NCBI GenBank assembly: GCA_009829735.1
Contig: CM020620.1
Coordinates: 21,550,020-21,614,019, forward strand
DNA: 64,000 nt
Reading direction: 5' to 3'
Source of the DNA: Pyropia yezoensis
Lineage: Eukaryota > Rhodophyta > Bangiophyceae > Bangiales > Bangiaceae
The position numbers were made by a program, and so were the translations under genes. This document shows, piece after piece, positions 1 through 64,000 of this stretch (its first letter is position 1; each line of letters opens with the position of its first letter). The notes under the pieces were generated by a model that saw only the letters and a program-made list of their open reading frames with translations, did not search any database and was not told where the DNA came from.

Positions 1-881
1 AGAATGCATAGTGGAGAGTCAACCATTCGTCGAAGAACGGCTGCCGGAACGAAACACCACACCTTGGTGAAGTGCCACCCAGCCCACCTCATCCTCTCGC
101 ACAGCGCCCAAAGGCCACCACCCTCGCCCGGGGCACCTCCCAAAGGCTCACTACCCGCCACACCCGGGGTTGGCGAGGTCAAATAGGGGTGGGCCCGGCG
201 CAGGGGGCGTCATTTGACGTCTCGGGGGAGGGGCGGTCCCCCCATGAGTGTGACTCTACCACCTGTGGCGGATGTACGGTCCTCTGCATCTCGGAGGCTT
301 TTCAACCCTCATAGTACATCTGCAGACGCTTCCCCAGGGCATATCAGAGATGTCTGAGAATGCCCGGGGTAACGGCGACAGGAATGGAGTTATTGAAGGG
401 GGAAGGGCTGGCACCTTTAGACCCCGGAGGGGGGGCGGTTGAAGGGGGGGGCGTCAAGGCGACGGGAGGGGGGGGAGGGGTGGAAATGTCGTGCAAGGGG
501 TTCGGTAGATTCAATCGCGGGGACACGCTCATGCGCAAAATCCGGGTGGCCGCGTCACCGGGGCTGCTCCAGACCGTCCCTCACAGCCTCTGTGGCCTGC
601 GGTGAAAATTGGGGTCATGAAAAAACCCCAATTTTCTTCTCAGCCACTCACAGGGCTGCACGTTTCTTTGAGACGGTTGGTGTGAAGAATCCCAGGCTGC
701 ACACCTTAACTAGGCATGCCAATGAGGCAACAATTTTCTTTGTGCACAATAAGTCGACTAGAGGTTTTGGATCAAATCGGGCAATGATTTCTGCTTACCG
801 ACTGTACACAAACAAGTTCCGAAGGACTCTCGGCTGGTCAGGTCAAATAATTTCGAGAACATCATATTCTTGGTTGCTGAA
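1..881. other. Left flank without a recognisable gene
   Basis: No ORF here has a recognisable domain, and the longer frames are GC-rich shadows. The stretch holds G and C homopolymer runs near 420-480. A perfect hairpin lies at 604-636, with 12-bp arms (604-615 and 625-636) and a 9-nt loop. I see nothing else I can support. Confidence 0.5.
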
Positions 882-1240
882 TGTAGAGGGTTTTTGTCGA
901 TCCGTTTGGTGGATATCTCGTGGATATCTCGTGGACATTTTGCGTTCCAGCAACGCTGGCAGCGGATCGGAAAACTCCTGCGCCCAGCTTGTTTTAGTCG
1001 ATTTGTTTTTGATGGAGTTTGCGGTTGTGGGTTTTCATTCCAATACAGTACTCGTTGGGTTGCCCCATATGTCACCGCCCAGTCTTCGTCCTCGCCCTCG
1101 TCTCCGCCCTCGCCCTCGTCCCCGCCCTCGGGCCCTCCCTCGTCCCCCTGCCCCAGTCTCCGTTTCGGTCCCGTCTCGCTTGAGCGGCCCGTTCTTGTCC
1201 TCGAAAGCAACCGGTTCTTCTGTAGGTAACAGCGATCCCA
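758..1240 (-). pseudogene. SANT/Myb-like ORF, C-terminal part (interrupted)
   Basis: This continues the split minus-strand ORF whose N-terminal part lies at 38476-38940. After a short putative helix (WDRCYLQKNR) the frame becomes a low-complexity Gly/Asp/Glu-rich acidic linker, then a basic tail, with the stop near 758. Frame continuity across the 37-kb insertion after collapsing the CAG duplication is the main support. The tail could equally be non-coding. Confidence 0.3.
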
Positions 1241-1277
1241 CAGCCCTAAGGGAACAAAACCGCGACAAAACCGCGAT

Positions 1278-1815
1278 GTCTGGCGTGTGGCACCCCGGAA
1301 CCGCGATCCACAAGCGCCCATCAGCGGATCACAGGGTCCTGGCAGCTGAGAAGACGTACAAGAGATTCTGATTGGCCCTCCAGAGAGTTCCAGGCTTTGC
1401 TGTCAGAATCATCCAGCTGATTCCAGAAACACGCAAGAATTCTCTGGAAGCATCCAATCAAAACTCGTGGAATCAAAAGACGGTGGTATTCTGCAGCGGC
1501 GCTGCGCACGACGGCTTGGGAGACATCCAGCTGGGCAGCGCCTGCACTCGCATGGGTATAAAGAACGACCCGGTGACGGCCAATGATGTGTTTCTTCGGA
1601 GGCACACTCGTCACCGCGTCTGAGCGCAGCACACTGGGTCACGGTGGGCAGCTCGTCGTGACCTCCTCGCGCCGCAGTTGCCCGCTTCTTTGCACCCCGC
1701 CACCCCCCCCTAGCCCGCCTCCCCCCCCTCTCTCTCCCCCTCGACACCCCTCCCTCTCTTTCCCCATCAACCCCCCTCCTCCCTCTTCTGCGAGAACGGC
1801 AATTCTCCCCCCCAA
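1278..1815. other. 5' subterminal and untranslated region of the CACTA-like element
   Basis: This lies between the left inverted repeat and the transposase ATG. It contains a short GAACCGCGATCC motif near 1300 related to the terminal repeat, and a long pyrimidine-rich tract (about 1690-1800). No other gene is seen. The promoter of the transposase presumably lies here, but I cannot point to a defined box. Confidence 0.4.
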
Positions 1816-4131
1816 ATGGCCAACCTAAGGGCTTGCTACTGTGCCTTGTGCAGCGGGGGGGTACAGGGTGGCTTCTCCTCTGTGCCTGAGAGGACCTGGT
1901 TTCAGCACCGCCAGAGAGCCAGAGGTCGCCTCCCCCGGCAGCGGACGCACGAGACGACAAGTGCTGCCCCCGCGGCGGCGTCCGCCGCGCGAGTGCGCCC
2001 GGCTGTGCCCGCTGCCTCAGCCTCAGATAGCGGAGCTGGGGCTGCAGATGCCAGTAAAGGACTGGACGAGCAAGACGACGAACCTTCCCCCGCACCAGTG
2101 CCCCCTCTGCCACCACCAGCCCCACCTACACTGCGGCCGAACGGCGTCTACGTCTCTAAAAATGTTTTCGAGGAGAATATTGATGACTACGTCACGTACA
2201 GCTTTGTAGTACAACACTGCTTGTCTCGGGAAGCTACGGACGACTACCTGCTCCAGAGACGCTTTTCGGGTACCTGTCGGACGCCTCATACATTGAACGC
2301 TATGGTCGCGGCAAGCGTCAACCTACATACCCAGCAGGTTGAGTGCTGCCGAAACGGCTGTGTCGCGTTCACCGCTGGCCGAATGGCTCTCACCGCTTGC
2401 GACGTTTGCGAAGCACCGCGGTACCGCGCAGACGGGAAACCCGCCAAGCAGGTGACGTACTGGCATTTATTGCCATGGCTGCAAATGATGCTGGCAGACC
2501 CTGTCATCGAGCAGGCCATGGTTGCCTCAATGAAGGAGGCCAGGCAAGCGGCGGAAGAAGGCCTTCCCAAGGATCTTCGTGATTGGTACGACGGGAGAGT
2601 CTTCCGAGAGTTGTACGCCGAAGGCTACGTCAGCTCCGACACGTGCGTCGCACTCAGCATTTCAACGGACGGTTTTCAAGCCTGGAAGCAGCGCGGCTTT
2701 GAAGGTTGGCCAATTATTGCCACTGTTTTAAGCCTCGACCCGAGCTCAAGAGTCCAAATTGTATCCCAACTTGTTTTGGGATTTACACCTGGACCCCGAC
2801 AAGCGGTCAACTTGGAGTCCTTTCTTCATCCTATCGCTGAGGAGCTGAACGTCCTAGCTGCGGGAGTCAGCGGCGTGACCGTCGCCGGCTTGGAGCAGCC
2901 CCAGGATGTGCAAGCCCTCGTGCTCCAGTTCACTACCGACATGCCTGCCGGCGATAAGCTGCTGAACGCCATCGGGAACAATGGGGAGTACCCCGGAAGG
3001 TTTCGCGTTTTTGGCGGAGTCCGCGCTCATAAACGGTACTGGTTCCCTCCCTACGATCCCCCATATGATGTCACTAACCCCCCCCCTCCTAAGCGTTGGC
3101 GGCTTGATGTCTATGGGAGCTCTACCCCGCGGCGCACGGCTGCCAGCGTAGCTGCCAGCGTTGCCAGGGTAGAGGGCGCCCGTCAAGCTCGGCAGAGCAA
3201 GACAGCCGTGCTCGCTTTGGCACAGAAGGAAGGCTTCAAGGGCTTCTCTCTGTTCTTCTCTCCCAGCCCTGGGGACAAGGCCAGGTACCCAGCGCTGAAA
3301 TACCTGTGGGATATTGGTCCGGACCTGCTTCCGTACGACACCATGCACCTTCTTTTGAGCAACGTTGTCCACCGTCTCTGGGAACTGTTTGCTGGCGAGA
3401 ACGACAAGCTGGGAGACGACCAACCCTGTGTCATTCCCAAGCCGCTTCGGCAAGCCATCGGCCAAGAAATCGAGGATGGCCGGCCAACCGTCCCCTTGAG
3501 TCAAGCTCGCGCATTGCGGGATCTTGAGATTCACTCGAGCTCGTACAAAGCAGTTAATTGGATGTACTTCCTACTGTCAGTCGGAGAAGTCGTCCTGGCT
3601 GACCGGAATCCTGAACAATTTTTTAAACTGTTCATGGAACTTTGCCGCGCCGGCCGACTACTTTTCAAGCCGAGTGCGTTGACGGAGGACGAGCTGCAGG
3701 CGGCGGACAAGCACATGAAAAGGTTCTGCGACGCGTACTACACACACGTCTTTGCCGGGAAGGTGGAACGGCTCAGGCTGTGTCGGCCTACCATCGTAGC
3801 TTTGCTGGACGTGACAGCCAACTTGCGCTCCTGCGGGCCGGCGTGGTCGTATTGGCAGTTTCCCGCTGAGCGCCTCATTGGCACCCTCACGCGTCTGATC
3901 CAGCCTCGGCGCTTCCCCTACGCGGCTCTGACGTCGGCGGTGTCGGCCAAGTACTCAGCTGAGCAAGTGACGAGCTTTGCGGAGACGCACACTGCGGAGA
4001 AGTGGGCGGAGGCTACCGGGAAACCACTCCGTCGCCAAAATGTGGACCCAGCTGGCACGTTTTCGCTGTCGAAAGATCCAATCTTACATCTTCTTCCTCC
4101 GTGCAAGAAGTCGGCTGAGCTGGTTGGCCCG
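1816..4131 (+). pseudogene. Tnp2-like transposase, N-terminal 772 codons (split by element A)
   Basis: This is a DDE transposase of the CACTA/EnSpm-Plavaka (TNP2) type. The N-terminus has a CYCALC...RTWFQHR zinc-finger-like motif (about residues 7-32), then a Pro/Ala-rich linker. The catalytic region shows STDGFQAW (first Asp), DTMHLLLSNVVHRLW and FPAERLIGTL (the Glu motif), spaced as in fungal TNP2 proteins. ATG at 1816 is the first Met after the pyrimidine tract. The frame is open to 4131, where chromovirus A is inserted, and the C-terminus resumes in frame at 26622. The uninterrupted product would be about 937 aa with no other premature stop, so the insertion alone appears to have inactivated it. 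Confidence 0.8.
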
Positions 4132-4494
4132 TGTAGCACAATAGGAATCCGTCGCACGTCCACTCTCAGGGAACACTCACCAAGGGGGATCGGCACCAAC
4201 GTCACCGGGAGGCCAAGGTTGCTGTCCTTGGAGCGCAAGCCACGGGACCAAGATGGGAGCCCAAATGGGAGGGGTTTGTTGTTCTACCTCGGCCGGCGGT
4301 GGATTCGCCGCCGGCCCCCACGTTATAAACCCTCGGAGACACTATTAACTACCCTCCACCCCAAGATGCAAGTCCCTCTGGTCATACGTAACTTATAGAT
4401 ACCGTGACCAGTACGGACTATCAACTTGAAAGCCAAGGATTAGAAGTAGCCCCCCTAACATTAGGGTCACAATACGGCCAACCATATTGCTACA
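4132..4494 (-). repeat. 3' LTR of element A
   Basis: This is a 363-bp LTR starting TGTAGCA and ending TGCTACA on the plus strand, so its ends are themselves inverted repeats. It differs from 26254-26616 at 5 positions by eye (98.6% identity), more than the LTR pairs of C and B. A C-rich stretch at 4495-4508 is, on the minus strand, the polypurine tract that precedes a 3' LTR, which fixes the orientation. Confidence 0.9.
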
Positions 4495-5141
4495 TATCCC
4501 CCCCTTAGATTCGGCCCGTCCTCGGGTCGAGTTGCATTCTGGTTACCGAATGTAAGTGGGTCGCGTGACCGTTTACCAGTCGGGTGGGGCTTTGCGCCCC
4601 GTCGCGACAGACACCCCTTTTCGAGGTTGCCTGAGGGGGGTGCCCCCCTTTGTGTGGTACACACACGATCCGTTTTCCGGACCGTTAAATTCCCGATGCG
4701 GGTTTCTGTTCACGACCCCCCTTTCCGAGGGGTGGGCAAGCGGATCCGCCACCAGGTGTCTGGTGGTAGGGGAGCCCCTCTCGTGAGACGATTGAGTGGG
4801 TGGCGGGGTTGCCCGCGTTGCGTGGGGGCGGTTGGGGGTGACCCCCCTGGTTACCCCGTGTGGAGGGGGCGTGGCTCCGGTCCAGGTGCCTGGGTGGAGC
4901 GCCCCCGTAGCTCGGCTGGCGCGGGTCGTCCCGCGCTGCCGTATCGCTCGTGCTGAACTGTGTGGTTATAAGCGCGGGTGCCCGCGCTTCCCTGGCTCGT
5001 CCTGCGCGAGCGTTCCTTGTACCGGGTCGAGCCGGCCTCGGCTTTTCTGCACGGGGCGCCCCTGCTACCCCGGTCATCATGTCGGACCCCTAGGTACCCG
5101 GAGGCGAGGACGACCTCCTGCTTGAGGAGGAGGAGGAGGTG
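4495..5141. other. Polypurine tract and leader of the antisense ORF in element A
   Basis: 4495-4508 is the polypurine tract of element A read on minus. The rest holds no recognisable gene. Seen from the plus strand it is the leader of the antisense ORF. An upstream ATG at 5079 is closed by TAG after four codons, which leaves 5142 as the first useful start. A promoter for the antisense ORF would have to lie here or in the 3' LTR. Confidence 0.5.
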
Positions 5142-7382
5142 ATGGTGGACGACGTTCCCGTCTCTGCCACCGCCGCCGAGTGTTTCTTGGCGAGCTCGTC
5201 CGAAGACGAGGGCGACCGGGTGACCGTTCGCGTGGCTCCGGACGGTGCTCCGGGCGGTTTGTCGTCCGTGTGCAGCGGCACGACGGCTCCGTCGGGTGGC
5301 GGGCAACCGCGGGTAGCTGCTGCGTCTACCCCTACTCCTCCGGCGGCCCGGATGGCTCCTGTCGCCGGTGCCGGCGCGGCTCAACCTCAAGACGGCGTTG
5401 CCGGCGTGTCGGGCGGTTATGGTGGCACCCCGACCGGGACGGCGGGTCAAGACGGCGCGGGTGCCCGCCCGGGTGGTTCATCCGCGGCTGCGGGTCACGG
5501 GTCTACCCCTGCTGCCCCCGAGGTGCCCCCGTCGGGCTCGGGTGGCGGCGTTGCTCTGCCCGCGGTGCCGCGGGCGTCTGGTGGTCAAGGTGGGTCTCCA
5601 CCGATGGCAGTGGACTCCGGTAGTTACTCCGGGCGGGCGCCCGCCCTTCTTCTTCCTCCTCGGCCCCGTGCACCTCCGGCACCGGTCCATCTGCCGGTGG
5701 GGCTTCCCCCGGCGCCCCCGATTCTTCCTGGTCCTGCCCGGGTTGCCCCGTTGGGTGGCGGCGTCGCCGTGGCGGCGGGTCAACCCGCCATGTCGATGTC
5801 CGACTTGGTGGCTCGGGTTCGCGGCCTGGCTGTGCAAGAGTCAATGGAGTCCGATGGGCGGATGCGGGTGGACTTCCACCTGCCCCATCCCCGTGGAGAG
5901 TCCTCCCGGCGCGTCAAGGTGGACCCGAGTTGGGAGCGGGAGTTAGTGCGGCTGGTCAACCAGCCGAACGCGGTGCGGGTGGAACACCATTGGATCCTGA
6001 GTCAGCCGGACGACCGGCATGCGCAGCTCTGGCGCACCCGGGTGGGACGGGGTGAGGTCTACCTCGACCCCGCCTTCGGGGTATGCGACCTGATTGCCCC
6101 CGCGTTGCCGCGGGAGGTTGACTACCCGGCTAGTGCACGGGGGATTGCGGCGGCGGCGGAGCCGGTTGCGTTTGGGGAGACGGTGGGCGATACCGGTCGG
6201 TATCCCGACTTCGGTTATTACCCGGGGGTATCCCCGTATCTGTCGTTGACGGCTCCCTACCCGCCTATGGCGGGTTTGAAGTCGGCGTCGAGCTGGCGAC
6301 GTAACCATGGTGTCATGGCGGATGCGTTCCGCACCGATATAACGTGTGCGTTGCAGACCGGCAACGGTCGTGCGCCGGTATACACTCCCGTGCGCCCGCC
6401 GCTATGGCAGGAGGGGTGGGAACCCGCCCCTTCTTTCCGGTTTGACACCGGCTCCTGTCTCCGATACTTCGGGAGTGTGTTGGCCTCCCGACCGGTCCAC
6501 CCGTTGCAGGGTACCTTCACCCTTGAGGTTACCCTCGGGCAGGCTTCCTCCTTGCTGTCCGTCCGCCGGCAGGGGCGCCTGTTTCATCTTCCGACGGGTG
6601 TCCGTCGGCACATCGCGCAGTTGGGCGTGGACCTGATAGCCGCCAAGACCGGGTTGGCCCGGAAGTTCGAGGCCCTGCTGGCTGTTCACGATGCCGTGAA
6701 CTGGGCCGGGGTGTTGTCCCTTCCCCCGTACCGGGATCCGCAGGCTGGGGCTTCCCCCTTGCCTCGTCACTCGTTACGTATCCGGCGTACTCAGCCGGGT
6801 GAGCCCAATTGCCATGGGTGGGCGTCCACCGAGGCTGTTGCTGACCTGGGTATTCCCATGGTTATCCGTGACCCTCTTCAGGTCCTTGCCCCGTGGTTTG
6901 GTAACCCAATACCGGCGGCGGTTGGCCGTAGTCCCCGAGAGTGGGGCTCTGCGGGTGGGGAGCGTGAGGTGTCCCGTCGTCGGGCGGAGCCCCGCCGGGG
7001 TTACGGTGGAGCCCCTTCGGTGGGGTCCTACCGGGCCTCATATCAGGCGCCACCGGCTCCGGTGGTGGCCGTGTCGGCTCCTCTGGCTCCTCTGGCTGCG
7101 CCAGTGTCCCCTCCCGCCCCTGTCATACAAGACGGGAGTCCCCGTCTCTGGTATGAGGGCGTTGACGCCCTTGTTGCCCGTGCAATGCGGGAGGATCTCT
7201 TTGTTAGCTGGGGGGATATCCCCCGAGGTGCTGCGCTAGTTGGGTCAGCGCGTTGCTTCGGTGGCGTGCTGGACCGCCTCCAGAAAGCTCTGGAGGACGT
7301 GGAGGCTGGCCGCAGCACCCTCGTTCAGCTATGCACCGAGGTAACTCGGGTGATTGACCGCCGTGACATCGCCGACCGGTAG
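5142..7382 (+). CDS. Antisense ORF of chromovirus A (746 aa, unknown function)
   Basis: This large intact ORF lies opposite to gag-pol, between pol and the 3' LTR. The first third is Ser/Gly/Pro/Ala-rich and probably disordered (about residues 1-210). The middle (about 215-560) is better ordered and contains LRYFGSVLASRPVH (Phe at residue 443) and RRQGRLFHLP (His at 482). These align with FGSV (residue 234) and RRGMLWHLP (275) of the antisense ORF in element C and with RLWFLP of that in element B. A Pro/Ala linker precedes a C-terminal helical segment near VDALVARAMRED. I see no signal peptide, membrane segment or zinc knuckle, so an envelope role is unlikely. The frame has no stop, whereas gag and pol of the same element are broken. 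I do not recognise the family. Confidence 0.75.
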   Translation: MVDDVPVSATAAECFLASSSEDEGDRVTVRVAPDGAPGGLSSVCSGTTAPSGGGQPRVAAASTPTPPAARMAPVAGAGAAQPQDGVAGVSGGYGGTPTGTAGQDGAGARPGGSSAAAGHGSTPAAPEVPPSGSGGGVALPAVPRASGGQGGSPPMAVDSGSYSGRAPALLLPPRPRAPPAPVHLPVGLPPAPPILPGPARVAPLGGGVAVAAGQPAMSMSDLVARVRGLAVQESMESDGRMRVDFHLPHPRGESSRRVKVDPSWERELVRLVNQPNAVRVEHHWILSQPDDRHAQLWRTRVGRGEVYLDPAFGVCDLIAPALPREVDYPASARGIAAAAEPVAFGETVGDTGRYPDFGYYPGVSPYLSLTAPYPPMAGLKSASSWRRNHGVMADAFRTDITCALQTGNGRAPVYTPVRPPLWQEGWEPAPSFRFDTGSCLRYFGSVLASRPVHPLQGTFTLEVTLGQASSLLSVRRQGRLFHLPTGVRRHIAQLGVDLIAAKTGLARKFEALLAVHDAVNWAGVLSLPPYRDPQAGASPLPRHSLRIRRTQPGEPNCHGWASTEAVADLGIPMVIRDPLQVLAPWFGNPIPAAVGRSPREWGSAGGEREVSRRRAEPRRGYGGAPSVGSYRASYQAPPAPVVAVSAPLAPLAAPVSPPAPVIQDGSPRLWYEGVDALVARAMREDLFVSWGDIPRGAALVGSARCFGGVLDRLQKALEDVEAGRSTLVQLCTEVTRVIDRRDIADR

Positions 7383-7923
7383 AGCACGGAGGCATACGCG
7401 CTTTCGCGTGAGTGGCCTCCCTCGGGCAGTGGGTCTACCCACTGAGGAGTGTTATTGTTTGTACGGGAGAGGGACCCGGTGGCCCTTATGGTGGCCGGGT
7501 AGTAGTGAGTATAAACTCATCCCCTTTGGGGGCATTGCTTGCCTCTGTTTGCTGCCCTGGGGAGTACCCCTTCTGGCTCAGTGGTGCCTTGCCTCCCGTC
7601 CAACTTCTTCCGGTTGGTTCTTGCTTGGGGAGGTCATCCTCCCTTACTTTGTGTCTTGGCTTGGGGAGGTCATCCTCCCTTGTAAGCTCCCTAGTTACTT
7701 CGATATCATCGGAGTTAGCCTTTAACTTTAAGTTAACTTATTGAGGTTCAGGATTTACTTAGTTACCTAAGCTTGGCTCTACTTCGTTACCTAAGCTTGG
7801 TTCGACTTAGAAACCTAAGTCTGATTTGACTTAGAAACCTAAGTCTGCCGTAACCATGTGACACCCTACTTAGTAGGTATCAGCCTCACGCCCCAACAGC
7901 CGAAGTCGGTGTCGGTTGGGTTG
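7383..7923. other. Spacer between convergent antisense ORF and pol of element A
   Basis: This 541-bp intercistronic region contains two copies of a GGGGAGGTCATCCTCCCTT hairpin near 7627 and 7665 and the four-unit palindromic array at 7757-7852. No coding potential is seen. Both flanking ORFs end toward it, so it is a natural place for 3' processing signals of two convergent transcripts. Confidence 0.55.
7757..7852. repeat. Four tandem 24-bp units, each a CTTAG...CTAAG palindrome
   Basis: The units start at 7757, 7781, 7805 and 7829. Units 1, 3 and 4 contain CTTAG, three to four bases, then CTAAG, a small hairpin; unit 2 has CTTCG in the left arm. Units 1-2 share GTTACCTAAGCTTGG and units 3-4 share AAACCTAAGTCTG, so the array looks like a duplicated pair. 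It lies between two convergent ORFs. Confidence 0.85.
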
Positions 7924-10519
7924 TTACAGTAGGCGTCGTCGCCTCATGTAAGGCATGAGGAGTTGGCGGGGTATATTTGCCGCCTGTTCCCAGGTGGGTG
8001 AGTCGTATCCGACCCACATAACCTTGACGTACCAGGGTCCTGGTAAGTCCGGGTCGGTGTGTCCGACCACGCTCTCTACTTGGTATGGAATCCCATCCGG
8101 TCCCACCGGGTCATCTGACCGGTGGGTTGTAAGAGCTTCATGTAGCAACCCGGCCGGTACCGGCTGAGGCTGTTCCGGCTTCGGAGCAGGTGTCACATCA
8201 TTGATGTTGATGCGTTGTATCTCCGTATCGGAGAGCAGCATGACAGAGTGATCATCTCTGTGTAAGATCTGGTACGGTCCCTTGACCGGTTGCATAAGCT
8301 TGTTCCCTCGGAACTTCTGGTGTCTGATATAGACCCAGTCACCTGTTACCAGGGTTGCGTTGCGCACCCGTAGCCGGTCGTCGAAGTTCTTCTTGTATCG
8401 AAGTTGTGTTCTGTCAAGGGCACCCTTGAGCTTAGGAATCATCCACGATAGCTTGGCCAACCAAGCTAGGTGGATACGTTCGGCCGGTCGGCCTTTCGGT
8501 GTATCATACCGAGTGCACCTGCCTGGTGGCAGCGTCAGGTTACCGACGCCTAGTGGCATGACCCACTCCAGCGGAGCGATGTTCGTGCTCCGATGTGGCC
8601 TGGCATTGTATGCCAGGGTGAGTACGGACAGAAGCCTGTCCCAAGTGTTTGTGTGCTCGGCCACGTAGCATTGTAGCATCTTGACGATGGTGCGGTTGAA
8701 CCGCTCCACCTGCCCGTTGGTTTGCGGGTGGTAGTCGGATGCCCGACGTGGTTCGATGCCGAACATGCCCAGGACCTTAGTGCAGAACGCTGACGTAAGG
8801 TTTGCTCCGTTGTCGGAGAGTAGTTGCTTCATGACTCCGTATGCACTGATCCAGTGGTCAACCACTGCGTTCATGATGGTGTATGCCGTATCATTCGGGA
8901 TGGCTGCCGCTCGTGACAGCTTAGTGAAGCGGTCAGACATGACCAGGATGTACCTGTTCCCTTCTTCCGTTACCGGAAGTGGCTCGAGTATGTCGATAGC
9001 GACTTGCTCGTTGGGCCCATCGGGTGGGAACAGTTTCATGGCAGACGCCTGCCTATGTAGACTCATGCGGTTACGTGCACAGGGGTGGCATCCCCTTACG
9101 TGGTCGACCACGTCGACAGCCATTGCTGGCCAGTAGAAGAACCTTCGCATTGCTGCGAACATACGTGAACCCCCCGGGTGTCCGGCTGTAGGGTTCTCGT
9201 GTTCTCGTTCCATGACGGCTTGCCGTAAGGACACGGGAACCACGACTTGATGTCGACCATCGGCGGGTGCCCGCCGGTATATGAGTCCGTCTTCATTCTC
9301 CGAGAAGATGCCGGCCGTGCCGGCCAGGAGGTTAGCGCGGTGGCGTCTACAGTCGTCGTCATTGGCTTGTGCCTCGCGGAAGTCCGCGAGGGTCAGTGGG
9401 CATGCTCGGTGTGCCATGGTATGGTCAACCATACCTTGGGTAGCGTTACCCACCATGCAGACCGGTACCACCAGGATGTCCTCGTCCACCGGGCGGGTAT
9501 CCCCGCTCGGGGTGTCGAGTCGAGACAATGCGTCTCCGAGATGGTGGGTTGACCCAGCCTTATACACGGTACGGTAGTCGTGCTCGGCCATCTTTAGCCT
9601 CCATCGGGCTAGCCTCCCATGGCTATCGGAATCCTTGTCACCAAGGTTGAGGAGCCATCGTAGGGGTTCGTGGTCGGACCTCACGATGAACCTGGAGCCC
9701 TCCAGGTATGGACGGAGCAGTTGCACTGCCCATATAACCCCGAGGCACTCACGCTCGGTGGCACTATAGTTACGCTCAGCCGGGTTGAGTGTCCGGCTGA
9801 AGTATCCTACCGGACGTAGGTCCGGGATAACGTTATCGGTACCGATCAACGTCTCTCCCTGTAGCAGGGTGCATCCCACTTGGGTGTCGCACGCATCGAC
9901 ATCGATGACGAAGGTACCCCGTCGGTGCGGTAACGCAAGGACGGGTGGGGATAGTAGGGCTCGCTTCAGCGACTCGAATGCCTCCTCTTCGCTAGGCGAA
10001 GGGGGTTGGAGTACCTTGGGCAGGGTACTGCTCGTAAGAAGTCGGTTTAGCTATCCGAGCGAAGTCCTTGACGAACCGTCGGTATACATTGCACATTCCC
10101 AGGAAGCTCTTGAGCTGTGTCTGGGTGTTAGGGAACCGGGCATCCCGGAGTGCCCGGGTATTGGCTTCGAGTACCCCTAGTTTACCAGGGGTTATCTGGT
10201 GGCCCAGATACTCGACCGTCTGTTGGAAGAAGGCGCACTTCTTCAGACGCAGGGTTACCCCGGCGTTCCGCAAGAGGGTGAGTACCTCGTCAACATGTTG
10301 CACATGGTCATCCATGTTACGCGAGAAGACGATGACGTCATCGAGGTACACTAGGCAGTTACGCCACTTCACCCCCGACAGTATAATGTCGATAGCCCGC
10401 TGGAATGTAGCAGGGGCGTTGGACAATCCGAAGGGCATCCTTAGGAACTCGTACACTCCACTGTGACAGACGAATGCCGTCTTGGAGATATCTTCGTCCG
10501 CCACCGGGATCTGCCAGTA
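7924..10519 (-). pseudogene. Pol of element A, C-terminal part (RT to chromodomain), frameshifted
   Basis: Reading from 10519 down, this continues the RT from YWQIPVADED, with VYLDDVIVFS as catalytic motif. After a frameshift near 10041-10046 it goes on to RNase H, integrase (zinc-binding region, AIDILEPLP, LSDNGAN and the Glu in NGQVERFN) and a C-terminal chromodomain (WYVKVMWVGYDSPTWEQA) just before the stop at 7924. The frame break replaces a few codons after AKP and splits the region into two reading frames. The N-terminal half of pol is 12 kb away, at 22277-23850, because of the nested insertions. Confidence 0.85.
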
Positions 10520-10547
10520 TCCGGTGTAGCAGAAGTCACCTTGAAAT

Positions 10548-11119
10548 TGTAGCATCCCTGGCCCCGACTTGGCGCCGACCCGGGACTGCAACCAGAGGGC
10601 ACCAGGTGCCAGAACACGCCCGCCGTGTGGCGATGGTTGGCGGCCGTGGCCCGTGCCCGGCACTGGGATGCGGTGGACTACGCTATCCACACGCGAGAGA
10701 GGGATTTCTGATGTGTTTTTGCATATTTGTGAGGGACTTGATTTGAGAGAATTTGAGTGTGAGATTAGTGAGTGGGAATAGAATTAGTAGTGATAGTGGC
10801 CCCCGACCTGACGAGGTTAGACTCGGGTCGGGGCCACTCGGGGTTATGGGGGGGCTACCGGGCCAACGTGCCGGGGTTCCCCCAGATGCACGTTAAGAGG
10901 GACAGCGAGGCGCCCTCGGCCCGCGCCCTCAGGGAAAAAGACAACTGCGCGTTTGCTTTCCTCTTCCCCGTGTGCACTACCGTGCGTATCTGTTTGCCCT
11001 GCAAGCAGGCACGTGAGGCAACAGGCATACCATTCTCGTAGTTCCCCTTTCTGCGTTACCTGTCCCTTTCCCCCGAGGGATATTGACACGTGTCTGAGAG
11101 GATCGAGTTTTATACCACA
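10548..11119 (+). repeat. 5' LTR of element B
   Basis: 572 bp, starting TGTAGCATCC and ending ATACCACA. It contains an 8-bp-arm hairpin, CCCCGACC...GGTCGGGG, near 10800-10833. It is identical to 21504-22075 as far as I can read. Confidence 0.92.
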
Positions 11120-11122
11120 TAT

Positions 11123-11140
11123 TTGGTGGAGCAGCAGGGG
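11123..11140 (+). promoter_or_regulatory. Primer-binding site of element B
   Basis: TTGGTGGAGCAGCAGGGG, three bases after the LTR, is identical to the sites in A and C. It predicts a primer tRNA with acceptor 3' strand CTGCTCC. It does not match the initiator-Met type site (TGGTATCAGAGC) used by many chromoviruses. Confidence 0.85.
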
Positions 11141-11328
11141 ATTGGAGTGTTTGAGAAGAGACATTTGGGAGCAGCGGTTGCGTTGTTCCTATTCTGTCTT
11201 TTTCTGTGGTTTGGGAATTATTTGCACCCGTTCACGGGAATCCCATTCCTGGCTCTCCAACCCCTCTCTTGTGGTCTTGCGATCTTTGGACACGCAGGTA
11301 ACTGGACTGTGGCTGTCAAGAGACCAAC

Positions 11329-13089
11329 ATGGCTACCCTCCCTGGCACGACGGTGCCCGAAGGGGTAGACCCCGCGTCCCTTGACGCATCCCTGGTCACC
11401 GCGGGGGACGGTGCCCAACCCGGCGTTCTCCCTACGGGTGAAGCAGACCTGGGCGGGACATCCGGTAGTGGACTGGAGTCTACAGGCGGCCAAGTACCCC
11501 CTGCTCCCGTTCCTCCGGCTGTTCCTCCTGTGGGAGCCACCCCGGGGTCAACGGCGTTTGAGTCCGCTCGCAGCAGACGTCTCCCTCCTGTCGGTTCTAC
11601 TCTTCAACCTCCAGGGATAGCCCCTGGTGTGTTTACTCCTGGACCCACACATGGCAGCTGGGTGTATACACCTCTTCCTGTGGGCACTAGCAGTGCCAGA
11701 GGCACCGCTATGACTGGTTCTACGGGTCTTCCTGAGACTTCGACTCCTGGGACCGGCCAAGCTTTTCCTCCCCTTGCGTCCTATGGGGCGGGGAGCTCCA
11801 AGACCGGTGACCGGAGCAGCCGTAGGCGTCGGCGTCGTCGCCGCCGCTCTAGCACCAGCGAGACCAGTTCCTCCAGCTCTGAGGAGGGATATGACTGGGA
11901 TGCATCTCCCGGTCCTACCCGGCGCAGGCTAGTCGAGTTCGACTTCCCTGCCCACCAAGTGGGAGATGCCACCCTGAACAAGGTCACGTATTGGGGTAAC
12001 TACCGGCTGGAGAACCAAGACCAAGGTTACACCCGGAAGATGGCCAAGAAGATGGCATCCCTGAACCGGCGAATGCAGCCGAGCTTTGGGGGACATCCTA
12101 AGTTTTCCGGGAAGAGACCGGCGCTTATCTTTGCCTTCCTGCGCCGGTTTGTCAAGGCATGCAATGACAACGATGTGTCCGAGGGCAAGGCTCTCTATCT
12201 CCTGGTTAACTTCATGACCGGAGAAGCGGAACAGCGGTTTGCACAGGTTCTACCAGACTCTGCCGGGCACATTGTTGGACGTACCGTCGCGAGTTATCCG
12301 GAGGCGGTCAACTGGCTCCTGTCCAACTACGCAGACGCGGACTCCCTGCGTAAGGCAGTCGGTAGGCTGAACCGGGCAACCATGGAGAGACAAGAGACTC
12401 CAGAGGCGTTCGCCCGTCGTGTCCGGGAGATGAGCGATGCTTGTGGCAACGTTTACCCTGAGGACAGGCTCAAGATGATCTTCTCGGAAGGGCTTCCTGA
12501 ATATCTTCAAGTGGATGCGGAGAACTACAACCAGGAACATCAAGAACATACCTTCCAGCAGTTGATGGCCTACACCCAGGGCAAGCACCGGCAAGCCAAG
12601 GCCCTCCAGGCTCCTATGGTATCAACCCCCAAGCCGTTGTCGCGAGTTCGTCCCGGACCCGACAAGTATAAGGGAGGTGATAACCCTGTACCGGTACTCG
12701 CAGTTGGCGAGGCCTCACCCATGGAGTCAAGGGACAAGTGGGGCGGCTTCGTTTCTAAGGAGCAACCTTCCCTGGTCGCCCCCAAGCAGATCAGGAACCA
12801 GCGGTTCCGGTCTTGCTGGCTGTGCCAGAAGGAGGATCATATGTCCTACCAGTGCCCGACCATTCCCGAGGATCTCCAGGAGAAACTCAAGCGTCAAGGA
12901 CTGGTGTTTGCAAAGGCGGTCAACTGGGCTGACCGGCGGGCACCCTCCAAGATGGACAAGGCACAGGTACATGCCATCCGAGTGGCAACCTTACAGAGCA
13001 TCACGGAGGCTCTGGCAAGGGAAGCTCCTACGGACTTTGACCTGGAGACCGAAACCTCTAAGGACTCCTCGGAGCCGGGAAACGAGTAG
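11329..13089 (+). CDS. Gag of element B (586 aa)
   Basis: An intact gag. The N-terminal half is Pro/Gly/Ser-rich, with an Arg-rich patch (RRRRRRRRSSTSETSSSS region, about residues 165-185). A helical capsid-like domain with FAFLRRFVKACNDNDVSEG and LLSNYADADSLRKAVGRLN follows, then a single CCHC knuckle, CWLCQKEDHMSYQC, near residue 500. ATG 11329 is the first start after the leader. The last codons are CCG GGA AAC GAG TAG, so the gag stop lies three bases after a G-GGA-AAC slippery heptamer. This is the only uninterrupted gag frame besides that of element C. Confidence 0.88.
   Translation: MATLPGTTVPEGVDPASLDASLVTAGDGAQPGVLPTGEADLGGTSGSGLESTGGQVPPAPVPPAVPPVGATPGSTAFESARSRRLPPVGSTLQPPGIAPGVFTPGPTHGSWVYTPLPVGTSSARGTAMTGSTGLPETSTPGTGQAFPPLASYGAGSSKTGDRSSRRRRRRRRRSSTSETSSSSSEEGYDWDASPGPTRRRLVEFDFPAHQVGDATLNKVTYWGNYRLENQDQGYTRKMAKKMASLNRRMQPSFGGHPKFSGKRPALIFAFLRRFVKACNDNDVSEGKALYLLVNFMTGEAEQRFAQVLPDSAGHIVGRTVASYPEAVNWLLSNYADADSLRKAVGRLNRATMERQETPEAFARRVREMSDACGNVYPEDRLKMIFSEGLPEYLQVDAENYNQEHQEHTFQQLMAYTQGKHRQAKALQAPMVSTPKPLSRVRPGPDKYKGGDNPVPVLAVGEASPMESRDKWGGFVSKEQPSLVAPKQIRNQRFRSCWLCQKEDHMSYQCPTIPEDLQEKLKRQGLVFAKAVNWADRRAPSKMDKAQVHAIRVATLQSITEALAREAPTDFDLETETSKDSSEPGNE
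13077..13083 (+). promoter_or_regulatory. Candidate -1 frameshift site, GGGAAAC (element B)
   Basis: The heptamer fits X-XXY-YYZ in the gag frame. From its last base the -1 frame is open without a stop into the protease (CGA GTA GGG ... 13218 and on). The same heptamer stands at the same place in A (23851-23857) and C (35187-35193), again with pol in the -1 frame. Confidence 0.7.
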
Positions 13090-16000
13090 GGCAGGCGCTC
13101 TCCCCAAGTGTCTTCCCGAATCTCCAACGGCAGGGTACTTCTACCTGTTCTCCCCTTGCGTGCCGGGAGAAAGGACGGCAGTTACCTGCTCAACCGGTAG
13201 CCGCCTGGACACCCTGTTTGTTCAAGGGGACCTTGCTCGTCCTGCGTAAGGAAAACCTCAAGATTAATGCTCGTATGCGTGTGGGGGATAGCCTCCCCCA
13301 AGCTGTTACGCCGGTGGTCGACACGGGAGCCGGACCAAGCGTCATCACTGAGAACCTGTTACCTCCGGGCTGGCGTCGACATGCCTGGAAAGCGCCTACC
13401 AAGACCCGGATTGTAGACGCATCAGGTCAAACCCTACGACCGCTTGGCCGTCTTCCCGTCGCCATCTATGTCAACAATGAACCAATGCTTTTTCCCTTTC
13501 TAGTAGTCAAGACCTTATCAGTCCCCCTCATCCTAGGCTGGGACTTCCAGAAGCAGCATGTCAAGAGCATCCTACCCGGAGAAGGAAAGGTGCAGTTCAA
13601 CCATGGGTTTGTGTCACCAGTGCTGGAGCACCTGGACACCAAGGTTCGTGTGGCCAAGAACCAGAAGGAACGCATCCCACCCTCTACCTTGACCCTCATC
13701 AAACCGGTGCTCCTACCTCCTCGCTCGGAGACCAAGGTTCAAGTCACGACCCGGACTGCAGGTCAATGCCTGATCTACGGACGCAAGGAATTTCTGGCGA
13801 AACACCGATTATACCTAGCCCACGGACACCACAAGAAGGTGGAGAGGCACACCCCGTTCTCGGTGCTGATCGTCAACGTGAGCCGGAAGCCAATAACCCT
13901 CGCCAAGGGCACTCGAGTTGGTACAGCAGAGCCTTACCGGGGGTCCGCCCGCGCTATGAGCAAGGAAGACCTCTTCAACCTGCAACAAGAGCTGGCATCC
14001 AACTTGACGGCCTTAGACGTATCTCCGGAACAAGAGCAGGCTGGCCGTACTACTCCGAAGCCCGAACAAGCACCGCCCAGGATGCCGAAGGTCAACCAAG
14101 AAAACGTCCCTCCCGACTTGAAGGAGGCACTGGAGAAGCTTCTCCAGGAATATCGGCACCTGTGGTCTGGAGAGCTGGGCAAGATGGACGCCACCCTACA
14201 CCGGATTCAACTCAAGCCAGATGCCAAACCAGTGCACATGCACCCATACCGGGCTGGACCTCATCGCCGGGATGAGATTGAGAAGCAGGTTAACAAGATG
14301 CTCAAGATGGATGTTATCGAGCCGTCTGATGGCGAGTGGGCTTTCCCGGTGGTAGTCGTCCCGAAACCTGGCGGTCACTTCCGTTTCTGCGTTGACTACA
14401 GACGCCTGAACGAGATGACAGTCAAGGATGTATACCCGATACCCCGGATGGATGATTGCCTCGACTTTCTTGGTGATGCCACCCTCTTCTCGACGCTGGA
14501 TTGTAATGCCGGTTACTGGCAGATCCCTCTGGCTGACGAGGACAAGGACAAGACAACCTTCACGTGCCACATGGGACTGTTCCGGTGCAAGCGTCTCCCT
14601 TTTGGTCTCACTAATGCTCCGGCAACCTTCCAGAGAGCCATCGACATCATCCTGTCGGGGCTAAGGTGGAGAACATGTTTGGTCTACCTGGACGACATCA
14701 TTGTTTTCTCCAAGACCCCAGCGGAACACCTGGAGCACCTTCGAGAGGTCCTGGCCCTCCTGTCCAAGGCTGGAGTTACCCTCAAGGCCGAGAAGTGCCA
14801 CCTGTTTGAGACTGAGGTGGAGTACCTGGGGCACGTGCTGAGTCCGGGGGAGCTCCGAGTCAACGAGAAGAACATCAAGGCCCTCCGGCATGCACGGCAA
14901 CCTAAAACCCAGACGGAACTCAAGAGCTTCCTGGGTATGTGCAACGTCTACCGCCGGTTCGTACGGGACTACGCTCTGATTGCCCGGCCCTTGACCAAGC
15001 TTACTAGCAAGAAGCTTCCAGCACAACTCCCGGTGTTCGACGAGAAGCAGACAGCAGCCTTCGAAGAGCTCAAGAAGCGCCTGACCACCACTCCAGTACT
15101 GGCGTTACCCAAGCGGGAGGGTCAGGTTGTTCTGGAGACTGACGCCTGTGGCGTCCAGGTGGGGTGCTCACTACTCCAGCAACAACCTGATGGGCACTTC
15201 CTCCCGATAGGCTACTACAGTCGCGTCTTGACTCCAGCCGAGAAGAACTATTCCACGACCGAGCGCGAGTGCTTGGCGGTCGTCTGGGCTTGCTTCCTGT
15301 TACGTCCATATCTTGAAGGACAAGAGTTCCTCATCCGGACGGACCACGCCAGTCTAAGGTGGCTGCTATGCATGGACAGCAGTCAAGGAAGGGTCGCCCG
15401 GTGGCGCCTACGCCTTTCGGAGTTCAAGTACAAGGTGTGCACCAGAGCAGGGAGGGAGCACCACTGCGCCGACACCATGTCCAGGCTGGAGACTCCTGCA
15501 GCCGATACCGGTCCTATCCCGGAGGAAATACCTTGCTTCATCCTCCCGAATGTCGGACGTGGCTGGCACGCTCCCCTGTACGAGACACCTGACGCTCATC
15601 AACCGGTAACCATTCACCGGATGCTGGAGGCACAATTGACGGACCCTCAATGCTTGGAGCTTCGCCACCAAATGGACCTGAACCGGAACAGTCGCTTCTC
15701 CGAGTCTACAGACGGACTCCTGGTACGGGTGGTCACCCTTCGATGGGGCAACTCAAGTCTACGTACCCGGAGCCTACGGACTGACATNNNNNNNNNNNNN
15801 NNNNNNNNNNNNNNNNNNNNNNNNNNNNNNNNNNNNNNNNNNNNNNNNNNNNNNNNNNNNNNNNNNNNNNNNNNNNNNNNNNNNNNNNNNNNNNNNNNNN
15901 NNNNNNNNNNNNNNNNNNNNNNNNNNNNNNNNNNNNNNNNNNNNNNNNNNNNNNNNNNNNNNNNNNNNNNNNNNNNNNNNNNNNNNNNNNNNNNNNNNNN

Positions 16001-19000
16001 NNNNNNNNNNNNNNNNNNNNNNNNNNNNNNNNNNNNNNNNNNNNNNNNNNNNNNNNNNNNNNNNNNNNNNNNNNNNNNNNNNNNNNNNNNNNNNNNNNNN
16101 NNNNNNNNNNNNNNNNNNNNNNNNNNNNNNNNNNNNNNNNNNNNNNNNNNNNNNNNNNNNNNNNNNNNNNNNNNNNNNNNNNNNNNNNNNNNNNNNNNNN
16201 NNNNNNNNNNNNNNNNNNNNNNNNNNNNNNNNNNNNNNNNNNNNNNNNNNNNNNNNNNNNNNNNNNNNNNNNNNNNNNNNNNNNNNNACGAGATGACAGT
16301 CAAGGATGTATACCCGATACCCCGGATGATGATTGCCTCGACTTTCTTGGTGATGCCACCCTCTTCTCGACGCTGGATTGTAATGCCGGTTACTGGCAGA
16401 TCCCTCTGGCTGACGAGGACAAGGACAAGACAAACCTTCACGTGCCACATGGGACTGTTCCGGTGCAAGCGTCTCCCTTTTGGTCTCACTAATGCTCCGG
16501 CAACCTTCCAGAGAGCCATCGGACATCATCCTGTCGGGGCTAAGGTGGAGAACATGTTTGGTCTACCTGGACGACATCATTGTTTTCTCCAAGACCCCAG
16601 CGGAACACCTGGAGCACCTTCGAGAGGTCCTGGCCCTCCTGTCCAAGGCTGGAGTTACCCTCAAGGCCGAGAAGTGCCACCTGTTTGAGACTGAGGTGGA
16701 GTACCTGGGGCACGTGCTGAGTCCGGGGGAGCTCCGAGTCAACGAGAAGAACATCAAGGCCCTCCGGCATGCACGGCAACCTAAAACCCAGACGGAACTC
16801 AAGAGCTTCCTGGGTATGTGCAACGTCTACCGCGGTTCGTACGGGACTACGCTCTGATTGCCCGGCCCTTGACCAAGCTTACTAGCAAGAAGCTTCCAGC
16901 ACAACTCCCGGTGTTCGACGAGAAGCAGACAGCAGCCTTCGAAGAGCTCAAGAAGCGCCTGACCACCACTCCAGTACTGGCGTTACCCAAGCGGGAGGGT
17001 CAGGTTGTTCTGGAGACTGACGCCTGTGGCGTCCAGGTGGGGTGCTCACTACTCCAGCAACAACCTGATGGGCACTTCCTCCCGATAGGCTACTACAGTC
17101 GCGTCTTGACTCCAGCCGAGAAGAACTATTCCACGACCGAGCGCGAGTGCTTGGCGGTCGTCTGGGCTTGCTTCCTGTTACGTCCATATCTTGAAGGACA
17201 AGAGTTCCTCATCCGGACGGACCACGCCAGTCTAAGGTGGCTGCTATGCATGGACAGCAGTCAAGGAAGGGTCGCCCGGTGGCGCCTACGCCTTTCGGAG
17301 TTCAAGTACAAGGTGTGCACCAGAGCAGGGAGGGAGCACCACTGCGCCGACACCATGTCCAGGCTGGAGACTCCTGCAGCCGATACCGGTCCTATCCCGG
17401 AGGAAATACCTTGCTTCATCCTCCCGAATGTCGGACGTGGCTGGCACGCTCCCCTGTACGAGACACCTGACGCTCATCAACCGGTAACCATTCACCGGAT
17501 GCTGGAGGCACAATTGACGGACCCTCAATGCTTGGAGCTTCGCCACCAAATGGACCTGAACCGGAACAGTCGCTTCTCCGAGTCTACAGACGGACTCCTG
17601 GTACGGGTGTCACCCTTCGATGGGGCAACTCAAGTCTACGTACCCCGGAGCCTACGGACTGACATCCTACGCCTGGAGCACTTGTCTCCCCAGGCCGGGC
17701 ATCCTGGTATCAATCGGATGTATGCTTCCATGAGACGACATTATTACTGGGAAACCATGGCCAGTGACGTCCATAAGTGCCTGGAGGCTTGTATTTCTTG
17801 TGCAAGGAACCGGTTGTCCCAGAGGAAGAAGACTTCTAAGCTACGCCTATTCCCTGCGGCGGAGCCCTTTGCAAGCTTAAGCATGGACATCCTGGGGCCC
17901 CTACCTGAGACCTCCAGTGGCAACATATACCTGCTCATCATTTGTGACCGGTTCTCCAAGTTCACTCGAGCAATCCCGTTGAGAACCATCACGGCTCTGG
18001 ATGTCACGTCGGCCTTCTGCGAGTACTGGATAGCTGCCTACGGCCCTCCAGACTCCGTCTTAACCGACAACGGTCCCCAGTTTGCATCCCTGTTCTTCCA
18101 AGGAGTCTGTGACCTGATGGGCATCAAGAACTTGTACACCACGACGTACCACCCTCAAACGAACGGTCAGGTGGAACGATTCAACCGGACCCTAGTGGAC
18201 ATGCTACGGCACTACGTGGAGGAGCACCAAGAAGACTGGGACGAGCTCCTGGCTGTCCTCACTCTAGCCTACAACTCCCGAGTTCACCGAACAACGGGAG
18301 TCGCTCCACTCGACTTTGTCACCCCAAGGCGGCTGACCAACTTCTCCCTGGAAAGAATACCGGATGGTCTCCAGCCTGCACTGAAGTCAGGTCCCAAGGC
18401 AAAGGATGAGTTCCTGGAACAACTAAAGCTCCTGCTCCCGAGAGTCAAGGAGTCAATCTCAAAGACCCAGGAGCGATACAAGCGGGACTATGACAAGGGT
18501 GTCCGGGAAAAGAACAAGGAACTGGGTGGTGGCGACTGGGTTTTTGTGGACAACCATAGCAAGACCCGGGGGAAGCTGGACTCTAAGACGGATGGACCTT
18601 ATGAGATTCTCAATACGGATGGCTGGACCTTCCTTCTAGACGTGGATGGCTCTCCGTACCGGGTGAGCAGCGACCATGTCACCCGAGCTCCACCGCCAAG
18701 CCAACGGGACTTGACCCGGCGTAAGCGGACTGCGATACCCTGGCTATCCCAAGAAGAAGGTCGGGAATTTGTCTACGTCAAGTTTGTCGACCATGCCTGG
18801 AGAGATGGACGCCTGTACCTGCGAGTACGCTGGTTCGGTTTTAACCCAGCAGATGATACATGGGAACCCTCAAACCGGCTACCCATCGCGGACGTCTGTG
18901 CCTACACGCGACGGAACGGGATCGAGGGCACTCCAGTGGCCAGAGCCGGCAAGATTCTGGAGTCGGACACGGAGGAGGACCAAGAGGACGGGGCCAACCA

Positions 19001-19055
19001 AGACCCTGGGGACGAGACGAGCTCACCCGCAACGGATGCGGAACAAGAGGATTGA
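13084..19055 (+). CDS. Pol of element B (protease-RT-RNase H-integrase-chromodomain), broken by an assembly gap
   Basis: A Ty3 polyprotein in the -1 frame relative to gag. Protease VVDTGAGPSVI (about 13315); RT with FCVDYRRLNE and VYLDDIIVFS (14685 on); RNase H with ETDACGVQVG, TERECLAVVWA and RTDHASLRWLL; integrase with an HHCC region (17690-17815), SMDILGPLP, LTDNGPQFA and the Glu of NGQVERFN (18173); and a C-terminal chromodomain, LYLRVRWFGFNPADDTWE (about 18820). The gap at 15788-16287 and the repeated segment 14410-15787/16288-17665 make the frame appear split; single-base indels cluster near the gap. When the duplicate is ignored every domain occurs once and in order. I infer an intact gene. 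Confidence 0.82.
15788..16287. other. Gap of exactly 500 N
   Basis: A placeholder-length gap. The 1,378 bases before it (14410-15787) and the 1,378 bases after it (16288-17665) are the same sequence apart from about six single-base indels, so the gap probably joins two overlapping contigs rather than spanning missing sequence. Confidence 0.9.
16288..17665 (+). repeat. Second copy of 14410-15787 (probable false duplication)
   Basis: It begins inside the RT at ACGAGATGACAGTC and ends in the RNase H/integrase linker at GGACTGACAT. Differences from the first copy are single-base insertions or deletions. Four lie in the first 550 bases of this copy and two at the end of the first copy, next to the gap. 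That is the error pattern of raw contig ends, not of divergence. Confidence 0.85.
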
Positions 19056-19200
19056 GAAGAAGGGAACGGGTATATCAAGGAGAACACGCAATGCAAGCAT
19101 GGAACAATCAAGGAAACCAAGCACCCGCTCGAGCAACCCTTCTCTCCGCCTCTTCCCTCCTCGCTTCTCCCAAGACCCTCACACTCCTTGCATCCAACTA

Positions 19201-21318
19201 CTACTCCCGGCGCGGACGCTGAGCCGCGGGAGTGTCCTCCGGCGTTGCCTCCGCGGTACGACGGGAACCGGAGGAAGACGGGATGACGTAGTGCGGTGGA
19301 CGCGGCGCATCCCGGTATGACGCCATCGGAGTAGTACCAGTAGTTGCCGGTGGCTCCCGCTCATCCAGATATGTCCGTCGGCGCCGCTGGAAGCCCGTGA
19401 AGGTCTCTGACCACTGCTGGGCCAGGCCATGCCGCGTCAAAGTCGCCAGAAGTTCGCCAACCACCGGGTTGTTCGACATCTGGCCGCTGTCCGCGCAAGC
19501 AAACACCCGGTCGACCACGTCGTTCAAGACGCTGGCGTAAGTACCCAGCACCAGAGAGGACCCGACGCCTTCAACCTGCACCGGAAGACGACCCAGCTGG
19601 TCTTCAATCATGCCGACGTCGTACTGGTCGCATGTTGGACCACCTTGGTTCAGGTACCAGTCAGGCACCCGGAAGCGGGTGAGGCGCAGAGTCGGCGCCG
19701 GAATCTCGAACCGGCCCGAGGATGACACTACCGGACGGTCCACAACGGCCCCCGAGACCGGAGTACCCAACTCCAGCGGAGGCACAGCGCCGCCGGCGTT
19801 GGAAGAAGGCGTCCGGGGTAGAGCGGCCGGAGTAATCGGCGACCGCACGGCCACTCCCAGACTCGCCGCAGACAAGCGCGGTGCCGGAGGAGCTTGAAGT
19901 ACTGGCACAGCCGGAACAGGGCGCGGACGTGCCGGTGACGGTTCAGGCGAGGCGACCGGGGCGACAGGGGCAACCGGAGGAAGTGGAGCCGCCGCAGACG
20001 CCCGACCGACCGCCGCGGCCCATCCCGACTCCTGCACCGGCGGTCCAACTGGCAGAAGATCAAGGGCGGCCGGAGCAGGAAAGCTACCTAGCTGCGGCCA
20101 CGCCGGAAGCGGCGTCGCCAGCTGCACCTTGGCCGGAGAAGACTGGTAGACCACCTGCGCCCAACCGAAGCCATCCCGACGCGGGCGGTTCTGGTCGGCA
20201 ATCGCGTTCAAGAAGTTCCGGTCATGCACCGGCACCAGACGCCGGAAGTCGATCATCGCCTGGAAGAGCTCCTTGTACTCCTCGTCCTGGCTGCACAGGA
20301 AGTCGACGGTCAACTTGTCGACAATCCAGACCATCAGGAGGTCAGGGAGAAACCAAAGCCGGTTGGACACCAAGACCTCATGAAGCCAGTGGTTGGCCGC
20401 CAAGACTGTCATCTCGGACGTGTACATCATGTACGGGATTGAGTGGAAGAAGCCCTTGATCGACGCCTGAGTCAAGGCGTCCAAGAAGTACCAGGTGCAA
20501 GGGATGCTGGAAGGAGCAAACCCGACCGGGATCTCGACTTCCTGCTGCTGCGGGATGACCTTGGGGTAGTACGCCGCCCGGTTAGCCTTGTCCAGCTTCC
20601 AGAACTCCTGGTGGTTGCAGCTCACGAGGAAGTCACGCTGACGCCCGCGTCGCTCACCCTGCTCCCGTGCCGGCGACAACTTGGAGTATTTCCGGGTCAA
20701 GAAAGGCGGCTCCAGAGCGACCATGCTCGGACGGGGGTCGCAGTTCAAGCTTCCCGACCCCTTGAGCGCCTCGTCCCAGACCTTGAGCGCCCGGTGGACG
20801 TACCCTTCCTCCTCCGGCCACCGGAGAACGGACGCGGACACGCGACGCTCGGTCAGGGGTAGATCCAGTACCAGCGCGAAGGGGAGATCCTCCAGACGAG
20901 CAGCCCAAGAGGAACCCGAGAAGCTCTGGGAGCGGTCTTGTGCCAGGCGCATCTGGTCCGCCGTATGAAGACGTGCCTTGTCCATCTCGGTCAAGACCCC
21001 GCGCTGGAGTTCCTTGCGCCAGAGGTCCATGCAATCCTGCTGGCACTGGGCCGCGCCGGCGTTGCCGACCACCGTGGAGTAACGCCGGGCCGCCAGAGGG
21101 TCCTGCCCAAGAAGCATCTCCGGGAGACCCTCCGGGGGGGCCTCGACCGGGTGCATCGCGGAAGCCGGGGGAACTCGATCCGTCCCCGCCGTGGCGACCG
21201 GCGCCGGCACCGACATCCGAGGAACCGGAGGCAGGAGAGGGGCACGACGACCCGAGTTCTCCTCCGCAACACTCGCCGCCGGAACCACGGGCCCAGCTTG
21301 GATCTCGGAACTGGACAT
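19201..21318 (-). CDS. Antisense ORF of chromovirus B (705 aa, unknown function)
   Basis: Convergent with pol (145 bp between the ends) and located before the 3' LTR. The frame extends upstream into the LTR, but ATG at 21318 (MSSSEIQAG) is the first start outside it. Residues 1-130 are Pro/Ser-rich. The central domain contains DFLVSCNHQEF, YYPKVIPQQQEVEIPVGF (first Tyr at 250) and LAANHWLHEV...RLWFLPDLL. These match YLVTSAQLEF, YYPKKPEWWPQVEVPYGF and LATQWLLEV...MLWHLPLRL in element C in the same order. A Pro/Ala-rich linker, a second helical domain (WYLNQGG ... VLNDVVDRVF) and a basic tail ending PRRE follow. No retroviral domain, signal peptide or membrane helix is seen. Confidence 0.78.
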   Translation of the reverse strand: MSSSEIQAGPVVPAASVAEENSGRRAPLLPPVPRMSVPAPVATAGTDRVPPASAMHPVEAPPEGLPEMLLGQDPLAARRYSTVVGNAGAAQCQQDCMDLWRKELQRGVLTEMDKARLHTADQMRLAQDRSQSFSGSSWAARLEDLPFALVLDLPLTERRVSASVLRWPEEEGYVHRALKVWDEALKGSGSLNCDPRPSMVALEPPFLTRKYSKLSPAREQGERRGRQRDFLVSCNHQEFWKLDKANRAAYYPKVIPQQQEVEIPVGFAPSSIPCTWYFLDALTQASIKGFFHSIPYMMYTSEMTVLAANHWLHEVLVSNRLWFLPDLLMVWIVDKLTVDFLCSQDEEYKELFQAMIDFRRLVPVHDRNFLNAIADQNRPRRDGFGWAQVVYQSSPAKVQLATPLPAWPQLGSFPAPAALDLLPVGPPVQESGWAAAVGRASAAAPLPPVAPVAPVASPEPSPARPRPVPAVPVLQAPPAPRLSAASLGVAVRSPITPAALPRTPSSNAGGAVPPLELGTPVSGAVVDRPVVSSSGRFEIPAPTLRLTRFRVPDWYLNQGGPTCDQYDVGMIEDQLGRLPVQVEGVGSSLVLGTYASVLNDVVDRVFACADSGQMSNNPVVGELLATLTRHGLAQQWSETFTGFQRRRRTYLDEREPPATTGTTPMASYRDAPRPPHYVIPSSSGSRRTAEATPEDTPAAQRPRRE

Positions 21319-21503
21319 ACCGTCCAGACTCCGGGGAACGAGAGGGCCAAGGTGAAGGAACGGAAGGGGGGGGGCAGAATCGGGGCAGGTGATCGTGACC
21401 GGGGTGAAGACGCTCGACCTCGGCACCGGTGTGGACGTGCTCGAGGCTGTGCACGGTGGCACCTGGTTCGGCCCGAGGACGTGCCGGACTAGGGAGGGAG
21501 CTA

Positions 21504-22075
21504 TGTAGCATCCCTGGCCCCGACTTGGCGCCGACCCGGGACTGCAACCAGAGGGCACCAGGTGCCAGAACACGCCCGCCGTGTGGCGATGGTTGGCGGC
21601 CGTGGCCCGTGCCCGGCACTGGGATGCGGTGGACTACGCTATCCACACGCGAGAGAGGGATTTCTGATGTGTTTTTGCATATTTGTGAGGGACTTGATTT
21701 GAGAGAATTTGAGTGTGAGATTAGTGAGTGGGAATAGAATTAGTAGTGATAGTGGCCCCCGACCTGACGAGGTTAGACTCGGGTCGGGGCCACTCGGGGT
21801 TATGGGGGGGCTACCGGGCCAACGTGCCGGGGTTCCCCCAGATGCACGTTAAGAGGGACAGCGAGGCGCCCTCGGCCCGCGCCCTCAGGGAAAAAGACAA
21901 CTGCGCGTTTGCTTTCCTCTTCCCCGTGTGCACTACCGTGCGTATCTGTTTGCCCTGCAAGCAGGCACGTGAGGCAACAGGCATACCATTCTCGTAGTTC
22001 CCCTTTCTGCGTTACCTGTCCCTTTCCCCCGAGGGATATTGACACGTGTCTGAGAGGATCGAGTTTTATACCACA
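21504..22075 (+). repeat. 3' LTR of element B
   Basis: 572 bp, identical to 10548-11119 by eye. It is preceded by a purine run (AGGGAGGGAG) at about 21490-21500, the polypurine tract. The TSD GAAAT follows at 22076-22080, inside the 214-bp element. Confidence 0.92.
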
Positions 22076-22080
22076 GAAAT

Positions 22081-22271
22081 CGCCGGAAAAATCGATGTTG
22101 GATGCCCGGAATCGAACCCACGCCATGGAACATATGTTAACCAGGCCTTGTGGACCACTGCGCCACGGGTTGAATCCTTGACATCTTGGGCCAGATATGG
22201 GCTTTCCAGCCCAAATCCTTACAGCACCGATCGCTGGGTCCGTTATACGTGGCAGTCGCGATACTGCCACA
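22081..22271 (-). mobile_element. 214-bp TG...CA element with tRNA-like Pol III boxes (main part)
   Basis: This sits in the RT of element A and is split by element B: 23 bp lie at 10525-10547 and 191 bp here. The target duplication TCCGG is at 10520-10524 and 22272-22276. The ends TGTAGCAG...CTGCCACA match the ends of the LTRs nearby, so it looks like a solo LTR or a miniature LTR element. On minus it contains a perfect tRNA A box, TGGCGCAGTGG (22155-22165), a perfect B box, GGTTCGATTCC (22108-22118), at tRNA-like spacing, and a T5 run just downstream (22088-22092). The acceptor and T stems are degenerate, so it is not a functional tRNA. A terminal hairpin (GTGGCAGT/ACTGCCAC) lies at about 22246-22270. 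Confidence 0.75.
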
Positions 22272-22276
22272 TCCGG

Positions 22277-23850
22277 CATTGCAGTCGATGGTGGTAAACA
22301 CCGTAGCTTCCCCCTGGGAGTCGATGCATTCATCCATCCTTGGTAAAGGGTATGAGTCCTTCTTGGTAACCAAGTTGAGGCGTCGATAATCGATGCAAAA
22401 CCGAGGGGTTTGATCCTTCTTCGGTACGATTACGACTGGGGCACCCCACTCCGACATCGAAGGTCGTATCACCTTCGCTTCACTCATCCTCTTCACTTCT
22501 CCATCAACGATCTCTCGTTGCATGGGTCCCGCTCGGTGCGGTTGTGACCGGGCGGGGCGTGCGCCTGGTACCAGGTCTATACGATGTTGGGTTGCCCCAA
22601 TGGTACCCAAGGCTCCGTCTGTCCACATGACGTCATGCTTTCTTAACATCCGTCGTACCCCTTCGGCTACCGAAGGGGGAAGGTGGTCGAGGTCAGCCTC
22701 GGCCAGTGCCTTCAATGCTTCTTGGTCCTTCGGCGGAATATCCGCCGGTAATGATGGTCGACTAGGCTTCCCGTGATCGGGTTGCTGTCGCTCGGTGGTC
22801 TCGGCGACCGCCAGCACCTCAAGTGGTTCCACTTGACCTTCCTTGTCAGGGGTAAGGATATCTCCTTCGTAGAGCTCGGCAATCCCGAGGATAGTTCCCT
22901 TCGGAAGGGTGACTGCCCTACGGCGATAGTTCGCCATCACCAGGAGGGACGACCCTCCTGCTGGGAGGTCTATGAGACCGTTGGCCATGGTCAACCCATG
23001 GCGCTTGTACGTCCGCAGGTTGGACCGGACTCTGCAGATGCCTGCGAGGTCGCAGTTAACCGGGAGGACTGTCTCCGACAACGGCTCAAAGCGAGTTCGC
23101 TTGGCCAACCGAAGTGTCTTCGGCTCGACGCTTGCGTACACCTCAGCCACGTTAACGTGGCTCCCTTGTAGCGTCAGGTCCCTGACGATAGCCGTGTGTC
23201 CTCGCTTCGTCCCGTCGGCTTCTTGCAGCTCGACGGTCCTCCGGCCTGGCCGGATTGCATCCACGTGAACGTTGATGAAGGTGCATCCCAGTATGCAGGG
23301 CACCGATAGGGTCTCACACACCAGGAAGTCGACTTCCGTGGTGAGTTCCCCGATGGTAACCCGCAGCGACATCGCTGCGGTCGTGCGAATGAGGCGACCA
23401 TTCGCGTCCTTGATGGTGGGTCCCCGAGTCACTCTGACTCGCGGAAGCCACTTGCCCGGGAGGGTGTCCTTCCGGATAAGGTTGGGTCCAGCCCCTGTAT
23501 CCAGTACAGGGTAGTACGATCGTGTCGACTGGGGGTCAACCCCCAGTGTGGCTGATACCTTGAAGTTCTCCAAGGTGAACAGCACATGTTCTACACCGAT
23601 ATCCGGTGTTTCTCGGGCATCCTGGACAGGGCCCTTGTCTGGTTCCATGTGACGGGCTTCCCGTCCTCTCCTCCCAACCTTGGAGGTTGGTCATCAATCC
23701 CCTGACGCCGTGTCGTCGGGGCCGGAAGGTGTACCCGGGGGCTGATGCGGCGTCGGCTCAACCGCGCTCTCCGTGGGGCTTTCCCCGCGGTACTCCGGGG
23801 TGGCTTGCTTGGGTTACCCCAGCGCCCCCCGGTCATCCTTCCTCTTACTC
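22277..23850 (-). pseudogene. Pol of element A, N-terminal part (protease and start of RT)
   Basis: Aspartic protease with VLDTGAGPNLI, a linker, then the RT with FCIDYRRLN and TTIDCNAG, at which point the 214-bp element is inserted (TSD TCCGG at 22272-22276). From the slippery site at 23851-23857 the -1 frame is open to a stop at 23591, whereas the protease frame runs from 23648. An indel in the overlap therefore breaks the polyprotein. It would otherwise be a standard Ty3 pol. Confidence 0.8.
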
Positions 23851-26034
23851 GTTTCCCGCCCTTGGTAGGGTGCTGTCCGCCGGGACATCCGGCTGAGGAG
23901 GTGCCTCCTCGACGGCCAGTACTCCACCTGGAGCTGGCTGCCTACCCGGTGCGGGTCCGGGTGCTCTGGCGGGATACCCCCCGGTGGATGCCTTGCGTTG
24001 CGCCGCTGCCCGCCGAGACTCCTCGGGGATGAGTGGGCAGGAAGACACCCAGTGCTGGGGATCCCCACACAACATACATCCGGACGTGCCGGTCCCCCCT
24101 TGAGTTCGCATCGGGGTGACCCCGTAGCTGCGGTTGCCTCCCTCGGGCGCCCGAGTGCCTGCTCCCTGGTAGGCCTTGGGTCCTTGGGTCAACCGGAACA
24201 TGGACTCCCCCAACCGGTTGGGTCGGCCCGCAATCTGCGGGGGTGCCTCCGTGCGCACCGCCCATGTTGGCAAGGGTTGGTGAGGGTTACCCGTCACCGG
24301 GGAGTACCCCGTAGTCCATACGTACGGGACGCGACGTCCCGTGCCCTCGCTGACCTGGAACTGGGTCCCCGCCGGAGCAATGTACGCTACCGTACCGTGC
24401 TCATCAATCACCGGCGTCGCCGGTAGCAACAGGTGGCCCTGTTGGTCAACTAGAGGTTCACCCTCGCCCGTAGGGGTATGTTCGGTCGCCACCAGTACTG
24501 GTGCGGCCTTACGTTCCACCTTCTCTTGCCTCGGTACCGGGGTAAGACTGGGCTTGCCTCCCTCACCCTTGGGCTTCGGGGCCAAGGCACATTCCGGGTG
24601 TAGAACCCGGTAGGCGTCCCCTAGGGACTTGCACATATGCATCAGTCGACTGAAGTTCGTCCGGGCCGTATTGGCTCCCCGTGCGGATATCCGCACGTAG
24701 TTGGGTACTCCTGCGAACAGGATGGCCCGTAGTTCCCCTTCTCCGAGGAGCTTCCCCAGCTCGTAGTCGAGCTCTTGGATCCGGCGTCCAAACATCTCTT
24801 CATCCTCCCAGCTCTGGGCGGTGGCAGTGCGCAGAGCCCGGTAGCGGTCCTCGCACTTGTCCTCACTGAGGTAACTGCTCAGCAGCTCCTTGAGAATCCC
24901 ACGGTAATCCATGGGGGTGGCCGCGACCCTCATTCCCGGCATCGGGGATGCCTGGCGAAGGATGCCTCGCACCCGTTCATCAACAAAGAACGGGAGGATC
25001 TCCAGGGCCAGCCCCTCGTTAACGAGGGCCTTGTCCGCGGCTGCCTTGAAGCTAGTCAAGAAGCCGATGACTGCCAACGGGCGTCCGTTCGGCCCTCCGA
25101 ACATAGGGACTCCCTTCATAAGGGTCTGCATAGAGCGGATCGCCCGATGCGACGTATTACGCATCGATTCCGATACGGTGGTAGAGCGGTCCTCCTAACG
25201 ATAACGTTCCGGAGTAAGAACCGACCGGAAGACCTCGTTGACGATCTCCGTGTCAGCGTCCTGGATATCCAGTCGCTTAGCCAGTTGGTGAGCAAACTCA
25301 TCGGACTCCATCCGCTTCAGTAGGCTCGCAGTGACCTGCGCGGTCATAGCTTCCACCACTGAAGATGGTACTTCAGGCGTCGGCACCTCGGGAACCCGAG
25401 TCGCCTGGCCTCCTTCGTCGTGGGGATACTGTAAGAGGGTACCCCCTCCGCCAATAACCGACTCTCAACCGGCGTAAGTATCCGCCGGGTCGTGTCCGCG
25501 GAGTCCGCTTCGGGTGCTCCGAGCGTATCGCTCCGTGTGACTCCGTTCCAACTCTGCCGACGAGTCGGATCCATACCCCATTGTGTCCGGGGGTCGTCCA
25601 GGAGTAGCAACACCAGGGTTGACCCTGGTGGACTCCGAAAGTAGTCCGGCCGGTTCAAACCGTACCGGTGTGGGAGGAACACGTCGGGGTCCCGTCGTGT
25701 GGCGTGTTGACATCAACACTGCCATTGCGTCCTCCGTCCGCTCTTGACGAGCGTCGAGTCCGGAAAACCGGGCCTCGATGCGGGCCAATGATGCCATCAG
25801 GGAATCCCCTGGTGAAGGAGGCGGCGGAGTGAGGTCGGTCGACGACAGTTGAGGCGGGCCCCCGCCTCCTGCCGTCCGAGCCGTGCCAAACGTCGATCCG
25901 GCACCGGAAAGCATTGGCGTCTCAATGTTGTCGATCGGGTTCCCGATCCCGGTTCCCGTAGTCACCTCCGGAGTCGGCGTCGACGCCGATCCGTCATCTT
26001 GAACGTTCCCCGTCTCTTGGGTAGACATAGTCAC
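23845..26034 (-). pseudogene. Gag of element A with two in-frame stops
   Basis: A single frame of about 730 codons runs from ATG at 26034 to TAA at 23845. It is interrupted by TGA at 25465-25467 and TAG at 25195-25197. The N-terminal third is Pro/Ser/Thr-rich. The middle is a helical capsid-like region with LTSFKAAADKALV and FAGVPNYV. The C-terminus has a CCHC zinc knuckle, CMLCGDPQHWVSSC. It ends in GNE before the stop, as do the gags of B and C, because the slippery heptamer GGGAAAC lies there. Confidence 0.8.
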
Positions 26035-26235
26035 AATCAGTCAACCGACGTAACAATCACCACGAATAAGAGAGCGAGGGGGTAGATTGGGGAGAGTAAC
26101 ACTAGATCACAGTCAAAGGTAAAAACTCAACACAATCGATCAGGTCGCAACACCACGAGTACAAGAAAAGGACCGGATCCCTATCCGTGTGCCAGGGCCG
26201 AAGACGGCGTCACCACAAGGGTGACGGAAACCCGT

Positions 26236-26253
26236 CCCCTGCTGCTCCACCAA
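26236..26253 (-). promoter_or_regulatory. Primer-binding site of element A
   Basis: On minus the sequence TTGGTGGAGCAGCAGGGG directly follows the 5' LTR. It complements the 3' end of a tRNA ending ...CTGCTCC-A-CCA. The same 18 nt occur next to the 5' LTRs of B (11123-11140) and C (37229-37246). Confidence 0.85.
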
Positions 26254-26616
26254 TGTAGCACAATAGGAATCCGTCGCACGTCCACTCTCAGGGAACACTC
26301 ACCAAGGGGGATCGGCGCCAACGTCACCGGGAGGCCAAGGTTGCTGTCCTTGGAGCGCAAGCCACGGGACCAAGATGGGAGCCCAAATGGGAGGGGTTTG
26401 TTGTTCTACCTCGGCCGGCGTTGGATTCGCCGCCGGCCCCCACGTTATAAACCCTCGGAGACACTACTAACTACCCTCCACCCCAAGATGCAAGTCCCTC
26501 TGGTCATACGTAACTTATAGATACCGTGACCAGTACGGACTATAAACTTGAAAGCCAAGGATTAGAAGTAGCCCCCCTAATATTAGGGTCACAATACGGC
26601 CAACCATATTGCTACA
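26254..26616 (-). repeat. 5' LTR of element A
   Basis: 363 bp, the partner of 4132-4494. On minus it is followed by the primer-binding site. The TSD GCCCG follows at 26617-26621, within the transposase gene. Confidence 0.9.
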
Positions 26617-26621
26617 GCCCG

Positions 26622-27119
26622 GAGCTGGCCAAGATGAAGGCCGTCCTGGCATTGGAAGGTGCATCAACTATTCCGGAAGTCGTACTTGCAAAGAAGTACT
26701 TCCGGCTACGCTTGGCAAATGGCCAAGTTATTGGCACTGCGCCGACAACGGATGATGTGACCGACCGCCGGCGGGACCACCTGGTCCGGGTTAGCTCGTA
26801 TGTCCGGCGAGCTGCAGCGCGGGGAAAGGCGACTGTTCGTGTTCCTGTGAATGTGTACGGTGCCGTACATTATTTTGCTGTTGTCCTCATCGACGGAACG
26901 CCACGGGCGTATTCGTTCATAGAGTGTGTCAAGTCCGCGGCGGACCGGCAAGGCTCTTTTCGTCTGGTGGAGAAGCGGCGCGATACGGAGTGCTTCACGA
27001 GTCTGGAGGGCTCAATACGGTACGTCAATGTGTCGTCCATTGACTCGGCTGTGGGGACTCTTTTTGTGCGAGGGAGGCACGTAGTCTTGTACACCCGAGA
27101 GGTATTTAGTACAGAGTAG
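26622..27119 (+). pseudogene. Tnp2-like transposase, C-terminal 165 residues
   Basis: This continues the transposase frame after the GCCCG duplication (26617-26621). A segment with VYGAVHYFAVVLIDG resembles the small C-terminal domain of TNP2/Plavaka proteins. The frame then runs to a stop at 27117-27119. The frame is preserved relative to 1816-4131. As it stands the fragment has no start of its own and would be translated only from a chimaeric transcript out of the adjoining LTR. Confidence 0.75.
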
Positions 27120-27750
27120 AAAACTATGGTTTGGTTCTTGTCAGTCGCCTCTTTCCATGGACCGTTTTCAGTGGGACGTAGCATTGCCGTGACGCGAAGA
27201 GAACACATTAGACGTCTCTCTTCTGAGGGTGGTTGGGCGGCGGTGGGAGCAGACCTTCCGGGATGTGCTTCCCCGCAGCCGCGGCGGGGGCGGGACGTGG
27301 CCGCTCCCAATCGCCGCCCGTAGAATGCTGAGCGGACCGCGCCGCGCGCCGTCCCGCCGTGCATCCGTCAGGCCGGGCCTCTGTCTTTGTTCATCGGTTG
27401 GGCGCGCCCCACGACGCGGCGCGGGCGGCGGGCGCGACGGATGTGAGTAGCCTCGACAGACACGCGCGTCGTGATCTTCGTTTGCAGGACTTTGTACTCT
27501 GTAAGCACAAATGCATAATTGTTACAATTTCCAAATTAGATAAATTAAATGGTCAAGCCTCCACGTTTTCTTGCTGGCCTCCCTTCGCTCTGCCGCCCGC
27601 GCGCTTTCGTGGCTTGCCCACTCACGTCCGTCCCAACCGTGCACGCGTCACCCCACGACGTTGTCTTCATCTCGTTGCCGCCGCAGCTTGTCTTTGGCGC
27701 CGTTGCCGGACGCGCTGTGTTCGCGATCCTCCCCACCACCGCCGTGTACC
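27120..27750. other. Spacer between the two CACTA-like genes
   Basis: I see no supported gene. It holds GC-rich sequence (27220-27450), a short AT-rich stretch (about 27505-27550) and short frames without recognisable domains. It presumably contains the transposase 3' end and the promoter of the second gene. Confidence 0.45.
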
Positions 27751-28335
27751 ATGCCGTCACGAGCACGCGCACCGACGAGGACCTCCCCCCGTCAACCGTC
27801 TGGCAATGGTAAGCACCGTGCCTGCGTCTCATGTTGACCCTGGGCTGCGGATCTCCCCCCTCCTTCCCCCTCCCCCCCCCCTTTTCTCTTTTTAGTGCGT
27901 GGCTGGTGTAGCGTGTATGTCTTTTCGGTGTGCTGTTGCTGATGCGTTTGTACCTTTTTTTTGGTGGTTATGTTTTCTTTGTGGATCGCTGCTTTTCAGA
28001 CTTGGATGGCTTGATGGCGGCAGCGCAGATTGCTGCAGCCCTTGTGGATCCGCGTGCTGTCGGTTTACCCCTGGTCGCCGGGGTACCCGCTGGTGCCCCC
28101 CCCCCCCAACCCCCCCCCCACCCCGCAGATGCCCTCCCCCCCGGTCCGCCGGAGGGACCCACCCCTCCTTTGTCCGCCACCGGTGCCCCTCGTCCACCGC
28201 CTGCTGCTCGGCCAGACGCCGGGCCGAGTGCCCGGCGTCGCAAGAGTGGGCGGGGGGGGATCTTCCTCGGAGGGGATCGGCCACTGGACCACCCCGGCCG
28301 ACCCCTGCAGAAGATCAACGTTTTCAAGCGGCAGG
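27751..28335 (+). pseudogene. Second gene of the CACTA-like element, 5' part (two exons)
   Basis: My model: exon 1 is 27751-27808 (ATG in an ACCATGC context), the intron is 27809-27999 (GTAAGC ... TTTTCAG, 191 bp), and exon 2 starts at 28000. Exon 2 runs to 28335, where chromovirus C is inserted, and resumes at 37723. Together the coding parts are 870 nt, exactly 290 codons, which supports the model. The product begins basic, becomes Ala-rich and then Pro-rich (about residues 45-95), and reaches KINVFKRQ at the insertion point. The family is not recognised; CACTA elements often carry a second gene for a DNA-binding accessory protein. Confidence 0.55.
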
Positions 28336-28806
28336 TGTGGCAAAAACCACAAGCACACACGGCACCCAAGTTGGGGCGGTGTGCAAGGGCTTCCTCCCGT
28401 GTCGGGGGAACCGGAAGAAGTGCAAGTCGCACACACTCTGTCCCTGTTGTGGGGCAAACCCCCCACGGACAAACAAGAGGATGGTGTGTGGTCCAACAGT
28501 TTCTTGGTCGGGACGGGGACGCAGGGCCGAGCCCCGCTGTCCCTCCCCTTATCCCCCCAGGGTCCACTCAGAATCTCGCCACTCAGAATCTCCCACCCCA
28601 GCACCTGCCCACCGGGCCACACGAAAATTCAAGACGATAAATGCAGAAAACCGTCAAATCCAAGTTGGATTTACTACTAAGCTAACTATCCCAAACTTAG
28701 GGAATATGGACCCAAATGCAGGGGGAGGAACGGGTCAGGCTAGTGGCCTGCCGCCCCTTGCATGGCACGTGTTGCCCCCCCCTACCTGGGGGTCAATACT
28801 GCCACA
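28336..28806 (-). repeat. 3' LTR of element C
   Basis: 471 bp, starting TGTGGCA and ending TGCCACA on plus. It is followed by CTCCCCTCTCCTCAG, the minus-strand polypurine tract. Four differences from 37247-37717 (99.2% identity). Confidence 0.92.
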
Positions 28807-29145
28807 CTCCCCTCTCCTCAGTTCCGACCGACCCGGTCGGCCCTGTGAGGGGGTGCGTAAACGCACGTCTCGGCGTTGGGGGCGCGACTTGCTGTCCCCC
28901 CCTTGAGTACGTAACGCGGATGTGGAGGCGGTCACGTTGACCGCCCCTCTCCTCAAGCTTGCCCACTCGGCAGCTTGCTCTCCTCAGTTCACACTTCACC
29001 ATCACCACCACCTCCCCTTCACCTTCCACTGGGCCGCCTCACGCTGGGAAGGCCACCCGTATACCCACGATCCGAGTCCCCCTCAACTCGAGGCGGGTCT
29101 CGTGCTGCGATAGCCAGAGCGTCTCTCCCCAACTTGGGGAGAGCC

Positions 29146-31089
29146 ATGGCGACTCCGGGAGTGGAGACGGACTCTCTTGACGAGCGCATGGAGGACACCT
29201 CCTACGGTGCAGCACCCGCCGGGACTTCCGGCGGGGGCTCCGCGATCGCTCCGGGGGACGGGACTCCCGCGTCACCCGGCTTTGGGTTGACGGCGGGGTC
29301 TCCCCCGGAGGCGGGACAAGTTGTCCCGCGTGAGGCCTTGGGGCGGTGGTTTTACCCCGCTTGGCCTCTCTATGAGGAGGGGCTGACTGTTCTTCGCTGT
29401 GGCCGACTTGGCGCAGCGATGGGCCGGGTATGGGACCGCCTACGGGAGAAGCATCCCCGTAGGGTCGGGTTCCCTGCCGGCTTCAGGACGGACCAGTTTG
29501 CCTTCCTGGACGATAAGGAGGTTGAGGACGTTCAGCGGGCCAAGGCCATGGTGGACCGCGGGGGAACTATCCCGGGTCCCGGCGACTTGCCGACCTTCAC
29601 GTGGGACGCTGTGGCAACTCGCCCACCGTACCTTCACGAGGCCGATCCGCACACTCATCACTTTGATGTGCGGATGGAGAAAGACTTCCGGCGAGGTCCC
29701 TACTTGGTGACCTCGGCTCAACTTGAGTTTCCTCAACAGTCTGCTGCCAGTAAGGAGCAGTACTATCCGAAGAAGCCCGAGTGGTGGCCTCAAGTTGAGG
29801 TCCCCTACGGGTTCCCGGCGTTGTTGCCACGGTTGCTTGACCACTTCGGCTCCGTCATGTTGTCGGCTGCCCCTGATCACCTGGTGTGGGCCATGTTGGC
29901 CACCCAGTGGCTCCTCGAGGTCATGTCGACCTGGGTGTCCTGTGTTCACCGGCGGGGGATGCTCTGGCATCTCCCCCTCCGGCTCATCCAAGGTTTGGAA
30001 CAGCTCACCCCTCAGCTAGTTGCTGAGGGGTGCTCATCAGGAAAACTCACTCTACTTGAGGAGAAGCTCCGGCTCCATAAGTTTATCGAGTGGGAGAGCA
30101 TTGAGCACAAGTTGCGCCGCCCCACTCATGGGCCCAAGGACGATGGCGCACTTCGCCAGTTCGTGTGGGTCGCTCGTGAACTTCACGACGGCCGTGTGGT
30201 CCTACGAGAGGGGTTGGGCATCGGGGACTACCCGTATGCCCCGGGGGTGGATCGCCACACTGCGCCACCCCCGGACAAGCCCATAGTTATGGCTGTGCCC
30301 TCATATGATGACCATATGACTCAACCTACTGCGGGGGCCCCAAGTCGGGGTCGCAGTTACACCCGGGTACCGCCACCTCGGCGGGCCCCTCCGCTTCCTC
30401 CCGTTCCTTTCCAACCTCACGAGAACATCCCGATCAGCGTGGCCGTGGAGTCTTCCACCCCGGTGTCCCCCAACTTGGGGGCCACCTTCCTGACGGTATA
30501 CCCCAAGTTGGTGTTGCCGCCCACGCCTCTAACCTCAGAGATGATGATCACCACGTTGGTGCGCACCATTTCCTGGTTGGCCGCGTCGACCGCAACCCTA
30601 CAGAGTTCCGAGACTCCTCAACTTGAGGAGCGCGTTCGTCCTGCAGTGGCGACCGAGAGTTGCGAGTCGGTGGCGGAGTTTATGACAGCCGAGTTGGCTC
30701 GCATTGGGGCTATTATGCCCCAGCCAGTCCCACTTGGGCGTGGCAAACGTCGCGCGAGCCGGGCATACTCGCCTCCTCGCCGTCGTCGCCGACACTCGCG
30801 GCGCTCTCCTTCCGTATCGGAAGACGAGTTGTCTTACTCCGTTTCGGAGTACTCTACCCCGTCGGAGACGGAGTCTGTCCAGCGTCTGCGTCGCAAACTT
30901 GCGCGCAAGACCAGGCAGAAGAGTGGCCACGGTCGGCGCCACTTGCGCGACCGTGAGGGGCGCGACGGTTCCGACTTGGAGCCGCCGCCCCCTCCAAGGA
31001 GTGGAGACCGTTATCGGCGTGGGTCTCGCCGCTCGCCTCCACGTGAGGGCGAAGGCCGTGGAGTGGGAGAGTCTATCATGCGTGCCTAG
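29146..31089 (+). CDS. Antisense ORF of chromovirus C (647 aa, unknown function)
   Basis: An intact ORF opposite to gag-pol, ending 111 bp from the pol stop. ATG 29146 (MATPGVETD) is the best start, and the frame is open upstream. The first 60 residues are Gly/Ser-rich. The central domain (about 60-390) includes RRGPYLVTSAQLEF, YYPKKPEWWPQVEVPYGF (206 on), LLDHFGSVMLS (Phe 234), LATQWLLEV and RRGMLWHLPLRL (His 275), the block shared with the antisense ORFs of A and B. A Pro-rich linker leads to a helical segment (MMITTLVRTISWLAAS), then an Arg/Ser-rich tail (about 525-647) like an RS domain, suggesting nuclear RNA or DNA contact. No known retroelement domain is seen. Confidence 0.8.
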   Translation: MATPGVETDSLDERMEDTSYGAAPAGTSGGGSAIAPGDGTPASPGFGLTAGSPPEAGQVVPREALGRWFYPAWPLYEEGLTVLRCGRLGAAMGRVWDRLREKHPRRVGFPAGFRTDQFAFLDDKEVEDVQRAKAMVDRGGTIPGPGDLPTFTWDAVATRPPYLHEADPHTHHFDVRMEKDFRRGPYLVTSAQLEFPQQSAASKEQYYPKKPEWWPQVEVPYGFPALLPRLLDHFGSVMLSAAPDHLVWAMLATQWLLEVMSTWVSCVHRRGMLWHLPLRLIQGLEQLTPQLVAEGCSSGKLTLLEEKLRLHKFIEWESIEHKLRRPTHGPKDDGALRQFVWVARELHDGRVVLREGLGIGDYPYAPGVDRHTAPPPDKPIVMAVPSYDDHMTQPTAGAPSRGRSYTRVPPPRRAPPLPPVPFQPHENIPISVAVESSTPVSPNLGATFLTVYPKLVLPPTPLTSEMMITTLVRTISWLAASTATLQSSETPQLEERVRPAVATESCESVAEFMTAELARIGAIMPQPVPLGRGKRRASRAYSPPRRRRRHSRRSPSVSEDELSYSVSEYSTPSETESVQRLRRKLARKTRQKSGHGRRHLRDREGRDGSDLEPPPPPRSGDRYRRGSRRSPPREGEGRGVGESIMRA

Positions 31090-31200
31090 TTGGCAGCTGC
31101 CTTTGTTGTGAGAGTGTGAGGGTTAGGGCTGTAGTTAAAAGCCACTCTGCGTACCACTTCGACTTGAAGCACTCTCTTGGCACCGTCACTTGGCCTTTCC

Positions 31201-34200
31201 TCACGTTGAGGGAGGGCTGTCAGGGTCTATCTCATTCCAGGCACAGTACGCCCGGACCTTCTCAGCGGGAAGGTCCTCCACATACTCCCACGTATCATCC
31301 TTGGCTTTGTAGCCAAACCAACGCACCCTCAACATGAGGCGGTCAGTGTCTTCATCCCATCCGTGGTCGATGAACTTATCAAACACGTACTCCTGTGGGC
31401 CCTGTTTGGCCGCAGGCAGTGAGGGGAGGCGCCACGATTCTAACGCACGCGCCCAAGCTGGGTCGCCTGCAGGCGGTGGTGCAACTTTGACCACGTCCTG
31501 TCCGTTCACTGTGCGGACCCCATCGTCACTTTCGATGGTGAAGCGCCGCCCATCAGTACGAAGGACCTGGTACGGTCCCTTCGTCTGGAATACCAGCTTA
31601 CCCCCAGTTGGGGTGTGCGAGTGTACCAGCACCCAGTCACCCTGCTCGGGGACGTGCTTAGCATTGCGCACCTTTTTGTCAGAGGTACGCTTGTAGCGCT
31701 TTTGTGCTTTGTCCATCTCAGCCCTGACTTTAGGGATGAGGTTTTCAAGCCTAGCAGCGAACTCCGCCTTACTCTCAGTAGGAGTAGGCGTACTGCCACC
31801 ATCCTCCCTAGTTGGGAGCGACCGCCGCACGGCAATAGACCGCACACGACGGGGGGTCACAAAAGCGAGGGGTACTTCCCCTGTAGATGAGTGAACCTGC
31901 GAATTGTAGGCAGTAGTAAGGATAGAAATGTATTGGTCCCACGTCTTCACGTGCTCACTCACATAGTGGCGCAGCTGCCTAACAATAGTTTTGTTGAATC
32001 GCTCCACCTGCCCATTAGTTTGTGGGTGGTAGGGGGTGGCATAGTTTGCCTCAACCCCCAACATATCCAGCACTCCCTGAAACAGTACAGACGCAAATTG
32101 CGGTCCATTGTCCGATAGTGTACTATCTGGGATGCCATACGCGGCAACCCAGTGATCTAGGAAGGCTGACACGACCGACATGGCCGTGATCTCTGCCAGT
32201 CGGATCGCTCGCGTAAGTTTCGTGAAGCGGTCACAGATGACCAGGAGGTACTGGTTGCCCTCCTCGGTCACTGGCAGTGGCCCAAGGATGTCCATCGCTA
32301 ACGCGGCGAAGGGCTCCTTGGCCGGGAACAATAACATAGCCGTACTAGGCCCCCGTTCCATCAGACGGTTCTGTGCACAACTTGTGCAGGCAGCCACCCA
32401 ACTGTAGATGTCCACCACCATGGACGGCCAGTCGTACCTGGTCCTCAGGGTCTGGTACAGTTTACTAGACCCCAGGTTTCCACCCGTGGGAGCGTTGTGC
32501 TCCCTCTCAAGGATACTGTCCTTGAGGGATGCGGGGACGACAAGTTGTTCGGTCCCCTGGAATACCCCCCTCCTCATGAGGAGGCCATCGTCTCCCAGAA
32601 AGAAACGCGTCTCTACCACTGTATCCAGTATATCCCTCTGCGACTTGCAGAAGGGATCCTCGGCCTGGGCCTTCACCACCTCGTCCAGGGACAGGGGCAA
32701 GTACTTCTTGTTCCCTGGCGCCTCGGGGTTCAACGCCTGACCCGAGCGCGTGACTACCCCCACGATGGGGATGTCCTCATCGACTGGATTAGTGTCCAGC
32801 CCCTCGGTAGGTACCCGAGAGAGGCCGTCGGCAAGGGCATGTTGCCTGCCGGGTCGGTACTCAATGTCAAAGTTGAAGGGTGCCAGTCGCACCCTCCACC
32901 GGTTGAGACGAGTGTTTGTACAGTCCGTCTTAAAGATGAACTGCAACGCGCGGTGGTCACAGCGGATGAGGAACTTCTCACCCTCCAGGTAGTGACGAAG
33001 TAACGTCTCCGCCCACACCAATGCGAGTCCTTCCAACTCGGTGACTCCGTAGTTCTTCTCGGCCGAGTTCAGCCCCTTACTAAAGTATCCCACCGGCAAG
33101 TACTCCTTGTCCGGCTGCTGCTGAAGCAACACACAACCAAGTTGGTCGTAGCTAGCGTCCACATCCAGGATGTAGTGGCCTCCCAACCTGGGAATAGCCA
33201 AGATGGGGGGCTTCAGCAGAAGGTCCCGAAGAGTCTCAAAGGATTCCTGCTCCACCCGACTTGGGGGAGGCAGGTTCTTCGGTAGCGTTGAGCTCACTAG
33301 CTCATTCAACGGCTTCGCCACCTTGGCGAAGCCCTTGGTGAAACGTCGGTACACGTTACACATCCCGAGGAAGCTCCTCATCTGGGTCTGGGTCCGGGGG
33401 TACTGAGCCTTACGAATGGCCCTCAAGTTCTTCTCGTTAACACTGAGTCGCCCCGGGCGGACAACATGTCCCAAGTACTCCACCTCTTGAGTAAAGAGGT
33501 GGCACTTACTCGCCTTCAGTGACACACCGGCGTCAGCAAGTAGCTTGAACACCTGGCCAAGATGGCCAATGTGTTCCTCCGGACTTCGGGAGAACACAAT
33601 GATATCGTCTAGGTACACAAGACAGATCTGCCACCGTACTCCGGCCAGAATCATGTCCATAGCGCGCTGGAAAGTTGCCGGCGCGTTACACAGACCAAAC
33701 GGTAGGCGCTTGCACTGGTAGGTACCACAGTGACAGGTAAAGGTAGTTTTATGCCTGTCCTCCGGGGCAATGGGAATTTGCCAGTACCCCGCGTTACAGT
33801 CCAGGGTAGAGAACACGTTTGCCTCCCCCAGAGAGTCCAGACAGTCATCCATCCTGGGTAGGGGATAACTGTCCTTCACCGTGCTCTCGTTGAGCTTACG
33901 GTAGTCGATACAAAACCGGGGGGTCCCATCAACTTTGGGGACGATAACCACCGGACTCGCCCACTCGGCGTTGCTGGCCTCGATCACATCGAGGGCCTCC
34001 ATGCGAGCAACTTGCTCCTTAACGAGGGCCCTTGAACGAGGTCCTCCCCTATACGGTTGTTGGCGTATAGGGGGTGCACCGGGCTTCAACTCGATCCGGT
34101 GTTGGGTGGCTCTCATGAGTCCCAATCGACCATCCCACAACTTGTGATATTGGTCCAAGAGGCGCTCAACTTGAACCCTCAACCTGGGGGGGAGACCCTC

Positions 34201-35184
34201 CATGTTCACATGGGGTCGAGGAGAGGCGGCCGACTTGGCTTGATGCTTCTCCTTTCCGGACTTCGGGTCGCTACTTGCGCCCGCGTTGAGGGTGACCGTT
34301 ACTACCGGTCCCTCGTGTTGGTCGATATAGCCGAACTTGGCTCCCGACTTGAAGTACTTGGGCGTCGGGCTCAGGTTCATCACCTGGATCCTCCACGGGA
34401 CTCCGGCTTTGGAGTCCATCGTGCCAAGGGCAACATGCACTTGGTGCTTGCGAGCAAGACGGGGGTGAGGGTGCACCAACCCGTTCCCCGTATAATCAGT
34501 TACAATGTCAACGTGCGCCACCGAGTTGGGGGGCAACGTGACTTTGCGGGCTAAACGCAGGGTAGCAGTAAACCCTTCCCTCACCGAACAAACAGGCTTC
34601 GACTGTGAGACTGTCACAGGAGCCACAGACTTTCCCTTACCAAGGATGGGGATAGTCTCCCCATTCATCAACTTGACCCAGTACTCAGGGCCACAAATCA
34701 AAGGCACTTGTGTAACAACATAAGGGGTACCCAGAAGCAGGGGTACTGATATATTCTCAACTACGCCATAGGTCACGTCGACCTCATGGGTCCCCAACCT
34801 AGTTGGTAGGGTCACGGCACCAACGATGGGAAGTACCCCACCATTGATGTCAATCATATGGTCAGCTTTGGACCTCCAGCGTTGGAGCTTCACCTCCTTC
34901 GGTAATAGCGACTTGCGTATCAAGGAGGCTCCTGACCCGGTATCAAGTACGATACGGGCACAACAGGCGCGGCCGGGGGCAAGTTGCACCCGTCCAGCCA
35001 CCTGGAAGTTCTCACCCGTCAGCACCGTGATGACCCGACGTGGGTTTACGTTCTTGGGGAGTCCTACCCGGAGTGGGCGGACTCCCTTAGGTCGCCGCAG
35101 TATCCGGCACGGTTGGTTCGTCCTCCTGGCCCACTTGGCCGAGGCTGCCGTCGTGAGCTTCGGACGACCAGCCCCAACGGTCAT
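31201..35184 (-). CDS. Pol of element C (1327 aa)
   Basis: A complete Ty3 chromovirus polyprotein. Protease VLDTGSGASLI (Asp near residue 81); RT with FCIDYRKLNE, STLDCNAGYW and VYLDDIIVFS (524 on); RNase H with DVDASYDQLG, TELEGLALVWA and RCDHRALQF; integrase with an HHCC region (CTSCAQN), AMDILGPLP, LSDNGPQFA (about 1025) and the Glu of NGQVERFN; and a C-terminal chromodomain (MLRVRWFGYKAKDDTWEYV, about 1280). ATG 35184 overlaps the gag stop as ATGA, but the frame is open upstream to the slippery heptamer. Expression by -1 frameshift is therefore as likely as reinitiation. All catalytic residues I looked for are present. Confidence 0.92.
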   Translation of the reverse strand: MTVGAGRPKLTTAASAKWARRTNQPCRILRRPKGVRPLRVGLPKNVNPRRVITVLTGENFQVAGRVQLAPGRACCARIVLDTGSGASLIRKSLLPKEVKLQRWRSKADHMIDINGGVLPIVGAVTLPTRLGTHEVDVTYGVVENISVPLLLGTPYVVTQVPLICGPEYWVKLMNGETIPILGKGKSVAPVTVSQSKPVCSVREGFTATLRLARKVTLPPNSVAHVDIVTDYTGNGLVHPHPRLARKHQVHVALGTMDSKAGVPWRIQVMNLSPTPKYFKSGAKFGYIDQHEGPVVTVTLNAGASSDPKSGKEKHQAKSAASPRPHVNMEGLPPRLRVQVERLLDQYHKLWDGRLGLMRATQHRIELKPGAPPIRQQPYRGGPRSRALVKEQVARMEALDVIEASNAEWASPVVIVPKVDGTPRFCIDYRKLNESTVKDSYPLPRMDDCLDSLGEANVFSTLDCNAGYWQIPIAPEDRHKTTFTCHCGTYQCKRLPFGLCNAPATFQRAMDMILAGVRWQICLVYLDDIIVFSRSPEEHIGHLGQVFKLLADAGVSLKASKCHLFTQEVEYLGHVVRPGRLSVNEKNLRAIRKAQYPRTQTQMRSFLGMCNVYRRFTKGFAKVAKPLNELVSSTLPKNLPPPSRVEQESFETLRDLLLKPPILAIPRLGGHYILDVDASYDQLGCVLLQQQPDKEYLPVGYFSKGLNSAEKNYGVTELEGLALVWAETLLRHYLEGEKFLIRCDHRALQFIFKTDCTNTRLNRWRVRLAPFNFDIEYRPGRQHALADGLSRVPTEGLDTNPVDEDIPIVGVVTRSGQALNPEAPGNKKYLPLSLDEVVKAQAEDPFCKSQRDILDTVVETRFFLGDDGLLMRRGVFQGTEQLVVPASLKDSILEREHNAPTGGNLGSSKLYQTLRTRYDWPSMVVDIYSWVAACTSCAQNRLMERGPSTAMLLFPAKEPFAALAMDILGPLPVTEEGNQYLLVICDRFTKLTRAIRLAEITAMSVVSAFLDHWVAAYGIPDSTLSDNGPQFASVLFQGVLDMLGVEANYATPYHPQTNGQVERFNKTIVRQLRHYVSEHVKTWDQYISILTTAYNSQVHSSTGEVPLAFVTPRRVRSIAVRRSLPTREDGGSTPTPTESKAEFAARLENLIPKVRAEMDKAQKRYKRTSDKKVRNAKHVPEQGDWVLVHSHTPTGGKLVFQTKGPYQVLRTDGRRFTIESDDGVRTVNGQDVVKVAPPPAGDPAWARALESWRLPSLPAAKQGPQEYVFDKFIDHGWDEDTDRLMLRVRWFGYKAKDDTWEYVEDLPAEKVRAYCAWNEIDPDSPPST

Positions 35185-37151
35185 TCGTTTCCCGCCGACT
35201 TGGCGTCCGAATCTGAGGGCGGGGAGGAAGACGACGAGTCCGAGGACGACGTGTCCGCCTCCTCCGCCGAGGGTGTGGCGACCGCAACGACCGGTCGAGA
35301 CCCACCCTCGCCGCGTGAACGTACTTCGTTCGTAGCCGACTTTTTACTCGCATTCCTAACAAGTTGTTGGATGCGTTTACTCAACTTGGGGCAATCATAT
35401 GCCCAGTGACCATCGGAGTTGCAGTTCCAACACCGATGGTCCGTTCCGGGGGGGGTCTTCCCAACTGGGGAAGACGAAGGGATACCCTGGGAAGTTCCCA
35501 CGGCAGCTACCACCCTCTCCTTGCGGATTCGGCGTGCCTCTCTCAACTCTCTGGCCTGGCGCGCCTCCTCCCGTTCCTTGGCCAACTCGGCCTGACGCTC
35601 CTGGCGTTGTTCCTCCCGCAACTTGCGGTAGGCCTCGCCTCTGCGATAGGCGAACCTGGCCAACTCGGCCAGGGTCGCCCGGGCAGTGTTATGCTCCCGG
35701 GTCTCCATCCGGACTGACCAATGGAGTCCCTCCACAAACCGACTCTTCACCACAGCTTGTGGATGAAGAAACCCACAAAGATTGTTGAGCTTACGGACTC
35801 GCTCCGCAAAGGACAACTCGTCCTCCGCCTCTTCCTGATGGGCTTGCGTAAACTCCTCGACTTGAGAAGCCAACGCTGCCTCATCAACCATGGCTCTCAA
35901 CAACCAGTTGACGAGCTCCAAATAGGACGTCACCTCTTCAGCGCCTCCACTTGAGGAGCTGGGCATGACGGACATAAGTTCTGTCCGTAGGTCGCCCTTC
36001 GTAAACTCCTGTAGCATATAAAACGCCATGCCTTCACTTATGGCATTGTCGTCACAGGCTTTTGTGAAACGACGTAGGAACTCAAAGACACGGAGGGGGG
36101 GAGTTCCGTCCCACTCCGCTTTGTGCCCAAAAGAATGAAGTGCATTCTTCTTGGCACGGCCCATGGCTCGGGCCTGGTCAGGACCATACGCCACCGACTT
36201 GTTGTGGAGGGCGTAGGTCTCACAGTCAAAGATCCTCTGGTAGACCGGGTTGGCTACCTGGATCTTGGGCGGCACCTCACGTTGAGGGAACAGCCGCTGT
36301 GGCACTGGAGTAAGTTGACCCTCAGCGCCTGTAGTCTGGTACGGCGAGCTTGGTGTAGCCGCCGGCGTTTCCGAGGGGAACTCCCCCGTGAAGGGCGTAC
36401 GCCCCGCCGAGAATGGTGCGGCTCCCACGTTGGGAGTCACAGGGGTCCCCCCCTGTTCGGGGCGACCCGGAATAGGCGTCAGGAGAGATTCCCCCTGCGC
36501 CTGCGGGCTCGAAAGCCCCAGTCCGGTCTGGACATTAAGGCCATCTGGCAAACTCGCCACAATCTGATTCAGAATAGTATTCGTCATCGTGACCACCAGG
36601 TCCGGCAAAGTCTGCCGCAACACATTGGTCGCCTCCCGACGGACAGTTTCCGCGAGGAGGGGATTGACGACTCCAGTTGAGTCTCGGTCCGCCTCCGGGA
36701 GTCCACCTGAGGGGTAACCACGTTCCTCAGGGGTCTCAACCGGGGGCATGGGCGCGAGCCCATCGCCGACCAACGGAGGTCCGCCGTCCTCCGTAAGCCT
36801 AGTTGGCGACGGCTCCAAGCCAAAGTTGGCTCCAACCCGAGTGGAACCCGCGGGGACAGTCCTCACCCCTTGGGACGTTCCCGTTGAGTATACCACGCGG
36901 TGGCCAGACTTCGGCCCACCCACATCAGAAGTGTCACCCGAGTGAACTCCCGACTGAGTCGGGGTGGCCTGTTGCCCGCCCGTACTTCCAGTCCTGCTGG
37001 CTTGAGGGACCTCTAGTCCCTCTGCGACCCCAGGGAAACCCACCTGTGTCTCACCAGTATTCAAAGGCACTGAAGTACGTGCGTCACCCGTGTGCTCCCC
37101 GGACGACGGGAGGTCCGAACTAGCCATGTTGGCTGACGATCCGTATGACAC
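35181..37151 (-). CDS. Gag of element C (656 aa)
   Basis: An intact gag. The N-terminal 300 residues are Gly/Pro/Ser/Thr-rich. A capsid-like helical region with VFEFLRRFTKACDDNAISEG follows and closely matches AFLRRFVKACNDNDVSEG of gag B. A long charged coiled-coil-like stretch rich in Arg/Glu/Ala (about residues 510-565) precedes one CCHC knuckle, CWNCNSDGHWAYDC, and an acidic Ser-rich tail. It ends GGA AAC GAA TGA, with the slippery heptamer GGGAAAC at 35187-35193. ATG 37151 lies 95 nt after the LTR. Confidence 0.9.
   Translation of the reverse strand: MSYGSSANMASSDLPSSGEHTGDARTSVPLNTGETQVGFPGVAEGLEVPQASRTGSTGGQQATPTQSGVHSGDTSDVGGPKSGHRVVYSTGTSQGVRTVPAGSTRVGANFGLEPSPTRLTEDGGPPLVGDGLAPMPPVETPEERGYPSGGLPEADRDSTGVVNPLLAETVRREATNVLRQTLPDLVVTMTNTILNQIVASLPDGLNVQTGLGLSSPQAQGESLLTPIPGRPEQGGTPVTPNVGAAPFSAGRTPFTGEFPSETPAATPSSPYQTTGAEGQLTPVPQRLFPQREVPPKIQVANPVYQRIFDCETYALHNKSVAYGPDQARAMGRAKKNALHSFGHKAEWDGTPPLRVFEFLRRFTKACDDNAISEGMAFYMLQEFTKGDLRTELMSVMPSSSSGGAEEVTSYLELVNWLLRAMVDEAALASQVEEFTQAHQEEAEDELSFAERVRKLNNLCGFLHPQAVVKSRFVEGLHWSVRMETREHNTARATLAELARFAYRRGEAYRKLREEQRQERQAELAKEREEARQARELREARRIRKERVVAAVGTSQGIPSSSPVGKTPPGTDHRCWNCNSDGHWAYDCPKLSKRIQQLVRNASKKSATNEVRSRGEGGSRPVVAVATPSAEEADTSSSDSSSSSPPSDSDAKSAGNE
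35187..35193 (-). promoter_or_regulatory. Candidate -1 frameshift site, GGGAAAC (element C)
   Basis: In the gag frame this is G-GGA-AAC, followed by GAA TGA. Pol lies in the -1 frame, which reads CGA ATG ACC directly after the heptamer. Same position and phase as in element B. Confidence 0.7.
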
Positions 37152-37228
37152 GGTCCAAGTCCACCGTTCCTGTGAGACAGAGGGCCCCCTACACCCGGGT
37201 GCACCCGGAGGTAAAGTTTACCTCTGTC

Positions 37229-37246
37229 CCCTGCTGCTCCACCAAA
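37229..37246 (-). promoter_or_regulatory. Primer-binding site of element C
   Basis: On minus, TTTGGTGGAGCAGCAGGG follows the LTR. It is the same tRNA complement as in A and B. Confidence 0.85.
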
Positions 37247-37717
37247 TGTGGCAAAAACCACAAGCACACACGGCACCCAAGTTGGGGCGGTGTGCAAGGG
37301 CTTCCTCCCGTGTCGGGGGAACCGGAAGAAGTGCAAGTCGCACACACTCTGTCCCTGTTGTGGGGCAAACGCCCCACGGACAAACAAGAGGATGGTGTGT
37401 GGTCCAACAGTTTCTTGGTCGGGACGGGGACGCAGGGCCAAGCCCGGCTGTCCCTCCCCTTATCCCCCCAGGGTCCACTCAGAATCTCGCCACTCAGAAT
37501 CTCCCACCCCAGCACCTGCCCACCGGGCCACACGAAAATTCAAGACGATAAATGCAGAAAACCGTCAAATCCAAGTTGGATTTACTACTAAGCTAACTAT
37601 CCCAAACTTAGGGAATATGGACCCAAATGCAGGGGGAGGAACGGGTCAGGCTAGTGGCCTGCCGCCCCTTGAATGGCACGTGTTGCCCCCCCCTACCTGG
37701 GGGTCAATACTGCCACA
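37247..37717 (-). repeat. 5' LTR of element C
   Basis: 471 bp. Right flank is the TSD GCAGG (37718-37722). On minus it is followed by the primer-binding site. Confidence 0.92.
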
Positions 37718-37722
37718 GCAGG

Positions 37723-38198
37723 AGCTGCAGCTCACCCGCGCCGACGGACGGATGGTGCGGACCCGTGTGGCATTTGCCATCCACCAGATTCTGCGGTCCA
37801 CCGTCCCTTTCTGCTCTCACCCAGAGGACCGGCTACGTGCGGCGGTAAAGTATCTAGAGGGCTGTCTGCCGCGGTTCGCTCTGTGTGAGTCGAGCTGGGG
37901 GGCGTGCGCGGTGCTGTCTCGTGGCCTGCGCCACCGCCAGCTGCAGCAGCGGCGCAGGTCATCTCGCCGCGCATCGGCGGCGGCCGTGGCCGCCGCGGAT
38001 GGCCCTGCCGCTGCTCCGGTTGGCCTTTCCGCTGCTGCCCCCCGGGATGGCAATCCTGCCGTGGCTGCCGCCGCCGCTGCGTCGGTTGCGCCTGCTGCTG
38101 CTGCGGAGGGCAACGGCGGCGGCGCTGCCATCGTGGGGACGCGAGAGCAGCAGCTGGCACAGCAGCAGCTGGCAGTTTTTAGCGAGCTCGAGCAGTAG
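37723..38198 (+). pseudogene. Second gene of the CACTA-like element, 3' part
   Basis: This continues the frame after the GCAGG duplication (37718-37722) with ELQLTRADGRMVRTRVAFAI, a helical segment with CSHPEDRLRAAVKYLEG, and CESSWGACAVLSRGLRHR. This arrangement loosely recalls a BEN-like or other small DNA-binding fold. I would not assign it. The C-terminus is Ala-rich and ends in a Gln-rich helix before TAG at 38196-38198. It terminates about 270 bp before the right inverted repeat. Confidence 0.5.
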
Positions 38199-38472
38199 GA
38201 GATGAAAAAATAAACAGCCACTGTTCTATCGACGAGAAAAAACAAGAATGCGCACGACGCGAAAACACACACGGACTGTCGTGCGGCCGTCATCTCGCCT
38301 CTGTAAGCAACGTCCGAGGTCCCGTTGCTCCCGTTGCTCACCCCTCCGAGGGCGGCTGTGAGCCAATCAAACTGCAATCGATCGCGGTTTTGTCGCGGTT
38401 CTGGCCCCCGACTGGCTGACTGTGGGTGCGGATCACGGATCGCGGTTTTGTCGCGGTTTTGTTCCCTTAGGG
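38199..38472. other. Right subterminal region and inverted repeat of the CACTA-like element
   Basis: No gene. It contains GATCGCGGTTTTGTCGCGG twice: about 38382-38400, and again in the terminal repeat at 38438-38472. Subterminal repetition of the terminal motif is normal for CACTA elements, where the accessory protein or transposase binds. Confidence 0.65.
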
Positions 38473-38475
38473 CAG

Positions 38476-38940
38476 CTTCATGCCGTCCGTGCGCAGCGTC
38501 GCCTGAGGGTGCTTGATGAAGCTGTACACGGCAGCAGCGAAGCGCTTTGTGGCCTCTGGATTCGGAGCGACGTGGGCACCTGCGCCAACAACAACTTTCA
38601 CAGCCAGGTAGTCGTCGTGCTGTGTCCACCGAGGGCGGGCGTGCTTTACTCGGCTAGGTAGGAACTTGCCCACGCTCTCACTCTCAAGCCTGCCCTCCAT
38701 GTGGGTGGGGCGCACATCTCCAGTATCCTCAGTGCTTTGCACAGCTCTGGCAGCACGGGCACTGGACCACAGGACGCCGAGCCAACCGGCGAGGAGCCCT
38801 CGGCACTGCCCCCGGCCCAAGGCGCTGCGTCTGTGCCCATGACGACCGAGAGAGCAACGCTCTGCTGCGGCACGCGCAGCGACGCGAGCACCAGAGGAGG
38901 ACGGCGAAGCCAGCAGCACGGGTACATAGAACCCCTGCAC
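38476..38940 (-). pseudogene. SANT/Myb-like ORF, N-terminal part (interrupted)
   Basis: This minus-strand frame reads toward the CACTA-like insertion and contains WTQHDDYLAVKVVVGAG, then a helical stretch with KRFAAAVYSFIKHP, resembling the SANT/Myb-like fold seen in DNA-transposon accessory proteins. It ends exactly at the transposon boundary. The other half resumes in the same frame at 1240 after removal of the 3-bp duplication, with WDRCYLQKNR, which fits the third helix of such domains. The upstream start is not certain, since M codons at 38940 and later are possible. The function is inferred from weak pattern similarity only; a host gene fragment is the alternative. Confidence 0.35.
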
Positions 38941-39188
38941 ATGCGTTGTGCTTCGTACACAAAATAGTCACACCTCCCGCAAGTCCCTTTCTGACACTGG
39001 CCTGGCCGCCCCTGCAGGGGGGGTGCGCATATCCACGGGTTTTGGATAAAAGCGTCAATTTTTATCACAAGTGGAAAGAGGTTTTCCGATCCATGCTGCC
39101 GTCTAATATGCGTGGAAGTATCTCGCTCTCTTTAGCCAGGCGAGATATCTACGAGATAGTCACAACTTATCGACAAAAACCCTCTTGT

Positions 39189-40330
39189 CACGACCGCGGT
39201 CATAAGATGCGCCATGCCTGTGCCATTTTGACGAGAAAGTTACGAGAATCCTCGATGAGAATCTGGTTGCTGAAAGTCTCTAATGGGCTCGAACGGTACG
39301 GCCCATATACCATGCACGACCAACGAACTTTCTTTGAATCTTGAATATTGATATCCGCCTAGATACCCCATATAGTACAGCGTATCCGTCACTGATTGGC
39401 ACATTCACGTTAAATATGACTAATTTGCATACAAATATACTTCATGTAGTTAATAATGATTCTCGGAGTTAAATGTGACGTGCCGGTCGGAGACTTACCT
39501 GAAGCAATAGAAAGCTCCTTGAGAAGCACTTTGGGCAGCTGCCAGCCGGCGGCAGCGACAACTCCGGTCTGGGAGCGGCCCGCTGACGGTCACGGTGGCG
39601 GCGGCGGCCTCGGTGGTACCAGCGGCGGCGGCCGCCGCGGCGGGACCGGCGGCCATAGTGACGGAGGCGGCGCGGCGGCGGCGGCAGCGGAGGCAGCGCC
39701 GGGCGGGGAGCCGCCAGCCGGAGTAGCTGGCGGCGGCGCTGGTGGGGCAGCGGCCAGCCAATGGCCAGCCGGCGGCGCCGGCAGCGGCGGGGTGCCGGCA
39801 GGGACGAGCCGGCGGGGGCAGCCGCGGCAGTGGCGGCGGCACCGGCGCCGGCGCCGGCGCCGGGCGAACAGAGACTGGCGGGCGGTGGCGGTGTCCGCGG
39901 CGGCGGTGACGGCGGCGGCGGCGGCTGCTGCGGTAGCGGCGGCAGCTGCGACGGCGGCAGCGGCGGCGGCAACAGCGGTAGGCGGGGAGCGGCCAGCTGG
40001 CGGGGCTGGCGGCGGCGGCCGCGGCGGCGACGGGCTGGCTGCGGTGGCGTCAGGGGTCACGTCGGTGGCGACAAAGAGTAGGGAACAGTAGGGGACAATG
40101 GTCGACTTGGTGGCGACAGCGTAGGGGTCAGTTGTGTATACAATTGTGTGATGCCTCCCGAGTTGCTCAGGCGATTACAACATCGGAGGCTTAAAGGCCT
40201 TCAACTGCATCTCTACAGTTGCAAAAGGCAACAAACCGGCTGGACAAAGCCGTCGACACGTAACAAACTTCTCAACCGACGTGGCACCCGCCCGATGCGT
40301 GCTAAGCACCGCAATCCATTGGCGAGAGAT
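39189..40330. other. GC-rich low-complexity region without supported gene
   Basis: 39189-39480 is AT-richer and contains no gene. 39590-40060 is dominated by GGC/GCG/GGT triplets, which give long Ala/Gly frames on both strands and all phases; none is convincing as a protein. Near 39290-39320 a segment (GTGCATGGTATATGGGCC on minus) is repeated on plus at 40460-40480. Confidence 0.5.
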
Positions 40331-40387
40331 GGGCGGCTCCTGGCCTGTCGTTAGAGGCGGTCACTAACGACAGGCCAGCAGCCGCCC
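40331..40387. repeat. 57-nt hairpin with 24-bp arms
   Basis: The arms 40331-40354 and 40364-40387 are complementary with one mismatch, around a 9-nt loop. It is GC-rich and stands alone outside any ORF. It could be a miniature inverted repeat, a hairpin RNA precursor or a cruciform site. Confidence 0.8.
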
Positions 40388-40496
40388 GTGGTGGGCGAGG
40401 CCCGACTAGGATACCCAATGAGATACTTGGGTTACTAGAATTATCCGGCATCGTTGTTCGTGCATGGTACATGGGCCACGGTACAGCCGTACCTTA

Positions 40497-41387
40497 GGCC
40501 CGTTCGCAGTTGCAATCGGCGTGACGGTATATGCGCGTAACGCCGACCTGATTGGCTGTGCCCGTCCCGACGGTATACCGCAGTATAAACATACGCGGGC
40601 GCGCCGCGTATGTTTATACCGCGGTATACCGCGGTATACACTGCAGACGGCAATACTTGCAGCTACCAAATTGCGATCAGCGATGAAATTCCTTGAGACA
40701 ACTCTTTGGCCAGCGTGCTGTCATTGAAATTTGTCACTCAAGGGGTGGCACGCGCAGATGCGCCGGGCAGGGGTAGAGTTCACAGCGTCCACAACGTCCC
40801 ACAAGGCGCGGTACAAAGTGGCTGGATGCGCTCCAAACGCCGCGCAAATGTCTATGTAGCTACCGCCGCCCAAGTAGCGCAGGGCCATAGCCGCACGAAT
40901 CTCCGCCGAGAAGCCTCAACGCGGCAAGCGAGGGCGCAGGACATCGACCAGGCCGTGGAACGTGCTCTCGGACATGCGCACAGCGCGTGGAAAGAGGGCG
41001 CCGTAGCGAGCCCAGACGTGGGAAAAAGGAACAGAAGTGTATTGAAAGGGGTCCGAGAGAATACCACGGCGAGCATGTAGGGCGCCACCTACCGAAGTCA
41101 CAAACGCACTCGCACGCCAGATAGGAGTGGGGTCCATGATGCTGTTCGCCGCGCCGTGGACGGTGGATGGTCTCCGGTGGCATCCGACTTGGGCAGGGCT
41201 GGCAAACACCCCGCTCTTCTTCTAGTCACACTCATTTGTGTCTGTCAATCTCAAGGAATCTGGAGAATGTGTAGAATACTTATGTACATGGTATAACGTA
41301 TACAGCGACCCTGTCTAGTTTCTTTCGCAGCTTTTATACCGTTTATACCGTCGTCACACGTGACGGTACGCGAACTGCGAACGGGCC
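40497..41387 (-). mobile_element. PIF/Harbinger element remnant (891 bp)
   Basis: The terminal repeats GGCCCGTTCGCAGTT (40497-40511) and their complement (41373-41387) are flanked by TTA at 40494-40496 and 41388-41390, the TWA target duplication of the superfamily. Subterminal palindromes include ATACGCGGCGCGC-type sequence around 40583-40615. The interior holds only the N-terminal part of a transposase, so the element is non-autonomous. Confidence 0.85.
40716..41209 (-). pseudogene. Harbinger transposase N-terminal fragment
   Basis: From 41209 down, the frame gives FPRAVRMSESTFHGLVDVLRP and then an in-frame TGA (40916-40918). It continues with GFSAEIRAAMALRYLGGGSY and ICAAFGAHPATLYRALWDVV, the helix-turn-helix part of DDE_Tnp_4 transposases. 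A further frameshift near 40735 precedes LAKELSQGI. The catalytic DDE region is absent, because the element ends. It is a deletion derivative. Confidence 0.75.
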
Positions 41388-41390
41388 TTA

Positions 41391-41631
41391 GTATCTGTCA
41401 AGTGCTACCTACGTGACAGACCACGAAGAAATGTGAGACACTCTGGTGCCTCACAAGTTACGTTGGGCTCCAAATCGCCCTGCAGCTCTTCAGAGGCTCT
41501 TCATTTGTGACGTGGCCGCGTTCCCGCCTTGCCCTCAACCCGGGTCGCCTGGCGACGTCCGCCTTACATGCGGCTCACTGTGCACCCCCCGCCCCCCCCA
41601 TTCCCCTCTGTTTTTTCTCCCCCCTCCCCGC
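41391..41631. other. Upstream region of MED10
   Basis: 241 bp with no gene other than the 5' flank of MED10. A pyrimidine-rich stretch (about 41580-41628) directly precedes the ATG. No clear TATA box. Confidence 0.4.
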
Positions 41632-43152
41632 ATGGACCAACCCCACGGCTCGCCCGGCTCCCCACCCCCGCCCTCCGCCACGGACGAAACCCGCGGGGGC
41701 GTGAAGCGGCGAGCTGCCGCGCCGCCGGCGGTGCGGGAACTGGAGGGCGCCCTCGAGGTGGGCGCCGACGCACTCGCGGGCCTCGTCGGCGCCGTGTCTT
41801 CGTTTGGGGTAGATGGCCAGGCCGACCTATTTGCCAAGGTGTGCGTTGTTGCGCTTGCCGCGCTTGGGAGGGGGCTGGGGAGTAGGGAAGGAGTGCTGTG
41901 CGGCGTAGGGGAGGGGTGCTGTCTGTCGTGGGAGAGGGGTGCTGTGCGGCGTGTGGGCGGGGCGCTGTGTGGCGTGGGGGAGGGGTGAGCGCGCGTACCG
42001 CTCGGCTGCTTGCCGTCGCTGTTGGCTGCTGTTTTTCCCCCAACCCCTTCGGCCCATGTGCCTGGGCAGTGGATGGTGACAGTTGGTCATAGGGAACCCT
42101 CTGTTTCCTCTGCTTTTTTTTGGCAGTCGATACTGATGAGCCCCTCGCTCTCACCCCCTTCCCCGCCTTCCCTTCCTTGTGTGCCTCTCGATTTCTTTCC
42201 TCCTCTCCCCCTCGGTCTGACCACGACAGCAACGATTTTGTGAGGGACCTCCGCCAGATTGACGTGGCTGGCGCTGCCGTTCCCGACACTGTCCCCCTCG
42301 AGGTGCTCGCCGCGGTGGACCGGGGGCGCAACCCGGAAGCGGTGACAAAGGACACGCTGTACGTGCGCGCGCGTGTCCGTGGTCGTTGTTTCTGTCGCGG
42401 GTGGCAGTTTGGGGCGGTGGGGTGAGGAAGGGGGCGTGGGGATAGGGTTACAGCGTGCGGCCGGCGCTTGTCGTCGAGGGGGAGCGCGGTGCGGCCTTGG
42501 GCGGGGCAGGGGCGCAGTGTGCTCGCTTGAGAGGTGGGGGAGGGGGGGGGGTCTTGTGGGCACCTGCCGAATGGGGGGGGCCGTTTGCGGAGGGTGAGCC
42601 CGTTGACAGTTTGGTTTGTTGCTCTTGTGCGGGAGCATGTTGAGGGTGGTGGCGACGGGGATGCGAATGCTTGCGGCGGACGCTGACATTCCTTTCCTCC
42701 TGCCCCTCGTATGTCCTTTTCCGGCTGTCCACCGCCCGCTGCCCTCCGCGCCGACTTTTGCCTTGCTGCCGGTGCCGTTCTGCCTTCTGTCGGTGACGCG
42801 ACTGCAGCGAGACCTTGTCCGAGGCCAACGACATGGCGCGCGGAAAAATCGCTGTCATGGCCCACTTTCGGTATGTCCCCCCGCTCCCCCCTCCTGCGCC
42901 AGTCTTTCTTTTTTCTGCGATTGTTCTCCTTGCTGGCGGCTGCCCAACTGGTCGATGCGGGATGCTAGAGGACGGGCGGTGGCGAGTGGGTGTCTGCACG
43001 TAGGATGCTAACCGGCTGTTGGGACCTTCTTGCCGCTTGTCCCATCCACCGTCCCTTCTGTTCTCCGTTTTCCACTTGACTTCCTTGTGCTACGTAGAGA
43101 TGCGCTCACCAAGGCCGTGGAAGCTGACGCGGCGCTCCCGCGACCGCCCTGA
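41632..43152 (+). CDS. MED10: Mediator subunit 10, four exons
   Basis: A subunit of the middle module of the RNA polymerase II Mediator complex. My exon model: 41632-41840, 42230-42362, 42812-42870 and 43098-43152 (456 nt, 151 aa). Residues 1-35 are a Pro/Arg-rich extension. Exon 1 ends in ADLFAKV, exon 2 carries NDFVRDLRQIDVAG and the family signature VPLEVLAAVDRGRNPEAVTKD, exon 3 carries SEANDMARGKIAVMAHFR, and exon 4 ends the helix (ALTKAVEADAALP). The signature corresponds to VPLEV...IDQGRNP...TKD in animals and fungi, and spacing to the GKI helix is the same. Donors are GTGCGT, GTGCGC and GTATGT. The acceptor of exon 3 (GCGAG) is unusual and could be off by a few bases. Confidence 0.85.
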
Positions 43153-43505
43153 TGGCTTGCCCTCTCCCGCCCTCGAACGGGCTGCGCCCCCCATGGTCTG
43201 TGGGTGACCGTCACCGGTCTGTCGCGGACCCGTCAAGGCACTACACGAAGAGAAGCTTCATACAAGCAAAATGGCTGCTCAACACGCACGTCCCCGCCAT
43301 AAACATGCACGCGCCGACAACCCTCCGCCCCATCGAACACACTGCCTCTTCAGTCCCGTCCGCGCCCCCCACCTACACATCCCCCCCATTCATTCCACCC
43401 TCTACAGTCAGGACCTCAGCCACCGCCCTCCCCACACCAGCTGCCGCTCCGCCCCTGCCCCCATGCCACTTCTCCCAGTAGTGACCATCCGGCGCGGCTC
43501 ACCCA
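43153..43505. other. Spacer between convergent MED10 and ClpS genes
   Basis: 353 bp containing the two 3' ends. It is CA- and C-rich with no ORF of interest. It presumably holds the polyadenylation signals of both genes. Confidence 0.4.
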
Positions 43506-44243
43506 CTACCCGCTCTGGAATGACGAGTCCGGCGCAATGGAGCTGGTCAGGCCGTGCACTTGAAGACCCTTCGAGTAGTCCTCCGCCTGCGCCTTCCACG
43601 TGCTGGTGACGGTGGCCATCCCACTGCTGTGCGCTTGCATCGTGATCCGGTGAGCCTTCTTCCGCGTCACCGTCTTGACCACCTTGACGATGGACTGCGT
43701 CACGTACTCAAACGTGTGCACGTCGTCATTGTGTAGGAGGACCCGCCACACCTTCTCCTTGTCCGTCTTCTCCTTGCGTTGCGTCGACTGCTTCGTACCC
43801 GTCTTTTGCTTGGTAATGACTGCCACGCCGCCGCCGGAGGACTTGCCCCCATCGTCGAGGGCGGGACCCTTTGGGCCCCCAATCTTGGGGGCCTGCCGAC
43901 CAATGTCCGCCATGGCCGAGGGGATGTCTGCAAGGTGAAAGGGGGGGGAGCTATGGGGGGCAAGGACGCCATCGGGCGATCCCACGCCCCCCGCCGTTGC
44001 GACAGCCATCCCCACCGCCGACTGACGGACCCTCAAGGCGGGTAAAGGGAGCTCCCCGCCGAGGCGGCGGGGGCCAACGGCTGGCCGCCCGTGGCCCGCG
44101 GCCGTCCCCGGGAAAATCCGGCACACCCGCCCTGCGCCACCGTCGCGGCCCGCCACGGCCACCGCCCCGCCGGGGGGGGCGGCGGGTAGGAGCCCCAACG
44201 GACGGCAGGAGCAGCCGACACCGGCAAAGGCCACCATCGCCAC
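43506..44243 (-). CDS. clpS: ClpS-type N-degron adaptor, probably plastid-targeted (245 aa)
   Basis: ClpS delivers substrates with destabilising N-termini to the Clp protease. The C-terminal half has the signature WRVLLHNDDVHTFEYV (about residue 163 on) and KKAHRITMQAHSSGMATVTS, with the Asn-Asp pair and the His that line the N-degron pocket. The first 110 residues lack this fold and are rich in Ala, Gly, Arg and Pro, as expected for a plastid transit peptide plus linker. A Lys/Thr-rich stretch (KQKTGTKQSTQRKEKTDKEK) precedes the domain. No intron is needed. Start 44243 (MAMVAFAG) is the most upstream Met. The gene is convergent with MED10. Bacterial ClpS is about 106 aa, so the extension argues for organelle import. 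Confidence 0.85.
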   Translation of the reverse strand: MAMVAFAGVGCSCRPLGLLPAAPPGGAVAVAGRDGGAGRVCRIFPGTAAGHGRPAVGPRRLGGELPLPALRVRQSAVGMAVATAGGVGSPDGVLAPHSSPPFHLADIPSAMADIGRQAPKIGGPKGPALDDGGKSSGGGVAVITKQKTGTKQSTQRKEKTDKEKVWRVLLHNDDVHTFEYVTQSIVKVVKTVTRKKAHRITMQAHSSGMATVTSTWKAQAEDYSKGLQVHGLTSSIAPDSSFQSG

Positions 44244-44261
44244 AGCCCGCCCGCACCTGGC

Positions 44262-45080
44262 CTAACGAAAACAGGGGGGAAGCAAGTGAAGGGGGGTATG
44301 ACACGTGGGAAGGGGAAGGGGTGGGCGGAGGGGCGGGGGGAGGCGAGGGGGAGGGAGGATGTTCGGCTGGAAGGGCGGCGCTGGCGAGCGACGCCTGCGC
44401 GGGGGAGTGGGGGAGCGTGCCGGTGGTCCAGGCTTCCAAGTGGGCGGTGCGAGGGCGGAGGCGGGGAGGTTGGGCCGGTGCAGACCCAGCTCGGGTGATA
44501 GGCGCTGGCCAATCCAGGAATGAGACGACACACCATGATACTTGATGCGAGATCTTGCACTGCTCAAGACAATTATTAACGCGGATCGCGTCTTGCAGGT
44601 ACCACAGGAGTCGAAGTCTTTCGTGCTCAGCAGCACAACTGGCGCCGTCGTCCGCCTGCCCTCAAGGTTCGACCACGCCTGCCTGCGCAGGCGGCGCGCG
44701 CGGCCCACCGAGAAGGACAACACCCACCCGTCGGGGGTGAGGAGGGCGTCGAGGGTGCGGCGGAAGGAGGGGGAGGGCGAGCCGCTTGTTGTGCGCCCGC
44801 ACATAGAGGGTGGTGGGGAGACGGGGGAGGGGGGGGGGGACTCCGAACGTAACCGCCCAAGGGCGCCGCCGCTGTCACCTCCACCACCGCCGGCACTGCC
44901 GCGACCACCGCTGCCGCCGCCGCCGCCACTACGAGCGCTGCTGCCGCCACCGGTGCCGCGACCACCGCCGTTCCAATTCCAGGGGATTGAAATCGGTCTG
45001 GTGGCGGGGGGGGGGCGGCAGCAGCGGGGGCAGCACGCTCGACGTCGCCGCTGCTCGCCGTGGGCGACCTGGCGCCTCAC
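44262..45080 (-). CDS. Hypothetical ORF, GC-rich (uncertain)
   Basis: This 272-codon minus-strand frame has a moderately complex stretch (RRTLDALLTPDGWVLSFSVG, about 44755-44690 downward) between a Gly/Ser-rich N-terminus and a Pro-rich C-terminus. No family is recognised. A competing plus-strand frame (44542-45225) covers the same DNA, and both may be chance frames in GC-rich sequence. Intron-like GGTACCTGCAAG near 44600 could mean a spliced gene. Confidence 0.2.
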   Translation of the reverse strand: MRRQVAHGEQRRRRACCPRCCRPPPATRPISIPWNWNGGGRGTGGGSSARSGGGGGSGGRGSAGGGGGDSGGALGRLRSESPPPSPVSPPPSMCGRTTSGSPSPSFRRTLDALLTPDGWVLSFSVGRARRLRRQAWSNLEGRRTTAPVVLLSTKDFDSCGTCKTRSALIIVLSSARSRIKYHGVSSHSWIGQRLSPELGLHRPNLPASALAPPTWKPGPPARSPTPPRRRRSPAPPFQPNILPPPRLPPPLRPPLPLPTCHTPLHLLPPCFR

Positions 45081-45251
45081 GCTGGCGGCCCACTACTGGC
45101 CATCGCCGAAGCGGACGTGGGGCTTCGTCCGCTGCGTGCTCCCTTTGTCCTCCGCCATCGGGATGCATCGCGCGAGGAGGGCAGAGGCAATGTGCACCTT
45201 GGGCCAGTCACCTTGTGAGATGTAGTATTTGTATCGTACTCTTATTTTCTA

Positions 45252-45361
45252 ATCACGTCCCCAATCACGCGTTTTCTAGCCGAGCGTGACGTGTGATCAA
45301 GCGTTAAATCACGTAGGGGATCACGTAAAATACGTGATCTACATCACGTGCCGCGCGTGAT
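45252..45361. repeat. Cluster of ATCACG/CGTGAT motifs
   Basis: Seven copies occur in 110 bp: ATCACG at 45252, 45264, 45308, 45320 and 45343, and CGTGAT at 45333 and 45356. One pair forms an 8-bp-arm palindrome (45320-45338). Many overlap ACGTG or TACGTGAT, like bZIP-type target sites. No coding sequence. Confidence 0.75.
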
Positions 45362-45479
45362 GGATACCCAAGCCTACTTTCTCCACGTCGCAGACAACGC
45401 TCTCGCGGGCGTGGTGTCAAGTCTCAGCTCTAAGAGCCACCTCACGGGGCGCGTGATACGCGTGGAGCCCGCGCCTGCG

Positions 45480-46111
45480 CAGTGGGGTCTAAACAGGGAC
45501 CACGGAATTTCTGCGTTTGGGGTGTTCTGGCCGTGTGCAAAAGTTTAACACCCTCCTTGGTGGGGCCATAAGCAGCAGTTTTGTCCTGTTTTTGCTGTTT
45601 TCTTCTTTTCATACCGTCGGCAGGTCCGCATGCGGGGGAGAACGCGGGCGGGCCTCGCACCCGCTCGTCCTATGCCGGCGATAGGAGTTTCGGGGGGGGG
45701 GTGCGAGAGGTGGGGGCTTCCCTTACGGCAGGACGAACGGTTGGGGACTGCGGCCGCGTGCAGGACAGTCAGGGGGGGGTGCGGGAGGTCCGGGCTTCCC
45801 TTACCACAGGACGAAGAAGGTGGTTGGTGACTAAGGAGCTGCTCTTTTCACATGAACGTTCATGTGCCAAGGCAACCGGCCGCTTTCGTTGGACACCGCT
45901 GCAAAGGGCACTGAAGCAGACTGGGGAGATTTTTTTCTTCCCGTAACAAAACGGGTCTGTTTTTGCTACTCTGACATATTGCTGCCAGCGTCTGCAAGCG
46001 ACAGATTCAGTCTTGCTGCAACCCGCGGACTCACAACATTGCTCAGCAAGGAAGCAGCAGAGAATCAGACGCAGTTCGGTGTTGCGCGTGGTCCCGGCTT
46101 AGACCCCACTG
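45480..46111. mobile_element. Small TIR element, unclassified (632 bp)
   Basis: The ends CAGTGGGGTCTAA...GGGACCACG (45480-45504) and the complement at 46087-46111 match over 25 bp with about three mismatches. CAGTG-type ends recall hAT elements, but I find no 8-bp target duplication. It contains no transposase, so it would be a non-autonomous MITE. Confidence 0.55.
45692..45828. repeat. Imperfect tandem duplication, period about 78 bp
   Basis: Two copies start with a G run followed by GTGCGAGAGG (45701) or GTGCGGGAGG (45779), then GGGCTTCCCTTAC and CAGGACGAA. It lies inside the small TIR element. Confidence 0.7.
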
Positions 46112-46139
46112 CTCGGTGTGTCTTCTTAAGGGAAATGGG

Positions 46140-46145
46140 AAAAAA
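46140..46145 (-). terminator. Pol III terminator of the tRNA gene
   Basis: TTTTTT on minus, four bases after the discriminator base. This supports the reading that the gene ends after the 19-nt insertion and the CCCAC-TCTGATC segment. Confidence 0.8.
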
Positions 46146-46149
46146 TGAT

Positions 46150-46251
46150 TGATCAGAGTGGGACATTCATGAAATCATACGATTCGAACCCACGCCAACA
46201 ATGTTGACTGCGACCTGAACGCAGCGCCTTAGACCGCTCGGCCATCTGACC
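46150..46251 (-). tRNA. tRNA-Leu(CAG) with a 19-nt insertion in the T arm
   Basis: Read on minus from 46251: acceptor GGTCAGA, A box TGGCCGAGCGG, D arm, anticodon stem CTGCG/CGCAG with loop TTCAGGT (anticodon at 46215-46217), a long variable arm (CAAC/GTTG) as in class II tRNAs, T stem GTGGG and T loop TTCGAAT. Then come 19 bases that do not belong (46163-46181), followed by CCCAC (T stem, perfect partner) and TCTGATC, which pairs with the acceptor in seven of seven positions (one G-U), and discriminator A. The B box is intact. A T6 run follows at 46145-46140. There is no anticodon intron. The insertion looks like an ectopic intron at the T loop/T stem border; the mature tRNA would be 83 nt. 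Confidence 0.85.
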
Positions 46252-47088
46252 AGTTCTGATGCGAAATAGCAAATACATCATTCTATTCCCACGACAAAAT
46301 TCAGGTCTGTTCTACATAGTGAGGCGGATTAAGGCGAACTTTATCCGCGACGGCACGCTTGAACCTCTGCGTTACAACAGGACTGCGCGAGTCGTGTTGC
46401 TGGCCAACGGCATTGACTGCTTGAACTGTTTAGATAGACAACTTGATGACTGTCTTCAGCGAAAGCCTCAAGTGGGCAAGTGCATGTGTATATACCCCTC
46501 TGCTCCCAAGCTGCTCTCCCTTGCGCTTCACGCTTCACCCTTCGCCAGCGCGGCCGCCCTGATCCGCGACGGGTCGACGTCCGCCGCCCCCGCCGGTGGG
46601 GGCCGTTGTCGTCGAGCCGTGCCCCGCTTCCCCCCGGGTCCCTTTGGCGGACGACCAACGGCTCCCTCACCCCCCCTGGCCTCCACTACGATGGCCCTCT
46701 CCCGCGATGCCATGCGCCGCCCGCCGCCCGGCGTCGTCCCGTCGTCCCAGGGGCCGGCGGCGTTGTAGCGGAGACAGCCAGCGTCGTAAGAGGGGCGGGT
46801 GGGCACCACAGACGCGCGCGCCTGTGGCCCGCCCTCCTCTCGTTATAACACCATAAATTGATTATGCTCAAGCATACTTGTCCTGAGAGGTTCAGCCTGG
46901 TCGGTCGCCAGCGGTCGGGCGACGCAGTTACAAACTGCCTCCAATATCTGTTAGCGCCTACATGACCGCCGTACGGACCGCCGCGGTACTGCACCGGCTC
47001 CTGAACCGTGTGGGGTCCTTTGAGCAGGCTACGGTCGCGGGCATTATAGTTTAGTTTTTATTCTGGCACTCCCACTTTCCCTCATTGC
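46252..47088. other. Intergenic region between tRNA-Leu and the sterol desaturase-like gene
   Basis: The plus-strand frame 46259-46768 (169 codons) has no recognisable domain and becomes Pro/Ala-rich after residue 90. I do not call it a gene. 46860-47050 is of ordinary composition, with no feature I can name. Confidence 0.4.
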
Positions 47089-48072
47089 TCAGTTCGTCTT
47101 GGCCTTCCGCCTCCTTGGCAGCTCCCCCCCCTCCCGCACGAGCGTGCCACACGCCCAGTCCCACGCCATGGTAAACTGCCAATAGTTTCCCCCCCCCCCG
47201 TGGTGCCGCGCGTGGCCCCCCCCCCCCATGAGCCCCCACGCTCCCCTGCTCTCCCCCACCCCATCGTGGACGAGGATAGACCAGACGCTGAGGGCGGCCA
47301 TGAACGCCGCGTACGCCCCCCGGTGGACGGGCACGACGAACGGGAAGGCGTGAAAGTAGAGGCCCTGCGCGTAACCGTCGAGGGGGTGAAAAGCCAACGT
47401 CAACGCGGCAAACGGGGTGGGCGACCCCACCGCGTGGTAGGCGGCGTGCAGGCGCGCCAGCGCCGGCACCCTGTGGAGGGCCCGGTTCTCCCAGTACGAG
47501 TAGGTCTCGCCGACGGCGAGAAAGGCGACGGCCGTGGCCACCGCGTACGCGGCGCCCCCCGGGTGGTCGCCCACCGCCGCGTAGCGCCGGTCGGCGCCCG
47601 CGGCGGCGGCCACGTCCCACGGCGCCGCCAGCAGGGACATGACGCCCAGGGACCACACCGACGACGCGGCGTGGCGGCGGAGCGTCGCCGCCGCCGCCGC
47701 GTCGAGGGTGTAGCCCGGGTGGCACCGCCGGCGGCAGAGGTAGAAGGTCACGGCCTAGTCGACCGTCGCCAGCACCCCAAGCAGCACCAGCGCGATTGCA
47801 TAGTTGGCCACCCACACCCGCGCCGTGCGAGCGACGACGTCGGCGGTCGCCGCGTGCGCGGCCGACCGGCCGCACGCGGCGGCGCCGCCGCCGAGCGCGC
47901 GGGCCGCCACGCTGACGAGGGTGGCGGCGCCCCCGCCGCCGCCGCCGCCGCAGCCGCAGCCGGGGGGGGAAAGGCCGACAAACACCCGCCGTGCGGTCGA
48001 CAGGGCCGCGCCGGCGGGCGCGGTCGCGGCCACCACCGGCCTCAGCGAGTCGACAATGCAGAGCAGATCCAT
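47089..48072 (-). pseudogene. Sterol C5-desaturase/fatty acid hydroxylase-like, in-frame stop
   Basis: The fold is that of ERG3/SC5D-type membrane di-iron enzymes, which introduce the C5 double bond in sterols. ATG 48072 (MDLLCIVDSL) starts a frame with a membrane helix (NYAIALVLLGVLATVD) broken by TAG at 47755-47757. The same frame continues with VTFYLCRRRCHPGYTLD, SYWENRALHRVPALARLHAAYH, GSPTPFAALTLAFHPLDGY and GHARHHGGGGNYWQF. The first histidine box normally reads W-x-HR-x-LH; here it is WENRALH, and the HH of the second box is YH. With the stop, two metal ligands are missing, so the gene is probably dead or non-catalytic. A short intron or sequencing error at the stop is possible. The 1,384-bp array starts 132 bp upstream. 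Confidence 0.7.
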
Positions 48073-48203
48073 GCGGGGGGGGAGGTTCAGGGGGTGGCCA
48101 ACAAACTGCCAGGGAAAGTGCAGCAGGAGAGTTGGGGGTTGCGCAATCAAGTGGTAGACCTGTTGTGAAGGAGAGGAAGCTCGAAAGGGGGTTGTCGGTA
48201 CCC

Positions 48204-51200
48204 ACTGGTAATCCTCGTGACAACTTGGAGTTGATCTAAACGGATTATCAACGTTAGACTGTAACGGTGCTCAAGCGCTGTCATTCACAGGCTGGTCGAT
48301 ACACTAACGGCTGTGGCCTCGTTTTCCATTATGGTTTCATCATGACGCCACGCCGAGGACTACATGCACATTGTCCCAACACTGACCAGATGCGTGATCA
48401 AACGGACTTGGCAGCAAGTGACAAGTCCGCAACGAGGTTCTGAATAGTGTTTGTTGGCAAGCGCACAGGCGTAAGGTTATGCATAGCTTCGCAGCCACTC
48501 GTTTGGTGCCTAATCGCGTTTGTTCGAACATCGCCAATTTCCATCAATTCGACCCCGAGTTGGATTCGGCTTCAAATCAGCACTGATTCTTTTTGCTTCA
48601 TCTCTGTCCGTGCAGCATGTGCATCTACGGTTCAGGAATGGACAACTAAAGGTATATCGCACATGATGAACCGTGCAACAAATGGGCCCTGGCGCAAAGA
48701 GGCCGCTGCCAATGAGTACAAATGTTGATGTAAGGCTACAGCGTCTTGATCCCGTTTGGCCGGTGCAAAACACACGGGCAATACATTCCCAGATCGTGCC
48801 ATGTAGCGCTTCTTGGGATGCGTGGCTTGGCGGGGGAAGCGCGGTTGCGAATCTTGTGTCACTGTGCATAAGGAATCGGAGTTTCCAAATCTTTCGATTG
48901 ACATTGAATATGACATTCTCTCCGTCGTGCACACCGGGCCGACTGTCGCTTGTGTGATTGCATAACGGTACAAAAGTAACGCTTCATAAACTCAATCTTT
49001 CCAGAATCAATTGGTTTGGAAGTCACTTCCCTCAATCAGATTCCGCAGCGTCCCCTGCGCATCACGAACGAGCTGCGTCCACTGGCGGATAAAAGAAGCG
49101 CGGACTGTCGACCGGCGCACTGCCTCAATGCCTTGCAAAGGTCTGTTGCGCCCAATTGCGGAAAATGGGGTGTGCGGACCACGGGAAAACTAAAGCACAG
49201 CTCTTACACTTGTCCCAAAATATGGTCTCAGAAGCAGTTGTATTTTTGTTGATAGGGTCCCAGTACGACGACAATATCGTTTGTTCCGTGTTCTTTCTCT
49301 CCAGCTCGGAAGGCTATGAGGTGCTCTTTCGTTTGGTGTCCCCATTTGCTCTGTACAATGCCTGCGTCATATGGCTGCGTCGAGTCAAAAGTCGTGGGGT
49401 GCCGAGAGGTTTTATATCGTGGGATACACCTTTAGTGCAGGAGTGCTCAAGGGCCACTTTCTGCAAGATCCGCGGTCAACATGTTTTCGATGCATAATAA
49501 GTAAACGTACGTTAGCACCGTGTTATCCGCCACCGTAAGAGTTTCTGCAGTTGTCGTTATCTTTGCTGATTCATGATGTTTTCTTCAACTGGTAATCCTC
49601 GTGACAACTTGGAGTTGATCTAAACGGATTATCAACGTTAGACTGTAACGGTGCTCAAGCGCTGTCATTCACAGGCTGGTCGATACACTAACGGCTGTGG
49701 CCTCGTTTTCCATTATGGTTTCATCATGACGCCACGCCGAGGACTACATGCACATTGTCCCAACACTGACCAGATGCGTGATCAAACGGACTTGGCAGCA
49801 AGTGACAAGTCCGCAACGAGGTTCTGAATAGTGTTTGTTGGCAAGCGCACAGGCGTAAGGTTATGCATAGCTTCGCAGCCACTCGTTTGGTGCCTAATCG
49901 CGTTTGTTCGAACATCGCCAATTTCCATCAATTCGACCCCGAGTTGGATTCGGCTTCAAATCAGCACTGATTCTTTTTGCTTCATCTCTGTCCGTGCAGC
50001 ATGTGCATCTACGGTTCAGGAATGGACAACTAAAGGTATATCGCACATGATGAACCGTGCAACAAATGGGCCCTGGCGCAAAGAGGCCGCTGCCAATGAG
50101 TACAAATGTTGATGTAAGGCTACAGCGTCTTGATCCCGTTTGGCCGGTGCAAAACACACGGGCAATACATTCCCAGATCGTGCCATGTAGCGCTTCTTGG
50201 GATGCGTGGCTTGGCGGGGGAAGCGCGGTTGCGAATCTTGTGTCACTGTGCATAAGGAATCGGAGTTTCCAAATCTTTCGATTGACATTGAATATGACAT
50301 TCTCTCCGTCGTGCACACCGGGCCGACTGTCGCTTGTGTGATTGCATAACGGTACAAAAGTAACGCTTCATAAACTCAATCTTTCCAGAATCAATTGGTT
50401 TGGAAGTCACTTCCCTCAATCAGATTCCGCAGCGTCCCCTGCGCATCACGAACGAGCTGCGTCCACTGGCGGATAAAAGAAGCGCGGACTGTCGACCGGC
50501 GCACTGCCTCAATGCCTTGCAAAGGTCTGTTGCGCCCAATTGCGGAAAATGGGGTGTGCGGACCACGGGAAAACTAAAGCACAGCTCTTACACTTGTCCC
50601 AAAATATGGTCTCAGAAGCAGTTGTATTTTTGTTGATAGGGTCCCAGTACGACGACAATATCGTTTGTTCCGTGTTCTTTCTCTCCAGCTCGGAAGGCTA
50701 TGAGGTGCTCTTTCGTTTGGTGTCCCCATTTGCTCTGTACAATGCCTGCGTCATATGGCTGCGTCGAGTCAAAAGTCGTGGGGTGCCGAGAGGTTTTATA
50801 TCGTGGGATACACCTTTAGTGCAGGAGTGCTCAAGGGCCACTTTCTGCAAGATCCGCGGTCAACATGTTTTCGATGCATAATAAGTAAACGTACGTTAGC
50901 ACCGTGTTATCCGCCACCGTAAGAGTTTCTGCAGTTGTCGTTATCTTTGCTGATTCATGATGTTTTCTTCAACTGGTAATCCTCGTGACAACTTGGAGTT
51001 GATCTAAACGGATTATCAACGTTAGACTGTAACGGTGCTCAAGCGCTGTCATTCACAGGCTGGTCGATACACTAACGGCTGTGGCCTCGTTTTCCATTAT
51101 GGTTTCATCATGACGCCACGCCGAGGACTACATGCACATTGTCCCAACACTGACCAGATGCGTGATCAAACGGACTTGGCAGCAAGTGACAAGTCCGCAA

Positions 51201-54200
51201 CGAGGTTCTGAATAGTGTTTGTTGGCAAGCGCACAGGCGTAAGGTTATGCATAGCTTCGCAGCCACTCGTTTGGTGCCTAATCGCGTTTGTTCGAACATC
51301 GCCAATTTCCATCAATTCGACCCCGAGTTGGATTCGGCTTCAAATCAGCACTGATTCTTTTTGCTTCATCTCTGTCCGTGCAGCATGTGCATCTACGGTT
51401 CAGGAATGGACAACTAAAGGTATATCGCACATGATGAACCGTGCAACAAATGGGCCCTGGCGCAAAGAGGCCGCTGCCAATGAGTACAAATGTTGATGTA
51501 AGGCTACAGCGTCTTGATCCCGTTTGGCCGGTGCAAAACACACGGGCAATACATTCCCAGATCGTGCCATGTAGCGCTTCTTGGGATGCGTGGCTTGGCG
51601 GGGGAAGCGCGGTTGCGAATCTTGTGTCACTGTGCATAAGGAATCGGAGTTTCCAAATCTTTCGATTGACATTGAATATGACATTCTCTCCGTCGTGCAC
51701 ACCGGGCCGACTGTCGCTTGTGTGATTGCATAACGGTACAAAAGTAACGCTTCATAAACTCAATCTTTCCAGAATCAATTGGTTTGGAAGTCACTTCCCT
51801 CAATCAGATTCCGCAGCGTCCCCTGCGCATCACGAACGAGCTGCGTCCACTGGCGGATAAAAGAAGCGCGGACTGTCGACCGGCGCACTGCCTCAATGCC
51901 TTGCAAAGGTCTGTTGCGCCCAATTGCGGAAAATGGGGTGTGCGGACCACGGGAAAACTAAAGCACAGCTCTTACACTTGTCCCAAAATATGGTCTCAGA
52001 AGCAGTTGTATTTTTGTTGATAGGGTCCCAGTACGACGACAATATCGTTTGTTCCGTGTTCTTTCTCTCCAGCTCGGAAGGCTATGAGGTGCTCTTTCGT
52101 TTGGTGTCCCCATTTGCTCTGTACAATGCCTGCGTCATATGGCTGCGTCGAGTCAAAAGTCGTGGGGTGCCGAGAGGTTTTATATCGTGGGATACACCTT
52201 TAGTGCAGGAGTGCTCAAGGGCCACTTTCTGCAAGATCCGCGGTCAACATGTTTTCGATGCATAATAAGTAAACGTACGTTAGCACCGTGTTATCCGCCA
52301 CCGTAAGAGTTTCTGCAGTTGTCGTTATCTTTGCTGATTCATGATGTTTTCTTCAACTGGTAATCCTCGTGACAACTTGGAGTTGATCTAAACGGATTAT
52401 CAACGTTAGACTGTAACGGTGCTCAAGCGCTGTCATTCACAGGCTGGTCGATACACTAACGGCTGTGGCCTCGTTTTCCATTATGGTTTCATCATGACGC
52501 CACGCCGAGGACTACATGCACATTGTCCCAACACTGACCAGATGCGTGATCAAACGGACTTGGCAGCAAGTGACAAGTCCGCAACGAGGTTCTGAATAGT
52601 GTTTGTTGGCAAGCGCACAGGCGTAAGGTTATGCATAGCTTCGCAGCCACTCGTTTGGTGCCTAATCGCGTTTGTTCGAACATCGCCAATTTCCATCAAT
52701 TCGACCCCGAGTTGGATTCGGCTTCAAATCAGCACTGATTCTTTTTGCTTCATCTCTGTCCGTGCAGCATGTGCATCTACGGTTCAGGAATGGACAACTA
52801 AAGGTATATCGCACATGATGAACCGTGCAACAAATGGGCCCTGGCGCAAAGAGGCCGCTGCCAATGAGTACAAATGTTGATGTAAGGCTACAGCGTCTTG
52901 ATCCCGTTTGGCCGGTGCAAAACACACGGGCAATACATTCCCAGATCGTGCCATGTAGCGCTTCTTGGGATGCGTGGCTTGGCGGGGGAAGCGCGGTTGC
53001 GAATCTTGTGTCACTGTGCATAAGGAATCGGAGTTTCCAAATCTTTCGATTGACATTGAATATGACATTCTCTCCGTCGTGCACACCGGGCCGACTGTCG
53101 CTTGTGTGATTGCATAACGGTACAAAAGTAACGCTTCATAAACTCAATCTTTCCAGAATCAATTGGTTTGGAAGTCACTTCCCTCAATCAGATTCCGCAG
53201 CGTCCCCTGCGCATCACGAACGAGCTGCGTCCACTGGCGGATAAAAGAAGCGCGGACTGTCGACCGGCGCACTGCCTCAATGCCTTGCAAAGGTCTGTTG
53301 CGCCCAATTGCGGAAAATGGGGTGTGCGGACCACGGGAAAACTAAAGCACAGCTCTTACACTTGTCCCAAAATATGGTCTCAGAAGCAGTTGTATTTTTG
53401 TTGATAGGGTCCCAGTACGACGACAATATCGTTTGTTCCGTGTTCTTTCTCTCCAGCTCGGAAGGCTATGAGGTGCTCTTTCGTTTGGTGTCCCCATTTG
53501 CTCTGTACAATGCCTGCGTCATATGGCTGCGTCGAGTCAAAAGTCGTGGGGTGCCGAGAGGTTTTATATCGTGGGATACACCTTTAGTGCAGGAGTGCTC
53601 AAGGGCCACTTTCTGCAAGATCCGCGGTCAACATGTTTTCGATGCATAATAAGTAAACGTACGTTAGCACCGTGTTATCCGCCACCGTAAGAGTTTCTGC
53701 AGTTGTCGTTATCTTTGCTGTTTCATGATGTTTTCTTCAACTGGTAATCCTCGTGACAACTTGGAGTTGATCTAAACGGATTATCAACGTTAGACTGTAA
53801 CGGTGCTCAAGCGCTGTCATTCACAGGCTGGTCGATACACTAACGGCTGTGGCCTCGTTTTCCATTATGGTTTCATCATGACGCCACGCCGAGGACTACA
53901 TGCACATTGTCCCAACACTGACCAGATGCGTGATCAAACGGACTTGGCAGCAAGTGACAAGTCCGCAACGAGGTTCTGAATAGTGTTTGTTGGCAAGCGC
54001 ACAGGCGTAAGGTTATGCATAGCTTCGCAGCCACTCGTTTGGTGCCTAATCGCGTTTGTTCGAACATCGCCAATTTCCATCAATTCGACCCCGAGTTGGA
54101 TTCGGCTTCAAATCAGCACTGATTCTTTTTGCTTCATCTCTGTCCGTGCAGCATGTGCATCTACGGTTCAGGAATGGACAACTAAAGGTATATCGCACAT

Positions 54201-57200
54201 GATGAACCGTGCAACAAATGGGCCCTGGCGCAAAGAGGCCGCTGCCAATGAGTACAAATGTTGATGTAAGGCTACAGCGTCTTGATCCCGTTTGGCCGGT
54301 GCAAAACACACGGGCAATACATTCCCAGATCGTGCCATGTAGCGCTTCTTGGGATGCGTGGCTTGGCGGGGGAAGCGCGGTTGCGAATCTTGTGTCACTG
54401 TGCATAAGGAATCGGAGTTTCCAAATCTTTCGATTGACATTGAATATGACATTCTCTCCGTCGTGCACACCGGGCCGACTGTCGCTTGTGTGATTGCATA
54501 ACGGTACAAAAGTAACGCTTCATAAACTCAATCTTTCCAGAATCAATTGGTTTGGAAGTCACTTCCCTCAATCAGATTCCGCAGCGTCCCCTGCGCATCA
54601 CGAACGAGCTGCGTCCACTGGCGGATAAAAGAAGCGCGGACTGTCGACCGGCGCACTGCCTCAATGCCTTGCAAAGGTCTGTTGCGCCCAATTGCGGAAA
54701 ATGGGGTGTGCGGACCACGGGAAAACTAAAGCACAGCTCTTACACTTGTCCCAAAATATGGTCTCAGAAGCAGTTGTATTTTTGTTGATAGGGTCCCAGT
54801 ACGACGACAATATCGTTTGTTCCGTGTTCTTTCTCTCCAGCTCGGAAGGCTATGAGGTGCTCTTTCGTTTGGTGTCCCCATTTGCTCTGTACAATGCCTG
54901 CGTCATATGGCTGCGTCGAGTCAAAAGTCGTGGGGTGCCGAGAGGTTTTATATCGTGGGATACACCTTTAGTGCAGGAGTGCTCAAGGGCCACTTTCTGC
55001 AAGATCCGCGGTCAACATGTTTTCGATGCATAATAAGTAAACGTACGTTAGCACCGTGTTATCCGCCACCGTAAGAGTTTCTGCAGTTGTCGTTATCTTT
55101 GCTGTTTCATGATGTTTTCTTCAACTGGTAATCCTCGTGACAACTTGGAGTTGATCTAAACGGATTATCAACGTTAGACTGTAACGGTGCTCAAGCGCTG
55201 TCATTCACAGGCTGGTCGATACACTAACGGCTGTGGCCTCGTTTTCCATTATGGTTTCATCATGACGCCACGCCGAGGACTACATGCACATTGTCCCAAC
55301 ACTGACCAGATGCGTGATCAAACGGACTTGGCAGCAAGTGACAAGTCCGCAACGAGGTTCTGAATAGTGTTTGTTGGCAAGCGCACAGGCGTAAGGTTAT
55401 GCATAGCTTCGCAGCCACTCGTTTGGTGCCTAATCGCGTTTGTTCGAACATCGCCAATTTCCATCAATTCGACCCCGAGTTGGATTCGGCTTCAAATCAG
55501 CACTGATTCTTTTTGCTTCATCTCTGTCCGTGCAGCATGTGCATCTACGGTTCAGGAATGGACAACTAAAGGTATATCGCACATGATGAACCGTGCAACA
55601 AATGGGCCCTGGCGCAAAGAGGCCGCTGCCAATGAGTACAAATGTTGATGTAAGGCTACAGCGTCTTGATCCCGTTTGGCCGGTGCAAAACACACGGGCA
55701 ATACATTCCCAGATCGTGCCATGTAGCGCTTCTTGGGATGCGTGGCTTGGCGGGGGAAGCGCGGTTGCGAATCTTGTGTCACTGTGCATAAGGAATCGGA
55801 GTTTCCAAATCTTTCGATTGACATTGAATATGACATTCTCTCCGTCGTGCACACCGGGCCGACTGTCGCTTGTGTGATTGCATAACGGTACAAAAGTAAC
55901 GCTTCATAAACTCAATCTTTCCAGAATCAATTGGTTTGGAAGTCACTTCCCTCAATCAGATTCCGCAGCGTCCCCTGCGCATCACGAACGAGCTGCGTCC
56001 ACTGGCGGATAAAAGAAGCGCGGACTGTCGACCGGCGCACTGCCTCAATGCCTTGCAAAGGTCTGTTGCGCCCAATTGCGGAAAATGGGGTGTGCGGACC
56101 ACGGGAAAACTAAAGCACAGCTCTTACACTTGTCCCAAAATATGGTCTCAGAAGCAGTTGTATTTTTGTTGATAGGGTCCCAGTACGACGACAATATCGT
56201 TTGTTCCGTGTTCTTTCTCTCCAGCTCGGAAGGCTATGAGGTGCTCTTTCGTTTGGTGTCCCCATTTGCTCTGTACAATGCCTGCGTCATATGGCTGCGT
56301 CGAGTCAAAAGTCGTGGGGTGCCGAGAGGTTTTATATCGTGGGATACACCTTTAGTGCAGGAGTGCTCAAGGGCCACTTTCTGCAAGATCCGCGGTCAAC
56401 ATGTTTTCGATGCATAATAAGTAAACGTACGTTAGCACCGTGTTATCCGCCACCGTAAGAGTTTCTGCAGTTGTCGTTATCTTTGCTGATTCATGATGTT
56501 TTCTTCAACTGGTAATCCTCGTGACAACTTGGAGTTGATCTAAACGGATTATCAACGTTAGACTGTAACGGTGCTCAAGCGCTGTCATTCACAGGCTGGT
56601 CGATACACTAACGGCTGTGGCCTCGTTTTCCATTATGGTTTCATCATGACGCCACGCCGAGGACTACATGCACATTGTCCCAACACTGACCAGATGCGTG
56701 ATCAAACGGACTTGGCAGCAAGTGACAAGTCCGCAACGAGGTTCTGAATAGTGTTTGTTGGCAAGCGCACAGGCGTAAGGTTATGCATAGCTTCGCAGCC
56801 ACTCGTTTGGTGCCTAATCGCGTTTGTTCGAACATCGCCAATTTCCATCAATTCGACCCCGAGTTGGATTCGGCTTCAAATCAGCACTGATTCTTTTTGC
56901 TTCATCTCTGTCCGTGCAGCATGTGCATCTACGGTTCAGGAATGGACAACTAAAGGTATATCGCACATGATGAACCGTGCAACAAATGGGCCCTGGCGCA
57001 AAGAGGCCGCTGCCAATGAGTACAAATGTTGATGTAAGGCTACAGCGTCTTGATCCCGTTTGGCCGGTGCAAAACACACGGGCAATACATTCCCAGATCG
57101 TGCCATGTAGCGCTTCTTGGGATGCGTGGCTTGGCGGGGGAAGCGCGGTTGCGAATCTTGTGTCACTGTGCATAAGGAATCGGAGTTTCCAAATCTTTCG

Positions 57201-60200
57201 ATTGACATTGAATATGACATTCTCTCCGTCGTGCACACCGGGCCGACTGTCGCTTGTGTGATTGCATAACGGTACAAAAGTAACGCTTCATAAACTCAAT
57301 CTTTCCAGAATCAATTGGTTTGGAAGTCACTTCCCTCAATCAGATTCCGCAGCGTCCCCTGCGCATCACGAACGAGCTGCGTCCACTGGCGGATAAAAGA
57401 AGCGCGGACTGTCGACCGGCGCACTGCCTCAATGCCTTGCAAAGGTCTGTTGCGCCCAATTGCGGAAAATGGGGTGTGCGGACCACGGGAAAACTAAAGC
57501 ACAGCTCTTACACTTGTCCCAAAATATGGTCTCAGAAGCAGTTGTATTTTTGTTGATAGGGTCCCAGTACGACGACAATATCGTTTGTTCCGTGTTCTTT
57601 CTCTCCAGCTCGGAAGGCTATGAGGTGCTCTTTCGTTTGGTGTCCCCATTTGCTCTGTACAATGCCTGCGTCATATGGCTGCGTCGAGTCAAAAGTCGTG
57701 GGGTGCCGAGAGGTTTTATATCGTGGGATACACCTTTAGTGCAGGAGTGCTCAAGGGCCACTTTCTGCAAGATCCGCGGTCAACATGTTTTCGATGCATA
57801 ATAAGTAAACGTACGTTAGCACCGTGTTATCCGCCACCGTAAGAGTTTCTGCAGTTGTCGTTATCTTTGCTGATTCATGATGTTTTCTTCAACTGGTAAT
57901 CCTCGTGACAACTTGGAGTTGATCTAAACGGATTATCAACGTTAGACTGTAACGGTGCTCAAGCGCTGTCATTCACAGGCTGGTCGATACACTAACGGCT
58001 GTGGCCTCGTTTTCCATTATGGTTTCATCATGACGCCACGCCGAGGACTACATGCACATTGTCCCAACACTGACCAGATGCGTGATCAAACGGACTTGGC
58101 AGCAAGTGACAAGTCCGCAACGAGGTTCTGAATAGTGTTTGTTGGCAAGCGCACAGGCGTAAGGTTATGCATAGCTTCGCAGCCACTCGTTTGGTGCCTA
58201 ATCGCGTTTGTTCGAACATCGCCAATTTCCATCAATTCGACCCCGAGTTGGATTCGGCTTCAAATCAGCACTGATTCTTTTTGCTTCATCTCTGTCCGTG
58301 CAGCATGTGCATCTACGGTTCAGGAATGGACAACTAAAGGTATATCGCACATGATGAACCGTGCAACAAATGGGCCCTGGCGCAAAGAGGCCGCTGCCAA
58401 TGAGTACAAATGTTGATGTAAGGCTACAGCGTCTTGATCCCGTTTGGCCGGTGCAAAACACACGGGCAATACATTCCCAGATCGTGCCATGTAGCGCTTC
58501 TTGGGATGCGTGGCTTGGCGGGGGAAGCGCGGTTGCGAATCTTGTGTCACTGTGCATAAGGAATCGGAGTTTCCAAATCTTTCGATTGACATTGAATATG
58601 ACATTCTCTCCGTCGTGCACACCGGGCCGACTGTCGCTTGTGTGATTGCATAACGGTACAAAAGTAACGCTTCATAAACTCAATCTTTCCAGAATCAATT
58701 GGTTTGGAAGTCACTTCCCTCAATCAGATTCCGCAGCGTCCCCTGCGCATCACGAACGAGCTGCGTCCACTGGCGGATAAAAGAAGCGCGGACTGTCGAC
58801 CGGCGCACTGCCTCAATGCCTTGCAAAGGTCTGTTGCGCCCAATTGCGGAAAATGGGGTGTGCGGACCACGGGAAAACTAAAGCACAGCTCTTACACTTG
58901 TCCCAAAATATGGTCTCAGAAGCAGTTGTATTTTTGTTGATAGGGTCCCAGTACGACGACAATATCGTTTGTTCCGTGTTCTTTCTCTCCAGCTCGGAAG
59001 GCTATGAGGTGCTCTTTCGTTTGGTGTCCCCATTTGCTCTGTACAATGCCTGCGTCATATGGCTGCGTCGAGTCAAAAGTCGTGGGGTGCCGAGAGGTTT
59101 TATATCGTGGGATACACCTTTAGTGCAGGAGTGCTCAAGGGCCACTTTCTGCAAGATCCGCGGTCAACATGTTTTCGATGCATAATAAGTAAACGTACGT
59201 TAGCACCGTGTTATCCGCCACCGTAAGAGTTTCTGCAGTTGTCGTTATCTTTGCTGTTTCATGATGTTTTCTTCAACTGGTAATCCTCGTGACAACTTGG
59301 AGTTGATCTAAACGGATTATCAACGTTAGACTGTAACGGTGCTCAAGCGCTGTCATTCACAGGCTGGTCGATACACTAACGGCTGTGGCCTCGTTTTCCA
59401 TTATGGTTTCATCATGACGCCACGCCGAGGACTACATGCACATTGTCCCAACACTGACCAGATGCGTGATCAAACGGACTTGGCAGCAAGTGACAAGTCC
59501 GCAACGAGGTTCTGAATAGTGTTTGTTGGCAAGCGCACAGGCGTAAGGTTATGCATAGCTTCGCAGCCACTCGTTTGGTGCCTAATCGCGTTTGTTCGAA
59601 CATCGCCAATTTCCATCAATTCGACCCCGAGTTGGATTCGGCTTCAAATCAGCACTGATTCTTTTTGCTTCATCTCTGTCCGTGCAGCATGTGCATCTAC
59701 GGTTCAGGAATGGACAACTAAAGGTATATCGCACATGATGAACCGTGCAACAAATGGGCCCTGGCGCAAAGAGGCCGCTGCCAATGAGTACAAATGTTGA
59801 TGTAAGGCTACAGCGTCTTGATCCCGTTTGGCCGGTGCAAAACACACGGGCAATACATTCCCAGATCGTGCCATGTAGCGCTTCTTGGGATGCGTGGCTT
59901 GGCGGGGGAAGCGCGGTTGCGAATCTTGTGTCACTGTGCATAAGGAATCGGAGTTTCCAAATCTTTCGATTGACATTGAATATGACATTCTCTCCGTCGT
60001 GCACACCGGGCCGACTGTCGCTTGTGTGATTGCATAACGGTACAAAAGTAACGCTTCATAAACTCAATCTTTCCAGAATCAATTGGTTTGGAAGTCACTT
60101 CCCTCAATCAGATTCCGCAGCGTCCCCTGCGCATCACGAACGAGCTGCGTCCACTGGCGGATAAAAGAAGCGCGGACTGTCGACCGGCGCACTGCCTCAA

Positions 60201-63200
60201 TGCCTTGCAAAGGTCTGTTGCGCCCAATTGCGGAAAATGGGGTGTGCGGACCACGGGAAAACTAAAGCACAGCTCTTACACTTGTCCCAAAATATGGTCT
60301 CAGAAGCAGTTGTATTTTTGTTGATAGGGTCCCAGTACGACGACAATATCGTTTGTTCCGTGTTCTTTCTCTCCAGCTCGGAAGGCTATGAGGTGCTCTT
60401 TCGTTTGGTGTCCCCATTTGCTCTGTACAATGCCTGCGTCATATGGCTGCGTCGAGTCAAAAGTCGTGGGGTGCCGAGAGGTTTTATATCGTGGGATACA
60501 CCTTTAGTGCAGGAGTGCTCAAGGGCCACTTTCTGCAAGATCCGCGGTCAACATGTTTTCGATGCATAATAAGTAAACGTACGTTAGCACCGTGTTATCC
60601 GCCACCGTAAGAGTTTCTGCAGTTGTCGTTATCTTTGCTGTTTCATGATGTTTTCTTCAACTGGTAATCCTCGTGACAACTTGGAGTTGATCTAAACGGA
60701 TTATCAACGTTAGACTGTAACGGTGCTCAAGCGCTGTCATTCACAGGCTGGTCGATACACTAACGGCTGTGGCCTCGTTTTCCATTATGGTTTCATCATG
60801 ACGCCACGCCGAGGACTACATGCACATTGTCCCAACACTGACCAGATGCGTGATCAAACGGACTTGGCAGCAAGTGACAAGTCCGCAACGAGGTTCTGAA
60901 TAGTGTTTGTTGGCAAGCGCACAGGCGTAAGGTTATGCATAGCTTCGCAGCCACTCGTTTGGTGCCTAATCGCGTTTGTTCGAACATCGCCAATTTCCAT
61001 CAATTCGACCCCGAGTTGGATTCGGCTTCAAATCAGCACTGATTCTTTTTGCTTCATCTCTGTCCGTGCAGCATGTGCATCTACGGTTCAGGAATGGACA
61101 ACTAAAGGTATATCGCACATGATGAACCGTGCAACAAATGGGCCCTGGCGCAAAGAGGCCGCTGCCAATGAGTACAAATGTTGATGTAAGGCTACAGCGT
61201 CTTGATCCCGTTTGGCCGGTGCAAAACACACGGGCAATACATTCCCAGATCGTGCCATGTAGCGCTTCTTGGGATGCGTGGCTTGGCGGGGGAAGCGCGG
61301 TTGCGAATCTTGTGTCACTGTGCATAAGGAATCGGAGTTTCCAAATCTTTCGATTGACATTGAATATGACATTCTCTCCGTCGTGCACACCGGGCCGACT
61401 GTCGCTTGTGTGATTGCATAACGGTACAAAAGTAACGCTTCATAAACTCAATCTTTCCAGAATCAATTGGTTTGGAAGTCACTTCCCTCAATCAGATTCC
61501 GCAGCGTCCCCTGCGCATCACGAACGAGCTGCGTCCACTGGCGGATAAAAGAAGCGCGGACTGTCGACCGGCGCACTGCCTCAATGCCTTGCAAAGGTCT
61601 GTTGCGCCCAATTGCGGAAAATGGGGTGTGCGGACCACGGGAAAACTAAAGCACAGCTCTTACACTTGTCCCAAAATATGGTCTCAGAAGCAGTTGTATT
61701 TTTGTTGATAGGGTCCCAGTACGACGACAATATCGTTTGTTCCGTGTTCTTTCTCTCCAGCTCGGAAGGCTATGAGGTGCTCTTTCGTTTGGTGTCCCCA
61801 TTTGCTCTGTACAATGCCTGCGTCATATGGCTGCGTCGAGTCAAAAGTCGTGGGGTGCCGAGAGGTTTTATATCGTGGGATACACCTTTAGTGCAGGAGT
61901 GCTCAAGGGCCACTTTCTGCAAGATCCGCGGTCAACATGTTTTCGATGCATAATAAGTAAACGTACGTTAGCACCGTGTTATCCGCCACCGTAAGAGTTT
62001 CTGCAGTTGTCGTTATCTTTGCTGTTTCATGATGTTTTCTTCAACTGGTAATCCTCGTGACAACTTGGAGTTGATCTAAACGGATTATCAACGTTAGACT
62101 GTAACGGTGCTCAAGCGCTGTCATTCACAGGCTGGTCGATACACTAACGGCTGTGGCCTCGTTTTCCATTATGGTTTCATCATGACGCCACGCCGAGGAC
62201 TACATGCACATTGTCCCAACACTGACCAGATGCGTGATCAAACGGACTTGGCAGCAAGTGACAAGTCCGCAACGAGGTTCTGAATAGTGTTTGTTGGCAA
62301 GCGCACAGGCGTAAGGTTATGCATAGCTTCGCAGCCACTCGTTTGGTGCCTAATCGCGTTTGTTCGAACATCGCCAATTTCCATCAATTCGACCCCGAGT
62401 TGGATTCGGCTTCAAATCAGCACTGATTCTTTTTGCTTCATCTCTGTCCGTGCAGCATGTGCATCTACGGTTCAGGAATGGACAACTAAAGGTATATCGC
62501 ACATGATGAACCGTGCAACAAATGGGCCCTGGCGCAAAGAGGCCGCTGCCAATGAGTACAAATGTTGATGTAAGGCTACAGCGTCTTGATCCCGTTTGGC
62601 CGGTGCAAAACACACGGGCAATACATTCCCAGATCGTGCCATGTAGCGCTTCTTGGGATGCGTGGCTTGGCGGGGGAAGCGCGGTTGCGAATCTTGTGTC
62701 ACTGTGCATAAGGAATCGGAGTTTCCAAATCTTTCGATTGACATTGAATATGACATTCTCTCCGTCGTGCACACCGGGCCGACTGTCGCTTGTGTGATTG
62801 CATAACGGTACAAAAGTAACGCTTCATAAACTCAATCTTTCCAGAATCAATTGGTTTGGAAGTCACTTCCCTCAATCAGATTCCGCAGCGTCCCCTGCGC
62901 ATCACGAACGAGCTGCGTCCACTGGCGGATAAAAGAAGCGCGGACTGTCGACCGGCGCACTGCCTCAATGCCTTGCAAAGGTCTGTTGCGCCCAATTGCG
63001 GAAAATGGGGTGTGCGGACCACGGGAAAACTAAAGCACAGCTCTTACACTTGTCCCAAAATATGGTCTCAGAAGCAGTTGTATTTTTGTTGATAGGGTCC
63101 CAGTACGACGACAATATCGTTTGTTCCGTGTTCTTTCTCTCCAGCTCGGAAGGCTATGAGGTGCTCTTTCGTTTGGTGTCCCCATTTGCTCTGTACAATG

Positions 63201-63770
63201 CCTGCGTCATATGGCTGCGTCGAGTCAAAAGTCGTGGGGTGCCGAGAGGTTTTATATCGTGGGATACACCTTTAGTGCAGGAGTGCTCAAGGGCCACTTT
63301 CTGCAAGATCCGCGGTCAACATGTTTTCGATGCATAATAAGTAAACGTACGTTAGCACCGTGTTATCCGCCACCGTAAGAGTTTCTGCAGTTGTCGTTAT
63401 CTTTGCTGTTTCATGATGTTTTCTTCAACTGGTAATCCTCGTGACAACTTGGAGTTGATCTAAACGGATTATCAACGTTAGACTGTAACGGTGCTCAAGC
63501 GCTGTCATTCACAGGCTGGTCGATACACTAACGGCTGTGGCCTCGTTTTCCATTATGGTTTCATCATGACGCCACGCCGAGGACTACATGCACATTGTCC
63601 CAACACTGACCAGATGCGTGATCAAACGGACTTGGCAGCAAGTGACAAGTCCGCAACGAGGTTCTGAATAGTGTTTGTTGGCAAGCGCACAGGCGTAAGG
63701 TTATGCATAGCTTCGCAGCCACTCGTTTGGTGCCTAATCGCGTTTGTTCGAACATCGCCAATTTCCATCA
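48204..63770. repeat. Tandem array of a 1,384-bp unit, 11.25 copies
   Basis: Unit starts: 48204, 49588, 50972, 52356, 53740, 55124, 56508, 57892, 59276, 60660, 62044 and 63428 (the last copy is cut after 343 bp). All complete units have exactly the same length. The only difference I noticed is one base (A or T) at unit position 1366: A in copies 1-3 and 6-7, T in copies 4-5 and 8-11. GC content is visibly lower than in the flanks. ORFs of 60-140 codons recur in every unit on both strands, but none shows a domain. No rRNA, tRNA or snRNA is recognised. It is a long-unit satellite with recent amplification or strong homogenisation. Confidence 0.95.
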
Positions 63771-63818
63771 ACTCGCGGTGCAGTGTTTCTTTTTCATTGT
63801 CTTGTCCGTGCGGTTGAT

Positions 63819-64000
63819 ATGGCATTTGATAACCTCGTGGACGGTGTCGCGGGGCGCGTTCGATGCGCGCGTTGCGGGCACCCCATTGCTGAGGTCCGCA
63901 CAGAGGACAAGCTACAGCCGGCCGCGGAGGGTGGCGGGCGACACAGCAGGGGTCAGAGGCAACCAAAGACCGAGAAAGACACGAAAGCAATGGGATGCAG
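63819..64000 (+). CDS. Start of an ORF with a CxxC motif, leaves the window
   Basis: From ATG 63819 the frame is open to the end of the window (60 codons). It begins MAFDNLVDGVAGRVRC and contains CARCGHPIAEVRTED, a pattern seen at one end of zinc-binding folds such as the CULT/Yippee type, followed by a Gly/Arg-rich stretch. This is too little to assign a function, and a first exon is possible. Confidence 0.35.
   Translation, partial: MAFDNLVDGVAGRVRCARCGHPIAEVRTEDKLQPAAEGGGRHSRGQRQPKTEKDTKAMGC

Follow-up and report, generated by a model that had tools for sequence, protein, structure and literature searches.

What gene, if any, runs against gag-pol at the 3' end of three neighboring retrotransposons, and why would each of them have kept it? 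The window, that is, the whole stretch of 64,000 nucleotides analysed here (Pyropia yezoensis, contig CM020620.1), contains three LTR retrotransposons, A, B, and C, each with a 5-bp target duplication and each with a long antisense open reading frame (asORF).

Structure of the three elements and position of the asORFs

The features of the three elements are as follows (positions and strands are those of the window):

4132..4494, minus: 3' LTR of A, 98.6% identical to 26254-26616; target duplication GCCCG
5142..7382, plus: asORF of A, 746 aa (ORF list, translation)
7924..9879, minus: pol piece of A, RNase H and integrase (Pfam)
9992..10690, minus: pol piece of A, reverse transcriptase (RT), extending into the LTR of B; 60-62% identical to the RT of B and C
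10548..11119, plus: 5' LTR of B, 100% identical to 21504-22075; target duplication GAAAT
11329..13089, plus: gag of B with a CCHC-like knuckle (zf-CCHC E 0.018, below cut-off)
13218..16688, plus: 5' part of B pol with a 500-N gap inside (ORF list, similarity)
16818..19055, plus: 3' part of B pol, RNase H, integrase, and divergent chromodomain (Pfam; Chromo E 1.9e-4, below cut-off)
19201..21318, minus: asORF of B, 705 aa (ORF list, translation)
21504..22075, plus: 3' LTR of B, paired with 10548-11119
22137..23648, minus: pol piece of A, protease and start of RT; 35-36% identical to B and C pol
23845..25164, minus: gag piece of A, 28% identical to B and C gag
26254..26616, minus: 5' LTR of A, paired with 4132-4494
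28336..28806, minus: 3' LTR of C, 99.2% identical to 37247-37717; target duplication GCAGG
29146..31089, plus: asORF of C, 647 aa (ORF list, translation)
31201..35184, minus: pol of C (1327 aa), divergent chromodomain at its end (Pfam; Chromo E 0.0013, below cut-off)
35181..37151, minus: gag of C with a CCHC knuckle (zf-CCHC above cut-off)
37247..37717, minus: 5' LTR of C, paired with 28336-28806

The Ty3/gypsy order of gag, protease, RT, RNase H, and integrase is present in C, whose pol is a single frame with RVT_1, RNase H, and integrase over the Pfam cut-off and a weak Asp_protease_2 match (E 0.06), and is assigned to B and A by similarity; the protease label in A comes from its position and from this weak match in C. 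With LTR identities of 98.6-100%, the elements are young. As had been predicted, each asORF is situated after the pol stop and before the 3' LTR, on the strand opposite gag-pol and tail-to-tail with pol, and re-finding the ORFs gave the same coordinates. The asORF of A is indeed open even though its gag and pol are broken: its pol is divided by B into three open pieces, and its gag piece has a counterpart only in the latter portion of the gag of a relative (A gag residue 1 corresponds to residue 210 of the L037 frame).

The asORF was stop-free in 47 of the 60 best genome copies scored for A, in all 63 best copies scored for B (99-100% identity), and in 66 of the 68 best copies scored for C. 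A fourth family, D, also has an asORF in the same place after pol (LTRs being mapped in A, B, and C only). An ordinary host gene is unlikely, since the ORF follows pol in four element families and is located within the LTR and target-duplication bounds in A, B, and C; the asORF may nevertheless have originated by ancient capture from the host.

Homology, relatives, and host lineage of the asORFs

Comparison of the asORF proteins by blastp linked C to both A (E 1.4e-8) and B (E 5.7e-8), while A and B did not match each other directly in the core. For scoring A and B, a core profile was built without these two proteins, and 1000 shuffles served as control. The conserved core and a short motif were located as follows:

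6006..6713, plus: conserved core of the A asORF (residues 289-524), core profile 24.0 bits
20242..20727, minus: conserved core of the B asORF (residues 198-359), core profile 50.9 bits, E 7.8e-15
29368..30249, plus: conserved core of the C asORF (residues 75-368), C being among the profile's own sequences
5649..5669, plus: LLPPxPR motif in A, found in 7 of 20000 shuffles of A
21217..21237, minus: LLPPxPR motif in B, found in 16 of 20000 shuffles of B

The core scores of both A and B exceed those of the shuffles, the best of which reached 3.7 bits. A full-length profile gave 43.5 bits for B and 15.9 bits for an A variant (L050) versus 6.8 bits for the best shuffle, and A itself was absent among the 15 matches listed. 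Judged from these sequence comparisons, the homology of the A, B, and C asORFs is beyond chance, in agreement with the original prediction that three different families have a homologous antisense ORF. Re-counting confirmed the spacing proposed between FGSV and HLP, which are 39 residues apart in A and 41 apart in C. Of the proposed shared motifs, one is out of register: in the profile alignment, LA..W..EV in C does not line up with LAANHW..EV in B. Outside the core, LLPPxPR is common to A, B, D, the A variant L050, and seven database proteins (P0003-P0009), and it occurs in none of nine gag/pol pieces.

The asORFs of C and D are 36% identical over 287 aa (E 3.6e-42). Identity to C in the pol piece is 60% for D, 46% for B, and 41% for A, and in the asORF 36%, 25%, and 24%, respectively; this common order of divergence suggests vertical inheritance. 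A protein search also detected relatives in Pyropia vietnamensis, which are annotated as hypothetical proteins and known here as proteins alone. As queries of the protein database, the D core retrieved 12 relatives and full-length C at least one. A pattern scan of viral contigs gave three pattern stretches and no relative, and no asORF core was recognisable in the variant elements 'e' (L046 and L047), which adjoin an A gag. The 5' end of the relative P0003 was considered as a sign of splicing, and this was rejected: the sequence immediately before genomic D copies contains, in slightly altered form, most of the additional N-terminal peptide of this protein, so P0003 is not evidence of splicing.

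The three elements had been called chromoviruses. Their integrase C-termini, together with that of D, were compared with Pfam Chromo, which stayed below the cut-off in B, C, and D and gave no match at E 0.1 in A, whereas profile comparison (hhalign) of the A-D integrase ends connected them with canonical chromodomains (one pair reached prob 92.7 and E 4.2e-7), and the name is appropriate in a loose sense only. Likewise, the idea of a shared antisense ORF in chromodomain elements holds for this divergent-chromodomain lineage but apparently not for the canonical chromovirus lineage of the same genome, in which no such ORF was present in twelve regions examined. Thus, the asORF seems to be a mark of one lineage rather than of algal chromoviruses generally. 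The lineage is abundant, with 2134 RT-motif matches in the genome, fragments included. Porphyra yezoensis ESTs were earlier reported to contain no chromodomain of a retrotransposon (PMC3350952), a statement which now needs an update.

Coding constraint and predicted protein

Selection was tested mainly in C and also in A and a D pair, the B copies (99-100% alike) being too similar. In C, subfamily-level changes (common to at least 3 of 36 copies) comprised 70 synonymous and 6 nonsynonymous changes, versus 77 and 84 among rarer changes (Fisher p 4e-12); the counts were 67 and 9 for changes common to at least 2 of 30 copies, and 46 and 4 in seven RT-anchored copies. Shared-change counts indicate constraint in all three regions of the C asORF, arms included. 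Private changes of the window copy of C were 15 nonsynonymous and one synonymous. dN/dS was 0.44 for the D pair, 0.37-0.48 for whole A in seven copies (0.60 in the broken L048), and 0.42 for the A core between the copy in the window and L050; within subfamilies, where changes are few, it was 0.34-0.86 in C and 0.24-0.43 in the A core. Four copies with values near 1 (L059 and L062 of C, L070 and L073 of A) were left out, as they are partial matches only and their alignment was forced. Purifying selection across copies of the same family, on which the original prediction was staked, is supported mainly in C and more weakly in A, and the asORF almost certainly codes for a protein under selection, a conclusion well supported by the 70/6 and 46/4 changes in C. 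Among RT-anchored copies, a frame of at least 600 aa is kept in one of six full-coverage C copies and two of five A copies (coverage at least 0.86); most full-length copies in this sample contain small frameshifting indels, which we read as assembly error or decay.

The frame could alternatively be a by-product, held open by GC-rich DNA or by a regulatory antisense RNA, with the protein unused. Such a reading would fit the GC content of 0.60-0.66 in 2-kb windows over the ORFs and the less skewed rare variants of C, but it is hard to reconcile with the skew of the shared changes, with protein-level homology at ~25% identity, and with 29 C copies that have one stop in total in the ORF frame and on average 10-24 stops per copy in each of the other five frames. 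We consider it extremely improbable and, at the coding level, already refuted, barring a synonymous excess that comes from another overlapping coding frame; frame -1 of C scored 0.22 but contains ~24 stops per copy.

AlphaFold predicts a confident helical domain for the D core (pLDDT 82.1, pTM 0.82) but only a low-confidence model for the B protein (pLDDT 38), which was set aside. The arms of the protein are long and proline-rich, a composition suggestive of disorder. No asORF protein matched Pfam over the cut-off, consistent with the earlier view of an unrecognised family, and PDB sequence and PDB fold searches gave no match above chance. A Pfam search of 17 family members, with HMMER filters on and E values up to 5 allowed, listed only DUF6214 and no plant mobile domain (PMD, PF10536). 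The DUF6214 match of A (E 0.046) and a HemK match (E 1.6) were judged noise. An env-like protein was also rejected: the asORF is antisense rather than sense, and the lack of a clear membrane segment, by hydropathy alone (best 19-residue values of 1.23-1.54 in A-D, 1.28 in P0010, and 1.71 in P0011), disfavours such a role. The RS-like tail that had hinted at RNA binding does exist in C but is special to it, and is thus a weak functional clue.

Known antisense genes and the possible role of the asORF

Antisense ORFs after pol had been ascribed to the plant Tat lineage. In the excerpts of two reports, flowering-plant Retand elements do have one, with Transposase_28 (TRP28), and this Retand/Tat aORF-3R resembles the asORF in lying antisense between pol and the 3' LTR and in being kept across families (PMC11963269, PMC7264820). 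The arrangement is not confined to Tat, an antisense ORF between pol and the 3' LTR being cited outside plants in the fungal element Boty of Botrytis, which is likened to the asORF by description and not by sequence (excerpt of PMC7264820). Retand is a non-chromovirus lineage of flowering plants, a probable difference from the elements described here, for which profile comparison points to a divergent chromodomain; its protein differs by sequence, as judged from the PF04195 search. Tekay elements, which have a chromodomain, similarly code for an additional protein that is conserved, rich in proline and largely disordered, but their aORF is 5' in location, is 400 aa long, and is reported as mostly disordered, and the excerpted text does not describe for it a folded core of the size of that of the asORF (PMC11728184). 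Maize Grande gene23, also antisense, reportedly has its own promoter upstream of the gene and a nuclear protein (excerpt of PMC7264820), and could be the closest model for how the asORF could work, the likeness being one of description and not of sequence and the asORF being known here from DNA alone. The asORF protein family and its red-algal setting appear to be new, whereas the antisense-after-pol arrangement was already known.

Overall, we think it quite likely that the asORF is the ancestral third, antisense gene of an abundant red-algal Ty3/gypsy lineage and encodes an accessory protein. A, B, and C would belong to this very abundant lineage with a divergent chromodomain, whose common ancestor would already have possessed, on the strand opposite gag-pol, a third gene that converges on the stop of pol. 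The product of ~640-750 aa would consist of a helical core between long proline-rich arms, with a docking-type motif in A, B, and D. Independently of gag-pol, the gene may be transcribed from an antisense promoter of its own within the 3' LTR or close by. Its protein may regulate the element life cycle as an accessory factor acting in trans, most likely in the nucleus, where its target would be the chromatin or RNA of the element itself and the step affected could be transcription, export, or evasion of silencing. That the product is a trans-acting accessory protein seems reasonably probable, while any one specific activity, taken singly, is rather unlikely. It is a rather speculative idea that an undescribed fold, present since before the families split, is the element's anti-silencing or regulatory factor, independent of the plant Retand antisense genes.

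Among more specific roles, the protein might suppress silencing and so shield the element, its binding target being dsRNA, small RNA, or, via the proline-rich arms, a silencing factor of the host. Such an activity would be useful, since transcripts of gag-pol and of the antisense gene would run toward each other and could pair as dsRNA, and the tail-to-tail arrangement of pol and asORF, the very high copy number of the lineage (fragments included), the conserved docking-like LLPPxPR motif, and the plant Tekay aORF model, reported in the excerpt as like dsRNA-binding proteins (PMC11728184), all point in this direction; however, neither Pfam nor PDB fold searches gave an RNA-binding domain, and the net charge of the core, at -11 to +4.5, is not basic throughout the family, and we regard this role as unlikely. 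Steering of integration or nuclear import, as a supplement to the divergent chromodomain, would agree with the presence of the asORF in the weak-chromodomain lineage and not in sampled regions of the canonical one, but two lineages amount to one comparison and no common nuclear signal was found (basic clusters occur in B, C, and D only, at differing places), which makes it quite unlikely in our view. The protein could also be a distant member of TRP28, in which case red-algal elements would have retained or would share this DNA-binding regulator; a GF..P ... LW pattern of the asORF protein presumably resembles that of TRP28. The same position and orientation in Retand would suit this membership (excerpt of PMC11963269), but a genome-wide search with PF04195 (Transposase_28), allowing E values to 10, gave no first-look candidate and no match, none of the 17 family members matched it in a search where HMMER filters drop most weak matches, and TRP28 is said in the same excerpt to occur in flowering plants only; we consider this reading distinctly improbable.

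Returning to an ancestral third gene, the elements of nori probably make an extra helper protein, antisense to their usual genes. The literature on antisense genes after pol, as far as excerpted, deals mainly with flowering-plant Retand, where their function is unknown (PMC11963269, PMC7264820). That red algae have another protein family at this position, with purifying selection measured, suggests that a counter-transcribed accessory gene is gained or kept time and again by LTR retrotransposons, and young elements, many-copy families, and a sequenced, farmed seaweed make the role of this gene testable. A minor likeness to Retand concerns tandem repeats, which are reported in this region for about half of the Retand elements surveyed (excerpt of PMC11963269): the one D copy examined (L052) has an imperfect 95-bp tandem repeat of 1.9 copies just upstream of the ORF.

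Antisense ORFs between pol and the 3' LTR

A, B, and C each form a complete LTR structure that begins with TG, ends with CA, and is flanked by 5-bp target duplications (LTR pair identity 98.6%, 100%, and 99.2%, respectively). The pol of A is split by B, which is nested inside A. The original prediction held that these three elements, taken as chromoviruses, carry a homologous antisense ORF (asORF) after pol:

5142-7382, plus strand, asORF of A
21318-19201, minus strand, asORF of B
29146-31089, plus strand, asORF of C

Pol and asORF are convergent in each element, the coordinates placing their stop codons 541 bp (A), 145 bp (B), and 111 bp (C) apart and the asORF start codon 647, 185, and 339 bp from the 3' LTR, respectively. 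By eye, all three share the sequence that follows the 5' LTR directly and resembles a primer-binding site. GC-rich hairpins are predicted on the element-sense strand right before the 3' LTR (A 4495-4584, B 21414-21503, C 28807-28896).

By blastp, the asORF of C matched those of A (24% identity, 230 columns, E 1.4e-8) and B (25%, 138 columns, E 5.7e-8), and no direct A-B match was found outside low complexity. A profile of the core (the conserved middle part of the protein), built from C, D (a fourth family found elsewhere in the genome), and database relatives, with A and B left out, scored B at 50.9 bits and A at 24.0 bits, and 1000 shuffles of A/B reached 3.7 at most; two of nine gag/pol pieces were listed at E up to 1, the better one at 0.4 bits. 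A full-length profile, likewise without A and B, gave 43.5 for B and 15.9 for the A variant L050 (best shuffle 6.8), window A being absent among the 15 matches listed. The blastp matches and the core profile scores above shuffles thus bear out the predicted homology. The predicted FGSV-HLP spacing was exact; the LA..W..EV motif ascribed to both B and C is out of register between them in the profile alignment.

Missing from the predicted motifs is LLPPxPR, located in the N-terminal arm of the A, B, and D proteins and also present in 8 of 18 further sequences scanned (L050 and the database proteins P0003-P0009); among the ten lacking it are P0010-P0014, which are more distant, and some fragments. 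C has a looser form only, C-terminal of the core. All nine gag/pol pieces lacked the motif, and 20000 shuffles per protein reproduced it 7 times for A, 16 times for B, and 21 times for D. Six-frame translation of the loci (563110 residues) gave 10 matches, A/D loci and others counted together.

D was reached through an integrase zinc-domain search of the genome (best 150 places), and its integrase end is 60% identical to that of C. Its asORF is open in two loci, L051 and L053, the latter matching C (36% identity over 287 aa, E 3.6e-42) and, more weakly, B (E 2.8e-6) and A (E 0.002). Another locus, L043, is D by pol and keeps the asORF start, with no core match.

Purifying selection and frame damage

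Internal stops were absent from 66 of 68 C, 47 of 60 A, and 63 of 63 B copies, but these samples are biased because they consist of the copies scored best by protein score among 3659, 34963, and 23763 first-look candidates, respectively. Among 30 C copies, two-state changes common to at least two copies were 67 synonymous and 9 nonsynonymous. With the window copy set aside (29 copies), pooled dN/dS in the ORF frame was 0.08, with one stop in total; other frames averaged 10-24 stops per copy with dN/dS of 1.5-6.3, save frame -1 (0.22). To lessen bias, loci were also chosen by distance from the RT motif on contig C1, comprising 12 of the first 14 C-type hits listed (two skipped for overlap). One locus was all N; asORF homology was found in 9 of 11 readable loci (6 at full coverage) and in none of the other two. 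In seven of these copies, leaving out the partial L059 and L062, the changes shared between copies were 46 synonymous and 4 nonsynonymous and the singletons 31 and 17, respectively, with dN/dS of 0.06-0.22 between subfamilies and 0.34-0.86 within subfamily, the latter with 1-5 synonymous changes only.

When both sets were pooled (36 copies, window copy excluded), changes shared by at least three copies were 70 synonymous and 6 nonsynonymous versus 77 and 84 among rarer ones (Fisher p 4e-12, sites treated as independent), so that the proposed dN/dS check across copies revealed purifying selection in C. All regions are constrained (N-arm 11/1, core 30/2, C-arm 29/3). The contrast with rare changes is the safer test, since these are themselves 48% synonymous versus 25.5% expected, reflecting either mutation bias or leftover selection. 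Compared with the window copy, dN/dS of the C copies ranged from 0.12 to 0.59 in the asORF and from 0.14 to 0.57 in the pol 3' end where aligned. The private changes of window C (15 nonsynonymous, 1 synonymous) are as expected for an unconstrained copy drifting neutrally after insertion.

For the RT-anchored A sample, the first 15 A-type hits on the C1 listing were reduced to 10, five being skipped without a fixed rule; asORF homology was found in eight loci (five at coverage of at least 0.86) and not in two. Core dN/dS was 0.08-0.18 between subfamilies (L068 versus L067, L069, L072, and L075) and 0.24-0.43 within the other subfamily. Against window A, whole-ORF dN/dS was 0.37-0.48 in seven copies (L067, L068, L069, L072, L075, L049, and L050), 0.46 in truncated L071, and 0.60 in broken L048; for the core of window A versus L050 it was 0.42. 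One D pair gave 0.44, and B copies were too alike for a selection test. In L070, an A copy, the asORF region is broken by sequence encoding part of the C asORF, i.e., nested elements.

Small frameshifting indels occur in most RT-anchored copies (C copies at 95-97% identity have as many as 25 gap columns over 1.9 kb), and a frame of at least 600 aa is retained in one of six full-coverage C and two of five A copies. We attribute them mainly to long-read assembly error because the window has its own scaffold gap, 500 Ns (15788-16287) within B pol between 1.38-kb direct repeats 99.6% identical (14410-17665 with the gap), most likely an unjoined assembly overlap; decay is also compatible with the indels.

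Distribution and the chromodomain

The RT motif of the lineage occurs 2134 times in the 107.5-Mb assembly versus none for a reversed control pattern. Searching protein records with the D core retrieved 12 proteins among 3921 candidates. Identity was 56-60% for four hypothetical proteins recorded for Pyropia vietnamensis, 43% for an ena protein, and 39-42% for four from jgi; P0003, a 97% match, is probably from P. yezoensis itself. An alignment-based search (capped at 8000 candidates) found at least 11 relatives, four of them new.

We also examined 13 regions of 4 kb downstream of integrase zinc-domain matches, 12 of which have one gypsy pol end in common (mutual identity 57-98%); L043 is the remaining one. 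The single copy of the shared type, L033, was the one scanned by Pfam. The single copy of this lineage scanned, L033, has a canonical chromodomain (Pfam Chromo E 1.4e-14). None of 118 ORFs of at least 150 aa from all 13 regions matched A, B, or C (blastp/phmmer, E 0.01), and the best core profile E value was 0.12.

The chromovirus label held in part. Pfam Chromo was below cut-off in the integrase ends of B, C, and D and absent from A at E 0.1, but hhalign linked the aligned A-D ends to an alignment of six canonical ends from this genome (probability 92.7); we therefore call A-D a divergent-chromodomain lineage. A 2012 study found no retrotransposon chromodomain among Porphyra yezoensis ESTs (PMC3350952).

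Precedents, possible roles, and surroundings

The asORF is a protein-coding, co-inherited antisense gene, real, selected, and lineage-marking. The arrangement is of a known kind, and the protein family and the red-algal setting appear new. Previous studies describe antisense ORFs after pol in Grande, RIRE2, Retand, PvRetro13, and Boty, with an own promoter and a nuclear product for the Grande gene (PMC7264820), TRP28 in 97% of Retand clusters (PMC11963269), and 5' aORFs in Tekay chromoviruses (PMC11728184). Among the matches listed, mostly outside subscription journals, no title or abstract reported antisense ORFs for red-algal elements. By analogy with Grande, the asORF would be driven by a promoter of its own, antisense and close to the 3' LTR, and its product may act in trans as a regulator in the nucleus; suppressing silencing and targeting integration are candidate roles of the protein.

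Upstream of the D asORF start, a GC-rich region in L052 (2051-2227) contains an imperfect 95-bp repeat (1.9 copies), which recalls the tandem repeats in Retand elements; a region of this kind was also seen by eye in L051. Repeats are given as 48.0% of the P. yezoensis genome, LTR retrotransposons foremost, in PMC7423979. An ORF at 1816-4398 has a weak tnp2-type transposase match (Pfam, E 4e-4, below cut-off), and A may sit in an old DNA transposon, since its target duplication (4127-4131) falls within this ORF. At 48204-64000, a 1384-bp tandem satellite of 12 copies, which show no differences in the 300 bases compared for each, reaches the window end.
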